From the NCBI GenBank assembly GCA_963281255.1, contig OY725506.1:2151001-2215000 (forward strand): DNA of 64,000 bases, read 5' to 3'. How positions within the stretch are numbered: position 1 is the first letter of the stretch; each line of letters starts with the position of its first letter. The notes beneath the pieces are model-generated. The model was not told the DNA's origin and searched no databases. It was given only the letters and a program-made list of their open reading frames with translations. Of this stretch, positions 1-64,000 are shown in pieces. This DNA is from Aphrocallistes beatrix (lineage: Eukaryota > Porifera > Hexactinellida > Sceptrulophora > Aphrocallistidae). The position numbers and the translations under genes are program-made.

Positions 1-401
1 AAAAAATGTGTCCTGGTCCGCAGCGAAAATCGTGATTCAGGGCCCACTGCTTTTCAAGTTATCTTACCAGAGTCTTCCAATTCTAGGAAAAAATAGCTCA
101 CACATTTTCCTCGAACACTCTAAATTTGTAGAGATATAAGATGTTCAGATCAGTGCATTTTGAAGACCAATTGGATCAGATTATTTTGTGATGTGAAAAA
201 AAGTGCCATTTGGGGAATTTTGCAAAATGTACCTAAATTGAACTGCGACTGAATAACTTTTTCTCGTTTCTGATAACGAATTCAGTGGATTTATGAAATA
301 TTTCTATGGCGAATGAAAGCTACCAGGTGCTAAATCGTCATGGGACATCGATTATGAAGACATTTTTACAGATTTTTTTACTGCCAGGACACATTTTTTT
401 C
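1..401. repeat. Palindromic MITE-like repeat
   Basis: AAAAAATGTGTCCTGG at position 1 is matched by the inverted CCAGGACACATTTTTT near 385-400, enclosing about 400 bp with no coding potential. The left end may lie outside the window. The small frame at 306-506 has no recognisable homology and I do not call it a gene. Confidence 0.45.
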
Positions 402-1573
402 TCAAAACTCGCCATACGAAACACATTTCTAAGTCTTAGATTCGAGAAATCTTTTAAAATCATTGAAAATATTCGAATTACAATCTCTAAGGGCCATAAT
501 AACTAAGATCGTTTGAGTATAAGAAATTTTATGCCTAATGAAACTGAACTTGTCACCCTGTATATTGTAAATGTAGACATTTGGTATTATTTGAAACAGA
601 ATTGCATACTACATTAGTTAAAGAGAACTTTGACGAATATTTGTCCAATGGGAGTGGATATACATTTTATTAATCCCTCCATTTGGAGCCTCAACTGGAC
701 ATAATACCCTATAATATCCGGGGACCGGTTCTAAAAGTTAAATTTTCTTGGGGAAGGTCTAAAAAGCAAAGAATTCCAGAGAGTAGTCCCTCCCCCACCA
801 TTTGATTGCTTAGAGGGAATTCTGATTACTGTTAAAATGTAATTAGACATATATACTACATACGTATATCGAATGTTTAAGACCACACAACGATTTTAGA
901 TGATTTGAGTTTGGTTTTTCCATGAGGCCCCTACCCCGAATATTTTGAGATAATTGTAAATAATAATTCATATTCCTGGCACTACGGAGTATAATCTATC
1001 AGTTTAGAATGAATAAAGAGCTTCCAAAAAGTATATTAGGAAGTTAGAGCGAAAGTCTACGACTTTTAGCTTCCAAGTTAGGATTTTCGAAAAATGCTAC
1101 GTTATCATATGACAAAAATCTAAAACTTACATTCCATAGGATGTAGTGCAATTATTATCAAAGAATCATATATACCCTCATAAAAAGTATATTAGGAAGT
1201 GAGAATTAAGAATATGGGCTTATATTTACAGATACAGAGAGATATCTCTTTTTGGATCCTAAATGGGGGTTTTTGACCGAATCTGGGAGGTCTAAGGACA
1301 GAACAATCAAAATACAATTATTAAAATTTCTCTAATTTTTCTGTACACATTGTTAAGGACAATTGTATTCATTATTTAGCATAATAGCCACATTTGGATA
1401 CATATTTAATGATTAGATTCGCCATTTTCTAATATATTCAAAGTTCTCCATATAATTTGTATTAGTATGAAATCAATGATAAGTCGAGAAAAATTTATTT
1501 TTTGACAAACGAATGTTTGAGGATCCTATATATTTTTGCATATATCGTTTTATTTAAGAAAAGTTGTATGTTA
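402..1573 (-). repeat. Reverse-oriented fragment of the TTAA-flanked repeat family
   Basis: From about 905 to 1560 the sequence is the reverse complement of 2440-3100 (shared blocks include TATATTAGGAAGTTAGAGCG and GGCGAATCTAATCAT-like stretches). It also matches 12850-13650 in reverse. So a second, inverted copy of the family lies here without its terminal repeats. No coding frame is supported. The part 402-900 is non-coding and unassigned. Confidence 0.6.
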
Positions 1574-1816
1574 ACAAGCGCGCTTCGGTTGCTTGCGCTG
1601 CGGGGCTGGCGGACACTGTGTCTGACGGAGGCGCCCTTCGGGAGCCTAAGCTCACAATGATTAATTATAAGGTAGAAAACATCTCTAATATGTTCGTGTG
1701 TCTTACTGTCATAATTGTATAATTCGAAAAATTTCTCAATTTCTCAATTTATGATTTTTTTTGATGCGTCATGATGACGTCATAACAGAGTGATGCGTTA
1801 TCATTTTTTGATGATA
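1574..1816 (+). repeat. GC-hairpin repeat copy 1, 5' part
   Basis: Starts CAAGCGCGCTTCG and carries the two adjacent GC-rich hairpins of the family: CGGACAC against GTGTCTG, then GGCGCCC against GGGAGCC. An AT-rich body follows with ATGATGACGTCAT (perfect CRE palindrome). It breaks at TTGATGATA where a pogo-like element (1817-4907) is inserted; the copy resumes at 4910. Confidence 0.75.
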
Positions 1817-1882
1817 CAGTCCACTTCGGAAACCCGGGGCACTTCGGGACCAGAGCTGGGTGCCCAGGTTTTTGAATGTTAA

Positions 1883-3810
1883 GGATACCGCCCTCGAAAA
1901 ACCTTGCCTGGAGTCAAAAAAAACCGGCTATTTTTTAATGCTAATTTTTTATTGCTAATTTCATTGTATTACTGATCGGTCTACCATCTGATAGCACTAT
2001 TTGGACGGTATTTTTTTCATTTTTTGTGAGATAACCCCCTAAAGTTTAGCGTTGATAAAAATTGAAAAATTATTTGAGGTTTTTAACTCATTTACTAATT
2101 AGTTTTTAAATTATTTGATATTTTTTTAATGATATGGACCTTAACATTGTTTTGGCACCTTTGGAGATTAGGATGGGCAAATAAAATCGAAACAAAATAG
2201 CTCTATAAGGGAGTTCATTTATATAATGCTCGTGAAATCGCAAGTTTGATCTCAGATATTTAGCGATCACTGGGTCAGATATAAAATCTGATCGTTTCAG
2301 ATGAAAAAATTGTTCGGATCCGACCATTTGTTCTTGAGATATCGCTTATTATAGGTAAAGTTCGTGCATAATATCCCTCTAAGGTCCCGAAAGAGGCCGA
2401 TGTCATATCTTAAAAACTATTGTAGATATATAATATATTATATCCTTAAATAAAAGGATATATGCAAAAATATATAGGTTCCTCGGAGATTCCTTTGTCA
2501 AAAAATAAACAATTCTCGACTTATCATTGATTTAATTATAATACAAATTCAATGGAGAACTTTGAATCTATTAGAAAATGGCGAATCTAATCATTAAATA
2601 TGTGTCCAAATTTAGCTATTGTGCTAAATAATGAATACAATTGTCGTTAACAATGTGTACAGAAAAATTGGAGAACTTTTGATAGTTATTTTGATAGTTC
2701 TGGCCTTGGACCTCGCACATTGGGTCAGAAACCCCCCATTTAGGGTCCAAAAAGAGATATCTCTCTATCTCTGTAAATATAAGTCCAAATTCTTAGTTCT
2801 CACTTCCTAATATACTTTTTATGAGTGTACATATATGATTGTTTGATAATAATTGCACTACACCCTATGGAATGTTAATTTTTTTCATATGATTTTTTCA
2901 TTTGATGACGTAGCATTTTTCGAAAATCCTAACTTCGAAACTAAAAGTCTTAGACTTTCGTTCTAACTTCCTAATATACTTTTTGGAAGCTTTTTATTCA
3001 TTCTAAACTGATAGATTATACTTCGCAGTGTCAGGAATATGAATTATTATCTACAATTATCTTAAAATATTCTGAGTCAGGGGCCTCAAGGAAATTTGTG
3101 GATTTTCAGGGTACTTTTGCTATTTTTTGTAAATATTTGGTTCTAATATACCTATATCAGCAGTATGTATGCGAATAAATGTCTGTGAATGCTTTTGTTC
3201 ATTATTAATAACTCATTTTACATTCTTCTTTACACCTAAACTTAAAATCTCTATATCTCGGGACTTTAAATTTCAAAATTGACCGTCATAACAGGATTTT
3301 AACTCTAAATTTGTTTAAGATAGAGGTTTGAAAATTCCAAGAGTCGTTCCATATCATTAGGCTATGAACGTATGACCACCATTTTTTTTGAGATATTCTA
3401 ACTCGGTGATTTTATTCCTGATTTCCCTAAAAAACTTACTTTTTTGGCCCTTTTTTCGGACACCGATAAAATTTACAATTTTTGTCATTTTAACTTTCTT
3501 CTGGTCCTATGAAGTTGCAAATATGGTAGACTATCTATGATTCGATTTTGGAAGCATTTGATTCCTTGGTATATCCTTTACAATTCCTTGTGTGCCCAAA
3601 TATCTACCATTAAGATGTGCTAGCGGAAAACGAAAAAAAAACAGACTTTGAGACACTGTATCTTCAAAAACTAGAAATTATAATCAAAAACGGTTTGAAA
3701 TGTGCCTGTATTTCTTGATGGAGATACCTCCCCACGCTTAACATCTCTTATAGCTCTACTTTCATCGTATGCTGTAAGCCAAATCATATGTTTTTTCGAG
3801 GGCGGTATCC
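1883..3810 (+). mobile_element. TTAA-flanked long TIR element, copy 1 (1928 bp)
   Basis: Ends GGATACCGCCCTCGAAAAAC and its inverse GTTTTTTCGAGGGCGGTATCC, each bordered by TTAA (1879-1882, 3811-3814). Removing it rejoins the pogo-like host sequence. TTAA target duplication is typical of piggyBac-like transposons, but no transposase is visible, so the class is inference. Other copies: 11985-12238, 12333-14130, 61269-61425 and 61665 to the window end (reversed). Confidence 0.65.
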
Positions 3811-3945
3811 TTAACCCGAGGATTACTTGGGGTCAAAGGTATAAATAGAAATGACCCAGCTTTCACTTTCATTTTCAGTTTACTTTCAATTAACTTTCAC
3901 TTTCAATTCAACATTCCTGGACGTGCTCGGGTTAAGATGACTCTA

Positions 3946-4418
3946 CACTGCCTGAACAAAAGTATTCGTACATCTCATAATTCCCCATACAAATAGTTAC
4001 AATACTGAATTGTTTAGCGTTTCAGGAATATTTAATTTGTGAGAGATATACTTAATTTGCCTTCAAATTCGAATTCTCCACTTTCAAAATTCCTACTTTA
4101 TAAGTTTTCAATTTAGTTTTCTTCAAGATTAAGTATTTTCAGCATTTCCTTTCCTATGCTACATGTCACGAGTGATCACCATTGTATATGATGGCATTGG
4201 TGGTATGTGGCACAGCTTGAAAGTTTTAACCTTGTCGGAGTTCTAACAAGTTGAAAGATTGAAAAGTGAGTAATTCGAATATAGAGAATTCGAATTTGAA
4301 TTTAAATTATGCACATCTCTTACCAATTAGATACCTTGATTCGCTAAATAAATCAGTATTATTACTACTATTTGTATGGGGAATTATGGGGTGTACAAAT
4401 ACTTTTGTTCAGGCGGTG
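3946..4418. mobile_element. Tc1-like MITE, 473 bp
   Basis: TIRs CACTGCCTGAACAAAAGTAT / inverse ATACTTTTGTTCAGGCGGTG with TA on each side (3944-3945, 4419-4420). Arms are inverted for over 100 bp, and there is no open frame. The ends resemble the Tc1 element at 5306. Same broad family as 20047-20932, 41566-42045 and 54446-54923. Confidence 0.75.
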
Positions 4419-4909
4419 TACAAGGTAATATAGCTATTGACAAATCAGAGCATTTAAGAGAAATAATCTTGGGTTCGTGTAAACAAGTAGACTCAATCAT
4501 TCTGCTATAATAAGATCACTCCAAAAAGTGACACTGCTCTCACATACCCACCGAAACTGTTGTTTCGCCCTTGTATAGTACATACGTAGGTACACACTAC
4601 ACAGTCAGTCTGTCTCATTGGTATTACATTGATGACAGTTAAAAATTGTACTTTTACTCTAATTCATCGTAGCACCCACACCCATAAATGCTGTGTAACA
4701 ACTCTTCATACATTAAGCATATACAAATGGAATGTTTTAAACTTAAAGCCTAATTTTGCAAAGAAAAATATCATCCTCACCCCGGTTTTCGAACAAGCGC
4801 CCCGGTTTCCGATAGTAATTTGTATAGAACACGGCCATTTTTCCGGATGCGCCCCGGTTCGCGGTCTGCCCCGGGATAAGGGAGCCCCGGTTTTCGAAAG
4901 TGGACTGTA

Positions 4910-5162
4910 GTTCTCAAATATGGTACTTTGAGATGTATTATTTATAATATGCATATTCTATTAAATATCAGCCTTTTATTACCTAAAATGAGTTATAGCC
5001 GAAAAACTTTTCTAATAATAAAATAGGTTACAATGGCATCATAATTCCATGATGAGTCGACATTTACGTCTGAGGTCAGAACTTAGTGAAGCCATAGCAA
5101 AAAGACTCCAACAATCCAAAAATTAGCTTTCTGTGCCTGACAGTTTTTCAATCAATTCGTTA
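4910..5162 (+). repeat. GC-hairpin repeat copy 1, 3' part
   Basis: Continues the repeat broken at 1816: the body with ATAATTCCATGATGAGTCGA and the terminal block ending CAATCAATTCGTTA. Divergent from the better copy at 27380-27953 but collinear with it. Confidence 0.7.
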
Positions 5163-5165
5163 AAT

Positions 5166-5284
5166 AGTCAACTACGCTTAATCGGGACAACCGCTTTATT
5201 GGGACAAGTCTCCAGGAACAAATTGGTTTTCGCTTAATCGGGACATCCGGGACTAAACTGTCCAGATTAAGCGGAATCACCTGT
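5166..5284. mobile_element. Short pogo-like MITE
   Basis: About 117 bp with imperfect inverted ends (AGTCAACTACGCTTAATCGG against CAGATTAAGCGGAATCACCT) and repeated CGCTTAATCGGGACA internally. Such sequence is common in pogo/Tigger-derived MITEs. Classification is tentative. Confidence 0.45.
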
Positions 5285-5305
5285 ATATATATATATATTT
5301 ATATA

Positions 5306-6530
5306 CACTTCCTGACCAAAAGTATTCGTCTACTATCTTTGTCGGAATCCCGTCCTGGTTATTTTAGAGAACTTCAACGTAACCCACTTCTACCACCTAT
5401 GTATTAATTGCTAAATACTCTATCTTAGTACTTTGTTTGTAATCCCCCAGCTAACTTTAGAGCTTGAAGTCGTTTGGGTAAACTTTCTACCAGTTTGCAA
5501 AGCGTTTGCGAAGGTAGTTCGTCCCATTCTTGTGATATAGCTTCTTTGAGGTCTTTTAAATTCCTTGGACGATTGCTTCTCGCATTGATAAGTCTCTGGA
5601 GGATGTCCCAAAGAGACTCTATGGGATTCATGTCCGGACTTTGAGGTGGCCATGTGAGAAGTTTGCTCTTTTTCTGAGAAAGCCATCTCCGAGTTTGTGC
5701 CGAGGTGTGGCAAGGTGCGTTGTCCTGCATTAGAACAAGATTCGGCCTTTCTCTTACTAAATTTGAATAAAATTTGCGATGAAAGGGTTTCAAAACATCA
5801 TTGATATAAAGAGTGGAATTCAACCTTGAATCGACGACAATGCAAGAGCCCAGCTTACCATGACAAAAACATCCCCATATTAATACAGATCCACCATCAC
5901 CTTGCACTGTGTTCACAATACAATCAGATTTATAGGTTTCTCCCTTTTTTTACCATACCTTAGGCCTCCCATCGGATTTAAACAGCTTGAACCAGCTCTC
6001 ATCTGACCAAATGACATTTCTTCATTGAGATAAACTCCACGCCTTATGAGTTTTATAAAAAACTAACCTTTTTTTCTTGTTTCTTGGTGAAATCAATGGT
6101 TTTCGTTCGGCTACGCGAGCATAGTACCCCATCTCGTGCATCCGACGACATGCTGTCTTAGGAGAAATTCGCATAGGAGCTAGTACATCATTATTAAATT
6201 GCTCAGTAATGGTGGATAAAGTAGCCAATCTATTTTCCTTTATGGTTCTTCTCAGAGATCTCAAATTTCTGTCTCAGTTTCTTCGGCCTTCTTGCACGAT
6301 TTTCCGTAGTGCCATTGGCCATCCACCTTTTAAGAATCGATTGGATCGTGCTTCTAGGTACAGAAACTATCTCTTTGAGAATGTCGACCCTTGTACAAAC
6401 CAACAATCTGGTAACGTACATTAAGAGGAATCTCCATCTTCTTCACCATATTGTAGAAGCTAAAATATTGCTAAAAGATAAAATAATAAATTGAGGAATT
6501 TATAGTAGACATGAACATGAGTCTGAATTA
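5306..6530 (-). mobile_element. Tc1 element remnant around the transposase pseudogene
   Basis: Left inverted repeat at 5306 preceded by TA. The right boundary is not visible and the end given is approximate. Its terminal CCAAAAGTATTCGT links it to the MITEs at 20047, 41566 and 54446, which are plausible deletion derivatives of this family. Confidence 0.6.
5425..6437 (-). pseudogene. Tc1-type transposase pseudogene
   Basis: Reads as a Tc1 transposase on the minus strand: an N-terminal helix-turn-helix (start MEIPLNVRYQ near 6437, then VPRSTIQSILKRW), a second DNA-binding part (SPKTACRRMHEMGYYAR) and the DDE catalytic domain. The first Asp is in WSDESWFKLF, the second in MQDNAPCHTS, the Glu in SPDMNPIESLWD, the D..D34E layout of Tc1. 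It is broken by a frameshift in the N-terminus (about 6380), an in-frame TGA before the first catalytic Asp and a TAA about 20 codons after it. The left terminal repeat (CACTTCCTGACCAAAAGTAT, 5306) follows a TA; I could not find the right one. Confidence 0.85.
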
Positions 6531-6970
6531 GAACTGTGTCGAATATCGAGTCTATCAAAATATACAATAACATTGAAGGACACTAAAGCCCATGATTATC
6601 ACTAAATCCTAGATAATTAATAGGCATGGAAGATAATTCAAAACTTAATTTGTCAATCAAAAAGTACTGAATGCATTTTAAACTTTAACAATGAAAAATG
6701 TATTATGGTACTGTGAGACCGAACTTATGCTTAAGAGAAGCAAACTGAAGTCAAGAGAAATATAACTTAAGAAGGAACTACACAATAGCATACTACAGTT
6801 AACTAGAGTTTGGTATACCTAATGTCCTATGGTTACTACTGTTGTGGTTTTCTAATAACAGTTGCAATGACCTAACTCATCACATCACCTCCCCTCTTCA
6901 TCCTTCTCGGATCACAACGTTTTGGGGTCGCCGAAGAATTCGGTCTGTTTGCGTACACGCGTAGACCTCC

Positions 6971-8341
6971 TTATAGTGGGTGGGGACCTAATCGTCGCTT
7001 CTGGTTGTTCACTCGGAATGGTCTTCGCGCGTTCATTGTCTCGGCTATATGCTCTGGAGTTGTAGAAGGCTGGTCTGGCTGTGGCGAGTCTTGCTGGGCA
7101 GCTAGCTGCTCCGATACACTGGCTGGAAGAATCTTGCAGTTATTATTTAGGTGTACCCAATTGTACCGCCCGTTATCCTTATCGAGCTTCACGTTAGGAT
7201 GTTTAACCTCGATTACGCTATAGGGACCGCGATACAAAGGTTCAAGTCCGTCTTCCCTAGTGAAATGCTTGAGCATCACTCTCTGACCTGGAACTGCAAC
7301 AGTCGGAGAGGTTGAAGTATTACTTTCATAGTTGTCCTTCATTGGCACCTGAGCACCTGCGATGTTGTTGTTGGCTTCCTCCCATATGACACGATTCCCT
7401 CTCGGTCGTTCGCGTGTCTGCCCTATCTCAGGGTAAAACTGATCCAAGGGCGTCCTGAGTCTAGTACCGTACATCAGCTCATGGGGCGTAAGCCGTGTGC
7501 TCGTGTTCACAAGCGAGTTTTTGGAAAATGCTACCTGGTGCAGAATGGTTGACCAGTGAGATTTTGGGGGGTTATGTTCGGCTAAGAGACATCGTAGAGT
7601 CTGCTTGATGCTCTCCACAGTCCTCTCGGCTTGACCATCCCCTTGGGGATGATTAGCCGAGGAGTGCCTCTTCTCGATCCCAAGTTGCTCGCAAAGGTCC
7701 CTTACGGCCTTCCCATCCACATTCTTTCCTTGGTCTGTCAACAGGACCCTGGGTATGCCGTGTCTGTAAAACCATCCAGTTTCTAGGGCGTCGCAGATAG
7801 ACTTCGCTGACTGATCTCGCATCGCGATTACCTCCGCGAACTTCGAAAATAGGTCCACAATCACCAACATGTATCGGTACCCGCCTTCTGACCATGGGAG
7901 CGTGGCCACGTCTGCGGAAATTACACTTCTAGGTTCTGGAACCTCCGTTCCGATCGGCTGTAAAGGCTCCCGCTTCCTGCTTGTTCTTTTATTCTCCAAG
8001 CACACTGGACAACTGTTGCAGCACCGTTCTATGTACTTACGCATCCCAGGCCAGAAGAAATGTTGCCTGATATACTGGTAGTTTCTCTCCACCCCCGCGT
8101 GAGTGAGCCTATGGGCGAAATCTGTTATGTCATCCTGCATACGATGGGGCACTATGATGGCCCTCTTCCTGTAAAGCAAACCCTCATCACTAACTCGCAT
8201 CCCCTCTTGGGATCTGAACGGGCCTGAATTTATACGCCCGTATTCCAACAGCTGATCGACGGCACCTTTGACCGCTCTATCGTTCCGCTGCCCTTCCTCG
8301 ATTTTCCTGCCGATCCGCACCACTCCAAGTGTGTAAATCAT
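6971..8341 (-). pseudogene. Gypsy 1 integrase (open 456-codon frame)
   Basis: The longest intact frame in this element. The N-terminal zinc-binding HHCC is complete (HRLTHAG..CCNSCPVC). The catalytic core has the Asp in SADVATLPW, the second Asp in LLTDQGKNV and the Glu in QAERTVESI, the usual D,D35E triad. The C-terminus has the GPY/F motif (RGPYSVIEV) and a WVHLNN block typical of gypsy integrases. The frame itself is unbroken, but it lacks an ATG-defined start and is separated from RNase H by a frame change near 8345-8440, so the polyprotein is not functional. Confidence 0.88.
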
Positions 8342-8344
8342 CCT

Positions 8345-9235
8345 CTCAAAATTCTCGCTCTAGTCGTTGGTACTAAATCAAACTCGCTGGGAGATCTGCT
8401 GAGGTAATCAGCTGCGCCGTTCTCCGCTCCACCCCAGTGTACTATCTCGTAGTTGAAGGATTCAATCTCGCGTGTTTGTTCCTAGGATCCCTCTGCTGAC
8501 GCAACCACACAAGGGGGTTATGGTCGGTAATAATGTTAACCTTCGGGGTAGCTTGGAGATAAACCCTCCATTTGCGCAAGGCTACAATGATCGCCCAAGC
8601 TTCTAATTCCCCTGCGGAATAATCCCGTTGAGCAGAGCTCAGGCTAGACGAGTAGAACCCAATCGGGCGTTTCCGACCGCTGATGTCCGACTGAGATAGC
8701 ACGGCCCCAATTACTTGGTTCGACGCGTCAGTTTCGATAAAAAAGTGCCTGTTCCAATCAGGGAAAGAGAGTGTCCTGAATTCTGATGCTAGACGACTTC
8801 TCAAAGTCTCGAAACTGCTCGCGCATCTGGGCGAACAATGCCAGGGGACGTCCTTGCTTGTTAGCTGATGTAGAGGCTCTGCTAAGAGGGAAACATCCGG
8901 AAGATACTCGCGGCACCATTTTACCAGGCCCATAAATTGCCGAATTTCCTTCCTCGAATCTAGGCCTTGGAAACCCCAAGATCTTCTCTAAGGTCGATGG
9001 GAGTGGCTTCCGTCCTTCATACGAGATTAAGTGACCGAGAAATTCAACCTCCTGATACCCGAACTTGCACTTGCTAGCTCTTAACCGGATTCCTGCCCGT
9101 TCGAAACGCGCAAGGGTCTCGTCTAGGTGGAGTAAATGCGACCTGAAGTCGAGGGAATGTACGCAAGAATCATCGACAAAGGCTTGTACTCCCTGGCATC
9201 CTCTTAACGCTTGTGTACCTAGACGTCTAGCAGAA
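8345..9235 (-). pseudogene. Gypsy 1 reverse transcriptase / RNase H remnant
   Basis: Read on the minus strand: the RT active-site box QAFVDDSC near 9190, then FLGHLISYEGR and the RT connection domain, then RNase H (FFIETDASNQVIGAVLS, YSAGELEAWAIIVALRKW, ITDHNPLVWL). The frame changes at about 8940 and again at about 8445. Everything N-terminal to the FVDD motif is missing. Confidence 0.85.
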
Positions 9236-9905
9236 GTAATAACCGGTGATGAGACTTGAGTATATTATTCAACACCTTATAGCAAGTATAAGATGCGATC
9301 ATGGGTGAAAGGGGACGAAAGACCGGCACAAATTCCTAAGCCCGACTTCAGAAAACCGAAGGTCATGTACACGATTTTCTTCAATAGTAGTGGAATTGTA
9401 CTGCAGTTACCTTGAGAGTGGTAATACTGTAAATGCCACGTTTTTTACAGAGAAAGTGCTCCCAAACTTGATAAAAAATGTAAAAGAGATCCGTCCCAAG
9501 GGTAAAATGAGAGGAATCAAATTATTAATTGATAACGCTAGTTCGTATACAGCCAAGCTCACCAAAGATTTCTTGGAAGCAGAGGGGTTAGATTCACTTC
9601 CCCACCCCCCATACTCACCAGACCTAGCTCCCTGTGATTTTTGGCTGTTCCCCAAGCTCACAATCTACCTTCAAGGCAAGGAATTTGACTCGAGACAAAC
9701 CCTCGGGACTGCCCTTTACCAGTACTTCAAAACTATCCCCGAATAAGAGAACAGGAGTGTGTTTGTAAAGTGGGTGGATCGATTAGAAAAGTGCGTAGCA
9801 GTAGGAAGAGATTACTTCGAGTAAATAATAGGTTAAATCAGATTCTATAGCGTTTGTTTATTATATTATGGCATGACTCGCAATACATTTTGAACGCCCT
9901 AGTAC
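9236..9905 (+). pseudogene. Mariner transposase fragment (C-terminal half)
   Basis: Begins at VITGDET, the first catalytic Asp of mariner transposases, and continues SKYKMRSWVKGDERPAQIP, LLIDNASSYTAK (second Asp) and YSPDLAPCDFWLFPKL (third Asp, the D34D signature). An in-frame TAA at 9744-9746 is followed in the same frame by SVFVKWVDRLEKC..GRDYFE, the normal end of the protein, so this is a nonsense mutation. There is a stop after GDET, where Trp is expected. The N-terminal DNA-binding half is absent because the gypsy fragment abuts it. An inverted-repeat-like end lies near 9880-9905. Confidence 0.88.
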
Positions 9906-10046
9906 ACCTGCAATTAAATTATCAGCAATCTATCACCTAAAATGGCAAGGTTTTTTATGTGCGAAAAAAAAAATTACGTCACAATTTCGTGATGACTCGA
10001 CTTTTCCGTCTATGGGGTCAGAACTCTATGGAGTCATACCCTAAAC
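9906..10046 (+). repeat. GC-hairpin repeat, 3' fragment
   Basis: Matches the end region of the family (AATCTATCACCTAAAATGGC, GATGACTCGACTTTTCCGTC), then is interrupted by the hAT element that starts at 10047. Confidence 0.55.
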
Positions 10047-11985
10047 CAGTATTTCTCAACCTTTTTCTTCTCGCGGCACCCTTTCTAAACTTATACCATA
10101 GCATTCTATACATAAGGCAATGGCAGTCACCAAAAAACTAGTACCATGGATTCCTTAGTATATTCAATCCTAAAACCGCTAAATTAATACTGTTATTATC
10201 AACTATATAATTATTACATATTTTGTGTTCATGGGTTGATTAAATATGCATTTTGAAAATATTATGTAACCACAATATTTATATTTACTTCGCATACAAC
10301 GCTAGTGTATTACATTTACGTGTATATCATTTCTATTACTCATTTATAATGACTCATTTGACAACACTAATTGCATGAATTAATATTTGGACGAGATGTC
10401 TTTTGTCGCGCCTGGCTTTACTTCCAATTACAGAGGAGTAGAACACTCCATGAAGTTTTTCAATTTACCAAAAGATGGTGCTCTTCGTTAAAATGAAATT
10501 GAGCCATTTCAAGTCATGTGAAGACTACCAAAACTACAAGATTCCAAAGGTGAGTGGTTTCTTATGACATAAGTCATGTAATTATTCTAAATAATGCATA
10601 TACTCAAGTTTGTTAGAAACAATTGACTGAATTTAAAAAACTACGAAAAAGTGTTTATCTTCCCCCAATTTAGTGAATGCAATCCTCGTTACTCTAAAAA
10701 CAAGTTCATAAGAACCTTATTTAATTTGGATAAATGCAATTTATTTAGAAGTGCCCCAAATTAACATCGAAAGCCTGCTGGCTATCGGCTTGGAAAGGCA
10801 AAATATAAATTTGGCCCTTAAGGTTTCCCATGAGTCAACTTCTGTCGAACAGTTTGCTTGTAACATGGAAAAAACAACTGTTAAGTTCTTGAAATTCATC
10901 AATGATGTTTGTTCATTGTGAATTGGGTAGAGAAGAATAGTCATTTTAACGACGATGTATCTGCACCCTTGAAATTTTAAAGCAGAAATTTTAAGACTTT
11001 ATTCTGGCTCTTCCCATACTCATCTTATTCATTTGGCATGTGCTACTCTGGAATTAGAACATTGTATACTTTGAGGAATTTTGCACATGCAGTACGTCAC
11101 GGTTTGACATTCTACCAAAGCTTTTTTCACTGTATTCAACTGTTCATTATCTAATAAAGCTAAGACCTCTATATAATGCACTACCGTAGTATTGAAACAT
11201 GATAATAGTAAACTAAACTTGCTAAATTCAAGAACTGATTTAATAATATTAATTTTTTATTTAGTCAACTTCATCATGCTGTAAAGGACCGAAATGTGTG
11301 ACTATATCCTATTGGAAGGCCAGAGTGTGTGCTTGTTCCTTATTACTCGTAGAAGTATATTGTTCCCTTATGACGTCTCAGGTCAAGTCTGTCTCTCACG
11401 CGAAGCCAAGTCAATCTCAAGCTAAGCCAAGTCTATCTCTCAAGCTAAGTCAAGTCTATCCTCAAGCTAAGTCAAGTCTATCCTCAAGCTAAGTCAAGTA
11501 TGTCTCTCAAGCTAAGTCAAGTCTGTCTCTCAAGCTAAGTCAAGTCTGTTTCTCGAGCTAAGTCAAGTCTGTCTCTCAAGCTAAGTCAAGTCTGTCTCTC
11601 AAGCTAAGTCAAGTCTGTCTCTCAAGCTAAGTCAAGTCTGCTCTCAAGCTAAGCCAAGCCATAGTCTGCCATCAAGAAGTAGAAGTCCGTCTCATTAGTA
11701 CTTCTCGATATCCAATGTTTATTTAGTATTTATGAGCTTAATATTTATATTATATCATATTTGTTTTCTCCAGAATAAAAATAATTACAAAGATCAAATA
11801 TATCTTGACAATTAATGGTCATATTTGTGAGTGAGGTCACTTAAAATGCTTAATTATCATATATAACGTATAAAGGATGAATGTTAACTTGAATATACTA
11901 AGCAATCCCTGGTCCAAAAAAAATAGTGACTGCCATTGCCTTTTGTATAGAATGCTATGTTTATACCTTTCAGCGGCACCCCTTA
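10047..11985. mobile_element. hAT element remnant with internal minisatellite
   Basis: Left end CAGTATTTCTCAACCTTTTT..GCGGCACCC and, inverted at 11915-11985, GTGACTGCCATTGCCTTTTG..GCGGCACCCC. These are hAT-type ends (CAGTGGTTCTCAACC class). About 90 bp of each arm match. The outermost right terminus is lost at the junction with a TTAA-family end near 11985. No transposase frame is seen; the interior is AT-rich apart from the repeat at 11385-11665. Confidence 0.6.
11385..11665 (+). repeat. Minisatellite, about 12 copies of a 22-23 bp unit
   Basis: Tandem units close to CTCAAGCTAAGTCAAGTCTGTCT. Central units are nearly identical and edge units (AAGCCAAGTCAATCTCAAGC) are degenerate, the usual pattern of unequal exchange. 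The overlapping 64-codon frame is a by-product of the repeat. Confidence 0.9.
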
Positions 11986-12238
11986 AAGGGGCCAAAACCA
12001 TTTTGAGGTTCATATAATTGAAAAATATCAGATAAGTTAGAAAATAATTGTTGAATGCGCCGCAAAACCACGAATAACTTTCCGATTTTAGTACGACTGA
12101 GCTTTAGGTGCTCAGTTCTAGAATATCAAAATAAATACCGTCCACAGATGGTAGACTACTCAATAATCCGATGGAATTAGCAATAAAAATTTCACCATTT
12201 TTTTAAATGTCAGGCGATGTTTTTCGAGGGCAGTATCC
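11985..12238 (-). repeat. TTAA-family end fragment (inverted)
   Basis: Ends CGAGGGCAGTATCC followed by TTAA at 12239-12242. Its 250 bp are the reverse complement of 12333-12600, so the two ends face each other across a 94-bp spacer. Confidence 0.65.
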
Positions 12239-12332
12239 TTAATTTGACTTAGGGGCAGGCCAATGAACAAATGATAGTAAAAGTGGAGATCTATTTGAAT
12301 TATTTCGACTTTATTATAGAATAACTAATTGA

Positions 12333-14130
12333 GGATACCGCCCTCGAAAAACATCGCCTGACATAAAAAAAAGGGTGAAATTTTTTATTGCTAATTCCAT
12401 CGGATTATTGAGTAGTCTACGATCTAATCGTACTTGTTGGATGGTATTTATTTTGATATTCTAGAACTGAGCACCTAAAGCTCAGTCGTACTAAAAATCG
12501 GAAAGTTATTCGTGGTTCGTGGTTTGGTAAACTTATCTGATATTTTTTCAATTATATGAACCTCAAAATGGTTTTGGCTCCTTTAAATATTATAAAACAG
12601 ATGAATTTAGAAAAAGAGGCACTTAGAATCAAATCAAAAATATCTTGATGAGGGACTTCATTTCTAAAATGCTCGGGAAATGGCAGTTGTGATATTAACT
12701 ATTGTGCATAGAAAAGAATTCTAAACAGTTAAAAAAGAATCTATTCAGATCCGACCATTAGTTCGTAAGTTATAGCATATTGTAGGTAAAGTTCGGAAAT
12801 CAAACCTCTCTATGGCCCCGAAAGTGCTCGATGTCAATGCTTAAAAACTATTGAAGATATATAATATATTATAATCTTAACTGAAAGGATATATATGATA
12901 ATATATAGGTTCATCAAACATCTCATTGTCAAAAAGTAAATATTTATTGACTTATCATCGATTTTATTGTAATACAAATTCTATGGAGAACTTTGAAAAT
13001 ATTAGAAAATGCCGAATCTTGTCATGAAATAAGCTGCCAAAAGTAGCTATTATACTCAAAAAACAATGCAATAGCCACTAGCAATGTATACAGAAATTTT
13101 GAAGCACTCAAAGCATGTATCTTCAAAATTCGGTCAAAGCCCCCCATTTATGGTCCAAAAACAGATTCCTCCATATCTCGGGAAATATACACCCAAATTA
13201 TTAGTTCTCAATTCCTAATATAATTTTCAAGACGGTATATATCTGATTCTTAAATAATAAGTGTACTACATGGAATGGAATGCTAAGTTTTAAATTTTTA
13301 TCACGTGATGACGTAGCATTTTTCGAAAATCCTCACTTGAAAACTAAAAGTCGTAGACTCTCGCTCTAACTTCTTAATATACTTTTCAAGACGGTATATA
13401 TCTGATTCTTAAATAATAAGTGTACTACATGGAATGGAATGCTAAGTTTTAGATTTTTATCACGTGATGACGTAGCATTTTTCGAAAATCCTAACTTGAA
13501 AACTAAAAGTCGTAGACTCTCGCTCTAACTTCCTAATATACTTTTTAGAAGCTATTTATTCATTATAAACCGATGAATTATACTTTGTAGTGCTAGGAAT
13601 ATGAATTATATTCCCTAATTGGTTCAAAATATTCGGAGTTAGAGGCCTCAAGGTAATTTGTGAATTTTTTGTATAATTTTGCTATTTTCACCAAAATCTG
13701 TTGGAATACATCTAATTCATTAGTATACATGCGATTAAATGCCCATGGATGCTTTTATTTATCGTTAATAGCTCATTTTACATCGTTCTTGACATCAAAA
13801 CTTCAAATCCCTATATCTCGGGACTTTAAAATTCCAAAATTGACTGTCTTTCAAAAATTTTAACTCAAATTGGTTTGAGATAGTGGTTTGAAAATTTCAG
13901 GAGTTGTTCCATATCATTAGGCGATGAGCGTAGGACCACTCGATCTTCGCTATCTTATAAATTTGTGATTATATTGCTGATTTTCAAAGAAAATTGTGCT
14001 TTTTTCGCCGTTTTTAAGCAATACTTTTTCAAACCCCTATAAAATTCACAATTTTGGTTATTTTAACTTTCCTTTGGTTCTATGCGATTGCAAATTTTAT
14101 AGACTATATTTGAATAAATTTGAAAATCTG
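12333..14130 (+). mobile_element. TTAA-flanked long TIR element, copy 2 (right end lost)
   Basis: Left end GGATACCGCCCTCGAAAAAC preceded by TTGA instead of TTAA. Collinear with 1883-3540 through the blocks at 12720-12900 and 13290-14110. Similarity stops near 14130, before the right terminal repeat. Carries a 159-bp tandem duplication at 13226-13543. Confidence 0.6.
13226..13543 (+). repeat. 159-bp tandem duplication
   Basis: Two near-identical units, 13226-13384 and 13385-13543, each starting TTCAAGACGGTATATATCTG and each holding the CACGTGATGACGTAGC block. The copies at 1883-3810 and 61665-64000 have one unit. Confidence 0.85.
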
Positions 14131-14495
14131 CACGGTAAAATTTAAACTATTACGTGTATAGGTTCTAGTAACAAGTTTATAGAAGGAACAAATCCTGAGA
14201 ACGAAATCATCAAGTTTTGGTAGGATTGTCATTTACCTCTAAGCGAATATCGCATATCCACAAATCATTTTTTATCCATGGTTCAAAATAACATTTATAT
14301 TAACTGTATTAATTCATTATCATCAATTTTGGAATAAGTTTCAAAATACTATTTATTGTATATCAATGGTAATGTTAAAGTCTCTGAAAATTTCGAACGT
14401 TTCATGCGCTTCTAAGTTCAATTTACAAAGGGTTATCCCATTTATAAGATATTAAAATAATTTTTCAAAATAAAAATCTTAAATACATATATAAA
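14131..14495. other. Unassigned AT-rich intergenic DNA
   Basis: No coding frame, tandem repeat or terminal repeat that I can support. Confidence 0.6.
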
Positions 14496-14955
14496 TATAA
14501 GCGCTTCGCCTGATTGTGCTGCACGGCTGGCGGACATTTCGTGATGCCAGAGGCGTCCTTTGGACGCCTAGACTCCCATTTGGTTTTAAACGATATCACT
14601 CGAAAAATTACAAATTTGCGAATTTTTAAACTTTTGATGAGTAATAATACGTCATAACAGAGTGAAGATGAATAATATTTTGATGATAGTTGGATCATAT
14701 TTGAGATGTATTAATATACACATTCTATTAAAATTTCAGTCATCTATCACCTAGAATAGCTGAGTTATAGTCGAAGAACTGTAATTTCTAAATATAAAAA
14801 GGTGACAATGACGTCATAATTCCATGATGGGTCGACAATTTCGTCTTAGGTCAGAAATTAGTACCTTAGAACCATAGCTAAAAGACTCCCACATGCCAAA
14901 AATCAGTATTTTGTGCCCTGGTAGTTTATTCAATCAATTCGTTACAGCACTGACA
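14496..14955 (+). repeat. GC-hairpin repeat copy 2
   Basis: Starts near AAGCGCTTCGCCTGATTGTG. The second hairpin is perfect in this copy but with changed bases (GGCGTCC against GGACGCC instead of GGCGCCC against GGGCGCC), a compensatory pair. The body carries ACGTCATAACAGAGTGA and the 3' block ending CAATCAATTCGTTACA. Confidence 0.75.
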
Positions 14956-15400
14956 AGAGAAGCGCGCTTGTCAGATTGAATTGGCATGTGCGAATCTATC
15001 ACCGGCAATGATGTATTCGCTGATGAGCAAGTCTTAATGCACAAGATGTTTGCAAGCATTGTTTATTCACTCATAAAATTGGTCACGTTTGCTGTCTTGT
15101 TAACATTATTGAAAATACAATACAGTTGAGTTTCTGAGGAAAAAGGGTATAATTTTCATGAATTTGATTTGCACTGTTTGAAGGTACGTGTTCTCAACGA
15201 ATTATGGTTAAGGTTGTTGTTTCCTTCCAGAACTAACTCAAAAAGTTTTCATTATTTTCTCCAGATTTATTTGTGGAAACTGTTCTCGATGAGTTATCTG
15301 CAAAATACACTTTTCGGGAGCTCAAGAAGCAAGAAATTGTTTTTCCCGCAAATAACCTAATTCATAGAGGACATTCAAGGAAACTTCAATGGCTTATGCC
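14956..15400. other. Unassigned intergenic DNA
   Basis: Contains GAGAAGCGCGCTTGTCAG near 14958 (a remnant of hairpin-family 5' sequence) and otherwise nothing recognisable. The 63-codon frame at 15169-15360 has no known motif. Confidence 0.5.
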
Positions 15401-15819
15401 CAGGGATAGAAACAGTTAAGCTGTTAACAGCGAACGCAAAATTGTGGCTGTTAACAGCGATCGCTAAATTTTAATTTATATCTATCTATCTATTTTTATA
15501 ATCTAAATTTGAGCTAAATTATTTAAAAATATAGATATTATTATAGAACCATATAACTTAACCTTGACTGTTATGTAAATATTTACTATTTGAAATATAT
15601 TAAACAGCTCGAGATGGCTGTTAAACAGCTCAAATTGGGCTGTTAACAGATTGAGTTGGCTGTTAACAGCTCAAATTGGACTGTTAACAGCTCAAATTGG
15701 GCTGTTAACAGCAGAGCTAGACTGTTAATTTTTTGGAAATTGTAGCTGTTAACAGCCAATTGTGAGCTGTTAACAGTAAACAGCCAAAGTGGCTGTTAAC
15801 AGCATTTCCACCATCCCTG
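15401..15819. mobile_element. hAT MITE (419 bp) with GCTGTTAACAGC arrays
   Basis: Left end CAGGGATAGAAACAGTTAAG and inverted right end GCATTTCCACCATCCCTG. Flanked by a perfect 8-bp duplication CTTATGCC (15393-15400 and 15820-15827), diagnostic for hAT insertion. About ten copies of the palindrome GCTGTTAACAGC or a one-base variant cluster near both ends, where hAT transposases bind subterminal repeats. No coding frame. Confidence 0.9.
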
Positions 15820-15827
15820 CTTATGCC

Positions 15828-16400
15828 TCTTTTACTCAATTATTCTTGCACGAAATGATTGAATACAGAAAATAATAGGAATAGAATTTTTAATTTTAAC
15901 TCAATTAATTTTTTCTTTCCAATTTCGTTGCGACAATATTTAGAAGCAGATTTTCGCAACGGAGAATATTTTAACGTTTTTCTAAAGTAGAATGTCGAAA
16001 ATCTTTCTCTATCATTTTGTACTACGTGACGAGATCTTTCCAAAACCGTCGAGTTTTTTACTCTACGACCTTTGTAGCTAGAGATTCCTCCTTTGAAAAA
16101 TTCATTTTTTTGAGTGCTAAAACAGGCTACAAAGCAATTTTCTTCGGAAAGGCTTGATTTCCATTAGTTTTTACTGTGTCTTAGTATTAAATAACATCTA
16201 AACATCCTAAATCACAAACTTATAGTAGTACATAACTTCAAAATATGGCATATCAAATATTTTCACATCATGACACCTTCAAAAGTGTGAAAAAGCTGTC
16301 AATTATGACTGGGTACCCAAAAAATGACCTTGTCCGATAGTATCCGCCGAAATCCCATATCTATAACTTTATTTGACTATTCCAGGTCTTTATATAAATA
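15828..16400. other. Unassigned intergenic DNA
   Basis: AT-rich, no supported gene. The minus-strand 67-codon frame at 15840-16043 has no recognisable domain. Confidence 0.5.
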
Positions 16401-16610
16401 CTGAATTCGTACTCAGCAGTAAATTTCCAGCAATTTGATATATATATTGACCATATTTGGAAACATTTTTGGTTGCCTTTTCTTAGCAACGGTCAGGAAT
16501 GTGAAAAATTTCCTGGCCGTTGCTAGGCACGGTCAAACAAAAATGTTTCCAAATATGGTCAATATATATATATCGAATTGCTGGAAATCTAGTGCTGAGC
16601 ATGAATTCAG
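16401..16610. repeat. 210-bp near-perfect palindrome
   Basis: CTGAATTCGTACTCAGCA at the left is inverted as TGCTGAGCATGAATTCAG at the right, with over 90 bp of pairing per arm including TTTCCAGCAATT, TGACCATATTTGGAAACATT and the TAGCAACGG/CCGTTGCTA core. A related single arm occurs at 59899-60000. Confidence 0.85.
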
Positions 16611-17300
16611 CATTAAAAAGATGATCTGGGACTGTTAGAAGAAGTTATAGCTGTGGGACATTTCGCATTTAAAATTTGTCGTTTGTAGTGCGACACCAGG
16701 TTATACAAGTGGCTCAAAGTGGCGAAATATTGGGGCTGGAGTTATAAAAATCGAAATTATTTTTAGAACCCTCATAAGGATCTAAAAATGATAAAAAATC
16801 AATTTGGGCACATTTTTAGAAAAAAACAAGTGTCCCGTGGGAAACACCAACCTTAACCATTGGTAGGACCTTCGGTAACCAAATATAATTTATCACCACT
16901 AGTGAGAGAAATCTCTTGCCAACTGGATCTCTCCCCAAGCTCTGTAATTGGATGAAAGCTTGTGGCATAAAATCATCTGGGGGGTTATTCATAAAACCAC
17001 TTATACTTAAGTTTTTCCATAGCCTACACAATATAAGGCCTGGATCCTTTTTCACTAAAGTTCTCAAACTTAAACTTAAACTTAAACTAAGTAAATACTG
17101 CTGAGTATTACAACTCTTCAAACACTTAATTAAGTACTTAGTTTTATACTTAATTTTTCACAAAACTAAGTATCATACTTAGTTTTTCTTAAGTATAATT
17201 ACTTATACTTATACTTAAAATTTACTTAGTTTTCAACAAAAACTAAGTAGTTATACTTAGTTTTAAGCAAAACTAGGTAATAATACTACTTAGTTTTTGT
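16611..17300. repeat. Dispersed repeat and ACTTAGT-rich element ends
   Basis: 16620-16800 matches 60150-60290 (GTGGCGAAATATTG, GGATCTAAAAATGATAAAAA). From 16980 an end resembling that of the 733-bp MITE at 55428 appears (GGGGTTATTCATAAAACCAC), and another at 17036 (GGCCTGGATCCTTTTTCACT). 17065-17290 is packed with inverted and direct AACTTAG/CTAAGTT words. Confidence 0.5.
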
Positions 17301-17522
17301 TTAGATCATGATAAACTAAATATTATGTATTTCTCAATCATGCTGTAAATATTTTCATTATTCATTGGATCAAGTTCGATCTTTCAATATTTGGTATATT
17401 GAAATCGAAGAGGATATTGAAATTGAATCCCATGATTTTACGACAAGTGGTCAGGAAATTCTCCAATCAGTAAGAAATGATTATTTTATTTAGTAAGTGT
17501 ACTGAGATAACAACATAATTAA

Positions 17523-18290
17523 TCATTTATTCAGTTTAGTCTTTATTCTGCTGGTAAAATGGAGGAATGGGAAATATTGCTGCTGATCTGCATGCGGTAT
17601 TTGAGCTGCAGAAGATTGGAAAGGATGTAGCGGATTCGTTTGCATCACTGAAGGCGAGTTTCCTATCATTGCAATCAGTCTACTCTGATTTGAGATTAAT
17701 ATATCCAAAGTATCTGCAATAAGATCCATTTTGCAACTAATGCTCTCAGTGAATTTATCCATTTTAGACTCGATTGCCTTGAGAATCTCAACCTTCTTCA
17801 CTTCATTCTCCAAAATTTTTTTCTTGACACTATCGGTCCCAGGATCACTTAGCCTTCTCTTCCTTGGAGGATGGATGTCAAGTTCCACCAATTCTGAGCC
17901 TGCAGTGTGTGAACAACAGGGTTGAAACGGAACTGCAACTGGACTCGAGACAATCTCAATCTCACTAAAGGGCTATTAGATAACATTATGGAAATATCTA
18001 GGCCGCCAGTTATCTCTTCAAAAGATTCTTTTCCCTTGATAGACTTTATTTTAAGTTCTATTTCTGTTAGTTCAGCGTTTGGGGGTTCTCCACCTGTCTA
18101 TTTTGCTGCTGATAATTTTTTTAAAATAATTGGGTTATACCTAACTAGGACGTTTGACCATTTTGGGCCCTTCCTAATATTTTGGCATAGGTAGTCGAAA
18201 GAAATCCGGGGCCGCAGAATCAAACTTGAGACAAATACCCCGGTTGTCCCCCTCTTGGGACTGTCCCTGTTTATAGTATGTGTCAAAATT
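17523..18290 (-). pseudogene. Myb/SANT-like protein remnant (Harbinger-type accessory factor)
   Basis: On the minus strand: CQNIRKGPKWSNVLVRYNP, a stop, TGGEPPNAELTEIELKI, then in another frame AGSELVELDIHPPRKRRLS followed by a lysine-rich coiled-coil (KKKILENEVKKVEILKAIES). The TGG(G)xPP..LT..E linker after a Myb-like fold and the C-terminal coiled coil are typical of the Myb/SANT-like protein encoded by PIF/Harbinger transposons. Broken by a stop at about 18108 and a frameshift near 17970. No DDE transposase partner is visible. It lies next to element ends at 16980-17040, which may belong to the same transposon. Confidence 0.55.
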
Positions 18291-18309
18291 GTTGGCAGTA
18301 AACTTTAGT

Positions 18310-18452
18310 TTCGTGTAATATTATGTTTAGGAAGTGTTATTATTTCATGATTTCATTCACGCGTTTTCATCCAATATATACACTATCTTGAGTTACAGAA
18401 TCATACCATGCGGTTAAACAGCACCTTTTCTGGAATGCAAACTCATATCTTT
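18310..18452 (+). repeat. Inverted repeat arm, partner at 20990-21125
   Basis: TAATATTATGTTTAGGAAGT..GGTTAAACAGCACCTTTTCT pairs with the reverse complement of 20990-21125. The arms bound a 2.8-kb interval holding a mariner MITE fragment, a hAT-like MITE and a Tc1 MITE with SINE. Confidence 0.6.
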
Positions 18453-18676
18453 CGAAATTCTTTGAAAATCCCGGCAAATATCTATCACAATATATCAATG
18501 TATTCTAATATATACTTAGGGTATTCAATAGGTTCCAGGCCCTAATCAGTAGCTATGTTGATATTTACACTAGAGAATATTCTAGTTTATATTAGTTACC
18601 CACAACGATACTCTATGTATTACCTTTGTAATTTTTCGAATCAGAGTTCTAATCCTTTAGTTCTATACATTTTGAC

Positions 18677-19265
18677 GTACTTAGGTCTTTACATTAGGAC
18701 TGAGCCGTTATCTGCAGGCAAAAGTTAGTAGAATTATGCTATTTTCGATTTGATAGCTCAGGGAATCAGCTTTCGATTTGCATACAGAATTACTATGATA
18801 GGACAATTATTGTGGTTCCTACATCCGATTTAAGTACACCAGTTTAGGATACTGGCTTCAAACGTGATTTTTGAGTTTCCCAAGGCTGTGTTTCATTTCT
18901 AAGCAAATTTAGATTAAAACTGATCCTTCCATTAAATTCTACATAAAAAAAGCAACATAAATATTGATTTATTTGTAGCATTATGGTTTTAGGCTGGGGA
19001 ATAAATTGTTTATGAAATGGTATACTACCACTTTTGTCTCATTTTAGGGGGATAAAATTGAGAAAAATCCACATAAAGTTGCATAATTACTTTTTATCAC
19101 AGGTTATTGGACTGAACACCTCCCGTTTACTTCATCACACATATGTTCTTAATTATTTGACCTTGGATTGATATTCAAAAAAATATCACCAAATTCATTT
19201 TTGAGCCATTTTCAATGAGAAGATTCCATTTTCAATGAGAAGATTCCAATTCAGAATTTTATACT
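18677..19265 (+). repeat. Mariner-type MITE, partial copy
   Basis: Collinear with 30745-31320: TTAGGACTGAGCCGTTATCT, ATTATTGTGGTTCCTACATC, GATTTATTTGTAGCATTATG, TTTTCAATGAGAAGATTCCA. The right terminal arm is missing, and there is no coding frame. Confidence 0.65.
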
Positions 19266-19455
19266 AGCCTTGTTTAAAGTAATAGTTAATTAATAATTAG
19301 GACACTTAGTTGGGATTAAACTCAAGTACAAGTATACTACATTTTTTTAAAGAAATTTTACTATATAAATCTGACCATTTATTCAGAAATTAAATCTTGC
19401 TGAACCCTTTAACAAATATCACTAAAAGTCACACAACTAATATATATATATGTTG

Positions 19456-19983
19456 CAGTGTAAATGCGAAACTAGTGTATTCGCGAATACAGCGGTGCAA
19501 ATGCGAAACCTTTTTATCTTAAATCTTAAGGTTGATTTATATTTCTCATAAGAACAACTAGATTACAACAAAACTTTTAATCAAAATCAATGAATGTAAA
19601 ACCTTATTCTAAATCGTTTTCATGTAATCTTCAAGCATGATAAATTATTCTTACATTACATATACATCACTCCTCATGCTATGCTATATTATTTGCTTTT
19701 TGGTATGTTTTAAGTTTTAGAAACTTTACTTTCTCGTGCCAAAAATGTAGTTGTATAGTAGCTTTGAAAACATGTTGTTTACATAATCTTACTGTCAAAT
19801 TTTTAGTTATGAAACAGCTGAGTATTACTACTAATAGTGTAAATACTACGTATTTCCTTTGAGTTATATAATTAACCAACCATAAGATTTAAGATAAAAA
19901 GGTTTCGCATTTGCACCGGAGTTTTCGCGAATCCACCAACTATTCAATGTATTCGCGAATCCACCAGTTTCGCATTTACACTG
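19456..19983. mobile_element. hAT-like MITE, 528 bp
   Basis: Ends CAGTGTAAATGCGAAAC and its inverse; inverted pairing continues outward as ATATGTTG/CAACATAT. Internal blocks ATTCGCGAAT and TGCAAATGCGAAAC recur near both ends. No frame. The direct target duplication is masked by the extended palindrome, so the family is inferred from the CAGTG ends. Confidence 0.6.
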
Positions 19984-20046
19984 CAACATATACATATATA
20001 CATACTTAGAAATTTGCATAGCTAAATTCAGTAGTATATAAGAATA

Positions 20047-20932
20047 CACTACCCTACCAAAAGTATTCGTACACCTCAATATTTCCCATTAAAATAGTAC
20101 TAAATGCGTCTATTCCTGAACTGTCATGCAGTTAAACTAGAGGAGATACAGTATATTTGATTTCAGATTCGTATTCTACGCATTTGAATTACCTATTTTA
20201 GAGTTTTCAAATCAATTAAGTTTTAACTATGCCGAAATTTATCATCCTGTGCTACCCTGTGTCACCTATCACCATCTGCTACAGTGGTGGAGACTCTAGA
20301 AAAGTGGTACATGGTGGCACAGGTCGGGAATTTTAACCTTGGCAATTAGCAATTGATTTGAAACTTCGAAAATAGGTAATTCAAATGCGTAGAATACGAA
20401 TCTGAAATCAAATATACTATATCTCTTATATTTTAACTGCATGATAATTCTTTAATATAAAAGTTAAAGTTTATAGATTTATATACCCCCCGAATCCATG
20501 CTAATATGTTCTCAGGGGGTTTACAATCTGGGTGAGGTGCTAAACCTACTGATAGTTGCTGAATGTGTGCATGCGGCGTGTATGTATGCATATGATGGCA
20601 TGTCTGTGTGCATATGATGGCGTGTAACAGGGAAACACTCGGCTAACAGTAGGCAAGAAAGATAGCACCTGACCTAACTTTACCTTTAAACGAGATGACA
20701 TCCTTAGTGCTTTCAGCTCACTAAGGTTCTGCAAGAGTGTAGGCTCAGATTACATTACCGAAGCAATGTAATTGAGAGTAAAATGCAAATGACTAGAGTG
20801 AGGTTAGAACCCGCGACCTAAGTCTTGGTATTCAAACGCCCTAACCACTGCACCACCCAAGCAGATATAGCCATTTTAGTACTATATTAATGGGAAATAT
20901 TGAGGTGTACGAATACTTTTGGTAGGGCAGTG
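20047..20932. mobile_element. Tc1-like MITE interrupted by a SINE
   Basis: TIRs CCCTACCAAAAGTATTCGTA / inverse TACGAATACTTTTGGTAGGG with TA on both sides. The intact relative at 41566-42045 is nearly identical and lacks the 400-bp SINE, so it serves as an empty site: TTTAATAT|TGCCATTTTAG there, TTTAATAT[SINE]AGCCATTTTAG here. Confidence 0.85.
20463..20863 (-). repeat. tRNA-derived SINE, copy 1
   Basis: Minus-strand SINE. The tRNA-like head at 20795-20863 has an A-box-like TGGTGCAGTGGTTAGGGCG and a B box GGTTCTAAC(C), the internal RNA polymerase III promoter. The body holds a conserved TTAGGTCAGGTGCTATCTTT stretch. The 3' part folds as CCCCCTGAGAAC..GGATTCGGGGGG before an AT-rich tail. Copies at 39027-39413 and 47897-48275 share the whole length and orientation. 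Confidence 0.85.
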
Positions 20933-20989
20933 TACATTGCTATACTGCGGTAGACAGTTCATGGGATTTTCACAAAGATTGCTGCAAAA

Positions 20990-21125
20990 ACATGAGTTCA
21001 TACTAGAAAAGGTGCTGGTTAACACAGGGTATGATAGTATTATTATCACTCAAAAATAGTGTTCTGAAATGAAGTAATCCTGAAATTATAATACTCTTCC
21101 TAAACATATGCATAGTATTACAAAG
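20990..21125 (-). repeat. Inverted repeat arm, partner at 18310-18452
   Basis: Reverse complement reads TGTTTAGGAAGAGTATTAT..GTTAACCAGCACCTTTTCT, aligning to the left arm with scattered mismatches. Confidence 0.6.
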
Positions 21126-21179
21126 GTCCAATCATTGCCTATAATTTGGGAGATACTGTAAATGTCCATCCCTCCCAAT

Positions 21180-21803
21180 CTCGTTTGGACCAGCTATAAC
21201 AGACTCAATTAGGTTGATATTCGTATTCAGTATTAAACGATAAGTTGGGTATAATTTGGGACATCAGTTGTTCCATCCAATTGCAAGCTAAATTTTGCTG
21301 GGCTTACCTTGATTTGCTCCACCACTTGTAAGCGTATGTCTTGTAACATGTCTTCAATTTGGTCATGAATTGTGTAATTAGACAGGGGGATCTGTGCTAT
21401 TTTTTGTATAGCATAATCACCCCACAACAGTTGGACCATAACCACAGCACACGGTTTCACAAGGGTTTCTTTCTGTAATGATACGTGGCTTCTTCTTTTG
21501 GCAATCAATAATGCCGCACGGTAACTTACCTCTAATAATGGTTTCTTTTCTTCAACAAATCCATGAGCTTCAAATGTGCCTCTCCCATCAAACCGAGCTC
21601 ATTTAGTTTCGAAGTTTGTGTGTCTTCAACTTTCCCAGGGTGGACATTCTGGAGGGCTCTCGGAGCTTAGATGGCTTCATGCAATCTTTGCTAAATACTT
21701 TTGGGCAAATGATGCATTGTCATTTTGAATATCATCTCTGTTGAGCATGAATGTAAAACCAAATTCGACATAAGAATCATGATAATAACGCCTCTTCAAC
21801 ATG
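21180..21803 (-). pseudogene. hAT transposase fragment of the ZBED5 / SCAND3 type
   Basis: Minus-strand reading: RRYYHDSYVEFGFTF at the N-terminus, a decayed BED-zinc-finger region with stops, then LIAKRRSHVSLQKETLVKPC, WGDYAIQKIAQIPLSNYTIH, EDMLQDIRLQVVEQIKVS and FSLQLDGTTDVPNYTQLIV. This order matches the start of the hAT catalytic domain in ZBED5-like proteins (first catalytic Asp in LD(E)STD). Several stops and a frameshift at 21540-21640; the rest of the catalytic domain is missing. Confidence 0.8.
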
Positions 21804-21869
21804 ATAGAAACGATAGAAAGGAATCAATCTTGAAATAAGTGCTAAAATCATAAAGATAGAAACAAAATA

Positions 21870-23357
21870 CAGTCGAACCTGCTATAATGGCCAATCTATA
21901 AAACGGTCACGTCTATAGCGGTCACCAATGAACAGTCCCGTCCGAAATTCCATAATATTGAACCTGTGTATAGCGGTCACCTGCTCAACGAGGCCAGCGG
22001 CCACCCGTGTGTAGTCCATTACAGGATCTGTTACGAACGATAAACAAGTTTCATGTCATTACTTCAAGTAATGGAACTACATGTAGTAACTATGTTTCAT
22101 TCTAGATAGGGTTTAAAGCGCTTGTAGTGTCTCAATAAAAAAATATTAATTGGCCGACTAAACTTTAGATTAGAGCCAAATATTGAAATGACTGGCATAT
22201 GTATTTGTTTTTGACCCAGATACGTATATGAAAGCTATGCTTCTTCCAATCTATTTCATTCATTGTCAGTACATTGTATCTCATGGCAGTTACCTGTCTA
22301 TAACGGTCACTACCTCTCTATAACGGTCATCATCTATGTACTGTATACAATATACTGGGTGTTAATTAAAGTTTTGGCTACACTTCTCATTGAACCTTAG
22401 GTATGATTAATAACGTTGCTTGTTATATATTAGAACTAGAGTCGTTAACATCTCGACTCGTATTTGTTCTCGCGCAGGATGAGACCCAATTGTCTTTAAT
22501 GATAACTATATAATGACCTCAATCAAGTAAACAATTTGGAGCACGTTCCCTTTCCCTCCTCAAGGAGGAGCTTGCTCCAGGACCCGCACCTGAAATTTAA
22601 TGTGCAAAACGGGAGTGCGGTCTTTTAATGCTAATTGTATACCATTTTGTAAATTGACAAGTGTATTGATCATTCAATTCTCCTGCATGTATTTATCCTT
22701 ACTATTAAAACTCGATTAATGTATATTTATTTATATATATATATATATAATTTGTGCTATTCTCCTACAATTCTAACATTCTTGTCTACCCATAACATAT
22801 TTGATAAGACTTTATATAAGTCGAAAGCTATTTTGTGATATCACTTGCTAATAAACCTTTCTTTCTATTGAACCGCTCAATTCTATATCGCTATATATAC
22901 GCCGATCCCTAGCAGTTAGTCGCATGAACGAACCTGCAACTGACGATGAGTCCACTCGACTGGACCTCGCTTCCCCCTCCGATGTAGAAATGCTCCAGCA
23001 TGGCAAATTCGCATCCTCCGACCAGTATTCTGGCATTGCTAATATTGAACCTGTGTATAGCGGTCACCTGCTCAACGCGGCCATTTTTTGTAGTCCCTTA
23101 CTGACCCTTAAACTGTGTATAATGGCTATCACCTGTCTATAACGGCCATCACCTTTATATGTGTTTATTACAGGACATGTTACGAACGATAAACAAGTTT
23201 CATGTAATTACTTCAAGTAATGGAACTAGGTACATGTAGTAACCATGTTCCATTCTAGATAGGGTTAAGACAATCTTCATTGTATATAACGGTCACCTAT
23301 GTATAACGGCCAATTTTGTCCAGTCCCTTGGGTGGCCGTTATATACAGGTTCTACTG
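21870..23357. mobile_element. Pogo/Tigger element 1, non-coding, 1488 bp
   Basis: Ends CAGTCGAACCTGCTATAATG and inverse CGTTATATACAGGTTCTACTG with TA on each side. The interior has many CTGTxTATAACGGTCA words and a direct repeat of about 200 bp (21953-22110 with 23036-23270, sharing ACGAACGATAAACAAGTTTC). No transposase; the + frame at 22924-23142 has no clear homology. Confidence 0.75.
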
Positions 23358-23359
23358 TA

Positions 23360-23861
23360 TATATATATATCTGTAACGAATTGATTGAAGAAACTGCCAG
23401 GCACAGAAAGCTGATTTTTGGCATGTGAGAGTCTATTGGCTATGGCTCCAGTAAGTTCTGAGCTCAGACGAAAATGTCGACTCATCATCGAATTATGACA
23501 TCATTATCACCTTTTTATAATTAGAAATTTCAGTTTATCGACCATAACTCAGCCATTTTAGGTGATAGAAGGCTGAAATTTTAATAGAATGTGTATATGA
23601 ATATACCTCACATCTAATTATTATCAAAAAATGATTTCTCATCATTTTATTATGACGTCATCATTACGCATCAAAATTTTAAAAATTGTCAAATTTGGGG
23701 ATTTTTCGTGCGATATCGAATATAACAGTAGGACCGACGTATTCAGAGATGTTATCCCCTTATAATTCAACAATGTGACCCAGGCACACGCAGGGCGCCT
23801 CCGGTGGGCATAAAGTTTCGCCAGCCTCGCAGCGCAAGCAAGCGAAGCGCGCTTGTTAATA
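23360..23861 (-). repeat. GC-hairpin repeat copy 3 (reversed)
   Basis: The reverse complement runs CAAGCGCGCTTCGCTTGCTT..CGTTACAGATATATATA. The GC-rich hairpins are degraded here but the CRE block (ATGACGTCATCATTACGC) and the CATGTGAGAGTC end block are clear. Inserted between two pogo pieces. Confidence 0.75.
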
Positions 23862-24285
23862 ATAAATTAGCGATTATTCAGCCTTTGTGTGCAAATAAGG
23901 ATGGCATTGTCCAAATGCAAATCACTGACTCTTGAAGAGAAAATGACTGTCATTAAGAATAAAAATAACGGGAAAAGTGCTCGGAGGATAGCAGAAGAGA
24001 TGGGGGTTGGTCGTACCCAAATCCAGGGAATTATTATGTACAAACCTGAAATAAGAGATGAGCACAAACCTGAAAGAGAAGATTCGATAGAAATAAGAGT
24101 ACTATCGCCATCACATAGTACGTATATTACTATGTATTCATCATGAATTTTCTAAAAACATTATTTTTATTGCACTACGTTGATACTTTTGGGATTAAGA
24201 CAATCACCTGTATATAACGGTCACCTGTGTATAACGGCCAATTTTATCCAGTCCCTTGAGTGGCCGTTATATATAGATTCCACTG
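23862..24285 (+). pseudogene. Pogo/CENP-B-type transposase N-terminal fragment and right element end
   Basis: The frame at 23889-24146 encodes KCKSLTLEEKMTVIKNKNNG and ARRIAEEMGVGRTQIQGII, the CENP-B/pogo helix-turn-helix (psq-like) that binds the element ends. It stops after about 60 recognisable residues; the second HTH and the DDE core are absent. The right inverted repeat (GGCCGTTATATATAGATTCC, ending 24285) is followed by TA; the left end is lost at the hairpin repeat. Confidence 0.75.
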
Positions 24286-25090
24286 TACTTTCGTTGGTTT
24301 GGATTGAGATGAATTATGCATGAATATATTGCTTAATTTTAAAAATTTACCCGGGTACCACGCGTGTCACAGGTTCAGAACCGCTGCTCTGCATGATTAT
24401 TAATAGGATTTCCTGATTTCGGAATTGCTCGAATTATACAGGCGCCCCAAATATTTAAGTTTGGATTAAAAAATTCCTCAAACATGCCAAAGTGGCATGG
24501 GCTTAATTTTGATCAAGGAGACCCCCAATAATTCAAAATCACCAAAAAGTTCATACTTCTCAAATGCATTTGTTGACACCTAAATCCATCATGTGGTCTT
24601 GGAGTATTAATTGCATTTTTTCATTTTGAGTAACAATTTAGTAAGCTAACAAAACAAGAATCAAATATTATGTACAGGGTGTTTCATTGATTACACACAA
24701 AAGTAAATTGCTTTCATTTCATTTGTGATTGAGATAATTTAGTTATTTTGGCTGCTTTTGAAAGGAAATCCTTTGACATTATGAAAAACAATGAAGCAAA
24801 TCGTTGGAATAAAAGTAAATTATTTCAAAACATCATTAATATGGGATAACTCATTTCCGATTTAGTCATTATGGGCGGGTAAACCTTAGAAGTGTTGAGT
24901 AATCTTGAATAGGACTGATTTTTATGGTAGAATTCCAAATAACTTGCATGCTTTCCCAATACAATCACACGTTCTTACATGAGGTGGTCCGAACACAAAT
25001 TAATATAACAGGCCTACTTATACTTGATTATATTTTTGTATAAATATTTATATAATAGATAAAAATTTATGCAAAAATATAATCAAGTAT
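24286..25090. other. Intergenic DNA with transposon end fragments
   Basis: 24372-24394 (GTCACAGGTTCAGAACCGCTG) is the right end of a hAT element whose left end I cannot find. 24676-24700 (TACAGGGTGTTTCATTGA) resembles a mariner terminus. No gene. Confidence 0.4.
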
Positions 25091-25092
25091 TA

Positions 25093-25262
25093 TTTGGTTA
25101 ACCAAATTATTCGGTAGACCAAATATTCGGTTGACCAAATATTCGGTTGACCAAATTATTCGGTTGACCAAATTATTCGGTTAACCAAATTATTCGGTTT
25201 GACCATTATTCGGTTAACCAAATTATTTGGTCTGACCATTATTCGGTAAAATGGTATTTGGT
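25093..25262 (+). repeat. Minisatellite of ATTCGGTTGACCAAAT units
   Basis: About ten 15-17 bp units, variants of CCAAATTATTCGGTTGA, some with GGTTAACC. Ends in TATTTGGTTGAAGCGG. Located 270 bp downstream of the PDI stop codon. Confidence 0.85.
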
Positions 25263-25524
25263 TGAAGCGGTTTCAACCTTGGTAAAACTCATTTTCTCGG
25301 GACAAACTCATTCATTTAAATTGCACCAACTCATCATCCAGTCAAAGAAATGCGGGTGAGATATAGGATACATACTATTATATAATATAGAATAGCGCTA
25401 CAAGTTTGAGACGAAAATTTTTCTAAACTATAAATAACCTAACAAACAAATTTGCATATATACACGCATAAAGACCCAAAATAAAATTCAGCTAAAGTGT
25501 CTAAAGAGTTAAAGTTTAGCAATA

Positions 25525-25530
25525 TTTAAT
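25525..25530 (-). promoter_or_regulatory. Possible ATTAAA polyadenylation signal of the PDI gene
   Basis: ATTAAA on the minus strand lies 3 bases after the PDI stop codon. It is the common variant of AATAAA. I see no AATAAA on that strand in the next 100 bases. So short a 3' UTR would be unusual, so this is only a candidate. Confidence 0.25.
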
Positions 25531-25533
25531 ATA

Positions 25534-25796
25534 TTATAAATCTTCGTGATTTTGATGACTATCTAATTCTTCACCACTCAGTTCAGTTTCAGAATCATCT
25601 ACAGGGATACCATTCTTTTCAATGAACTGAATAAAGCTGTCTAAATCGCGCGTTCCTTTGTATTCAATAATTTCATCTGAATTTTGAGGAAAGAATTTGA
25701 TCGTTGGGAACGATACAATAGGAATGTTTTTAAATTCGTTTAGTGTAGAATCGACTTTACCAATTATAACTTCCTCATCATTTTTAAAATGATCAC
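25534..25796 (-). CDS. P4HB: Protein disulfide isomerase, last coding exon (end of a' domain, acidic tail, HEDL)
   Basis: Terminal coding exon of the PDI gene. The acceptor is ATTTTCATTTTAG|GTGATC; the split Gly codon joins WDQLG to DHFKNDEEV, which aligns without gaps to WDKLG..ENIVIAKMDS of human P4HB (recalled family pattern). It encodes the GKVDSTLNE strand, the cis-proline motif SFPTIKFFP, the final helix (RDLDSFIQFIEKNG) and a short acidic tail (DDSETELSGEELDS) ending NHEDL and TAA at 25536-25534. Acidic tails and a C-terminal KDEL/HDEL-like signal are usual in PDIs. HEDL has the two acidic residues in the reverse order of HDEL, so retrieval by the KDEL receptor is likely but not certain. 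No other exon is needed to complete the protein. Confidence 0.95.
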
Positions 25797-26214
25797 CTAA
25801 AATGAAAATAAAAATCAATATAGAAGAAAGAATATAAGGAGGAATTAATAATTGTAGCAGTGCAGATCGAATTAAAAAAACGACTTTTCAATTTATCGAT
25901 CAGTTCAGAAAACGAATAATTGTTGCGAAGTTTACCATAGAGAAGTCCATGATTCGTGTGAAAGCACAAAATATTTGGTCTTTCATGGAATTTCTTGGAA
26001 AAATTATGATAAAGTATGATTTAGGATATCAGAGGTTAATGAATGGTTTAGAAATCGGAGAAAAAAGGACATTGAAAATAAAAAGTTCCAATTTATTATC
26101 CTTCAATCGTATCAAATCGCATTCCTCATTCAATACATTTGAATAGAAAAATAACATATGAACGATGTTTGAAAAAACTTATTTGATAATATGGATATGA
26201 TTTCGATATTATAA

Positions 26215-26385
26215 ATTTCTACATTAGTAGCTGTTGTAGAATTCTGATCAAATTGATCGTTTAGACAATTTGATCAAAGTTCTACATTAGTAGCTATTGT
26301 AGAATTCCGATCAAATTGACCAATCTGAAATTTGATCAAAGTTCTACATCTGTTTGATCAAAGTTCTACCTCAGTCAATGATGTA
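26215..26385. repeat. 67-bp tandem repeat with TTGATCAA palindromes
   Basis: Two and a half units of TCTACATTAGTAGCT(G/A)TTGTAGAATTC plus ATCAAATTGA..TTTGATCAAAG. Units are internally palindromic. Confidence 0.7.
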
Positions 26386-26449
26386 CTTGGAGAAATATGA
26401 TCGACAAGTATTCAAAACTCAATTCTTGTGATATATTATGAAACAGGGC

Positions 26450-27204
26450 ACTTTAAAAATATCCCAAGTTTAGAGACCTTGCCGCATGCTTTTTACTAGG
26501 ATCATTTCGCTTCTTATCAGCCTTGTTTGGTGTAGACAATTGAAATAGACAAGATATCTCAATCTTTTCAAATAAAGTACATTATCATTTGCTATGACTT
26601 CAAGTAATATACCTTATCTGTCCCAGAAAACTGTGGCCATTCTCTTACCAGCTGATTTTGTGGTCCTTACCTTGATGGGGGCCGGTTTCCAAAAAGCCCT
26701 TCTCGCTTTGCCAAGCTTTAAGTAATTCTCGACTGACCTTCAACCTCTGGCGCTTTTGATCGTCTGATAAAAGTTTGGAACCCAACGAGCAACAACCTTT
26801 GACATTTCAATATCTTCGGTCAGAATTGAATGAATGATTTTGAGATCCCAACCTTGTCATCTAATTGTCTGCCAGTGATTCTTCTGTCCTCATCCAAAAT
26901 TCTTCAGTTCAATGTTCGTATCAGTTTTTGATGATTTCGGACGGGATCCATGGGGAGTATCGTTGAAGTCATCCCAGTCACTCTCGAATCGATCTATCCA
27001 TTTGTACACCATATGTTTTGAAGGGCAGTTTTTACCCAATGATTCGGTCAATTCTTTTAGAATCTGAGATCCGGTCTTCCCCTTTTTCCAGAAGTCTGTC
27101 AACTTGAAATTGGGAAGATAAATCTGGTTATTAAAATAAACGTCCAGGTTGGAGTTAATGTAATCTGGAGACTCAGCATCACAAAGTAATTTTTTAGTCG
27201 TCAT
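26450..27204 (-). pseudogene. Decayed mariner-like transposase
   Basis: The minus-strand N-terminal part (26890-27204) has a helix-turn-helix-like VYKWIDRFESDWDDFNDTPH followed by GSRPKSSKTD, the hinge of mariner transposases. Further down, KSAGKRMATVFWD (near 26640-26680) is the conserved block between the first two catalytic Asp residues. Several stops; the C-terminal catalytic end is not recognisable. A short related stretch occurs at 59640-59740. Confidence 0.65.
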
Positions 27205-27379
27205 GTGACTACCAATAGTTAATAAAAACTAAAAACTACAAATACAAAGAGAATAGAGACTAGAAAATATACAAGTAATTTTAAGAAACAACATAATATC
27301 AACACTAGGTTTTTTGAACATTTTCTGATTTTTCTCATCGAATCTTCAAGTATGAATTCATTTATCGCAGTATTATGTA

Positions 27380-27874
27380 CACAAGCGCGCTTCGCGCTTG
27401 CTTGCGCTGCGCGGCTGACGGACACTTCGTGTCCGCCGGAGGCTCCCTTCGGTCGCCTGGAGTCACATTGGTTAATTATAAGGGAGATAACATCTCTAAA
27501 TATGTCTGTTCTACTGTGCTAATCGATATCAATCGAAAAATCACCAAATTTGTCAATTTTAAAATTTTTGATGCGTAATGATGACGTCATAACAAAGTGA
27601 TGAGTCATCATTTTTGATGAAAGTCGCATCATATGTGAGGTATGTTAGTATACAGATTCTATTAAAATTTCAGCCTTCTATCTCCTATAATGGCTGAGTT
27701 ATGCCCGAATGACTGCGTTGCTTAACTTTTAAAAATGTGACAATGACGTCATAATTCCATGATGAGTCGACATTTCGCTCTGAACTCAGAACTTACTGGA
27801 GCCATAGCCAAAAGACTCCCACATGCCAAAAATCAGCCTTCTGCGCCCGGCAGTTTCTTCAATCAATTCGTTAC

Positions 27875-27931
<57 letters not shown>

Positions 27932-27953
27932 CATCGAGTTTTAATAGTAAGGA
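27380..27953 (+). repeat. GC-hairpin repeat copy 4, best complete copy
   Basis: Runs from CACAAGCGCGCTTCGCGCTT to CATCGAGTTTTAATAGTAAGG. In order: a GC-rich double hairpin (27405-27460; first stem CGGACAC/GTGTCCG perfect), an AT-rich body with TGACGTCA twice and TGAGTCA once, a CAATCAATTCGTTACAG block, a TA microsatellite and the CGAGTTTTAATAG end. The 20-bp word ATTTATCGCAGTATTATGTA precedes (27360-27379) and follows (27954-27973) the element. No coding frame. Confidence 0.85.
27877..27927. repeat. TA microsatellite inside hairpin repeat
   Basis: About 25 uninterrupted TA units between the conserved 3' block and the terminal CGAGTTTTAATAG. Confidence 0.95.
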
Positions 27954-28323
27954 TTTATCGCAGTATTATGTAAGAGAGATCAATCACACATTAATGGAGT
28001 ACGCAAAGCAAATATATGCAGACCTGGGACCTTATCAAACCTGCGACTACATTGACAAAGTTCTGCACGGAGCGAATAGTTGCATATGATTGTTATAGTA
28101 TAAGTACATAAATTGATACAACATACTTTCACAAAAGTTTACTGAAATTTAGGCAATTGAATTCAACGAAAAATCAGTCATTCCCCCTAAATGAAATGAA
28201 TTTCTACGTCATTATCCATAAGCAAAAGTCCAACAATCCCATAATAATCCTCATTACGATCGAAGGGCAGAAAGAAAAGTGCGATTTGTCAAGCGTTAAA
28301 TTCCAACACTGAACAGCACTCTA

Positions 28324-28821
28324 CGAGGGGAGTTCAATAAGTAATTAGCCTGAACGTGAAAATATTTACTTGAAACTTCTGTTGTTCATTTTTCAATATA
28401 ATCGCCTAGAACATCAATGCACTTCTCCCAACGTTTGATCCAGGTTTCAAATCCACTATGGAAAAAGGTATTAGGTTGCTTGTCAAAAAACCTATTTACA
28501 GCTTCGACCAACTCTTCGTCACTGGCAAATTTCCAAATTTTCCAAATTTTTCAAAAGCTATTGATATAAGAAATTTTGAAATTTGCCAAATTGCATAGGA
28601 GGGAGCTGTGTCACCGTAAACGTTAACTAGCCTTTGGTGGATGTCCATCGGCGCAAAAAAAAAATGAGGAGATGTATTATAAATTGATAAATTAGAAAGG
28701 GGAAAAAATAGATAAGAATAGGTTGAAGCTGAAAATTAGTTGTGTAAACAACGATGCTTAATTTCATTCACCAATAATAAAGAGAAGTCTGGTAGGCTAA
28801 TAACTTATTGAACTCCCCTCG
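28324..28821 (-). mobile_element. Mariner deletion derivative, 498 bp
   Basis: TIRs CGAGGGGAGTTCAATAAGT and inverse with TA on each side (28322-28323, 28822-28823). The left part, read on the minus strand, keeps the transposase C-terminus: FETWIKRWEKCIDVLGDYIE preceded by FLTSDEELVEAVNRFFDKQP-like sequence. Most of the gene is deleted. The ends resemble those of the fragment at 37600. Confidence 0.85.
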
Positions 28822-28866
28822 TAGCTTGGCGGGACAAGAATGGGAGATCTTGAGCCGTCATTTGGG

Positions 28867-29143
28867 ATCATATCTTGAAAATCGTAATAATTTGGCATTC
28901 AAATTTGATGTTATTTGATAGCCAACTACTTCTTATTAAGTTATAATATATTTTATATTATTTATCTAAATTCAATGTTTTATTAGTTATTAGACAATTT
29001 CAAGATGGATTGTATAATAACGCATAAACTATTCAATTTAGACGAAGAAAATAATTTCTCACTTTATAAGAAGTAGTCATTTGGCTTTCAAATAGCTTCA
29101 AATTTGAATGCTTAGTTATTGCGGTTTTCAGGATATGATCCTA
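28867..29143. repeat. 277-bp imperfect palindrome
   Basis: GATCATATCTTGAAAATCG at the left is inverted at 29120-29143. Arms of about 90 bp pair through AACTACTTCTTAT / ATAAGAAGTAGT. The sequence to its right (29120-29400) is a dispersed repeat shared with 53700-54040. Confidence 0.75.
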
Positions 29144-29842
29144 AGTGACCAAAATACGTTTCAATAGCAACGCTTGAATGTAGCAACATTTCATGGAAAA
29201 TCACATTTTTCGCATCAACCCATTCACAGCTTAGTATATGTGAAATACTTAATGGCAGATCTAAACTTTATCAACGGATATGGGTGCTTTGAAACCATAA
29301 GTATATATGCTGATATGTTGACCATAAGTAGATATGCAGAGAAGGTCTATTCTGCGTGGTAAATGATTTTAGGTAGTTCATGTACAAATTCACCCATCTT
29401 CTCCACATCTAAACTATGGTACATTCCATCTATACATTTACCAGACACAAAAACCACATAGTGCACGAGCATCAGGAGAAGAAAAGGATAGGCAAGGGGA
29501 AACGATCACCAACTTGTTTCCAATTTTTCAACTGCTTTTACATCTTCAATTTATTCAATTGCCAACTACCTATACATTCTGTATATTTCCAATAATATTA
29601 AGATTTATGAGTATCAATATTGTTTCCACCCTGATATCTTCACACCAAAGAATGCTTAACTAATAAATAGTAAATCTGATTCTTAAATTGTTATGTCCAG
29701 ATTATTAGTGAAAGGACTTCAGAAATCACATCAAGGATTATAATTCATCTTTCAACAAGTCATACATAAACGTAGACTAGATAGTTTAGGAGCTCATACT
29801 CCTCAAGAGAGTAAATTTTATCCTATCAAAGGTTTGTTAGTA

Positions 29843-30142
29843 CAGTACACCCTCGCTAATCCGAACACTTCATTTTTACAATCCGAACACCCGAAATATA
29901 ATCTTTTTCGCCTCTATGCTTTAAATCAACGTTTATAATATTATACACTTCAATAAGATTGAGAAACCTCATTAAAGAAGTAAGTATAACAAAATATTAT
30001 CCTAATATTCTAACAATTCAAATTTTTTATAGTTAATACCCCATTGAATTAGTGTTATTTCACTAATCTGGACAAATTCACTAATCCGAACGATTTTTTA
30101 GATCATTGGCACAGAGCTGTTCGGATTAGCGAGGGTATACTG
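29843..30142. mobile_element. Pogo-type MITE, 300 bp
   Basis: Ends CAGTACACCCTCGCTAATCC and inverse GGATTAGCGAGGGTATACTG, TA on both sides. AATCCGAAC words recur inside the ends. No frame. Confidence 0.88.
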
Positions 30143-30479
30143 TATGGATAATTGTGAATTTGCCAATGAATCGCACTGGACTTTAAAATGGAGTTACATT
30201 AAATAATATAATTGCCTTGTGAGACATACTCGAATATTTTCAAAAATACCAAAACAAACGATTTAGAAACAGATGGCGAGTTAAAATCACAGGAGCACGT
30301 AGCTAACACAATTAGTCTTATATTATACTACTTAGTAATGCAGTGGATTAAGATCACGAAGTAGTAGAAATCCCTGTTCCAATAATACAAGAAGCTAGAA
30401 CCACACGGAGAGTGTGAAATTCCCACGGGAATAGAAATAACCCTGATCCAGTTAGATTAATGAGTTAAATCACATAAAC

Positions 30480-30742
30480 CTAAGTTGACTAATTCACGAC
30501 TTAAATAATTATTCAAATAATTCGAACAATTCATAATTCATCAAACCTGAGAAGAACTATTCAAAATTGAAACTTCTTACAAGAAAATATCATAAATTAT
30601 ATGAATACATTTTTCGAATAATTCATAATTCAGGATTCTGAATTATTCGAATAATTCATAATTCTTGAATTATGAATTATTCGAATAATTTATAATTCCT
30701 GAATTATGAATTATTCGAATAATTCATATTTCAGGAATTGTT
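30480..30742. repeat. GAATTATTCGAATAATTC palindromic repeat cluster
   Basis: The palindrome (G)AATTATTCGAATAATTC is repeated about five times at 35-40 bp spacing between AATTCATAATTC linkers. It abuts the mariner MITE at 30745. A shorter cluster lies at 39510-39560. Confidence 0.8.
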
Positions 30743-30744
30743 TA

Positions 30745-31502
30745 GGCCATTTCATAAGTACTGAGCCGTTATCTGTATTCAGAGGTTAGTGGAATTATCT
30801 TATTTTCGACTTGTCCATTGTATAGCTCAGAGGATCAGCTAGCGATTTGAATAAATAATTACTGTGATAGTACTATTATTGTGGTTCCTACACCCGATTG
30901 AAGTACATCAGTATAAGATACTGCCTTCGAACGTGATTTTTGGGTTCCCTAAGGCTGTATTTCATTTCTAAGCCAATGTAGATTAAAACTGATCCTTCAA
31001 TTAAATTCTACATATAAAAAAACCCCATAAATATTGATTTATTTATAGCATCATGGTTTTAGGCTCGGGATTAAATTCTTTATGAAATGGTATACAACCA
31101 CTTTTGTCCCATTTTGAGGGGGAGAAAATTGGGAAAAAATCCACTATAAGTTGCATAATTACTTTTTATCACAGGTTATTGTACTGAACACCACCTCCCG
31201 TTTACTTGATCACACATAGGTTCTTAATTATTTGGCTTTGTAATGATCTTATTCCACGAATTTAAAAAAACCATCAAATTCATTTTAAAGCCATTTTCAA
31301 TGGGAAGATTCCAATTTTTCGACAGTCACCTAAACCACGTATATAAATCGAACGTAACAATCACAATAATTGTTCTATCACAGCAACCCTATATTCAAAT
31401 AGAAAGCTGATCCCCTGAGCTATACACAATGGACAAATCGAAAATAGTATATTTTCACTAACTTCTGAATACAGATAACGGCTCAGTACTTATGAAATGA
31501 CC
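30745..31502. mobile_element. Mariner-type MITE, 758 bp
   Basis: Inverted arms of over 100 bp starting GGCCATTTCATAAGTACTGA and ending TACTTATGAAATGACC, TA on both sides (30743-30744, 31503-31504). Non-coding. Related copies at 18677-19265 and 42060-42665. Confidence 0.8.
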
Positions 31503-31504
31503 TA

Positions 31505-32563
31505 AGTATGAATCATTCGTAATATGCATTAATTAATGAATTTGTCAACTTACTTTATGATTGACTATCAATAGAGGTGCATTCACAATTTTTGAGATGA
31601 GATAGATGAAATTTAGAGACAGAACGAACAGAATTTAAAAATTGCGTGAATATCCCCCTGAAAGAGTTGTAAATTATAGACATTTGATAAATAGTGTCCA
31701 CAGAATGAAATTGAAGCAATTTTGCTGATTATATTAGTTCTTAAAATTCTTTCAAGCAAAAATAGGTCCAAAGGAAAAGTGTACGCAGCCCAAAAGTTGA
31801 ATCCCCCAGGGACTAAGGTCTAAAATATAAAGGTCTAGGAGAACTAATAACATTTTAGTCAACAAAATATTGCTCTTACTTATGATATTTCATCACAATA
31901 TAATATCTTCCTTCATACTAATTGAAATATATTTATAGTAAATCCATATATACAAAATAAACTATGCATCCACATTGAAATGTCTTGACAATCAACAGCA
32001 TCAATAATCCAAAATCACAGTAACGAATAAGTAGAAAAAGTGAAATCAATCGAATACAACTGGCGTTCGATAATATTATGATCCTAATTCCTATTTTTCC
32101 TCAACTGTGATTGATGCAGTAACTCTATATTAAAAATGAACCTTATACGATAGTGAATCTAGATATAGCCATTTTATGGATTGAGTTCCAGCAGAAATAT
32201 CCTCAAAAATGGTAGGAATAAACAAAGCAATAAATTTCAATCTAAAATCACCCTTAATCTAAGACCCATTATAAAAGAGTTCCAACGGAAGCTGGTCATG
32301 ACATATTTATTGATAAATTGGAATTTACAAAAATATGATCTAGGTGGATCACACGTTCTCTCACTAGATCTCAAAAATATCGTCGAGTTATTAGTGTAAA
32401 AAAACTCTCCAAATAAAAGAATGCACTGGTAATGAGACCTGGATACGATAAACCGCTATCCAGGAAAAGAAATAAAGTATGGGTATTTAAAGGAGAGGCG
32501 CCTCTAGCTAGTAACGAGGCATAATTTCATGGAACATAAGGTGTTATACTCAATTTTCACATT
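31505..32563. other. Unassigned intronic DNA
   Basis: AT-rich with no gene, terminal repeats or tandem repeats that I can support. The 72-codon + frame at 32181-32399 lacks recognisable motifs. Confidence 0.5.
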
Positions 32564-32571
32564 GTCTACAT

Positions 32572-33089
32572 CAGTGGTTCTCAACCGGGAGTGCGAGGGA
32601 CGATTCTGGGGGGTGCGAGAAAGTATAGCCACTTGATTAATATTTACTGAGTAATAACAAATTTGATCAATTTTGCCTACTCAATGAAGTGCATTGTTTA
32701 GCTTTAGCACATTTTATTGTATTCTTGGAAGTGCTTTTTCAAAATCATATGGGCATGCCTAATTTCCAGGACGGGACGGGACCGTCCCGGAAAATCTAGA
32801 TACCTAATTTCCGGGAATTAGGTATCTTAACCCGTCCCGTCCCGAATATTAGGCATCTTAATCCGTCCGTCCCGGAAATTAGGTACCTTTTCTGTCCCGT
32901 CCCGGAGAATAGGCATCTTGACTCGTCCCGTCCCGGAAATTAGGCATGCCCAAATCATATAATGTGTAAATCAAGGCATTTTATTGAATAGGCGTAATGA
33001 CGCTACCTTTATATTAAAAAGGGGTGTGAGATTTGATTTCGAAAAATGAAGGGGGTACGGAAGTCTAGTAAGAAGGTTAAGAAACATTG
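32572..33089. mobile_element. hAT MITE, 518 bp, with perfect 8-bp target duplication
   Basis: Left end CAGTGGTTCTCAACC, right end GGTTAAGAAACATTG, flanked by GTCTACAT at 32564-32571 and 33090-33097. CAGTGGTTCTCAACC is the classic Charlie-type hAT terminus. A second MITE is nested at 32751-32951. Confidence 0.93.
32751..32951. mobile_element. Nested 201-bp MITE of GGGACGGGAC repeats
   Basis: Starts GGGCATGCCTAATTTCC and ends with its inverse GGAAATTAGGCATGCCC. Flanked by the 9-bp direct repeat AAATCATAT (32742-32750, 32952-32960), so it inserted into the hAT MITE. The interior is four or five units of about 35 bp combining TAGG(C/T)A(T/C)CTTAA with CCCGTCCCGTCCCGG, GC-rich against an AT-rich background. 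No coding frame. A 9-bp duplication suggests a Mutator-like origin but hAT (8 bp) is not excluded. Confidence 0.85.
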
Positions 33090-33140
33090 GTCTACATCGT
33101 CCAGTTGCCAAGAAAACTATCCCCAAAGAAAGTACAATTG

Positions 33141-33316
33141 TGATGAACGAACTGGTACGAATCAAAGAAAGGTAGACTTTAGTTCGATAGAAATATAATT
33201 GAGATAAAACAGAGTATGAATTTGCTAAGTCCTAAATCTTATTCTACAAAGGGAGTCACTACGATAATTATGGTTGCACGAGATAGTAATCTAGCTCTCT
33301 AGTACAATCCATGACA
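33141..33316 (-). repeat. Gypsy 2 3' LTR
   Basis: 176 bp, TGATGAACG..CATGACA on the + strand (TG..CA ends). It pairs with 37415-37589. Confidence 0.9.
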
Positions 33317-33559
33317 TCATCTCCCTCCTAAACAAAACCGTTACGACCAATATACCGGAGTGCCAAACATATCCGGCTCCTTGCGTATCTTAGATGAACG
33401 TCGTAAAAACTTGTCTGTTCAGGAGATCCCTCTTTGCGCGACTCATCCCTTAACGCGTTATATTCTTCCTCATCGCTCGTTAGTTGTGACTGAGACTGTG
33501 TATCCCTAACCTGTGTTGTTCTCTACGGTTCTGCGCACTATTGTCCAGATTCCGGTTCA

Positions 33560-34753
33560 TCATCTCCCTCGAGACTGTGTAACGCTTCCGTAGGGGACTC
33601 AGGAACTACTTTGAAATTATTGAGATGAACCCAAGAATACCTGCTTCCTCTTCTAATCTTTACATTAGGATACCTCAGATCATGCACTATGTAAGGACCC
33701 ATGTACGTCGGTGCAAGTCCATCCCCCCGTGGAAAGTTCCTAAGCAGATATTTTGCCCCGTGCTAAAGTATGTAGGCTTATCCATAGCATTTCTGTCGTA
33801 GTACCTTTTGGATTGGGCCTTTGCGCAAGCTGTATTCCCTGTCACTTTCCTTACTTTCTCTCCTCATCTGACTTTATTTGGGTCGTCGATACTCGTGTTG
33901 TTAAGATCTCTTACGATTTGATCCATCGGTATCTTAATTTTTTGGTCAATTAGTCTTATCCAGCTTATGCTCCGCGAGGAAATAGCGCACAGCCTGCTTT
34001 ACACTCTCGATCGCACGTTCCGCCTGCCAGTCACCCTGGGGATGATAAACCGATGAATGCTTCTTGTCTATCCCAAATTTCGTACACATTTCCTGGATAA
34101 CTCTCCGTCAACGTTCCTCTCCTGATCCGTTAAAAGGGACTCTGGTATACCATACATATACAACTACGCATTTTCTAATCCACTCTGCACGAACTCCGCT
34201 GTCTGGTCTCGCATAACTAAGATTTCGACGAACTTCGAGAATAAGTCTACGATTATCAGCATACAACGATAGCCCTCAGCGCCCCAAGTAGCAATGTGAT
34301 ATCAGCTGCGATCGCTCTTGTTGGTTCTGGGCGATCTAAAATGATTGGCTTTAACGGTTCTTTCTTCTTCGTAGACATTTTATTCTCGAGGCACACTACA
34401 CACGCTCTGCAACAATGTTCCACGTTTTTCTTCATTCCAATCCAGTAAAAACGATCTCGCAAATACACGTAAGTATTTTCTATTCCAGCATGCGTGACCC
34501 GGTGTGCTATCTTTGTAACTCCTGTTCTTCTGCTCCGCGGCACGACCAATGCACTCTTCCGAAAAAGCCATCCTTCCCCTTCTACTCTCATTCCTTCTTG
34601 CTTCATAAATGGCCCAAACGTCATCTCTCCCCTTTCTCGCAACTGCTTGACTGCTCTCGCGATGCTCTGATCATTGAGCTGACTCTTCACTAAATCGTTC
34701 CGCAACGTGTTCAATTCTTGATCCAAAACATATACACATATTTCAAACTTCAT
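33560..34753 (-). pseudogene. Gypsy 2 integrase remnant
   Basis: The zinc-binding HHCC is intact (HRVTHAGIENT..CCRACVVCLENK). The first catalytic Asp lies in AIAADITLL. Beyond 34256 the frame is broken by indels and stops, but LIIVDLFSKFVEIL, LLTDQERNVDGE (second Asp) and GDWQAERAIESVK (Glu) can be read, as can the C-terminal GPYIVHDLRYPNV and YSWVHLNN. Closely related to the integrase at 6971-8341. Confidence 0.85.
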
Positions 34754-35469
34754 TCGTCACTAACCGCTTCATCCATGTTCCCCGGTATCCGACTCAAATA
34801 GTCCGCCGCTCCATTATCATGGCCACTTCGAAAACGAATTTCATAGTTAATCGGTTCTAATTCATGAATCCAACTAGCGTACTTGCTCCTTGGATCCCTT
34901 CGTTGCCTCAACCACTTCAATGGGTGGTGATCAGTGATTAGCACGACTTTATCCGCGGCTTATAAATAAACCTTCCATTTCCTTAGCACCATAACTACTG
35001 CGTAGGTTTTCAATTCTCCAGCTGAATACTTCCGTTGTGCATCATTCAACTTACTAGAGAAAAACTCCAGAATTCTCTTTTTGCCACTTCCATCGTCTTG
35101 GGTGAGTACCACACCAACTGCAATACCTGACGCATCATTTCCACGCAAAATGGAATCTTCCAATCTGGGAAAACCAAATGTTGAGGCTCCGTTACCAGAT
35201 ATGCTCTGGAAACTTAAAAGTTCGCATTCTTCCGTCCAATGCCACATAACGTCCTTATTCGTAAACGCATATAGTTGGTCCGCTATAGCTGACAGGCTAG
35301 GGATATAATCGCTGTACCAATTGAATAACCCCATAAACTGAACCACCTCGTTCTTCGACTGAGGCCGCGGGATTTGCGAAATATTCAACAACGTTGACGA
35401 GAGTGGGCGTCTACCCTCACTCGAGAATAAGTGACCTAAGAAATCTACTTTCTGTATCCAAAAGCACAC
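34750..35469 (-). pseudogene. Gypsy 2 RT connection and RNase H
   Basis: VDFLGHLFSSEGRRPLSS, then VVQFMGLFNWYSDYI, then RNase H: LRGNDASGIAVGVVLTQ (TDAS changed to NDAS, loss of a hydroxyl residue next to the metal-binding Asp), YSAGELKTYAVVMVLRKW, and in a new frame ITDHHPLKWLRQRRDP..NGAADYLSRIP. One frame change near 34950. Confidence 0.85.
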
Positions 35470-36170
35470 TTTTCAATCCGCAGCTGGATCTCGGTGTTGT
35501 TAAATCTGCACAGAGTTTCGTCCAGGTGATGTACATGACTCTCGATGTCGGGTGAATGAACACATGTGTCGTCCACAAAGGCCTGGGCATTCAAGCATCC
35601 CTGAAGAGCTTGATCGACTGCCCTCTGGTACGTTGCCTGGGAGTTAGATAACCAATTGGCATTCGGTTGAACTCGATTTGTCCCCGTGTGGACACAAATC
35701 CCGCGCATTTGGCATAGGGTAAGCATCCTTTTTCGAAAGATCATTTAAATCGCGAATAATCCACGGCAAAATGATGTGATCCGTCCTTCTTCTTGACTAA
35801 AATAACACGGCTGGCACACGGTGAAACCGAAGGACGAACGATTCCATTGCGCAGCATTTAATCTATCTGTCGTGATATCTTAGCCTCTATTTCAGGGGAT
35901 ACAGGGAGAGGGCGGTGCCAGACAGGTCGCTCATCCAGTAACGTTATGAGGTGTGCCGATGTCCTGATTTCACGACGGCTCTTGGGATTTTCTGCAAAAA
36001 GTTCCTTCCACTTATATAGGACCCTGTTAATCACCTCACGTCCCTTCAGAGGCTATTGTGGATTTATATCAAACCTCATCTTTGAGTTACTCCTGCCGAC
36101 TTCGACTTCCATCAGCATTGCCTCAGCCCTAGTTACCGCTAGTCTCCCACAGGCTGCAGCCAGATACGGC
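35470..36170 (-). pseudogene. Gypsy 2 reverse transcriptase remnant
   Basis: Reads WHRPLPVSPEIEAKISRQID, a stop, IVRPSVSPCASRVILVKKKD, FAVDYSRF, then after a frame change YQRAVDQALQGCLNAQ and the catalytic AFVDDTCVHSP (FVDD form of the YxDD box). At least two frameshifts and one stop. Confidence 0.82.
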
Positions 36171-36178
36171 TTCTAATA

Positions 36179-36622
36179 TCATCCCAACCTCACCCGTAAA
36201 TTCTCCCAATCAAAGGTAGTATCCTGATATAGCGCCAGAAACCTTCTTCTCAGGATAGCAGTCTTCGCCTTTGTATCCAACACTTCAATCTCGTGGTCTA
36301 CCTGATGAGAGTCTCCTAGTATGTCTATCGACACACGTGATATACCACATACCATTAGAGGTGCTCGTCCTAACCCATACACTCAATCATCCATCTCTAC
36401 GTATGGTATTTGCATTGCCTGCAAGGTTCCCTTATCCACCACTGAGGGCTCCGCCCCGACGTCTATCATTACTTTAATTGGCTGGTCATTCCATTTCACT
36501 GGTATCACCACCGCCGTGTCCCGAGAAAGGTTCTGTTGCGAATCCATTCGAAATACAATCCTATGTCCCTTTGCATTGGGACAATTTCGGATTTCATTTC
36601 CCTTTTCCCCGCACTGGGCCAT
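36179..36622 (-). pseudogene. Gypsy 2 zinc knuckle and aspartic protease remnant
   Basis: QCGEKGNEIRNCPNAKG is a CCHC-type nucleocapsid knuckle in which the His position reads Asn (GEKGNEI). The protease follows: IPVKWNDQPIKVMIDVGAEP, where the usual D-T/S-G active site reads DVG, predicting loss of activity; then ILRRRFLAL. One frame change at 36382. Confidence 0.75.
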
Positions 36623-37035
36623 GAAATGTCTTGTGGATTCACATATAAATGATCGGGCCTATCTGCTGGTTCTGGCTGCCTGGATACTTTTTGACCAATC
36701 TTTGCTTGTACTATATGTTACCTTGACCACGTTGCGCATCACGAGACCTATCACTGGATGTGATATATACTGAGGTGATTCACGGTCCGTGATGGAGTCT
36801 GTCGTCCTCACTAAGTCTTCATCGAGTACGGCAATTTTCCCTAGATCTCTAGAACCATAGTCCAGCGGAAAATCCATCTCTACTATCGCTGTCTTCACCC
36901 GAATCATGAACTGTCTATCTTCCTTGGTACCCCTACTTCACCCTGTCCATCGTACCAATCTCGCAGTGGCGGCTATACACTCAGGGGAAGCTGTGAAAAG
37001 AAAATATTGCAAGCCAGTACGGTCGTGGTATTTGC

Positions 37036-37338
37036 TTAGTGGGATAGATCATTCATACGGTAGATGAAATCATCTATCGTCTCGCCCGCCTGCCAGTCCG
37101 TCTTGCGTAAATCACGTAGCGACCGATGGGGGTCTTTCGGGGGATCGATCTGCTTTATCAACGTCTCAAATGCCGCTTTCAGATCTGTTGTTTTTCGGTT
37201 TTCATCAACCACCTCGATTTCTAGCTTACGTTCCGTGTAGCTACGATTTACATAACTAGGCAACATCTGCAACGCCTTTAAGACCCACCCTCTGTCGCTC
37301 TCGGTCCCGCCGTTGCCGCTTAAAAGAGGCGTTTCCAA
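37036..37338 (-). pseudogene. Gypsy 2 gag-like remnant
   Basis: A 100-codon frame (DRGWVLKALQMLPSYVNRSY, DLRKTDWQAGETIDDFIYRM) with the DxWQxxEtiddfiyR pattern of gypsy/Pao gag. A further piece (36659-36907) has no recognisable motif. Located just inside the 5' LTR. Confidence 0.65.
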
Positions 37339-37414
37339 TCTTCATTCTTTCATCCTTTTTGAGCGTGGGCACCGTATTTGCTTGTGCCATCCGAATAATC
37401 TCAATTATATTCAG

Positions 37415-37589
37415 TGATGAACGAACTGGTACGAATCAAAGAAAGGTAGACTTTAATTCAATAGAAATATAATTGAGATAAAACAAAGACTATGAATTTG
37501 CTAAGTCCTAAATCTCATTCTACAAAGGGAGTCACTACGATAATTATGGTTGCACGAGATAGTCTAGCTCTCTAGTACAATCCGTGACA
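37415..37589 (-). repeat. Gypsy 2 5' LTR
   Basis: 175 bp, TGATGAACG..CGTGACA on the + strand. Differences from the other LTR include G-to-A changes in TTTAGTTCGAT/TTTAATTCAAT and a 3-bp indel near AGATAGT(AAT)CTAGC. Confidence 0.9.
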
Positions 37590-37599
37590 CACTTACTGA

Positions 37600-38055
37600 A
37601 GAATTTAAGTCAATAATTGTTTACGGCGGTTGAAAAACACTAATGGGAGCAGAGACCAAAGTTAGGTACACGGGCCTAAGATTATTGCATGATAATGCAC
37701 GTCTGTACAACACAAAGCTGGTAAAGTCTAAAAAGGTCAATGTGCTAGAACGAGCCTACTCACCTAACTTTGTCCTCTTCGATTTCTGGTCCATTGCAAG
37801 GTTATAGAAAGACCTCAAGGCAAGCATTTTCAGAGCAGAATCGAACCAGGAAAAGCAGTTTGGAGATATCCATAAAAGCCATCCCACTCGAAAGACTAGA
37901 AAAATGTGTTTTTTGACTGGTACTTCAATTAAATTGATGGGTCATAGGTTAAGGATGATTATTTCTAGATAGTGTGAAAATGGTAGCTTGATATTCTGCA
38001 GAATTACATTACTACTAGATAAGGTTGGGTCGGGAACTTATTGAACGTATATTGG
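37600..38055 (+). pseudogene. Mariner transposase C-terminal fragment
   Basis: + strand: LRLLHDNARLYNTKLVKSKK (second catalytic Asp in HDNAR), YSPNFVLFDFWSIARL (third Asp expected at SPD reads Asn; the next Asp is retained), a stop, then a degraded tail. The end at 38025-38050 (GGGTCGGGAACTTATTGAACG) looks like the element terminus. Adjacent to the gypsy 5' LTR and 90 bp from PDI exon 2. Confidence 0.8.
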
Positions 38056-38145
38056 CAGAAGTAACTTAATACACATATCTAAAACAAAATTATACTAGTC
38101 CTCTATAGTAAAAGTAGATAAAATATAAAGAAAGGTAAATCTGAC

Positions 38146-38259
38146 CTAACTGATCCCAAATTGGAGCAAGAGCTTTACAGTGCCCACACCAAGGTGCATA
38201 GAACTCAACTAATGCCTTTTTAGACTCCCTATTGCTGATAATTTCATCGAAGTTTCCAC
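38146..38259 (-). CDS. P4HB: Protein disulfide isomerase, coding exon 2 (a' domain active site)
   Basis: A 114-bp exon (38 codons' worth) carrying the second active site of the PDI encoded by 57298-58411. The acceptor is a T-rich tract ending TTAATCTAG|GTGGAAAC. The split Gly codon (G from exon 1, GT here) restores VLTGGNFDEI, matching the VLVGKNF start of the a' domain in animal PDIs. The exon contains [19 protein letters not shown] with CGHC at residues 396-399 of the joined protein. The donor is TTAG|GTCAGA (phase 1), weaker than the exon 1 donor, and the reading frame runs on into the intron for only a few codons. The exon sits alone between introns of 19.0 and 12.3 kb. Frame, phase and homology all agree. 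Confidence 0.95.
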
Positions 38260-39026
38260 CTAGATTAAAAAAATACAATAAATAATTCTGAATTAATAAA
38301 ATTTGAACAGCATCTACAACGCAGTGCGTGCGAGCGCGAAGGGGGAGGTGAAGACTATCGACATGAGGTACCCTGAAGGTACTTATAACACTTTATTATT
38401 CTACCAGAACCATTGGTACAGCTTAAATCACAATGAATAAAAGGTTACAATAATGTAATCATTTAGGAATAGTAAGCATTTTAACCTTAAATACAATAGC
38501 AGATCATATTATGCTATAAATATGCGTCAATATTGATAAATCTATCAAAAATGTATATCAAAACAATAGTACTACTTACATTGTAAGTAAATTAAATTTA
38601 TTTTTCGAAATCTCATGATGCAGGCAATATGATGTGTCATCATCAACAAAACCAACATACTTCATTCTTTTATTTATGTGTTAGCAAACGATGTACACAT
38701 AATAATTAAAACAAGTTTGCTTCACACCCTCTGATAACGCCCCCCCCAGTAAAAACTGAGACGCCCTACAGGTCATTAGATAGAATATCAAAATATTGAT
38801 TGATTTTTCAACTCAAAACACTTTTTTTAGATGCAATCATAGAGGCAGTTGTGATTTAAATTTTTGCTGCGGTCGAGATAACAAGTATTTACACTCAATA
38901 TTACAATTCTCAATTAGCTGTTTGCGGGAAAGGTATACGAGAATCTAATAAATATAAGAATAATTATTCAGTGTTTACATTCTAAATCTTTCATGCTCAT
39001 TTGTAGTCAATACTTAATTTTTCAAG
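38260..39026. other. Unassigned intronic DNA
   Basis: Contains a short GC-rich stretch (GCGTGCGAGCGCGAAGGGGG, 38326-38350) in otherwise AT-rich sequence. No gene or repeat boundary that I can support. Confidence 0.4.
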
Positions 39027-39413
39027 ATAAAAGTTAAAAGTTAGTTTATAGATTTATATAGCCCCCGAAACAATGCTAATATGTTCTCAGGGGGTTTACA
39101 ATCTGGGTGAAGTGCCAAACCTACTGATAGTTGCTGACTGTGGTGAATGCAGCATGTGTGTATGTATATGATAGTGTTACAGAGAAAAGCTCGGCTAACA
39201 GTAGACAAGAAAGATAGCTCCTGACTTAACTTTACCTTTAAACGAGATGAATACCCTTAGTGCTTTCAGCTCACTAAGGTTTTGCAATAGTGTAGGCTCA
39301 GATTACATTACCGAAGCAATGTAATTGAGAGTAAATGCAAATGACTAGAGCGAGGTTAGAACCCGTGACCTAAGTCTTAGTATTCAAACGCCTTAACTAC
39401 TGCACCACCCAAG
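39027..39413 (-). repeat. tRNA-derived SINE, copy 2
   Basis: Full-length match to 20463-20863 in the same orientation: B box GGTTCTAACC on the minus strand at 39353-39362, head ending GGGTGGTGCAGTAGTTAAGG, 3' hairpin at 39060-39100. GATAAAA occurs at both edges and may be the target duplication. Confidence 0.85.
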
Positions 39414-40749
39414 TAGAAGGTAGGATAAAAATCAAAACATTTCATATACTATATAATATTTTCTTGCAAAAAACTTTCAATTTTGAGTAATTTTTCTCAG
39501 AATTTGATGAATTATGAATTACTCGAATTATTCGAATAATTCATTAATTCGTGAATTAGTCAACTTAGCTATACATAAAGCCTCACAGGAACTTGAGGAT
39601 TTGGACCAGGGATGCGGAGAAAATCCGAACAATAAAAATGAATAATACCTCACCCAATGGTTTAAACTATTAATTGTAGATGTAATAACATATTCTAATA
39701 ACGAACTCACCCTATAAAATGAATACTTACTCATTTTGACACCTCATTTTAATTAGAAATTAACAATATTAAGAATATTAAATTTAACTTTTAGCACCAA
39801 GGAATCACTTTTAAGCACAATGAATCACTTATAGCACTAACTAACATTTAGATTTCAAGAATGGAAGGATAACACGACTTTCAAGTCAAACGTGGAGTTA
39901 GTTTTGCAAAGCTTTTTAGTATTATATAGCATTTGGATGTGTCTCGAAAAGAGGCAAGTGTATTTTCAAATATCAAAATTTCTCGCTATATACATAAAAG
40001 AAAATATTTTTTAAATCGGACAATCAGTTCAAAAGTTATAATCAAATGATCATGCAGTATGAACAAATTTTACAGAATTCGCGGTCGGTTGAAATACCAC
40101 AACTTCTCAACTCCTTTCTCCTTAGATGCAAGCACGCACGATGCTTCTTTTTTAATGCAACAAAGCTGTACTGTTATGTACAGGGTGTAACAAAAATCTT
40201 GGCCGGTTGTGAATAGTTGTAAGCCTAATGGTAATGGGAATGAAAAGTGTCACAAAGTGACATAGATTGAGAAAAATTCAACTTATGATTAAATATAGCA
40301 ATACGTATAAAGCTTCGCTGAGTAATTCGAATGTGTACGTAGAATATGAATTTGAAATCGAAATTACTGTATTTGTTGCAGTTTGGTTACTTTTCTTTTC
40401 ACGAATAGACCCACTTAATATTAGTAGTCCTACCGTAAAAGTTTCTAAAGTGCCATCAAGGCGCTCGTTAGAAGCAAATATTTTACTGGAAGGCAAGCTC
40501 CCAGACCCCTCCAATTTATATATTTGCGTTTCCCAGCAGGCACAATATTGTTGAAGGCTCACCATATGAGAGTACTTTTTTATAAATTAACCGGTTACCG
40601 AAAGTGATAATGGAAAATCGTCAAGCTAGTTCCATGATTTAAGATATAGTTATGCATCCTAATATCAAAAAATATAAATAGGTGTATGTGTACTTCAGCA
40701 AATATGAACCTAAAATGAGGACGAAATTGATGTCTCTAATAGATTACTA
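39414..40749. other. Unassigned intronic DNA
   Basis: Includes a GAATTATTCGAATAATTC-type cluster (39510-39560) and a TACAGGGTGTAACAAAAATC mariner-like end near 40178. The two opposite 95-codon frames at 40267-40565 mirror each other and show no motif. Confidence 0.4.
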
Positions 40750-40904
40750 CACTAACTGGACAAAAGTATTTGTACACTACAAGATTCGAAATCTTCACAT
40801 TCGAATTAGTAATAGTTGAAGATTTCTAATACATTGCTCAACTCAATGGGTAAAATTATCAACCTGTGGCGCAAGAGGTAGTACATCAACATAATGTATC
40901 CTTA

Positions 40905-41560
40905 CTATTAAAACTCGATTAATGTTTGTTTGTTTGTGAATATATATCTGTAACGAAATGATTGAAGAAACTGCAAGGCACAGAAAGCTGATTTTTGGCA
41001 TGTGGCTCTTTTGGCTATGGCTCCACTAAGTTATGAGTTCAGAGCAAAACACCGACTCATCATGGAATTATGACGTCATTTTAACATTTTTAAAAGTTAA
41101 GCAATAAAGTTATTCGAGCATAACTCAGTCATTATAGGTGACAAGCGCGCTTCGCTTGCTTGCGTAAATAACATCTCTAAATACGTCTGTCCTATTGTTA
41201 TAATCGACATCGCACGAAAAATCACCAAATATATCAATTTATAAATTTTGATGAGTAATGATGACGTCATAACAGTGATGAGTCAACACTTTTTGATGAT
41301 AGTTGCATCATATGTGAGGTATGCTAGTATACAGATTATATTAAAATTTCAGCCTTCTATCTCCCATAATAGCTGAGTTATGCTCGAATAACTGTATTGT
41401 TTAACTTTTAAAAATGTGACTATGACGTCATAATTCCATGATGAGTCGACATTTTGCTCTGAACTCAGAACTTAGTGGAGCCATAGCCAAAAGACTCCCA
41501 CATGCCTAAATCAGCTTTCTGTGCCCGGCAGTTTCTTCAATCAATTCGTTGCAGAGATAT
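40905..41560. repeat. GC-hairpin repeat, two copies head to head
   Basis: 40905-41140 is a reversed 3' part (starting CCTTACTATTAAAACTCGAT, the inverse of the family end). 41141-41560 is a forward copy starting ACAAGCGCGCTTCGCTTGC, with the paired hairpins deleted, running to CAATCAATTCGTTGCAG. Confidence 0.7.
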
Positions 41561-41565
41561 ATATA

Positions 41566-42045
41566 CACTACGTACCCTACCAAAAGTATTCGTACACCTC
41601 AATATTTCCCATTAAAATAGTACTAAATGCGTCTATTACTGAACTGTCATGCAGTTAAACTAGACGAGATACAGTATATTTGATTTTAGATTCATATTCT
41701 ACGCATTTGAATTATCTATTTTAGAGTTTTCAAATCAATTAAGTTTTAACTATGCCGAAATTTATCATCCTGTGCTACCCTGTGTCACCTATCACCATCT
41801 GCTACAATGGTTGAGACTCTAGAAAAGTGGTACATGGTGGCACAGGTCGGTAATTTTAACCTTGGCAATTAGCAATTGATTTGAAACTTCGAATATAGGT
41901 AATTCAAATGCGTAGAATACGAATCTGAAATCAAATATACTATATCTCTTATAATTTAACTGCATGATCATTCTTTAATATTGCCATTTTAGTACTATAT
42001 TAATGGGAAATATTGAGGTGTACGAATACTTTTGGTAGGGCAGTA
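41566..42045. mobile_element. Intact Tc1-like MITE, 480 bp
   Basis: CCCTACCAAAAGTATTCGTA with inverse at the right end. Left TA present; the right side runs into a TA repeat. Nearly identical to 20047-20932 without its SINE. Confidence 0.85.
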
Positions 42046-42059
42046 TATATATATACATA

Positions 42060-42665
42060 GGGCATTCCAAAAGTTCTCGTCCCAAATATGTCTTTCAAAT
42101 GAGAATAAATTTAGGATATTTTCAATTTGTCCATTGTATTCCTTAGGGGATCAGCTTCCAATTTATATATTGGTTTATTTAAAAGGACAAGTATTGTGGT
42201 TCCTATATTATATTTTTATGCATCGGTTTAGGGTAGTGTCGAAAAGTTGGAATCTTCCCATTGAAAATGCCTTAAAACTAAATTTGGAGAATAAAAGTTG
42301 TGAAAATCGTAGAATAAGGTCATTAAAAGGTGAAATAATTAAGAACCAATGTGAAAAAGTAATCGGGAGGTGTTCAATAGTATTGCTCGTGTTGAAAAAA
42401 TATCATGCCACTTTTCGTGGATTTTTGTCTATTTTCGCCACTCAAAAAGTGGGACAAAAATGGTAGTAAACCACTTCAAAACACAATTATTCCCTCATCC
42501 TCAAACGAGTATAATACTTCAGAGAATTCAATCTATATGTTAGTTGATGCGTAGAATTGGATGGCGGGATCAGTTTTAATCTAAATCTGCTCAGAACTGA
42601 AATATATCAAAGGGAACCCTAAAATCACGTTCAAAGGCAGTTTTTTGAGTCTTGTTTTGTTATTC
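42060..42665. repeat. Mariner-type MITE, rearranged copy
   Basis: TTGTCCATTGTATTCCTTAG and GTATTGTGGTTCCTATAT match the left arm of 30745-31502. The middle (GGAATCTTCCCATTGAAAAT, AAGTAATCGGGAGGTGTTCA) is inverted relative to it. The 144-codon frame across it is accidental. Confidence 0.6.
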
Positions 42666-43043
42666 GCGACTCGTTCCCTCGACTATTCGCGGTTTTCGTT
42701 ACTCTCTTCAGTAGTTTCATGGGCTACCATAAGTCTATAACCTTATACGTATCTCCATATTATCCTGGCAATAGCATTTACTGTTTCTATTGCTCTATAC
42801 TAATACTAGACTATATTGTTTCTACGTATACTTATAATTTTATACTAAATAATTATATCATGCATAAAAGGAAGTTTTTTCTTCATGAATAGACCCATTT
42901 TAGTAATATATGGATGTGAGATAATGAAGCGTACAAATACTTTTGTCCGAGTAGTGTATACAGTAAAGAACGAGCAACTAAGGTCACAGTAGAGAAAAAT
43001 CACAGTAGAGAAAAATAAGCGCTAAAACATATGGCATTTCAAC

Positions 43044-43385
43044 GGACCGCCAAACGTGGAGTTTCAACTATAACTCCATTTTCGGTGATAGAAGGTTGAA
43101 ATTTTAATAGAATATTTATATTAGTATCTCACATATGATACACTATCATCCAAAAATGACGACTCATCACTCTGTTATGACGTCATCATTACTCATCAAA
43201 AATTTAAAAAGTGAAAAATTTGATGATTTTTCGAGTGATATCGATTTTAACAGTAAGTCAGACGTATTTAGAGATGTTATCTACTTATTATTAATCAATG
43301 TGAGCCCAAACGCCCAAAGGGCGCCTCCGGCGGACACAATGTGTCCGCCAGCTGCAGCGCAAGCAAGCGACGCGCGGTTGTTATT
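43044..43385 (-). repeat. GC-hairpin repeat copy (reversed)
   Basis: The reverse complement shows both hairpins almost perfect: stem GGCGGACAC/GTGTCCGCC and GGCGCCC/GGGCGTT. Followed by the CRE block (ATGACGTCATCATTACTC on the + strand). Confidence 0.8.
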
Positions 43386-43926
43386 ATAAATAGCCTCCCG
43401 GAAGAACAATCAATTCCTTCTACTGACCGGCAATAGATCCAGGGGTTTATCTAGGTGCTCGGCCGGCACTTATAGGTGCCAATCTGGTGTCGTTCGAGAA
43501 GCCAATGTGCTTGCAGTGTGATTCGATTTTAGTGCTGGGTTTCCATCACCCTTGGAATTGAAAGATAAACCCCTGTTTGGGTGCCATATAACTTGTATCA
43601 CCTTCAAAAAAGTGCCGGACTGGGGAATCCTGGATAAACCCATGAATAGATCATGTTTGTTATATCCCAAAAGATCATATTCTATGTAAAATATCAGAGC
43701 AGACAGCCGTGCCCAATAATAGAAGAAAATACAAAATCTCAAAAATCGATGCAAAATCAATAATACGCAGAGCTAAACAATTAAGTAGGTTTTCATAGTT
43801 AACTAATGTGTTTGTAGGATTCTCATTTATTTAGGGGAATTTAGCACCTACTACACTTAGATGTGTTTTATGCGGGTTACGTAAGTAATATTTTTAGGGT
43901 TTTATAGGTTCTGGAACAACAAACCA
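43386..43926. other. Unassigned intronic DNA
   Basis: GC content is locally higher at 43420-43640 but no protein homology or repeat boundary is evident. Confidence 0.4.
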
Positions 43927-44208
43927 TATTTATTCAGGGTTCCCTCTAAGGATCCAAAAATTTCGGGCCGACCGACAGGGCATCGGCCATACCGTTTTCA
44001 AAAACAAATTATATCGGCCGACAAATGTAGGGGCGTAACTAGGTTCAGCCCCAATGTACGTCATTTGATCAATGGCATGTCTGGAGGGGCTCTTGAGAAA
44101 GGAATCGACTTTTTTCATATTTTTTACATTTGTTTACATTTTACACTACTTTTCTCGTTGGTTAGTTATTTTCCCTTCTTTACCTCTCTCCTCTTTATCC
44201 TATTGCAT

Positions 44209-44427
44209 ATGCCTACTGCTGCCGAGCATATTCGTAAGGGTGCGTATGTTGATTGGTTAGAGGTCGTCGACGGCAGATTCCGTTGCAAGTTGTGTGTGGC
44301 ACGTGGTTGTAGAAGTTTTGTCTGGTTCAAGTGGCGCGAGGACGATGGTCGAGCTACTACTACCAGATACACAGAGCATAGTAAGTGTAGTAAGCATAGT
44401 AATGAAGTGGAATCAGAAGAAGCTTGA
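44209..44427 (+). CDS. hAT N-terminal BED-like zinc finger peptide
   Basis: 72 codons from ATG 44209 to TGA. FRCKLCVARG supplies the Cys pair and TEHSKCSKHSN the His pair of a BED-type finger, with aromatic residues between (SFVWFKW). In full hAT transposases this finger binds the element ends. Here the frame stops soon after, so alone it would be a DNA-binding peptide without catalysis. Whether it is expressed is unknown; a splice to the downstream frames is possible but not shown. Confidence 0.6.
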   Translation: MPTAAEHIRKGAYVDWLEVVDGRFRCKLCVARGCRSFVWFKWREDDGRATTTRYTEHSKCSKHSNEVESEEA

Positions 44428-44725
44428 AAAGATGTTGAGGAATGGTTTTCGTAGACTACAGAGAGAGGATTGGGCCAACGATATTTGGAATATCTTTGAA
44501 GTTTTCCAAACACTGGGAGTTGGAGAAGATTCCAAGCGAAAGCTTCGAGCTCTGAGAGTCATGATATCGATTCTAGGGACCTTTACGAGTGAGTCAACAG
44601 TCGCCGAGCGTGGTTTCAGTGTGCTAAATAGGATTCGTACGGATACTAGAAACAGGCTATCTGGAGACAATCTATCTGCGGTCATGTGTGTGCGTCTTGC
44701 TGGCGAAGTACCGAGTCCAGAGTAG
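44402..44725 (+). pseudogene. hAT C-terminal dimerisation domain
   Basis: Open frame with SKRKLRALRVMISILGTFTS, STVAERGFSVLNRIRTDTRN and LSGDNLSAVMCVRLAG. This is the hAT dimerisation signature (S-x-x-x-E-R-x-F-S-x-L-x-x-I-x-T-x-x-R-x-x-L), including the conserved Glu-Arg. The frame overlaps the end of the zinc-finger frame in a different phase. The catalytic Asp residues and the insertion domain are absent. Confidence 0.8.
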
Positions 44726-44737
44726 GTAGTTTAGAAA

Positions 44738-45043
44738 TGGAAGGCACTGAAGGATCGTCGTAGAAAAGTGTGCAACCCTGAGAAAAAGCGAAACCACTTC
44801 AAGCACCATTCAACAATTGAAGAAATGGAGGACGCAATGGATCAGGATGCATCTTCTAGCTCGGAATCTGATGCTGATGATGAGTTTCTCATCACCAAGA
44901 AAGAGATGCGTGATGCTCAGAGAGAGCTAGATGAGAGTAAGAGGGGCATGCCTGCCATTTTGGAGGCAAGAATGCGCAAACGCCCCCGTGAAAGTGAATC
45001 AGAGGATTCATCGAATGAATCAGACTTAGAGACCAGCGACTAG
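44738..45043 (+). pseudogene. Acidic C-terminal tail of the hAT protein
   Basis: Continues after a stop at 44725 as KWKALKDRRRKVC, then an acidic Ser-rich stretch (DQDASSSSESDADDEF), a charged helix and a basic patch RMRKRPRESESEDSS ending at TAG. In phase with a C-terminal extension of the same protein family rather than an independent gene. Function unknown. Confidence 0.45.
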
Positions 45044-45223
45044 GGATACTCAGTTATACTACTTCCCACACATACATAATGTTTCCTTTATACCTTAATT
45101 TTTGTTAACATTTTTCTCAACCAAATTTGTGAAAGAAACATGTTTTCATGGTCAAAGTAAAAAAAAATATCGGCCGGCCGTCCACCAAATTACCAAAATA
45201 TTAGAGGGAACACTGTATTTATT

Positions 45224-45730
45224 CTGTTCTCGGTAACTGTAATTTAATACACTTAATTACGTCACTTATTGAAGAGCCCGGTTTGATCATTTGGGGTATT
45301 CTGTGAATAAGATTGGCGATTGGAGATTTTTAATACGATATAAATGATCATAGATAGCTTTGACAATAAATAGATCTAACAAAACATTACTACTGTTACT
45401 GTGTAAAAGATATGCCAATGTGTCAATTATAGGTTGAGTAATCAGAAACAAACTAGTAACAGAGATAACAGTGCAAGTAGTCTTTGGATTCTGAATAGCA
45501 TAGCTACTACAATTATCCGGTATAAGAAGTATGTTCGGCAACGATACAATATATGACTTATGTTTTCTAAGAAGTTACTATAGGAATCAAAAGAACTAAT
45601 TACAATCCTTTATGATTCAGTTACTCGTTCAGAATTTAGTGGAGCCATAGCCAAAATACTCCCACATGACAAAAACCAGCATTCTGTGCTTGGCAGTTTC
45701 CAATTCGTCACAAATATATTTATATATATA
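45224..45730. other. Unassigned intronic DNA with hairpin-repeat fragment
   Basis: 45635-45715 matches the 3' block of the GC-hairpin family (GTGGAGCCATAGCCAAAATA, TTCCAATTCGTCACA). The rest has no identified feature. Confidence 0.5.
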
Positions 45731-45732
45731 TA

Positions 45733-46837
45733 CTCTGGACAAAAGTACGAGAAATTCCCCCTCACTGCGGGAACAAGCTATCGGGTTATACAAGGGAGGG
45801 AGTGGTGTCTCATATATTTCTCAGATTTTGAATGTTAATTGCTCTTCTGCTCATTACATAATACAAAGATGGAAATCTACTGGATCAGCGAAAAATCTTG
45901 CGAGAGTTGGATGTCCACAATTGCTTACACAACGCTGTAACACCAGTTTAAGTCGATTATTAAAACTAATCGAACTCAGTTATTTAACGATGGAAAAGAT
46001 ACGGATGTTTCTCAGAAAACAATATCCCGAAATCTTCATGAGATGTGCTATTTGGCTCGTAGGGCGTCCAAAAAGCCTATAATTTCAAGTGCCAATCAGC
46101 AAAAGAGGTCAAGCTTTTTTTATAAACATATTTCTTGATGAATTAGCGATTGGAATAGAGTTATATTTTCCGATGAATCAAAATATAATTTATTCGGCTC
46201 TGATGGTCACAAAACAGTTTGGAGACGAAAATCGGAAATATTTTACTCGAATGCACCCAAAAACTGTCACATGTGGTGGTGGTTCGGTAATGCTTTGGAG
46301 GTATATAACTTTTGGGAGATTAGGCCCATTAATCAAAGTTAATGAAAGATTAAATTCTCGAAATTATATCTCTTAAATTTTTGAGCTTTTCCTACAGTTC
46401 TGGAGAAAATTCACAAGAGGAAAGAGAGACAGTTACTACATGCAGGACAATGCACCTTGCCACAAGGGAAAAGTAGATACATAATGGTTTGGCAAAAAGA
46501 AAGTCCTGATGCTGGACTGGCTCCCTCAGTATTCGGATTGAAATCCGATCGAATATATTTTTGATTGTCTTCTAAAGCGAGTACGAGAAAGAGGAAAACA
46601 GCCGAACTCACTCAAATAATTAAGTCTGGGTCTCACGGAGGAATGGAACAATCTCCCTGTAGAATTTGTGAATCAAAAAGCAAAAGGGAAAGGCTACTAA
46701 ATATTGACAATACAATTAATTTAATTGGATTTATAGAATTAGACTAAACCTACTATTGTGGCTTAATAGTCAATCACTTTTTTTTTACTAGATCAGACTG
46801 TATTAATTTTTATTTCAAATACTTTGGTCTGCTTAGA
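45733..46837 (+). pseudogene. Tc1-type transposon with broken transposase
   Basis: + strand: LREQAIGLYKGGSGVSYISQ and INVNCSSAH-like HTH, WKSTGSAKNLARVGCPQ (GRPR-like hinge), then in a shifted frame FSDESKYNLFGSDGHK (first Asp), GGGSVMLWRYITFG, MQDNAPCHKG (second Asp) and LPQYSDLNPIEYIFD (Glu), ending LTEEWNNLPVEFVNQ. At least three frame changes and stops at 46080, 46375 and 46480. The ends TGGACAAAAGTA and, inverted, TACTTTGGTCTG suggest the limits given, to within a few bases. Confidence 0.85.
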
Positions 46838-47896
46838 ATATATATATATAAACAAATAAACATTAATCGAGTTTTACAGGGTGCGATTTAAGTTCTGTCC
46901 CCAATTTATACTACCACCAATCCAAGCATAACCAGTGTATTAGTTATTTACAAGATATTTTTAAGTTATAATGACATTTTACTGTAAACTTCTAACTTAA
47001 TTACACAAAATAACCAGATTCTAAAATTTATTCCCAATGGGGCAAGAGAGGTGTGGAATTATTGAATAATTCATTCAGAAATAATGAAATAGTTTAAGTT
47101 TCCTGAATCGAGGCAAAAGTTCGTCCATCGTACGTACTATTAAGAGATACAAGGAGACCGGAGGAGACATTATAACGTTGTGTCGGTTCCATCGTTCATT
47201 GTAATTGGATTCTACTATTCTTAGGAAGTCAATATGGCAAGTGGCGGTTATAGCAGTTATTTTCACTGCATACTACCTGATGTGCATTGGGTTTGTTGAA
47301 TCTCACAACAAGATTTTGAAAACGTACGTTGTACTTGATGTATACACTTAACTGTTTTAAACAAAACTATTTAATACCTATTTCATATGAATTTTCCATT
47401 CTTTCCCCTTACATACGTTGACAATACATCACTTTTTAGTAAACTAATGATGAAGATGGAATTACAGACAAGTGATAATTGGTCAAAATTATTAAGATCC
47501 GCAGCCATTGCGATGAATTCCACCAAGAAAATATTACAGGGATAAACACCTTTCAAGGTGATGTGGAGAAGAGAAACAGGCATCAAGATCTACCTTCGGC
47601 GATGATTTAGATTTAAACAAAGATTCAGATTTCAAATTTGGAAGAGGCAATTATACCTTCGGAAGAGAGTCTGTAGATATGTTTTGCACACCCCATGACC
47701 AACCACAGGAAGAAGTTGCTCTAATCCACGCAGCCCGAGCAGCTACCAACAAGTCAGTTGTAGAATGTATCAAATTTGAGCATTAAGGCCTTATTTTGAA
47801 CGTCTCATTAAGCCTTTAGTAAGGAAACAAAAACAAAACGCTACAGATATTGAAGGAAACAAAAACAAAAAGCTACAGATATCTTTAAAAAGTTTA
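46838..47896. other. Intronic DNA with hairpin-repeat terminus
   Basis: 46850-46880 is the terminal block of the GC-hairpin family (AACATTAATCGAGTTTTA). 47095-47170 on the + strand has a faint HTH-like reading (SVRTIKRYKETGGD requires frame changes) that I do not call. Otherwise nothing. Confidence 0.4.
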
Positions 47897-48275
47897 AGTT
47901 TAAAGTTTATAGATTTATATACCCCCCGAATCCATGCTAATATGTTCTCAGGGGGTTTACAATCGGGTGAGGTGCTAAATCTACTGATAATTGCTGACTG
48001 TGGTGCATGCGGCAAGTGTGTACGCATATGTTAGAGTGTTACAGAGAAAAACTAGGAAACAGTAGGCAAGAAAGATAGCACCTGACCTAACTTTACCTTT
48101 AAACGAGATGGCATCCTTAGTGCTTTCAGCTCACTAAGGTTCTGCAAGAGTGTAGGCTCAGATTTCATTACCGAAGCAATGCAATTGGGAGTAAAATGCA
48201 AATGACTAGAGTGAGGTTAGAACCCGTGACCTAAGTCTTGGCATTCAAACGCCCTAACCACTGAACCACCCAAGC
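47897..48275 (-). repeat. tRNA-derived SINE, copy 3
   Basis: Full-length match to 20463-20863. B box GGTTCTAACC on the minus strand. The head is TGGGTGGTTCAGTGGTTAGG with one A-box change (GGTGCA to GGTTCA). Confidence 0.85.
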
Positions 48276-48720
48276 ATAATTTTGTATTAATAATATGTTA
48301 CATTGTCCGAAATTATTTCACTAGGTATATTCATTTAATTAAAAAAGAAAATTTTTAAAGCGGAGGTTTTTGACTGGCCAAAAAGGACCGTTGTGTACAG
48401 GTGGTCGTCAATATAGAGGTTAGTAATAATGAGAAAGTCGACAATGGAACTGGTCTTTATGGACATGTGACTACTATAGCAGTTATGGCACTTCAATTGT
48501 ATTTACATTAAGGTATGCCCGTAAACTGAGTTGGGGTACTCTAAACAAAAAAGAAAAACAGAAAAATACAAATATTTAACTATCATCTTGCGTAAAAAAA
48601 TTGACATAAAGTAGGAATTATTGCTAGGTATAGTAATTTTAGATTCCAAGCTTCCAAATTATCATGTTAATATGGTAGTAATCTTCGATTAAACTCGTAC
48701 AAGATATAAGCAATCATTAA

Positions 48721-48895
48721 TAAGCGCCTCATAATCCTACATTTTAAAAATAGAATAACACATCCCTGGTCTACTTATGTAAGCGCCTCAAAATCCTACG
48801 ATATCGCCTGAGAATACTACAGGATAAAATATAATAGCACCTCCCTGGTCTATATATACACCTATTTAGCGCCTCAAAATACTACAAAACAAGGC
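48721..48895 (+). repeat. Diverged GCGCCTCA-containing tandem blocks
   Basis: Two or three blocks of GCGCCTCAAAATCCTAC followed by CCTGGTCTA(C/T)TTAT at about 60-100 bp spacing. Further isolated GCGCCT words continue to 49090. Confidence 0.5.
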
Positions 48896-49253
48896 TTTGA
48901 GCTTATTTATCAATCCTTATATTGAGTCATCTATGCCCGAATAATTTCGTGTTTCAAAAATTCAAATAAATCACAAATTTAGGTAGGACGAATAAATCAA
49001 CTAAGTTCGAACAATTTAATCAGGTTTCAAAATACCTGAGTATCACAAACCAACACTTATGACAGATAAGGTTTTATAATAGCGCCTGAGGTAAAAAATG
49101 CAATGGGACGGATATACAAAACTACTTAATCAACAATTCGTCATCTTTCTCATCATCAGTCTCTGTAATAGCAGTTCTACTGAGTTGAGTCATTATGAGT
49201 GAAGTCTCTAGAAATGGCAAACCTCAAAATATTAATCAATTTGGGCCATCCTT

Positions 49254-50263
49254 CATAGGCGCCCAACTTTCTAAATTGTCGGGATTTTTATGTGTTTCCC
49301 TAGGACTTTTGTGTATGATGTATCAATTATCAGATTTTGTATAAATTGAAAATTTAGTATCTAAGTATTCTACGATGGCTTGCGCGCCTCATTAAAAAAA
49401 AAACAAGCTCTCCGGTGTGACTCCCTCAATTGCTACACTTTGGGCCAGTAAACCAGCGATTGAGCAATCTCCAGCAATCCAGCAATCTCTATAAGAACTT
49501 CCATGATGTGGCTCTACAGAGCATTTTTGTGCGGTACCCTACTGAGGAACTGGCTTCTTTGCAAGAGATTGAAGAGGCGTTGTGTACTCCTTGGGCAACT
49601 GCTTCTGTGAGTAACATTTTTGAGCGTTACAAGGCAGACCTCTCAGATGGTCTCACCAAAGACATATTTGGCTACCAGATCTCGAGTTTGCACAACATGG
49701 TGGCGATTGCCGGGATGGACATGGCCAAACTGTCAGTCGAAAGTCTCGCTGTTGTCTATGACTCCAATGATGCGCTAGCTGTCATTACGAAGGATGCCCA
49801 CACAATGCTTCGCATCTATTTCGTGTCTCCGGCGACTACTTGTAGTCCAGAACGTTCATTTTCCGCTCTCAAGCGGATTAAGACGTATATTCGTACTACC
49901 ATGACTGAGGCGATACTGAACCACTGTGCGACTTCGCAAATACACAAGTCAATGAGCAAGACCATCAATATACAAAAGACAGTGGACACCTTCATCACCC
50001 GATCAACGGCCAGGCTCAATCTCTTCGGCCTCCCAAACAAACAAGTTAATCCTGGGCCGCAATTGATTAGAACAGTCTTTACATCTATTTAGAATTTTTC
50101 AAAAAACATGTTATTTATTTTTTAAAACTATACGTATATTGATTCCATACATTTTTCTCTCCAATAATGTGTAATTGTGCAAGTTAAGATGTCATACATT
50201 CTCTAAAATTCGGGATGGGAAAACATACGTCCCCATCCCGAAACAGCTAGTTGGGCGCCTATG
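49254..50263 (+). mobile_element. hAT-related element, 1010 bp
   Basis: Perfect 15-bp inverted ends CATAGGCGCCCAACT (49254-49268, inverse at 50249-50263) around the transposase fragment. The flanks (CCATCCTT, CTGATGCT) do not form a clear 8-bp duplication. Confidence 0.75.
49430..50092 (+). CDS. hAT transposase C-terminal region, 220-codon open frame
   Basis: An unbroken frame without a convincing ATG start. ALQSIFVRYPTEELASLQEI, SNIFERYKADLSDGL and the dimerisation domain YFVSPATTCSPERSFSALKR..YIRTTMTEAILNHCA, the hAT_C signature with conserved E-R-x-F-S. The tail RSTARLNLFGLPNK is not recognised. The N-terminal finger and the catalytic Asp region are absent, so it is likely a deletion derivative. 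The intact reading frame inside the TIRs is notable next to its broken neighbours. Confidence 0.75.
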   Translation: MLHFGPVNQRLSNLQQSSNLYKNFHDVALQSIFVRYPTEELASLQEIEEALCTPWATASVSNIFERYKADLSDGLTKDIFGYQISSLHNMVAIAGMDMAKLSVESLAVVYDSNDALAVITKDAHTMLRIYFVSPATTCSPERSFSALKRIKTYIRTTMTEAILNHCATSQIHKSMSKTINIQKTVDTFITRSTARLNLFGLPNKQVNPGPQLIRTVFTSI

Positions 50264-52734
50264 CTGATGCTGCTGGAACAGAAAGCAATTCGCACATTTT
50301 TCGATCAGAAAATTTATGTCCAGTTTGGTAGAGGGATTTAATGGCATTATACATCTAAATACATCTTCGATCGACAAATAATAAAGGCCATATTGTTTGC
50401 AGTAATTTCACGAATTCCAGATTTTAACCATTTTTTCTCACTCATACAGAGGCAACAGTTCGACGAGCTAGGAGACTATTTCGCGAGACTGACCAGTATT
50501 TCAATTATATACGAAATGATTTTTTTTGATTAGCACGATTTCTTTTGTTCCGAAACTGTAATTATCAAGCTCATTCTAAAACTTAGCATATGTGACTAAT
50601 GTATCTCTCCACACTTCAATGCTACAGTCGCTGCGATACTTTTACTATGACACCTCAACTTGAAAGTATATGTCATGTTAATGGTACTACACTAAAAGCC
50701 TGCATCACGAAATCTCGAACAAGACATTTAAAACGATGCCTTCAGTGATTGTGGAGATTGGCCATCTTTCGGAACATACATGTACCCTTACTAACCCGAA
50801 GGCATTGATGACTCGATATCTATCACATAAGCAACGAAGTCTGAACTACAATTAGCTGGATTTACACTTGCGATGGGATACCGACTATTTGGTACACGAC
50901 AATTCGGTACGGACAATTCGGTACATTTCCAAATTCTATGGCTTCTCTATTCAACAAGTAAATGAACAATCCTTGAAGGATCTCATCATCATTTATTTAC
51001 ATCCTCCCAGGATGAAGTTTCTAAGAGGGTTTGCCTACCATTTCAGCATGGGTGCTCATAATAATTATTAATATACTACCCAGACAAAAGGATTTGTACA
51101 CTTCATTATTTTACGTGCATTTAATACCAAAATGGTTCTATTCATGAAGATCAAAACTTCTATATGGTAAGGGAAACAAATAACCGGACTTCAAATCCGA
51201 AAACTGCGATTCGAATTAGTTTTAGAGAAGATTTCTAATCAAACATTAATTCCAACGTTTTCAAATTATCAATCGCTTCTACCTTATTCCACATCGACAT
51301 ATGTCACTATTTACCACTATACATTATGGTGATGAATTACTTTGTGCTACAGGTTGATACTTTTACTTATTGAGTTGAGTAATTTATTCGAATTATTCAA
51401 CTATTACTAACAGTATTTCCTGATTCAGATAGGAAATACTTAATGCATATTATACACACGTATGATGCAATATAATTTTTTTCGATCTAATATTATTTTA
51501 ATCAACATTACTTGATTGAACAGTCAGTTGATTTATAATTACAAACAATCAGCGAAATCGTCCGAAGACAGAGAGACGGGTATAATTATTACGAACACGA
51601 ACACGAATACGGTTCGTGTTGTGTTCGCCGAGTTCCAATGTAAACAGCATGCGCTAGATAGAGAAAAATCGCCACCGACATAAATATTCGAGCTAAATTT
51701 TTGGTCGGGCCCGGGCCCGACCGCTTCCGAGGAGTGTTGAATTAGATTGTTAATTATTAATTGATAATTTTTTGTCATTTATAGAAAAGTATCAAAGGTA
51801 TTGCCTGATTTTTCTTTATAAACCAGATCTATGAGATTGGATTTTGTTGATTGTTAAGTATACTGTACTTTGGGGATAAAAGTAAGCGATGTAATATGAT
51901 TGGATTTGAAAGTAATTCAGTTTTACTTGTTCAGATATTCTCACTGAAAGAATATATGCATGAATAAGTTGAGATTAAAGTTTATATTTTAATATCTCGG
52001 CTAAGTCAATCAAACTATTCATGTATAAATGGAATTTCCAACAAAATTGTGTTTATACATATAAGATGTAAATTGATATACGTATATCGATAGAAATAAT
52101 TGGAAATGGTATAAATCAATAATTAGCAGAATGAAAGCAAGTAGACGCAAATACTTCCAATTTATATAAAAAGAAAACAAAAATCTAGTCAGAATTCCCG
52201 AAATCTTCATGGCACACTAATTATCAACTATATCTAAGCCCTAGTCAAATTACAATTGGCTTAGACGTATTGCAGGTTTATTGGCATAAAAATAAGGTCG
52301 CGTTATTATTTTCTAAAAATTTGAAAGTGAATATCTCACGAATAATAAGATTTTCTATTAAACATTTGCATGATAATTAGGGATTTCAACACACCTAAAC
52401 TACATTAGAGAGTTAAGAGCGATTAATTATCAATGGGATTAAGGATAGGACATACAGTAAAATATCATTACGTAATAAGTAATGCTGCCACTGTAAATAA
52501 AATTGATCAATTTCAGGATCAGTTTCATTCGAAGACTAGGATCTCCTTGGAAGAGCTTCTCCCCACAAATTCCTCTAAAGACTCCTCATAAAAAAAGGGT
52601 GTCCTAATTTGTCAGAGAGCGAGTATCCTGTAGGAAGGGATATATACTGAACAATTAAATAAATTGTTTTAGGAGTCCAGACACCTAGAACACCACGACA
52701 CCACCGTGGTGCCGACACTAAATACATACTATTA
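50264..52734. other. Intronic DNA, mostly unassigned
   Basis: 50870-50935 has ACAATTCGGTAC repeated three times. 51074-51440 starts with a Tc1-like end (CTACCCAGACAAAAGGATTT) and matches the left interior of 40750-42956. No gene. Confidence 0.4.
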
Positions 52735-52742
52735 CTCTAGAT

Positions 52743-53267
52743 CAGGGGTCTTCAACCTTTTCTTCTGAGAGCCAAATTTTAGTTCTCTATCAAATTTGCG
52801 AGCCGCATTGAAAGTTTACGATCAAGTAGCCATAGGGGACGCGTAACTAATTAATGAATAAGAATGTCGAACTAATGTCAACTGTCTGAAATTATTGTCG
52901 AACTAATGCCAACTGTCTGAAATTATTGTCGAACTAATGCCAACTGTCCAAATTCGAACTAATGCAGCGGCCCCTGTCGAATACTTCTGATTTATACTTT
53001 TGAATATTGAGAATACATAAATTAATTTCTGAAGACAATATAAGTCTTCTATACAATTCAAACACCATTAAGGTTTCCAGAATTTAGAAACAATAAAGTG
53101 CTAATACTTTAGTATATTCGCAATGTCCGTTGAATAAAATACATACAGAATCCTTATATAACAAATTTTAAATTAAACAAAATAATGACTCATAAAAAAT
53201 GTCCCGCAAGCCGCACACTTGCACAAGAGCCGCAAATGGCTCGCGAGCTCCAGGTTGAAGACCCCTG
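52743..53267. mobile_element. hAT MITE, 525 bp, with perfect 8-bp target duplication
   Basis: CAGGGGTCTTCAACC and inverse GGTTGAAGACCCCTG, flanked by CTCTAGAT (52735-52742, 53268-53275). Typical hAT subterminal words (GAGAGCCAAA, GAGCCGCAAATGGCTCGCGA). Holds a 31-bp tandem repeat (GTCGAACTAATGCCAACTGT..) at 52865-52966. Confidence 0.93.
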
Positions 53268-53275
53268 CTCTAGAT

Positions 53276-54445
53276 CAACACTTCTAAGTCTATTCGATTT
53301 ATCATTTGACAGGTTAAATTATGCGAATTCATTGTGAAAATATTTTGGAAGTGTAAATTAAAAACAGTGGGTTCAGTTTCAGTTGCAGTACTATTAATAA
53401 CTATACTAGGGATGGTCATAATTTGTTTATCTTATAACGAGTTTCAGATTAACCGTATTAGTATTAACGAGATTTACTGTAGGAGGCAAAACAATGCTTA
53501 TAATATATGGATGAAAGATCATTGATTGGCCTTTTACAAATTGTTAAAATTGGTTCAAGATAGACCAGAGTTAGATATATTGTCATCAGGTCTCTACATA
53601 AAAAGAATTACAGTAACTTGCGGAATTTGGAATAAGGATATAGGAAGTAGGCCATTGCCTATCAAACACGATCAAATTTGAAGATCTAGTTACTACAGTT
53701 TACACGAAATAGCCCAAACTGACCAAAATGCTTTACCATAGCAACGCAGGAATGTAACAACATTCCATTGAAAAATTCTAGATTTTTCAAATCAACTTGT
53801 ACTAATCTTGGTTCTACACAAAAATCACAACTTGATACCATTTAGATATAGGGTTAAAACACCTTAGAAAATCGCTAAAATTGTCCTTAGAATGACCTTT
53901 TGCGCAATGATATGATGACTAATCGAAATTTTTCCAACGGATATGTACTTTGATACCATGTTTATATATGGTAGTAATACATTCTTAATGTCTATTCTGC
54001 ATGGTTAACGATTTTAGGCCAATCGTGTATTAATCCATTCGGCTACTACTTCATCCCTAGTCCATGATTTTCAGTCTACTGTGAGGCATTATTAGAGTAG
54101 GCTATGGTTGAATAATAAAAAGTGGAATTTGGTAGTGAATACTATGATTTCGGAACCAAAATAAAGTTATATTACTAATTACTTCAAATTCACAGCCTAC
54201 GTAACTATAGCCTTTTCACGGTATTTAACCATGGATTACTTCAAGTCTTATGCGCAAAATACAAACTGTATAGCATATCTATATTTTGATGAAACTTAAT
54301 GGTGTAATGAATATTAATACAAAAGAGGTGGAAAATTGTGACAGTTCTCCCTCTTACTACTAACTAACATGTGTATGAATAGTCCTTCATATTAATCATG
54401 ACCCACCTCCCGTGGTTATGTTGGATGTTTTCTTGCTTTATCATA
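53276..54445. other. Intronic DNA with dispersed repeat
   Basis: 53700-54040 matches 29100-29400 (GACCAAAATGCTTTACCATA-like, TGTAACAACATTCCA). 54180-54330 is inverted relative to 56940-57090. No gene. Confidence 0.5.
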
Positions 54446-54923
54446 CACTGCCCTACCAAAAGTATTCGTACACCCTAATAATTCCTATACAAATTGTATA
54501 AATCGTATCTATTTTGGGAGTCAATATTAATAAATCAGTAATAGTTCGACTAAATTTGCCTCAAAATTCAAATTCTACTCACTCGATTTACTCATTTTAT
54601 AGTCTTTCAACTCAATTACTCTATTTTAAAGCTAAAATATTTCAAATCGTGACACATAGTGCCACTAACGCCATCATATATAGTGGCATCAATTTATGGT
54701 ATGTGGCACAATGAAGTAAATGTTCAAATATTTATTTTGGAAATAGAGTAATTGAGTTGAAAGACTATACAGTGAGTAAATCGAGTGTGTAGAATATGAA
54801 TTTTAAGCCAAATTTAGTCAAACTGTTACTGATATATTAATATTGACTCCCAAAATAGATACGATTTATACAATTTGTATGGGCATTATTGGGGTGTACG
54901 AATACTTTTGGTAGGGGGCAGTG
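54446..54923. mobile_element. Tc1-like MITE, 478 bp
   Basis: CACTGCCCTACCAAAAGTAT and inverse with TA on each side (54444-54445, 54924-54925). Long palindromic arms; no frame. Confidence 0.85.
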
Positions 54924-54929
54924 TACTTC

Positions 54930-56235
54930 CCCCGATTGGGTGCACTCTTGGTTTTCTCGTGCAATTTTACTCAATTCTTGCCTCCTCTTTACCGTTGTTT
55001 CGAGATACTGACTGGCTGACCCTGTAACTTTTGTTGGAGTATGACCAGTGCTAATGAGCATATTGATTGGTGATCTTGGCTGATGGTCAAATGGAAACAT
55101 GGGTAGAGATATTTTTCCTCGCGCGTTGTCCAGATTATTGCCGTAGAAAGTAATCTCTTGCAACAACGATGGCCAGGAACCCTTTTCTAGGTGGCTTTCG
55201 AGCATCAAGCAACGTATCACTTGTTTGACGAAGTCGATATGTCTTTCGGTCATCCCATCGGACTCCGGGTGCTACGGTGTGGTGTGACATTTAGTAAAGT
55301 CATGGTAGAGTTCGTGCACCGCTAACCCATCCACATTCTTCCCCTGATCTGTGCATAATATTTGGTACGCCATGTCCACGGTAGACCCATCCTTCCATGA
55401 ATGTGTTAACGATGGATGTGGTGGTCTGGGGCCTTATTCATTAACAAAACTTAAGTTTTGCTTAACTTAAAACTTAAGTATAACTTTAAGCAAAATCTAA
55501 GTATTTGCTTAACTTTAAGCAAAATCTAAGTACCTATTTGCTTAACTTGAGAAACAGCTAAGAATTTGCTTGCTTTAAAAAAATGTCAAGAATTTAATAC
55601 TTTTGAATTATCCAAATACTGTCATCACTATCAAGCTCCATATTCTACCCGTTATTCACCAATTTCCATTTAAATCATTTTAATACGTCATGGATATATT
55701 TAGACAATTAGATTATTTACGCATCTCAATCACTCTTCGAAAACATTTGTATACTAATAATATTCTAGCAGTTATTCGCCAACTTTCAATTTAATACCAC
55801 AATGATAGAACTGACAAAACACCCCTAGCGCGTCAATGATTCATACAAAATAAATAAATAAAACTACCTACAAGCTTTATACTAATTTATAGACCGAAAC
55901 ACGATTTACAAGATTTTAAGAGTTAAGTCAACCCCAAACATGACTTAAGTTAAAAACTAAATATTTACTTAAGTTTAAGCAAATACTTAGTTTTTGCTTA
56001 AAGTTAAGCAAATACTTAGATTTTGCTTAAGTTTTACTTAGTGAATACCAACTTAAGCAAAACAAGTTTAACTTGAGTTTTACTTAAGTTTAAGCGAATA
56101 CTTAGTTTTTGCTTAAAGTTAAGCAAAACTTAAGTTAAGAAGTTTAGTGAATAGGGCCCCTGGTCTTTCAACGGGATTGCTTTCGCGTATTGAGAAAAGA
56201 GATCAACTATGAGTAAGAAGTACCTGTAGCCACCA
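54930..56235 (-). pseudogene. Gypsy 3 integrase fragment, split by a MITE
   Basis: Minus strand: NGGYRYFLLIVDLFSQYAKA and IPLKDQ (56160-56235), then after the MITE TTSIVNTF, ILCTDQGKNVDGLAVHE (catalytic Asp), HPESDGMTERHIDFVKQV (catalytic Glu) and CLMLESHLEKGSWPSLLQEI down to GHTPTKVTGSASQYL. Different from gypsy 1 and 2 (GMTER rather than GQAER). Stops at 55275 and frame changes. No RT or LTR belonging to it is visible. Confidence 0.8.
55428..56160. mobile_element. 733-bp palindromic MITE with 6-bp target duplication
   Basis: Ends GGGGCCTTATTCATTAAC and inverse TTTAGTGAATAGGGCCCC; flanks TGGTCT on both sides (55422-55427, 56161-56166). Internal arms consist of AACTTAAGT / TTTGCTTAA words. 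Removing it restores the integrase reading IPLKDQTTTS. The ends resemble those at 16980-17040. Confidence 0.85.
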
Positions 56236-56740
56236 TTGCGCAGTGTCGTATTCAGCAGGTTAATAGCAAATTCACCCCCGTTATCTGTCTGGAAGATGTG
56301 AGGTGCTTGCATACCTTCAGCTTTCTTTTAAGCGCTCCCACCACAATAAACTTGCTAAAGCAGTCCTGGTCATCTGCAGTTCTAGGTCCATCTAACCCAT
56401 CTTCTCTAAACTCCTCCATATCACCTGTTCCATGGTCTCCCATAGCCTCGTCTTCCTCGTCGACTTGTTCGGCTGCTTCTTCAGGATGTATGACAATTGG
56501 GAGTCCCAATTCACACTTAAATATGAAGGACAATTAGGAAAATTGATGGGCTTGGCATTTTCCGAAGACCAGGTTTTCTGGATACTTTCTCCACTGTACC
56601 ACCTGGTCACCCTGGGGAATATCGAAGTGAAGTAGTATATCCTCGTCACAGTAATGTCTCGCAAAGATGAAGACACTCGCCAATTTCCATGCATCATCTC
56701 TATGGAGAAACCTTCGCCATTCATCTTGCATTTCCTTGGA
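56236..56740 (-). pseudogene. Second integrase-like fragment (KRBA2/Ginger-like)
   Basis: Minus strand: DCFSKFIVVGALKRK followed, after a frame change, by APHIFQTDNGGEFA. These match the two Asp-containing blocks of the integrase core in KRBA2-like proteins with a deletion between them. The upstream frame (EWRRFLHRDDAWKL..) and the acidic EEAAEQVDEEDEAMGD stretch are not recognised. It joins the gypsy 3 integrase at 56235. Confidence 0.5.
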
Positions 56741-57297
56741 TCAATGATTCAACATTTCAAACACTGGAACGTAATAAATGCCGTCGTAATTGGAGCAGAA
56801 GTTGGCTACACTATACATATTTGGCATACTGCTAAGAAAAATGTACGTGTGGATGAATAAATTATGAATTACTAGTAGGAAAAAATGTATGAAATATTGT
56901 AGGTAATAGAAAATAAACTAACAATGATACTTATCCTATATTATACACTGCATTTTATCGTATTCAAATTTATTTCAAACAGAATGGTTTGTTTACAAAA
57001 TAGACTTGAAGTAATCCATGGTAAGGCAAAATTCGTACCGTGAATAGGCTATAGTTACGTAGGCTGTGCTTCAAATTGATTCCATATACATATTTACATT
57101 ACAACTATCTATACGCATAAAAATGGGAGGTACGAATATTGTTAGTAGGGAGTGTAGAATTGCAGAGAAACAATTCACACATCACATTATATGGAAATTC
57201 CAAATGTCCACGCTCTTAACTTCTTTATTATCAGTTTATATATACATATTTAAATAGTTGGTACGTCGGTACATCAATTGAGAATAAAGAATCTTAC
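56741..57297. other. Intronic DNA next to exon 1
   Basis: 56940-57090 is an inverted partner of 54180-54330. 57128-57157 (TACGAATATTGTTAGTAGGG) resembles a Tc1 MITE end. No gene. Confidence 0.45.
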
Positions 57298-58411
57298 CGG
57301 TTAACACCTTAACAGGTGCAGAATTCCAGTCCTCAGGAGTTTGCTGGCTTTTTAAATCCAAAGGTAGTATGCCATCGAGAAATTTTTTAGTGAAATTCAT
57401 CAAAGATTCTTCAGTTAGATCAGTCTTATCTTGCTTAAATCGTTGGACTTCTTCTGATAAAATAACTGCACGAACACAAGGGATATCATTTTGGACTATT
57501 CCAAAAAAATCCAAAATTGAATGATACTCATCATTACTGGAATCAACTGTAATTACTAGAATGTCGCCACGATATAATTTCGCAATTTTCATAAGAATAT
57601 CAACTGTAACGCTCGTTTCTTTCTCGCCTTTAGGTGAAAAAAAAATCAAATGCTTATTAATTGACCCATCAAAAAATCTCTCACTTAATTTTTGAGAGAA
57701 TTCAGATACTAATTGAAATTGATGAATTTTGATAAATCGTGAAATGTTTTCAACGTTATCTTCACCATCGTAAACAACTTGCTTTTCGTCATAATTTTTA
57801 TAGATTACAATACTGGACTCACTAATATTCGATGGAAAGAGTTCCGGATTTAAAACTAAGCCAAAATCAACATTATCAAAACTACGAGCTACAGATAGGA
57901 AGGTTGTTGCTTCTGCTTCACTTGAAAAAAAGCCCACAATAACTATACTAACCGTTTCAATAAAATGTTCCAACTCTTCATGGTCTTCAATCATCACTGC
58001 AGGAGGACCTGTTTTTTTCAATAACCAGTTTACAATACCTTCAGCTTTTCTAGGTCCATCATAGTCAACAGGTGAACTATGCTGAAAAAATTTAAGAGAA
58101 GGATAGCCAGATATTTTGTAAGATGCAGCTAAATCCTTTTCAACAGTAGCATCGACTTTGGCTAGGCGAATTTCAGAATCACTCTCTAACAATAATTTCG
58201 CAGCAGCCCTATACTCAGGTTCTAAAGCCTGACAATGTCCACACCAGGGTGCATAAAACTCCACAAGGATAAAATTATGAGAATCAATTATATCTTTGAA
58301 GTTATTATCAGTCAAAATAAGAATATTGTCATCCGCTGGGAGTTCAGCGGAAGAAAAGGACGAAATAAATACTAGAAAACAGATGAACTTTGTTGACATC
58401 GATAAAATCAT
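57298..58411 (-). CDS. P4HB: Protein disulfide isomerase, coding exon 1 (signal peptide, a, b, b' domains)
   Basis: First coding exon of an ER oxidoreductase that forms, breaks and rearranges protein disulfides. The frame encodes residues 1-371 plus one base of codon 372. Residues 1-22 are a hydrophobic signal peptide ending SSFSSA. The first thioredoxin (a) domain carries [11 protein letters not shown] with the redox motif CGHC at 57-60 and the cis-proline loop SGYPSLKFF near 101-109. Two redox-inactive thioredoxin folds (b, b') follow, then the linker and the PVKVLTG start of the a' domain. The ATG at 58411 has A at -3; an in-frame ATG four codons later (58399) has T at -3, so I prefer the first. 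The exon ends at a consensus donor, ACCG|GTAAGA (phase 1). Joined to the other exons the protein is 496 aa, close to vertebrate P4HB (about 508). P4HB-type PDI is also the beta subunit of prolyl 4-hydroxylase; that role here is inferred from family only. Confidence 0.96.
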
Positions 58412-58620
58412 ACTGAAGCTTTATATTAGAGGTCAGAAAACTATGTAGTAAAGAAAAAGAAAAATTCAAATGTTATAGAAATGATGGTACGGTGCTAGGT
58501 TTGTTTAACCGATTTGAGGACTAGGTTATATCAATGCCGTCGAGGAGGTTAGGAGGTTTACTGTTGTCACAACATAAAATATGGGAATTTTGAAAATATA
58601 TACCATATACCAGGGCTGTA
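58412..58620 (-). promoter_or_regulatory. Presumed 5' UTR and promoter region of PDI
   Basis: The sequence upstream of the PDI start. I see no clear TATA box at a sensible distance and no ER-stress element of the CCAAT-N9-CCACG form, so the start site cannot be placed. A non-coding 5' exon further upstream is possible. Confidence 0.3.
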
Positions 58621-59095
58621 TAAACTCCTATTGAGTTGGTAAAACTAATTTTCTCTGGACCAACTCATTCAATTCATCCAGTTTCATGCAACCTACTCAT
58701 TCAACTCATTTATAATATCCTTCTTTTTTTATTTTAATTAACACATTAAAAATCAATAAATAAGTAATATGCTAATGTAATGAAATAATCAAGTTAAAAT
58801 GAGTCAAAATGAATAAGCTTTTAACCCAAACTCAGAAATGTATATTGATTTAGATGAGATAAATAATCGCATATAAACGAAAATCTTCCTTGCCAAGGCA
58901 AAGAATATGATTGATTAATAACTAAAATGAGTTGGTTTGAATAAAATACTTTCAAAATGAGTAGGTTCAACCAACTCATTTTTAAAATGAGCTAAACTCG
59001 TTTAACACATTCCAGTGGGCTATCAACTCTTTCTCATTCAACTTATTTAGAAAAATTAGTTGATTTGCTAGATAAAACTCTGTTACATATGTATA
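58621..59095. repeat. AACTCATT-rich repeat, possible hAT MITE
   Basis: ACCAACTCATT/ AATGAGTTGG words recur across 58640-59060. A related piece lies at 25280-25340. The ends CAGGGCTGTATAAACTCC (58612) and AGATAAAACTCTG (59090) may be termini but flanks do not match. Confidence 0.4.
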
Positions 59096-60714
59096 GAGTA
59101 TAGCTTAATCAAAATAAGGCCTGGTATTAAATGTATCATAGATGAAGTAGAGGATGCTAATTTAAAATCTTAAAAATCTATCTTGGCTTATAAGCATTTT
59201 AATGTCCTTAAGAAATCCATTTCCTGATATAATCCACTCCTAAATCAAATAACGTATTTGAATTCAGCTTCATCAAATTTAGATATAATCAGAACAAAAT
59301 ATTTAGGTATATTTGTAACAAACAATGGTTAGAATGCACGAAAATATATGTTGGTGATAGCTCGCTAGCATCTCTCTATCCTTTAGTTCTACTCTTGATC
59401 TCTTAATTGGCATTATAAGTAGCCGACTAATATTTCTCTAGCATCGATTTCTTTCGACAAAGTACTTTTCGTGCGCGCTAAGTTGTGTGAACTTCTTTTG
59501 CCCGGAAAATATAGTGTTAGCTGCGATGTCGTCACTCTTCCCGACAGAACTGCTTCTATAGTTGGTCTTAACCACTAATAATCAAGAAATGAATTGAGAA
59601 TACAGAGTTACAATATATAGTAAATTATTTCAGTAGAAGGATATATGAAACAGGGTAATGAGTCCTTTAAATAATTCTACGTCTTAAGACCTTGCCACAT
59701 GTTTTCCAGTTATCTCGAGTTAGGGCCATTAAATATGATGGAGATTAGTGACACAAAGTGGCAGAAGTACTTAGTAGATTAGTTCTACTTGAGAATAAGT
59801 ATTTGTGCTGAAAGCTTCAAAAATTAGTAATTTAGACGCGTGTCGTTTAAGAACCTGAAATTAAAAATAGAATATATCATAATATATATCATAATGAAAT
59901 TCCAGCAATTTGATATATATGTTGTCCATATTTGGAGAATCTTTTGGTTGTCCGTGCCTAGCAACGACCAGGAATTTTTCACATTCCTGGCCGATGATAG
60001 GAACCCGCAGCCAAAGGCAGGGGCGCAGAACTTTTCGAAATCTAAGGGTAATTTTGGCGTTCTAGCTCAGCCTTAAAATTTGTATTGCGTCTATGGGCCA
60101 TCTTCGATTCCAGGGGGGGCTTGTGCCCCCCCAGCCCCCCCAGGTTCAGCGCGCCAATGGCCAAAGGTACAATTACAAGGCTCTAAGTGGCGAAATATTG
60201 ACAATGAAATTCTAAAAATCGAGATTAATGTTTCGAACCCATTTAGGGATCTAAAAATGATAAAAAGGACTTTTAAACAAATTTTGATAAAAACTATATG
60301 CTCATTGTAAAGGCCAAAATTAAGTTAAGATTACAATGAATTTTCTAGATATCTTATCTATTATGGTCGGCCATTCCTGATAACAAATAAATGTTGACTT
60401 CTACACCGATTTTTTTTGATTTTTTTCAGTGCGAATTGAATCGCAAGTTATCTACAAAATTGGATGAATAAATCATGAAATATGGTCAAAATTTAAATTT
60501 TTGAAATTGATTAACTTTACAGAAAAATGTCAGACACAATATTAAATATATCCCTTTAGAAGCTTTCCAAATGTTGTCATCAAAGGGTGATCTAACCCCG
60601 GAAGAGACAACTTTTTGAAATTTTTAATTGGTAAAATTTAGGCTGAAAAACGAGCAATATTATTTTTTGAGAAATTTCGATATTATTTTTATAATTCTCA
60701 TTTCATTCAAAACA
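59096..60714. other. Upstream intergenic DNA, mostly unassigned
   Basis: 59640-59740 resembles the decayed mariner at 26450. 59899-60000 is one arm of the palindrome at 16401-16610 and 60150-60290 matches 16700-16800. 60110-60150 is a C-rich tract. No gene. Confidence 0.45.
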
Positions 60715-61012
60715 ATCACGCTTCATTTGCTTGCGGCTCGCGGGTGACGGACACTTTGTGACCTTCGGAGGCGCGCGTGGGGTTTTATTGATTAATTATA
60801 AAGAAGATATCTCTGAATGCATCTGTTTACTGTTGTAATCGATATCACTCGAAAAATCACCAAATTTGTCAATTTTACAATTTTGAAAGCATAATGATGA
60901 CGTCATAACCGCATGATGAGTCATCGTTTTTGATAATAGGTGTATCATGTTTGAGATTTATTCATATACATGTTTCCATTAATAAAATTTCAGCCTTCGA
61001 TCACCCAAATTT
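60715..61012 (+). repeat. GC-hairpin repeat, degraded copy
   Basis: CACGCTTCATTTGCTTGCGG, CGGACACTTTGTGACC, then ATGATGACGTCATAACCGCA and GATGAGTCATCG. Truncated where the next copy begins. Confidence 0.7.
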
Positions 61013-61266
61013 CGAACAACAAGCGCGGTTCGCTTGCTTATGCTACGCGGCTGGCAGACACTTTGTATCCGCCGGAGGCGCCCTTTGGGCGCCTGTGGTC
61101 ACATTCATTAATTATAAGGGAGATGACATCTCTAAATACGTCTGTCTTGCTGTAATAATCGATATCGCAAGAAAAATCACCGAATTAAAAATTTTAATGC
61201 GTAATGAGGACGTCATAACAGAGTGTTGAGTCATCATTTTTTGATGATAGTTGTATCATATTTGAA
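61013..61266 (+). repeat. GC-hairpin repeat, tandem second copy
   Basis: Starts ACAAGCGCGGTTCGCTTGCT. The second hairpin is perfect (AGGCGCCC/GGGCGCCT). The body runs to TTTGATGATAGTTGTATCAT, then is cut by a TTAA-family end at 61269. Confidence 0.8.
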
Positions 61267-61268
61267 AT

Positions 61269-61425
61269 ATATTCACAGGATACCGCCCTCTAAAAACTTT
61301 CCCTGGCGTAAAAAAACGGCAAAATTTTATATTGCTAATTTCATTGTATTACTGAGCGGTCTACCATCTGATAGTACTAGTTGGGCGGTATTTATTTTGA
61401 TTTTTATGAGTTGAAAAACTGCTGA
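61269..61425 (+). repeat. TTAA-family left-end fragment
   Basis: GGATACCGCCCTCTAAAAAC followed by the subterminal CTAATTTCATTGTATTACTG shared with 1950-1975. No TTAA at its border. Confidence 0.65.
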
Positions 61426-61664
61426 AGATATATCTTATATATTAAAACGCTAGGATTTGTTTTTTGTTTATTGTGTGTTTGTCCGAATTGATTGAAAAAT
61501 TGGCAGGTCGTAGAGGTATGAAAATTGGCATGTAGGTGTCAAATGATATGACTACGATTAAATTCAAAGATCTAAGCGAAATTTTCACACCTATGCAAAA
61601 AATGACTACACTATCACAATATAAATCATTGTACGACACTACAATAGATCATCATTGTTATTAA

Positions 61665-64000
61665 GGATACCACCCGTAAAAAATCCATAGGTTTGGCTTA
61701 AAGCATATTTCAAGAATAGATACATATAAGATGTTAAGCGTGGGCAGGTAGTGCAATTAAAAAATATTCAGACATGGCAAACAGTTTTTGGTTCGCATTT
61801 CTAGTTTTTGAGTTACAGCGTCTCAAAGTCGTTTGTTTTTCGTTTTTCCCTAGCACATCTTAATGGTAAGCTCTCCTCCACTCTGTGATTTTTTTGAAAC
61901 ACATGTTCGGATCAAATGCTTCGAAAATTTATTCATATATAGTCTATAAAATTTGAATCGCATAGAACCAAAATAAAGTTAAAATAACCAAAATTGATAA
62001 TTTTATAGGGGTTTGAAAAAAAATTGCCAAAAAACGGCGAAAAAAGCCATATTTTCTTTGGAATTCAGCAATAAAATCACAAATTTATAAGATATCGAAA
62101 AATCGAGTGGTCCTACGCTCATTGCCTAATGATATGGAACAACTCCTGAAATTTTCAAACCTCTATCTCAAAGCAATTTTGAGTTAAAATTTTTGAAAGA
62201 CAGTCAATTTTGGAATTTTAAAGTCCCGAGATATTGGGATTTGAAGTTTTGATGTTAAGAACGATGTAAAATGAGCTATTAACGATAAACAAAAGCATCC
62301 ATGGGCATTTAGTCGCATGTATACTAATGAATTAGATGTATTCCAACATATTTTGGTGAAAATAGCAAAATTATACTGAAAATTCGCAAATTACCTTGAG
62401 GCCTCTAACCCCAGAACCAATTAGGGAATATAATTCATATTCCTAGCACTACAAAGTATAATTCATCAGTTTAGAATGAATAAAGAACTTCTAAAAAGTA
62501 TATTAGGAAGTTAGAGAGAGAGTCTACGACTTTTATTTTTCAAATTAGGATTTTCAAAAAATCCTACGTCATCACGTGATAAAAATTTAAAACTTAGCAT
62601 GGCATTACATGTAGTACACTTATTATTTAAGAATCAGATATATACCGTCTTGAAAAGTATATTAGGAATTGAGAGCTAATAATTTGGGTGTATATTTCCC
62701 GAGATATGGAGGAATCTGTTTTTGGAACATAAATGGGGGCTTTGACCGAATTTTGAAGATACATGCTTTGAACTTCCAAAATAATCATGTTGAGTGCTTC
62801 AAAATTTCTGTATACATTGCTAGTGACTATTGCATTGTTTTTTTTAGTATAATAGCTACTTTTGGGAACTTATTTCATGACAAGATTCGCCATTTTCTAA
62901 TATTTTCAAAGTTCTCCATAGAATTTGTATTACAATAAAATCGATGATAAGTCAAAAAATATTTACTTTTTGACAAAGAGATGTTTGATGAACCTATATA
63001 TTATCATATATATCCTTTCATTTAAGATTATAATAGATTATATATCTTCAATAGTTTTTAGTGTGCTTCCTATGGTATTAGTATAGTAGCATAGCTACTA
63101 TACTACTCGTAATAGTATAGGATGCACTGTACTAAAATGACGATGTTCCGGCCAGCCGGCCGGCCGTCTGAAATTCGTGTCCTGACCGGAGTTTAAGCGA
63201 TATCGTCTTGAAATTTTTACAGGAGGTGCAAAGTGATATGGAGATGTGCACCTCGGTGTCCACACCTCGCCGAGATAGGTGACAAAATGTGCTTGCCAAT
63301 CGAATTCGACTATTTTATAATGAAAATACATTGGAATAAAATAGTAGTGACTTATGAATACAATCAAAAGAACTATTTGTGATTGAAATTCATTGGTTCA
63401 TGTGACAACCAATCAATTATCAGCCTTTTATAATGCCATTTACACGATTCTATTTCATATAAATGATTGAATACTGCTATTTTGAGTCTACAGTTTGATT
63501 GTTAACAACAATTAAAGTGTGTTATATGCTACGATCAATAAATTCGATCATCAAATAACTTTTAACGACATGGACTGGAATTGATTATTTAAGTAAAATA
63601 AAGGTGACTTAAGGTGACTTATGAGATTTGGAAGCACACTTCCATCCCCTCTGTGGGTTTTTCTTTTTACTAAGCATTGACATCGAGCACTTTCGGGGCC
63701 ATAGAGATGTTTGATGTCCGAACTTTACCTACAATATACTATAACTTACGAACTAATGGTCGAATCTCAACAAATTTTTTTTTAACTGTTCAGAATTCTT
63801 TTCTATACACAATAGCTAATATCACAACGGCCATTTCCCGAGATTTTAGAAATGAAGTCCCTCATAAAAATATTTTTGATTGGATTTTAAGTGCCTCTTT
63901 TTCTAAATTCATCTGTTTTATAATATTTAATGGGGCCAAAACCATTTTGAGGTTCATATAATTGAAAAAATATCAGATAAGTTAGAAAATAATTGATGAA
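61665..64000 (-). mobile_element. TTAA-flanked element, copy 3, reversed, running off the window
   Basis: The right end GGATACCACCCGTAAAAAAT is preceded by TTAA (61661-61664). The reverse complement is collinear with 1883-3810 and 12333-14130. Interrupted at about 63062-63671 by an unrelated insertion: GTTTTTA before it and AGCATTGACATCGAGCAC after it are contiguous in copy 2. Confidence 0.7.
63062..63671. mobile_element. Insertion of unknown type inside the TTAA element
   Basis: Begins GTGTGCTTCC and has GGAAGCACAC near its far end (63629-63638), possible short inverted repeats. Includes a GC-rich stretch CCGGCCAGCCGGCCGGCCG at 63151-63170. No supported coding frame. Confidence 0.45.

Follow-up and report, generated by a model that had tools for sequence, protein, structure and literature searches.

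The short repeat of about 540 bp that recurs in this stretch of DNA is a non-autonomous Helitron, at a probability of roughly 95%. Judging from its sequence, it appears to depend for its movement on a full-length Helitron of the same genome. The family is of a well-known kind, neither a new RNA nor a new class of element, and it may already have been named. The first-pass annotation recognised no class for it; its ends, together with a partner that encodes a RepHel protein, assign it to the Helitrons.

The window, meaning the whole analysed stretch of 64,000 nucleotides, holds the element in 13 stretches found with nhmmer, in total 3,876 bp or 6.1%. That a dispersed repeat is present far above chance can be read from an 18-mer, which has 6 matches in the window at up to 3 mismatches (0.00 in shuffles), and is found without mismatch at only two places. 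Across the 100.5-Mb genome this 18-mer has 8,817 matches at up to 2 mismatches, against 0 for the reversed pattern. The copies reported at first pass were found again at 1575, 14501, 23356-23855, 27382, 43061-43380, 60714 and 61020, offset by at most 17 bases. Their direction has to be reversed. CAAGCGCGCTTCGCTTGC, which had been taken as the beginning of the element, is its 3' end, and the listed copies lie on both strands. Read from the opposite strand, the element is laid out as 5'-TCCTTACTATTAAAACTCGATTAAT-(AT)n-body-hairpin-hairpin-GCAAGCAAGCGAAGCGCGCTTG-3' and sits between A and T. The copies and fragments in the window are:

27382..27953, minus strand: complete short-element copy, with 5'-TC at 27953, CTTG-3' at 27382, A and T flanks, and (AT)n near the 5' end
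27382..27475, minus strand: 3' terminator module of that copy, with stem GGCGACC/GGGAGCC (tandem G.A), stem GGCGGACAC/GTGTCCGTC and terminal CAAGCGCG/CGCGCTTG
1575..1818, minus strand: 3' part of a copy, with decayed hairpins (folding z 0.07)
4945..5165, minus strand: internal element fragment
9902..10045, minus strand: weak internal fragment (E 2.6e-9)
14501..14949, minus strand: copy without TC end; stem 2 is that of the old subfamily with the T-A pair
22696..22720, plus strand: exact 5' terminus TCCTTACTATTAAAACTCGATTAAT followed by (AT)n; may be separate from the copy at 23356-23855
23356..23855, plus strand: body and 3' end of a copy; (TA)n on its 5' side runs into sequence ending CAGTAGAACCTGTATATAACGGCC, which we take to resemble a Tc1/mariner-pogo terminal repeat
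40899..41145, plus strand: 5' part of a copy, its TC end preceded by A
41142..41567, minus strand: copy with 3' tip (CTTG at 41142) and hairpins deleted, as first described for 41141
43061..43380, plus strand: 3' part of a copy, with perfect stem GGCGGACAC/GTGTCCGCC
45625..45737, minus strand: 5'-side internal fragment
60714..61008, minus strand: 3' part of a diverged copy
61020..61286, minus strand: 3' part of a copy, with perfect stem 2
61483..61638, plus strand: weak match to an internal part (E 1.5e-4), which may be due to chance or to another family

The ends of the short element are Helitron ends. Genome-wide, the base before exact 5' ends is A in 3,349 of 3,520 cases, and T follows exact 3' ends in 3,421 of 3,476. 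In a sample of 262,020 bases, 27 of 28 5' ends are TC, preceded by A in 25 and by G in 2 of these 27. The 3' end is CTTG in 66 of 77, and T comes next in 64 of these 66.

Canonical Helitron1 elements end in CTRR and carry a hairpin 10-12 nt from the 3' end. None of the 77 sampled 3' ends is CTRR, and the module examined has no hairpin at that distance; the strongest stem is found some 33 nt in from the 3' end, and the outer one extends to the tip. CTTG ends also occur in Helraiser experiments and in maize Helitrons, according to PMC4778049. The 3' end is not CTRR, yet CTTG is known from those elements, which is why the repeat is placed in the Helitron superfamily and not in canonical Helitron1. 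What it has of that superfamily is a RepHel in the autonomous member, a 5' TC, insertion between A and T, no terminal inverted repeats, and ends common to both forms. The longest exact inverted match within the outer 150 bases is 7 for the autonomous element and 6 for the short consensus, no more than in shuffles.

One copy, L023:2894-3420, is nested in an older, inverted copy. Joined together, its flanks make up 24 bases, exactly the length found in the uninterrupted consensus, from which they differ at three positions; nothing, then, was duplicated or lost on insertion. This absence of target duplication is demonstrated at one site, among 17 copies that have both ends.

A search for an autonomous partner with the same ends led to a candidate at C2:3994039-4003543 (L029), a Helitron of 9,505 bp that begins A|TCCTTACTATTAAAACTCGAT and ends GCAAGCAAGCGAAGCGCGCTTG|T, and which shares both ends of the short element. 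The family thus has a coding autonomous-type member, whereas the short form was described at first pass as lacking a coding frame. Its open frame is for a protein of 1,958 aa with the Pfam domains Helitron_like_N, PIF1 and Pif1 2B; residues 174-1645 match residues 29-1494 of the 1,496 of Helraiser (7lcc) at 1,036 bits. H713/H715 and Y848/Y852 align with Helraiser H593/H595 and Y727/Y731, the catalytic residues as numbered in PMC4778049. In the predicted protein, the HUH histidines and both catalytic tyrosines are thus kept. Over the first 511 bases of this Helitron the short consensus matches at 91%, and over the Helitron's last 148 at 87%.

The genome contains 106 matches to Helitron_like_N, of which many are fragmentary. 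Short-element sequence is found in all 11 upstream regions examined of the L029 group (L029 and 10 others), which are not a random sample of Helitrons because they were picked by their match to L029. A second open Helitron frame, L030, has no short-element sequence at the corresponding place. The sole short-element end nearby, about 0.87 kb upstream of the frame and in the opposite direction, belongs to a neighbouring copy, and L030 was therefore not used as a partner.

One suggestion at first pass was that a transposase acting in trans recognises the hairpins as a DNA signal. The module is indeed the 3' end of a Helitron, shared with an autonomous one, and movement in trans would be the part that we infer. 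By analogy with Helraiser, the hairpins are most likely a rolling-circle terminator in single-stranded DNA. RepHel would nick the strand at the 5' TC and peel off single-stranded DNA while unwinding, then halt at the GC-rich hairpins and cleave after CTTG. The resulting circle would insert between A and T at another locus. If RepHel does halt at the hairpins, they would mark the end of the element as folded single-stranded DNA, not as RNA.

The short element has two parts, one resembling the 5' 500 bp of the 9.5-kb Helitron and, joined to it, the 3' terminator module of the same Helitron. A degenerate module also lies inside the 5' region of the autonomous element, at about 1046-1150 of L029. 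The terminal CGAAGCGCGCTTG is missing from this internal copy, possibly through later decay. The short form may have arisen by loss of the Helitron's middle between copies of the terminator module, perhaps more than once. Those copies would be the true module at the 3' end and an imperfect one within the element, towards its 5' side; judged by homology, this would be an origin between direct repeats.

Premature termination at the internal 5'-side module could give the same product without any deletion. The degenerate module in L029 provides a place for it, and in PMC4778049, Helraiser is described as ending at internal sites, including CTTG, once its hairpin or right end has been deleted. Over its last 60 bases, however, the short consensus is closer to the true 3' end than to the internal copy of L029, which lacks the terminal CGAAGCGCGCTTG, and premature termination is an unlikely source of the short form. 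A further reading, less likely than not, is that this Helitron lineage carries its multi-hairpin terminator in several copies, and would give rise to short passengers repeatedly, be it by recombination or by early stopping between them. Besides the true terminator, it would have one a little inside the 3' end and an imperfect one towards the 5' side. If true, this would explain short and autonomous forms occurring together in two deep branches.

Among known systems, Helraiser/Helibat1 of bats is similar in that its RepHel is homologous over nearly all of its length, with catalytic residues kept. Together with HelibatN it also has, according to PMC4778049, a 5'-TC, insertion between A and T, a GC-rich 3' palindrome and very abundant non-autonomous derivatives. 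There are differences: the 3' end is CTTG here and CTAG in Helraiser, there are 2-3 hairpins of which one reaches the tip, where Helraiser has a single 19-bp palindrome 11 nt from the end, and the L029 protein has 1,958 aa against 1,496. FoHeli, a Helitron2 of Fusarium, is likewise a rolling-circle element with hairpins at its ends, going by PMC5148889, but its terminal inverted repeats, which are asymmetric, and its different end sequences are not seen here.

Membership of the Helentron/HINE branch (Helitron2), where DINE-1 belongs, rather than of the Helraiser-like branch is improbable. Helentrons and HINEs insert between T and T in T-rich sites, and their autonomous protein has an endonuclease domain. 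Here insertion is between A and T, the ends are TC and CTTG with no inverted repeat between them, and a Pfam scan of the two RepHel proteins showed no endonuclease domain. The L029 protein also aligns with nearly all of Helraiser. What the short element does have in common with HINE/DINE-1 is that both are rolling-circle derivatives by internal deletion, with a high copy number, an internal microsatellite and a tendency to occur in clusters (traits as given in PMC4067079). The L030 protein moreover has a C-terminal OTU domain, which would also suit a Helentron.

The hairpins themselves were first described as covarying between copies. Stem 2 is as described: it reads GGCGTCC/GGACGCC in the copy at 14501, reported for 14496, and is a perfect GGCGCCC/GGGCGCC at 61020, reported for 61013. 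A perfect stem GGCGGACAC/GTGTCCGCC, said to be shared by the copies, is intact in the window at 43287-43380 only. It has one mismatch at 27382, and is decayed at 1575, 14501, 23762, 61020 and 60714. Folded as DNA, 6 of 8 sequences do better than their own shuffles (z -1.8 to -2.9), while 2 of the 6 window copies folded do no better (z 0.22 and 0.07).

Pairs were counted in 64 module sequences, 63 of them distinct. Among the distinct copies, paired cells make up 87.9%, as against 87.8% once shuffled, and there are 24 pair types against 23.7 in shuffles. Covariation exists at a single pair, where C-G has become T-A with both sides changed in 5 of 63 distinct rows, in one old subfamily; a general excess of paired substitutions is absent. 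There are 10 doubly changed cells against 4.2 in shuffles (4 of 500 were as high), but 5 of these 10 are that one C-G/T-A pair, and slid controls reach 7-11. The covariation score of 0.062 exceeds the mean of 500 shuffles (0.058), 41 of which scored as high, and is higher than in each of the six slid versions (0.019-0.047). Most of the 63 distinct copies have mismatches at two mid-stem pairs. The commonest subfamily has two non-Watson-Crick positions in stem 2, and hence not every hairpin can be strictly required.

The hairpins had also been suggested to be a structured RNA; such an RNA within the repeat, be it a ribozyme, a small RNA or another kind, is now very improbable. Such an RNA would suit a GC-rich module in an AT-rich genome, the folds that beat their shuffles, the doubly changed cells and the covariation score. 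It does not suit the pairing and pair types at shuffle level, the mismatches in the commonest subfamily, or the lack of any Rfam match in a scan of the window at gathering thresholds. In addition, the module sits exactly at the 3' end of the Helitron, where the autonomous copy has it too. The two outcomes named at first pass as speaking against the original reading, no general covariation and identity as a Helitron, are largely what was found.

The short, non-coding sequence and its thousands of copies might suggest a MITE, or another element with terminal inverted repeats that relies on a cut-and-paste transposase, and the comparable DINE-1 was formerly described as a MITE (PMC2374699). There is next to no chance of this, since there are no terminal inverted repeats, the reconstructed site has no target duplication, and the asymmetric ends are shared with a RepHel element.

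Three other candidates were rejected. In the orientation of the first-pass annotation the element runs into (AT)n, much like a SINE, and this reading was dropped since behind the (AT)n there is a fixed terminus of 25 bases. Two tandem pairs were considered as products of one circle, but within the pairs identity is only 92% and 91%. Finally, a second element was suspected from 19 of 45 sampled termini with (AT)n, which lack the usual body of the element on their upstream side. Tc1/mariner-type elements insert at TA. In several of the 19, the sequence next to the (AT)n has the look of Tc1/mariner-type ends, and we read these as insertions of such elements into the (AT)n. A small number of the rest are neighbours that are truncated or inverted.

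A repeat that seemed to have no class is now settled as a Helitron passenger with a candidate driver, and its direction has been corrected. It is also a useful negative result that hairpins which seemed to covary in a few copies show no general covariation once 63 distinct copies are compared. The family combines thousands of copies, an open frame in its candidate driver and a compound terminator, and may be a possible system for the study of how Helitron ends are recognised and how their passengers originate.

The 18-mer with which the first-pass annotation began its repeat has six matches in the window at up to 3 mismatches, and none in shuffled sequence. Across the host genome (100.5 Mb, 28 contigs) there are 8,817 matches at up to 2 mismatches, which bears out that this is a dispersed repeat. 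Using nhmmer, 13 element stretches are found in the window, making up 6.1% of its sequence. A sample of 262,020 bases, combining the window with 20 fetched loci, yields 117 stretches, where the loci were chosen around known copies and element density is not the genome average. The 41 near-complete sampled copies diverge from the consensus by a median of 6.7% (range 2.9-18.4%, aligned positions). Both ends are present in 17 sampled copies.

Aligned copies place the 18-mer at one fixed end of the element. Past a variable (AT)n tract comes another fixed end, reading ATTAATCGAGTTTTAATAGTAAGGA in the same sense; this terminus has 5,988 matches genome-wide at up to 2 mismatches. On the other strand the element reads TCCTTACTATTAAAACTCGATTAAT-(AT)n-body-hairpins-GCAAGCAAGCGAAGCGCGCTTG. 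This means that the proposed start of the repeat is indeed a fixed end, but in this direction it is the 3' end.

TC is found at 27 of 28 sampled 5' ends, preceded by A in 25 and by G in 2. CTTG is found at 66 of 77 sampled 3' ends, with T next in 64 and A in 2. In the whole genome, 3,349 exact 5' ends are preceded by A and 171 by another base, while T comes next at 3,421 exact 3' ends and another base at 55. One copy (L023:2894-3420, in a fetched locus) sits within an older inverted copy. Joining its flanks gives the consensus length again; three bases differ and nothing is duplicated. Exact inverted matches that link the outer 150 bases reach at most 7 for the autonomous copy and 6 for the short consensus, no longer than those in shuffled sequence. 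The TC start, a target between A and T, no duplication and no inverted repeats are together the marks of a Helitron. Contig C1 additionally has five element 5' ends in one direction, spaced 40-60 bases (1718064-1718307), which look like a short tandem array of the 5' tip.

The genome contains 106 Helitron_like_N matches, many of them fragments. Such fragments also lie at C20:2109754-2110096, some 41 kb ahead of the window's first base. A match on contig C2 has a long open frame, and was fetched with its surroundings as loci L029 (5' side and RepHel frame) and L041 (3' side). In L041, the alignment of ten pieces from other copies stops at 1634-1648, and a different repeat starts at 1645; other pieces end earlier, at 1501 or before. 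The 3' end is at L041 1644, where the short element's GC-rich hairpin module is followed by CTTG. The 5' end, at L029:640, is TCCTTACTATTAAAACTCGAT, preceded by A. The suggested search for an autonomous partner with the same ends has in this way led to a candidate of 9,505 bp, C2:3994039-4003543.

Its protein of 1,958 aa has the domains PIF1, Helitron_like_N and Pif1 2B. Against the bat Helitron Helraiser (7lcc) it scores 1,036 bits, with residues 174-1645 on 29-1494 of 1,496. It retains the HUH histidines as well as both tyrosines (Helraiser numbering from PMC4778049).

Ten further upstream regions were fetched by their match to L029. With L029 this makes 11, and in every one short-element sequence lies at the same position and in the same orientation, only partial in several (shortest in L031, broken in L035). 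The 5' terminus is present in 9 of 11, preceded by A in 8 and by CTTG in 1, and was not found within the fetched stretch of L033 and L036. For the 3' ends, 15 stretches chosen around them were fetched, besides L042 and L043. The Helitron end is CTTG followed by T in L041, L044, L045, L047-L052 and L057. L053 has CTTC, L046 CATG and L054 CTTG then C; an intact 3' end is absent from L055 and L056. In L029/L041, a segment of about 1.6 kb (approximately C2:4001692-4003315) lies between RepHel frame and 3' modules; some autonomous copies have it, while L044-L048 lack it. The longest frame within this segment has 89 codons, and it could be captured DNA.

The short consensus aligns with the first 511 bases of the Helitron at 91% and with the Helitron's last 148 at 87%, and on the short element these matches overlap by about 135 bases. 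Just inside the Helitron 3' end, a terminator-like sequence resembles the terminal one at 85% across 65 bases. Given the overlap, terminator-like sequence occurs near the Helitron's 5' side, inside its 3' end, and at the end itself. In the simplest account, the short form would have lost the Helitron middle between module copies. A tree was made of 50 element bodies, 41 of them short and 9 autonomous; of the 11 autonomous copies, L031 and L035 have too little sequence. One branch with 100/99 support has autonomous copies on either side of it. The autonomous/short label needs at least 7 changes, of which starred branches force 2; 37 of 500 shuffles are equally low, and inner branches are mostly weak (31 of 47 open). 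The tree suggests that the short form may have been derived repeatedly.

The claim that the hairpins covary does not hold in general: one changed pair is real, but paired cells make up 87.9%, a level that 229 of 500 shuffles reach (87.8% in shuffled data). Of 76 sampled modules, 62 entered the test, after removal of any in which more than 2 positions are missing; with the autonomous 3' end and a manually added window copy, 14501, the set comes to 64 module sequences, 63 distinct. Further pair types number 24 versus 23.7 shuffled. Pairs changed on both sides number 6 versus 3.5 (29 of 500 as high), and such cells 10 versus 4.2 (4 of 500), with slid controls at 7-11. The covariation score is 0.062 versus 0.058 (41 of 500 as high), and 0.019-0.047 in slid versions. 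Five of the 10 doubly changed cells are one stem 2 pair, C-G to T-A. This pair is common to an old subfamily, window copy 14501 included, so the compensatory example is probably one inherited change. Rows are unpaired in 38 of 63 cases at this pair and in 43 of 63 at its neighbour, chiefly due to the commonest subfamily, where stem 2 is GGCGACC/GGGAGCC with two adjacent G.A mismatches. Tandem G.A pairs in DNA can be stable. Variability is slightly lower in stem columns (0.084) than in the rest of the module (0.104), and eight sequences folded as DNA have z from -2.9 to +0.2.

Head-to-tail junctions, CTTG directly followed by TCCTT, occur 168 times genome-wide at up to 2 mismatches. Examples are L012:4178-5250 and L024:5318-6410. 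Insertion between A and T accounts for such junctions, since an A lying before an element makes up a target with that element's own first T. The non-A 5' ends (171 in all) divide, among matches listed, into 18 after T, 9 after C and the rest after G. By a rough estimate that sets about 6,000 ends against some 10 million AT sites, chance would yield only few junctions, and element ends therefore seem favoured as insertion sites. The excess may also have come about through segmental duplication. In two tandem pairs the members are 92% and 91% identical, lower than each is to the consensus, which makes them separate insertions and not products of one circle. In bats, a Helitron inserted directly against another is described in PMC4778049.

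The (AT)n tract by the 5' end often meets other sequences, at 23300-23360 and at loci among L013-L024. These resemble ends of Tc1/mariner- or pogo-type elements. Both types insert at TA, and the tract may offer them a target. The window also holds the following.

Further features of the window (coordinates, strand, description)
6971-8987, minus: retroelement frames, rve and Integrase_H2C2 in 6971-8359
25089-25247: tandem array, 17-33 bp units (ATTATTCGGTTGACCAA)
49421-50092, plus: hAT dimerisation-domain fragment
55446-56132: tandem array, units of about 29 bp
57236-58420, minus: thioredoxin-domain exon, disulfide-isomerase-like

The Helraiser 3' hairpin is a terminator, and its deletion leads to read-through (PMC4778049). 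By analogy, the module would most likely halt rolling-circle copying and mark the cut after CTTG. Helraiser experiments give rise to CTTG-3' ends, and maize is said to have them too (same paper), which puts CTTG instead of CTRR within known variation. The hairpin arrangement is unlike that of a canonical Helitron. The repeat is a non-autonomous Helitron family with a candidate autonomous partner, ordinary in kind. Its compound 3' end is of some interest.
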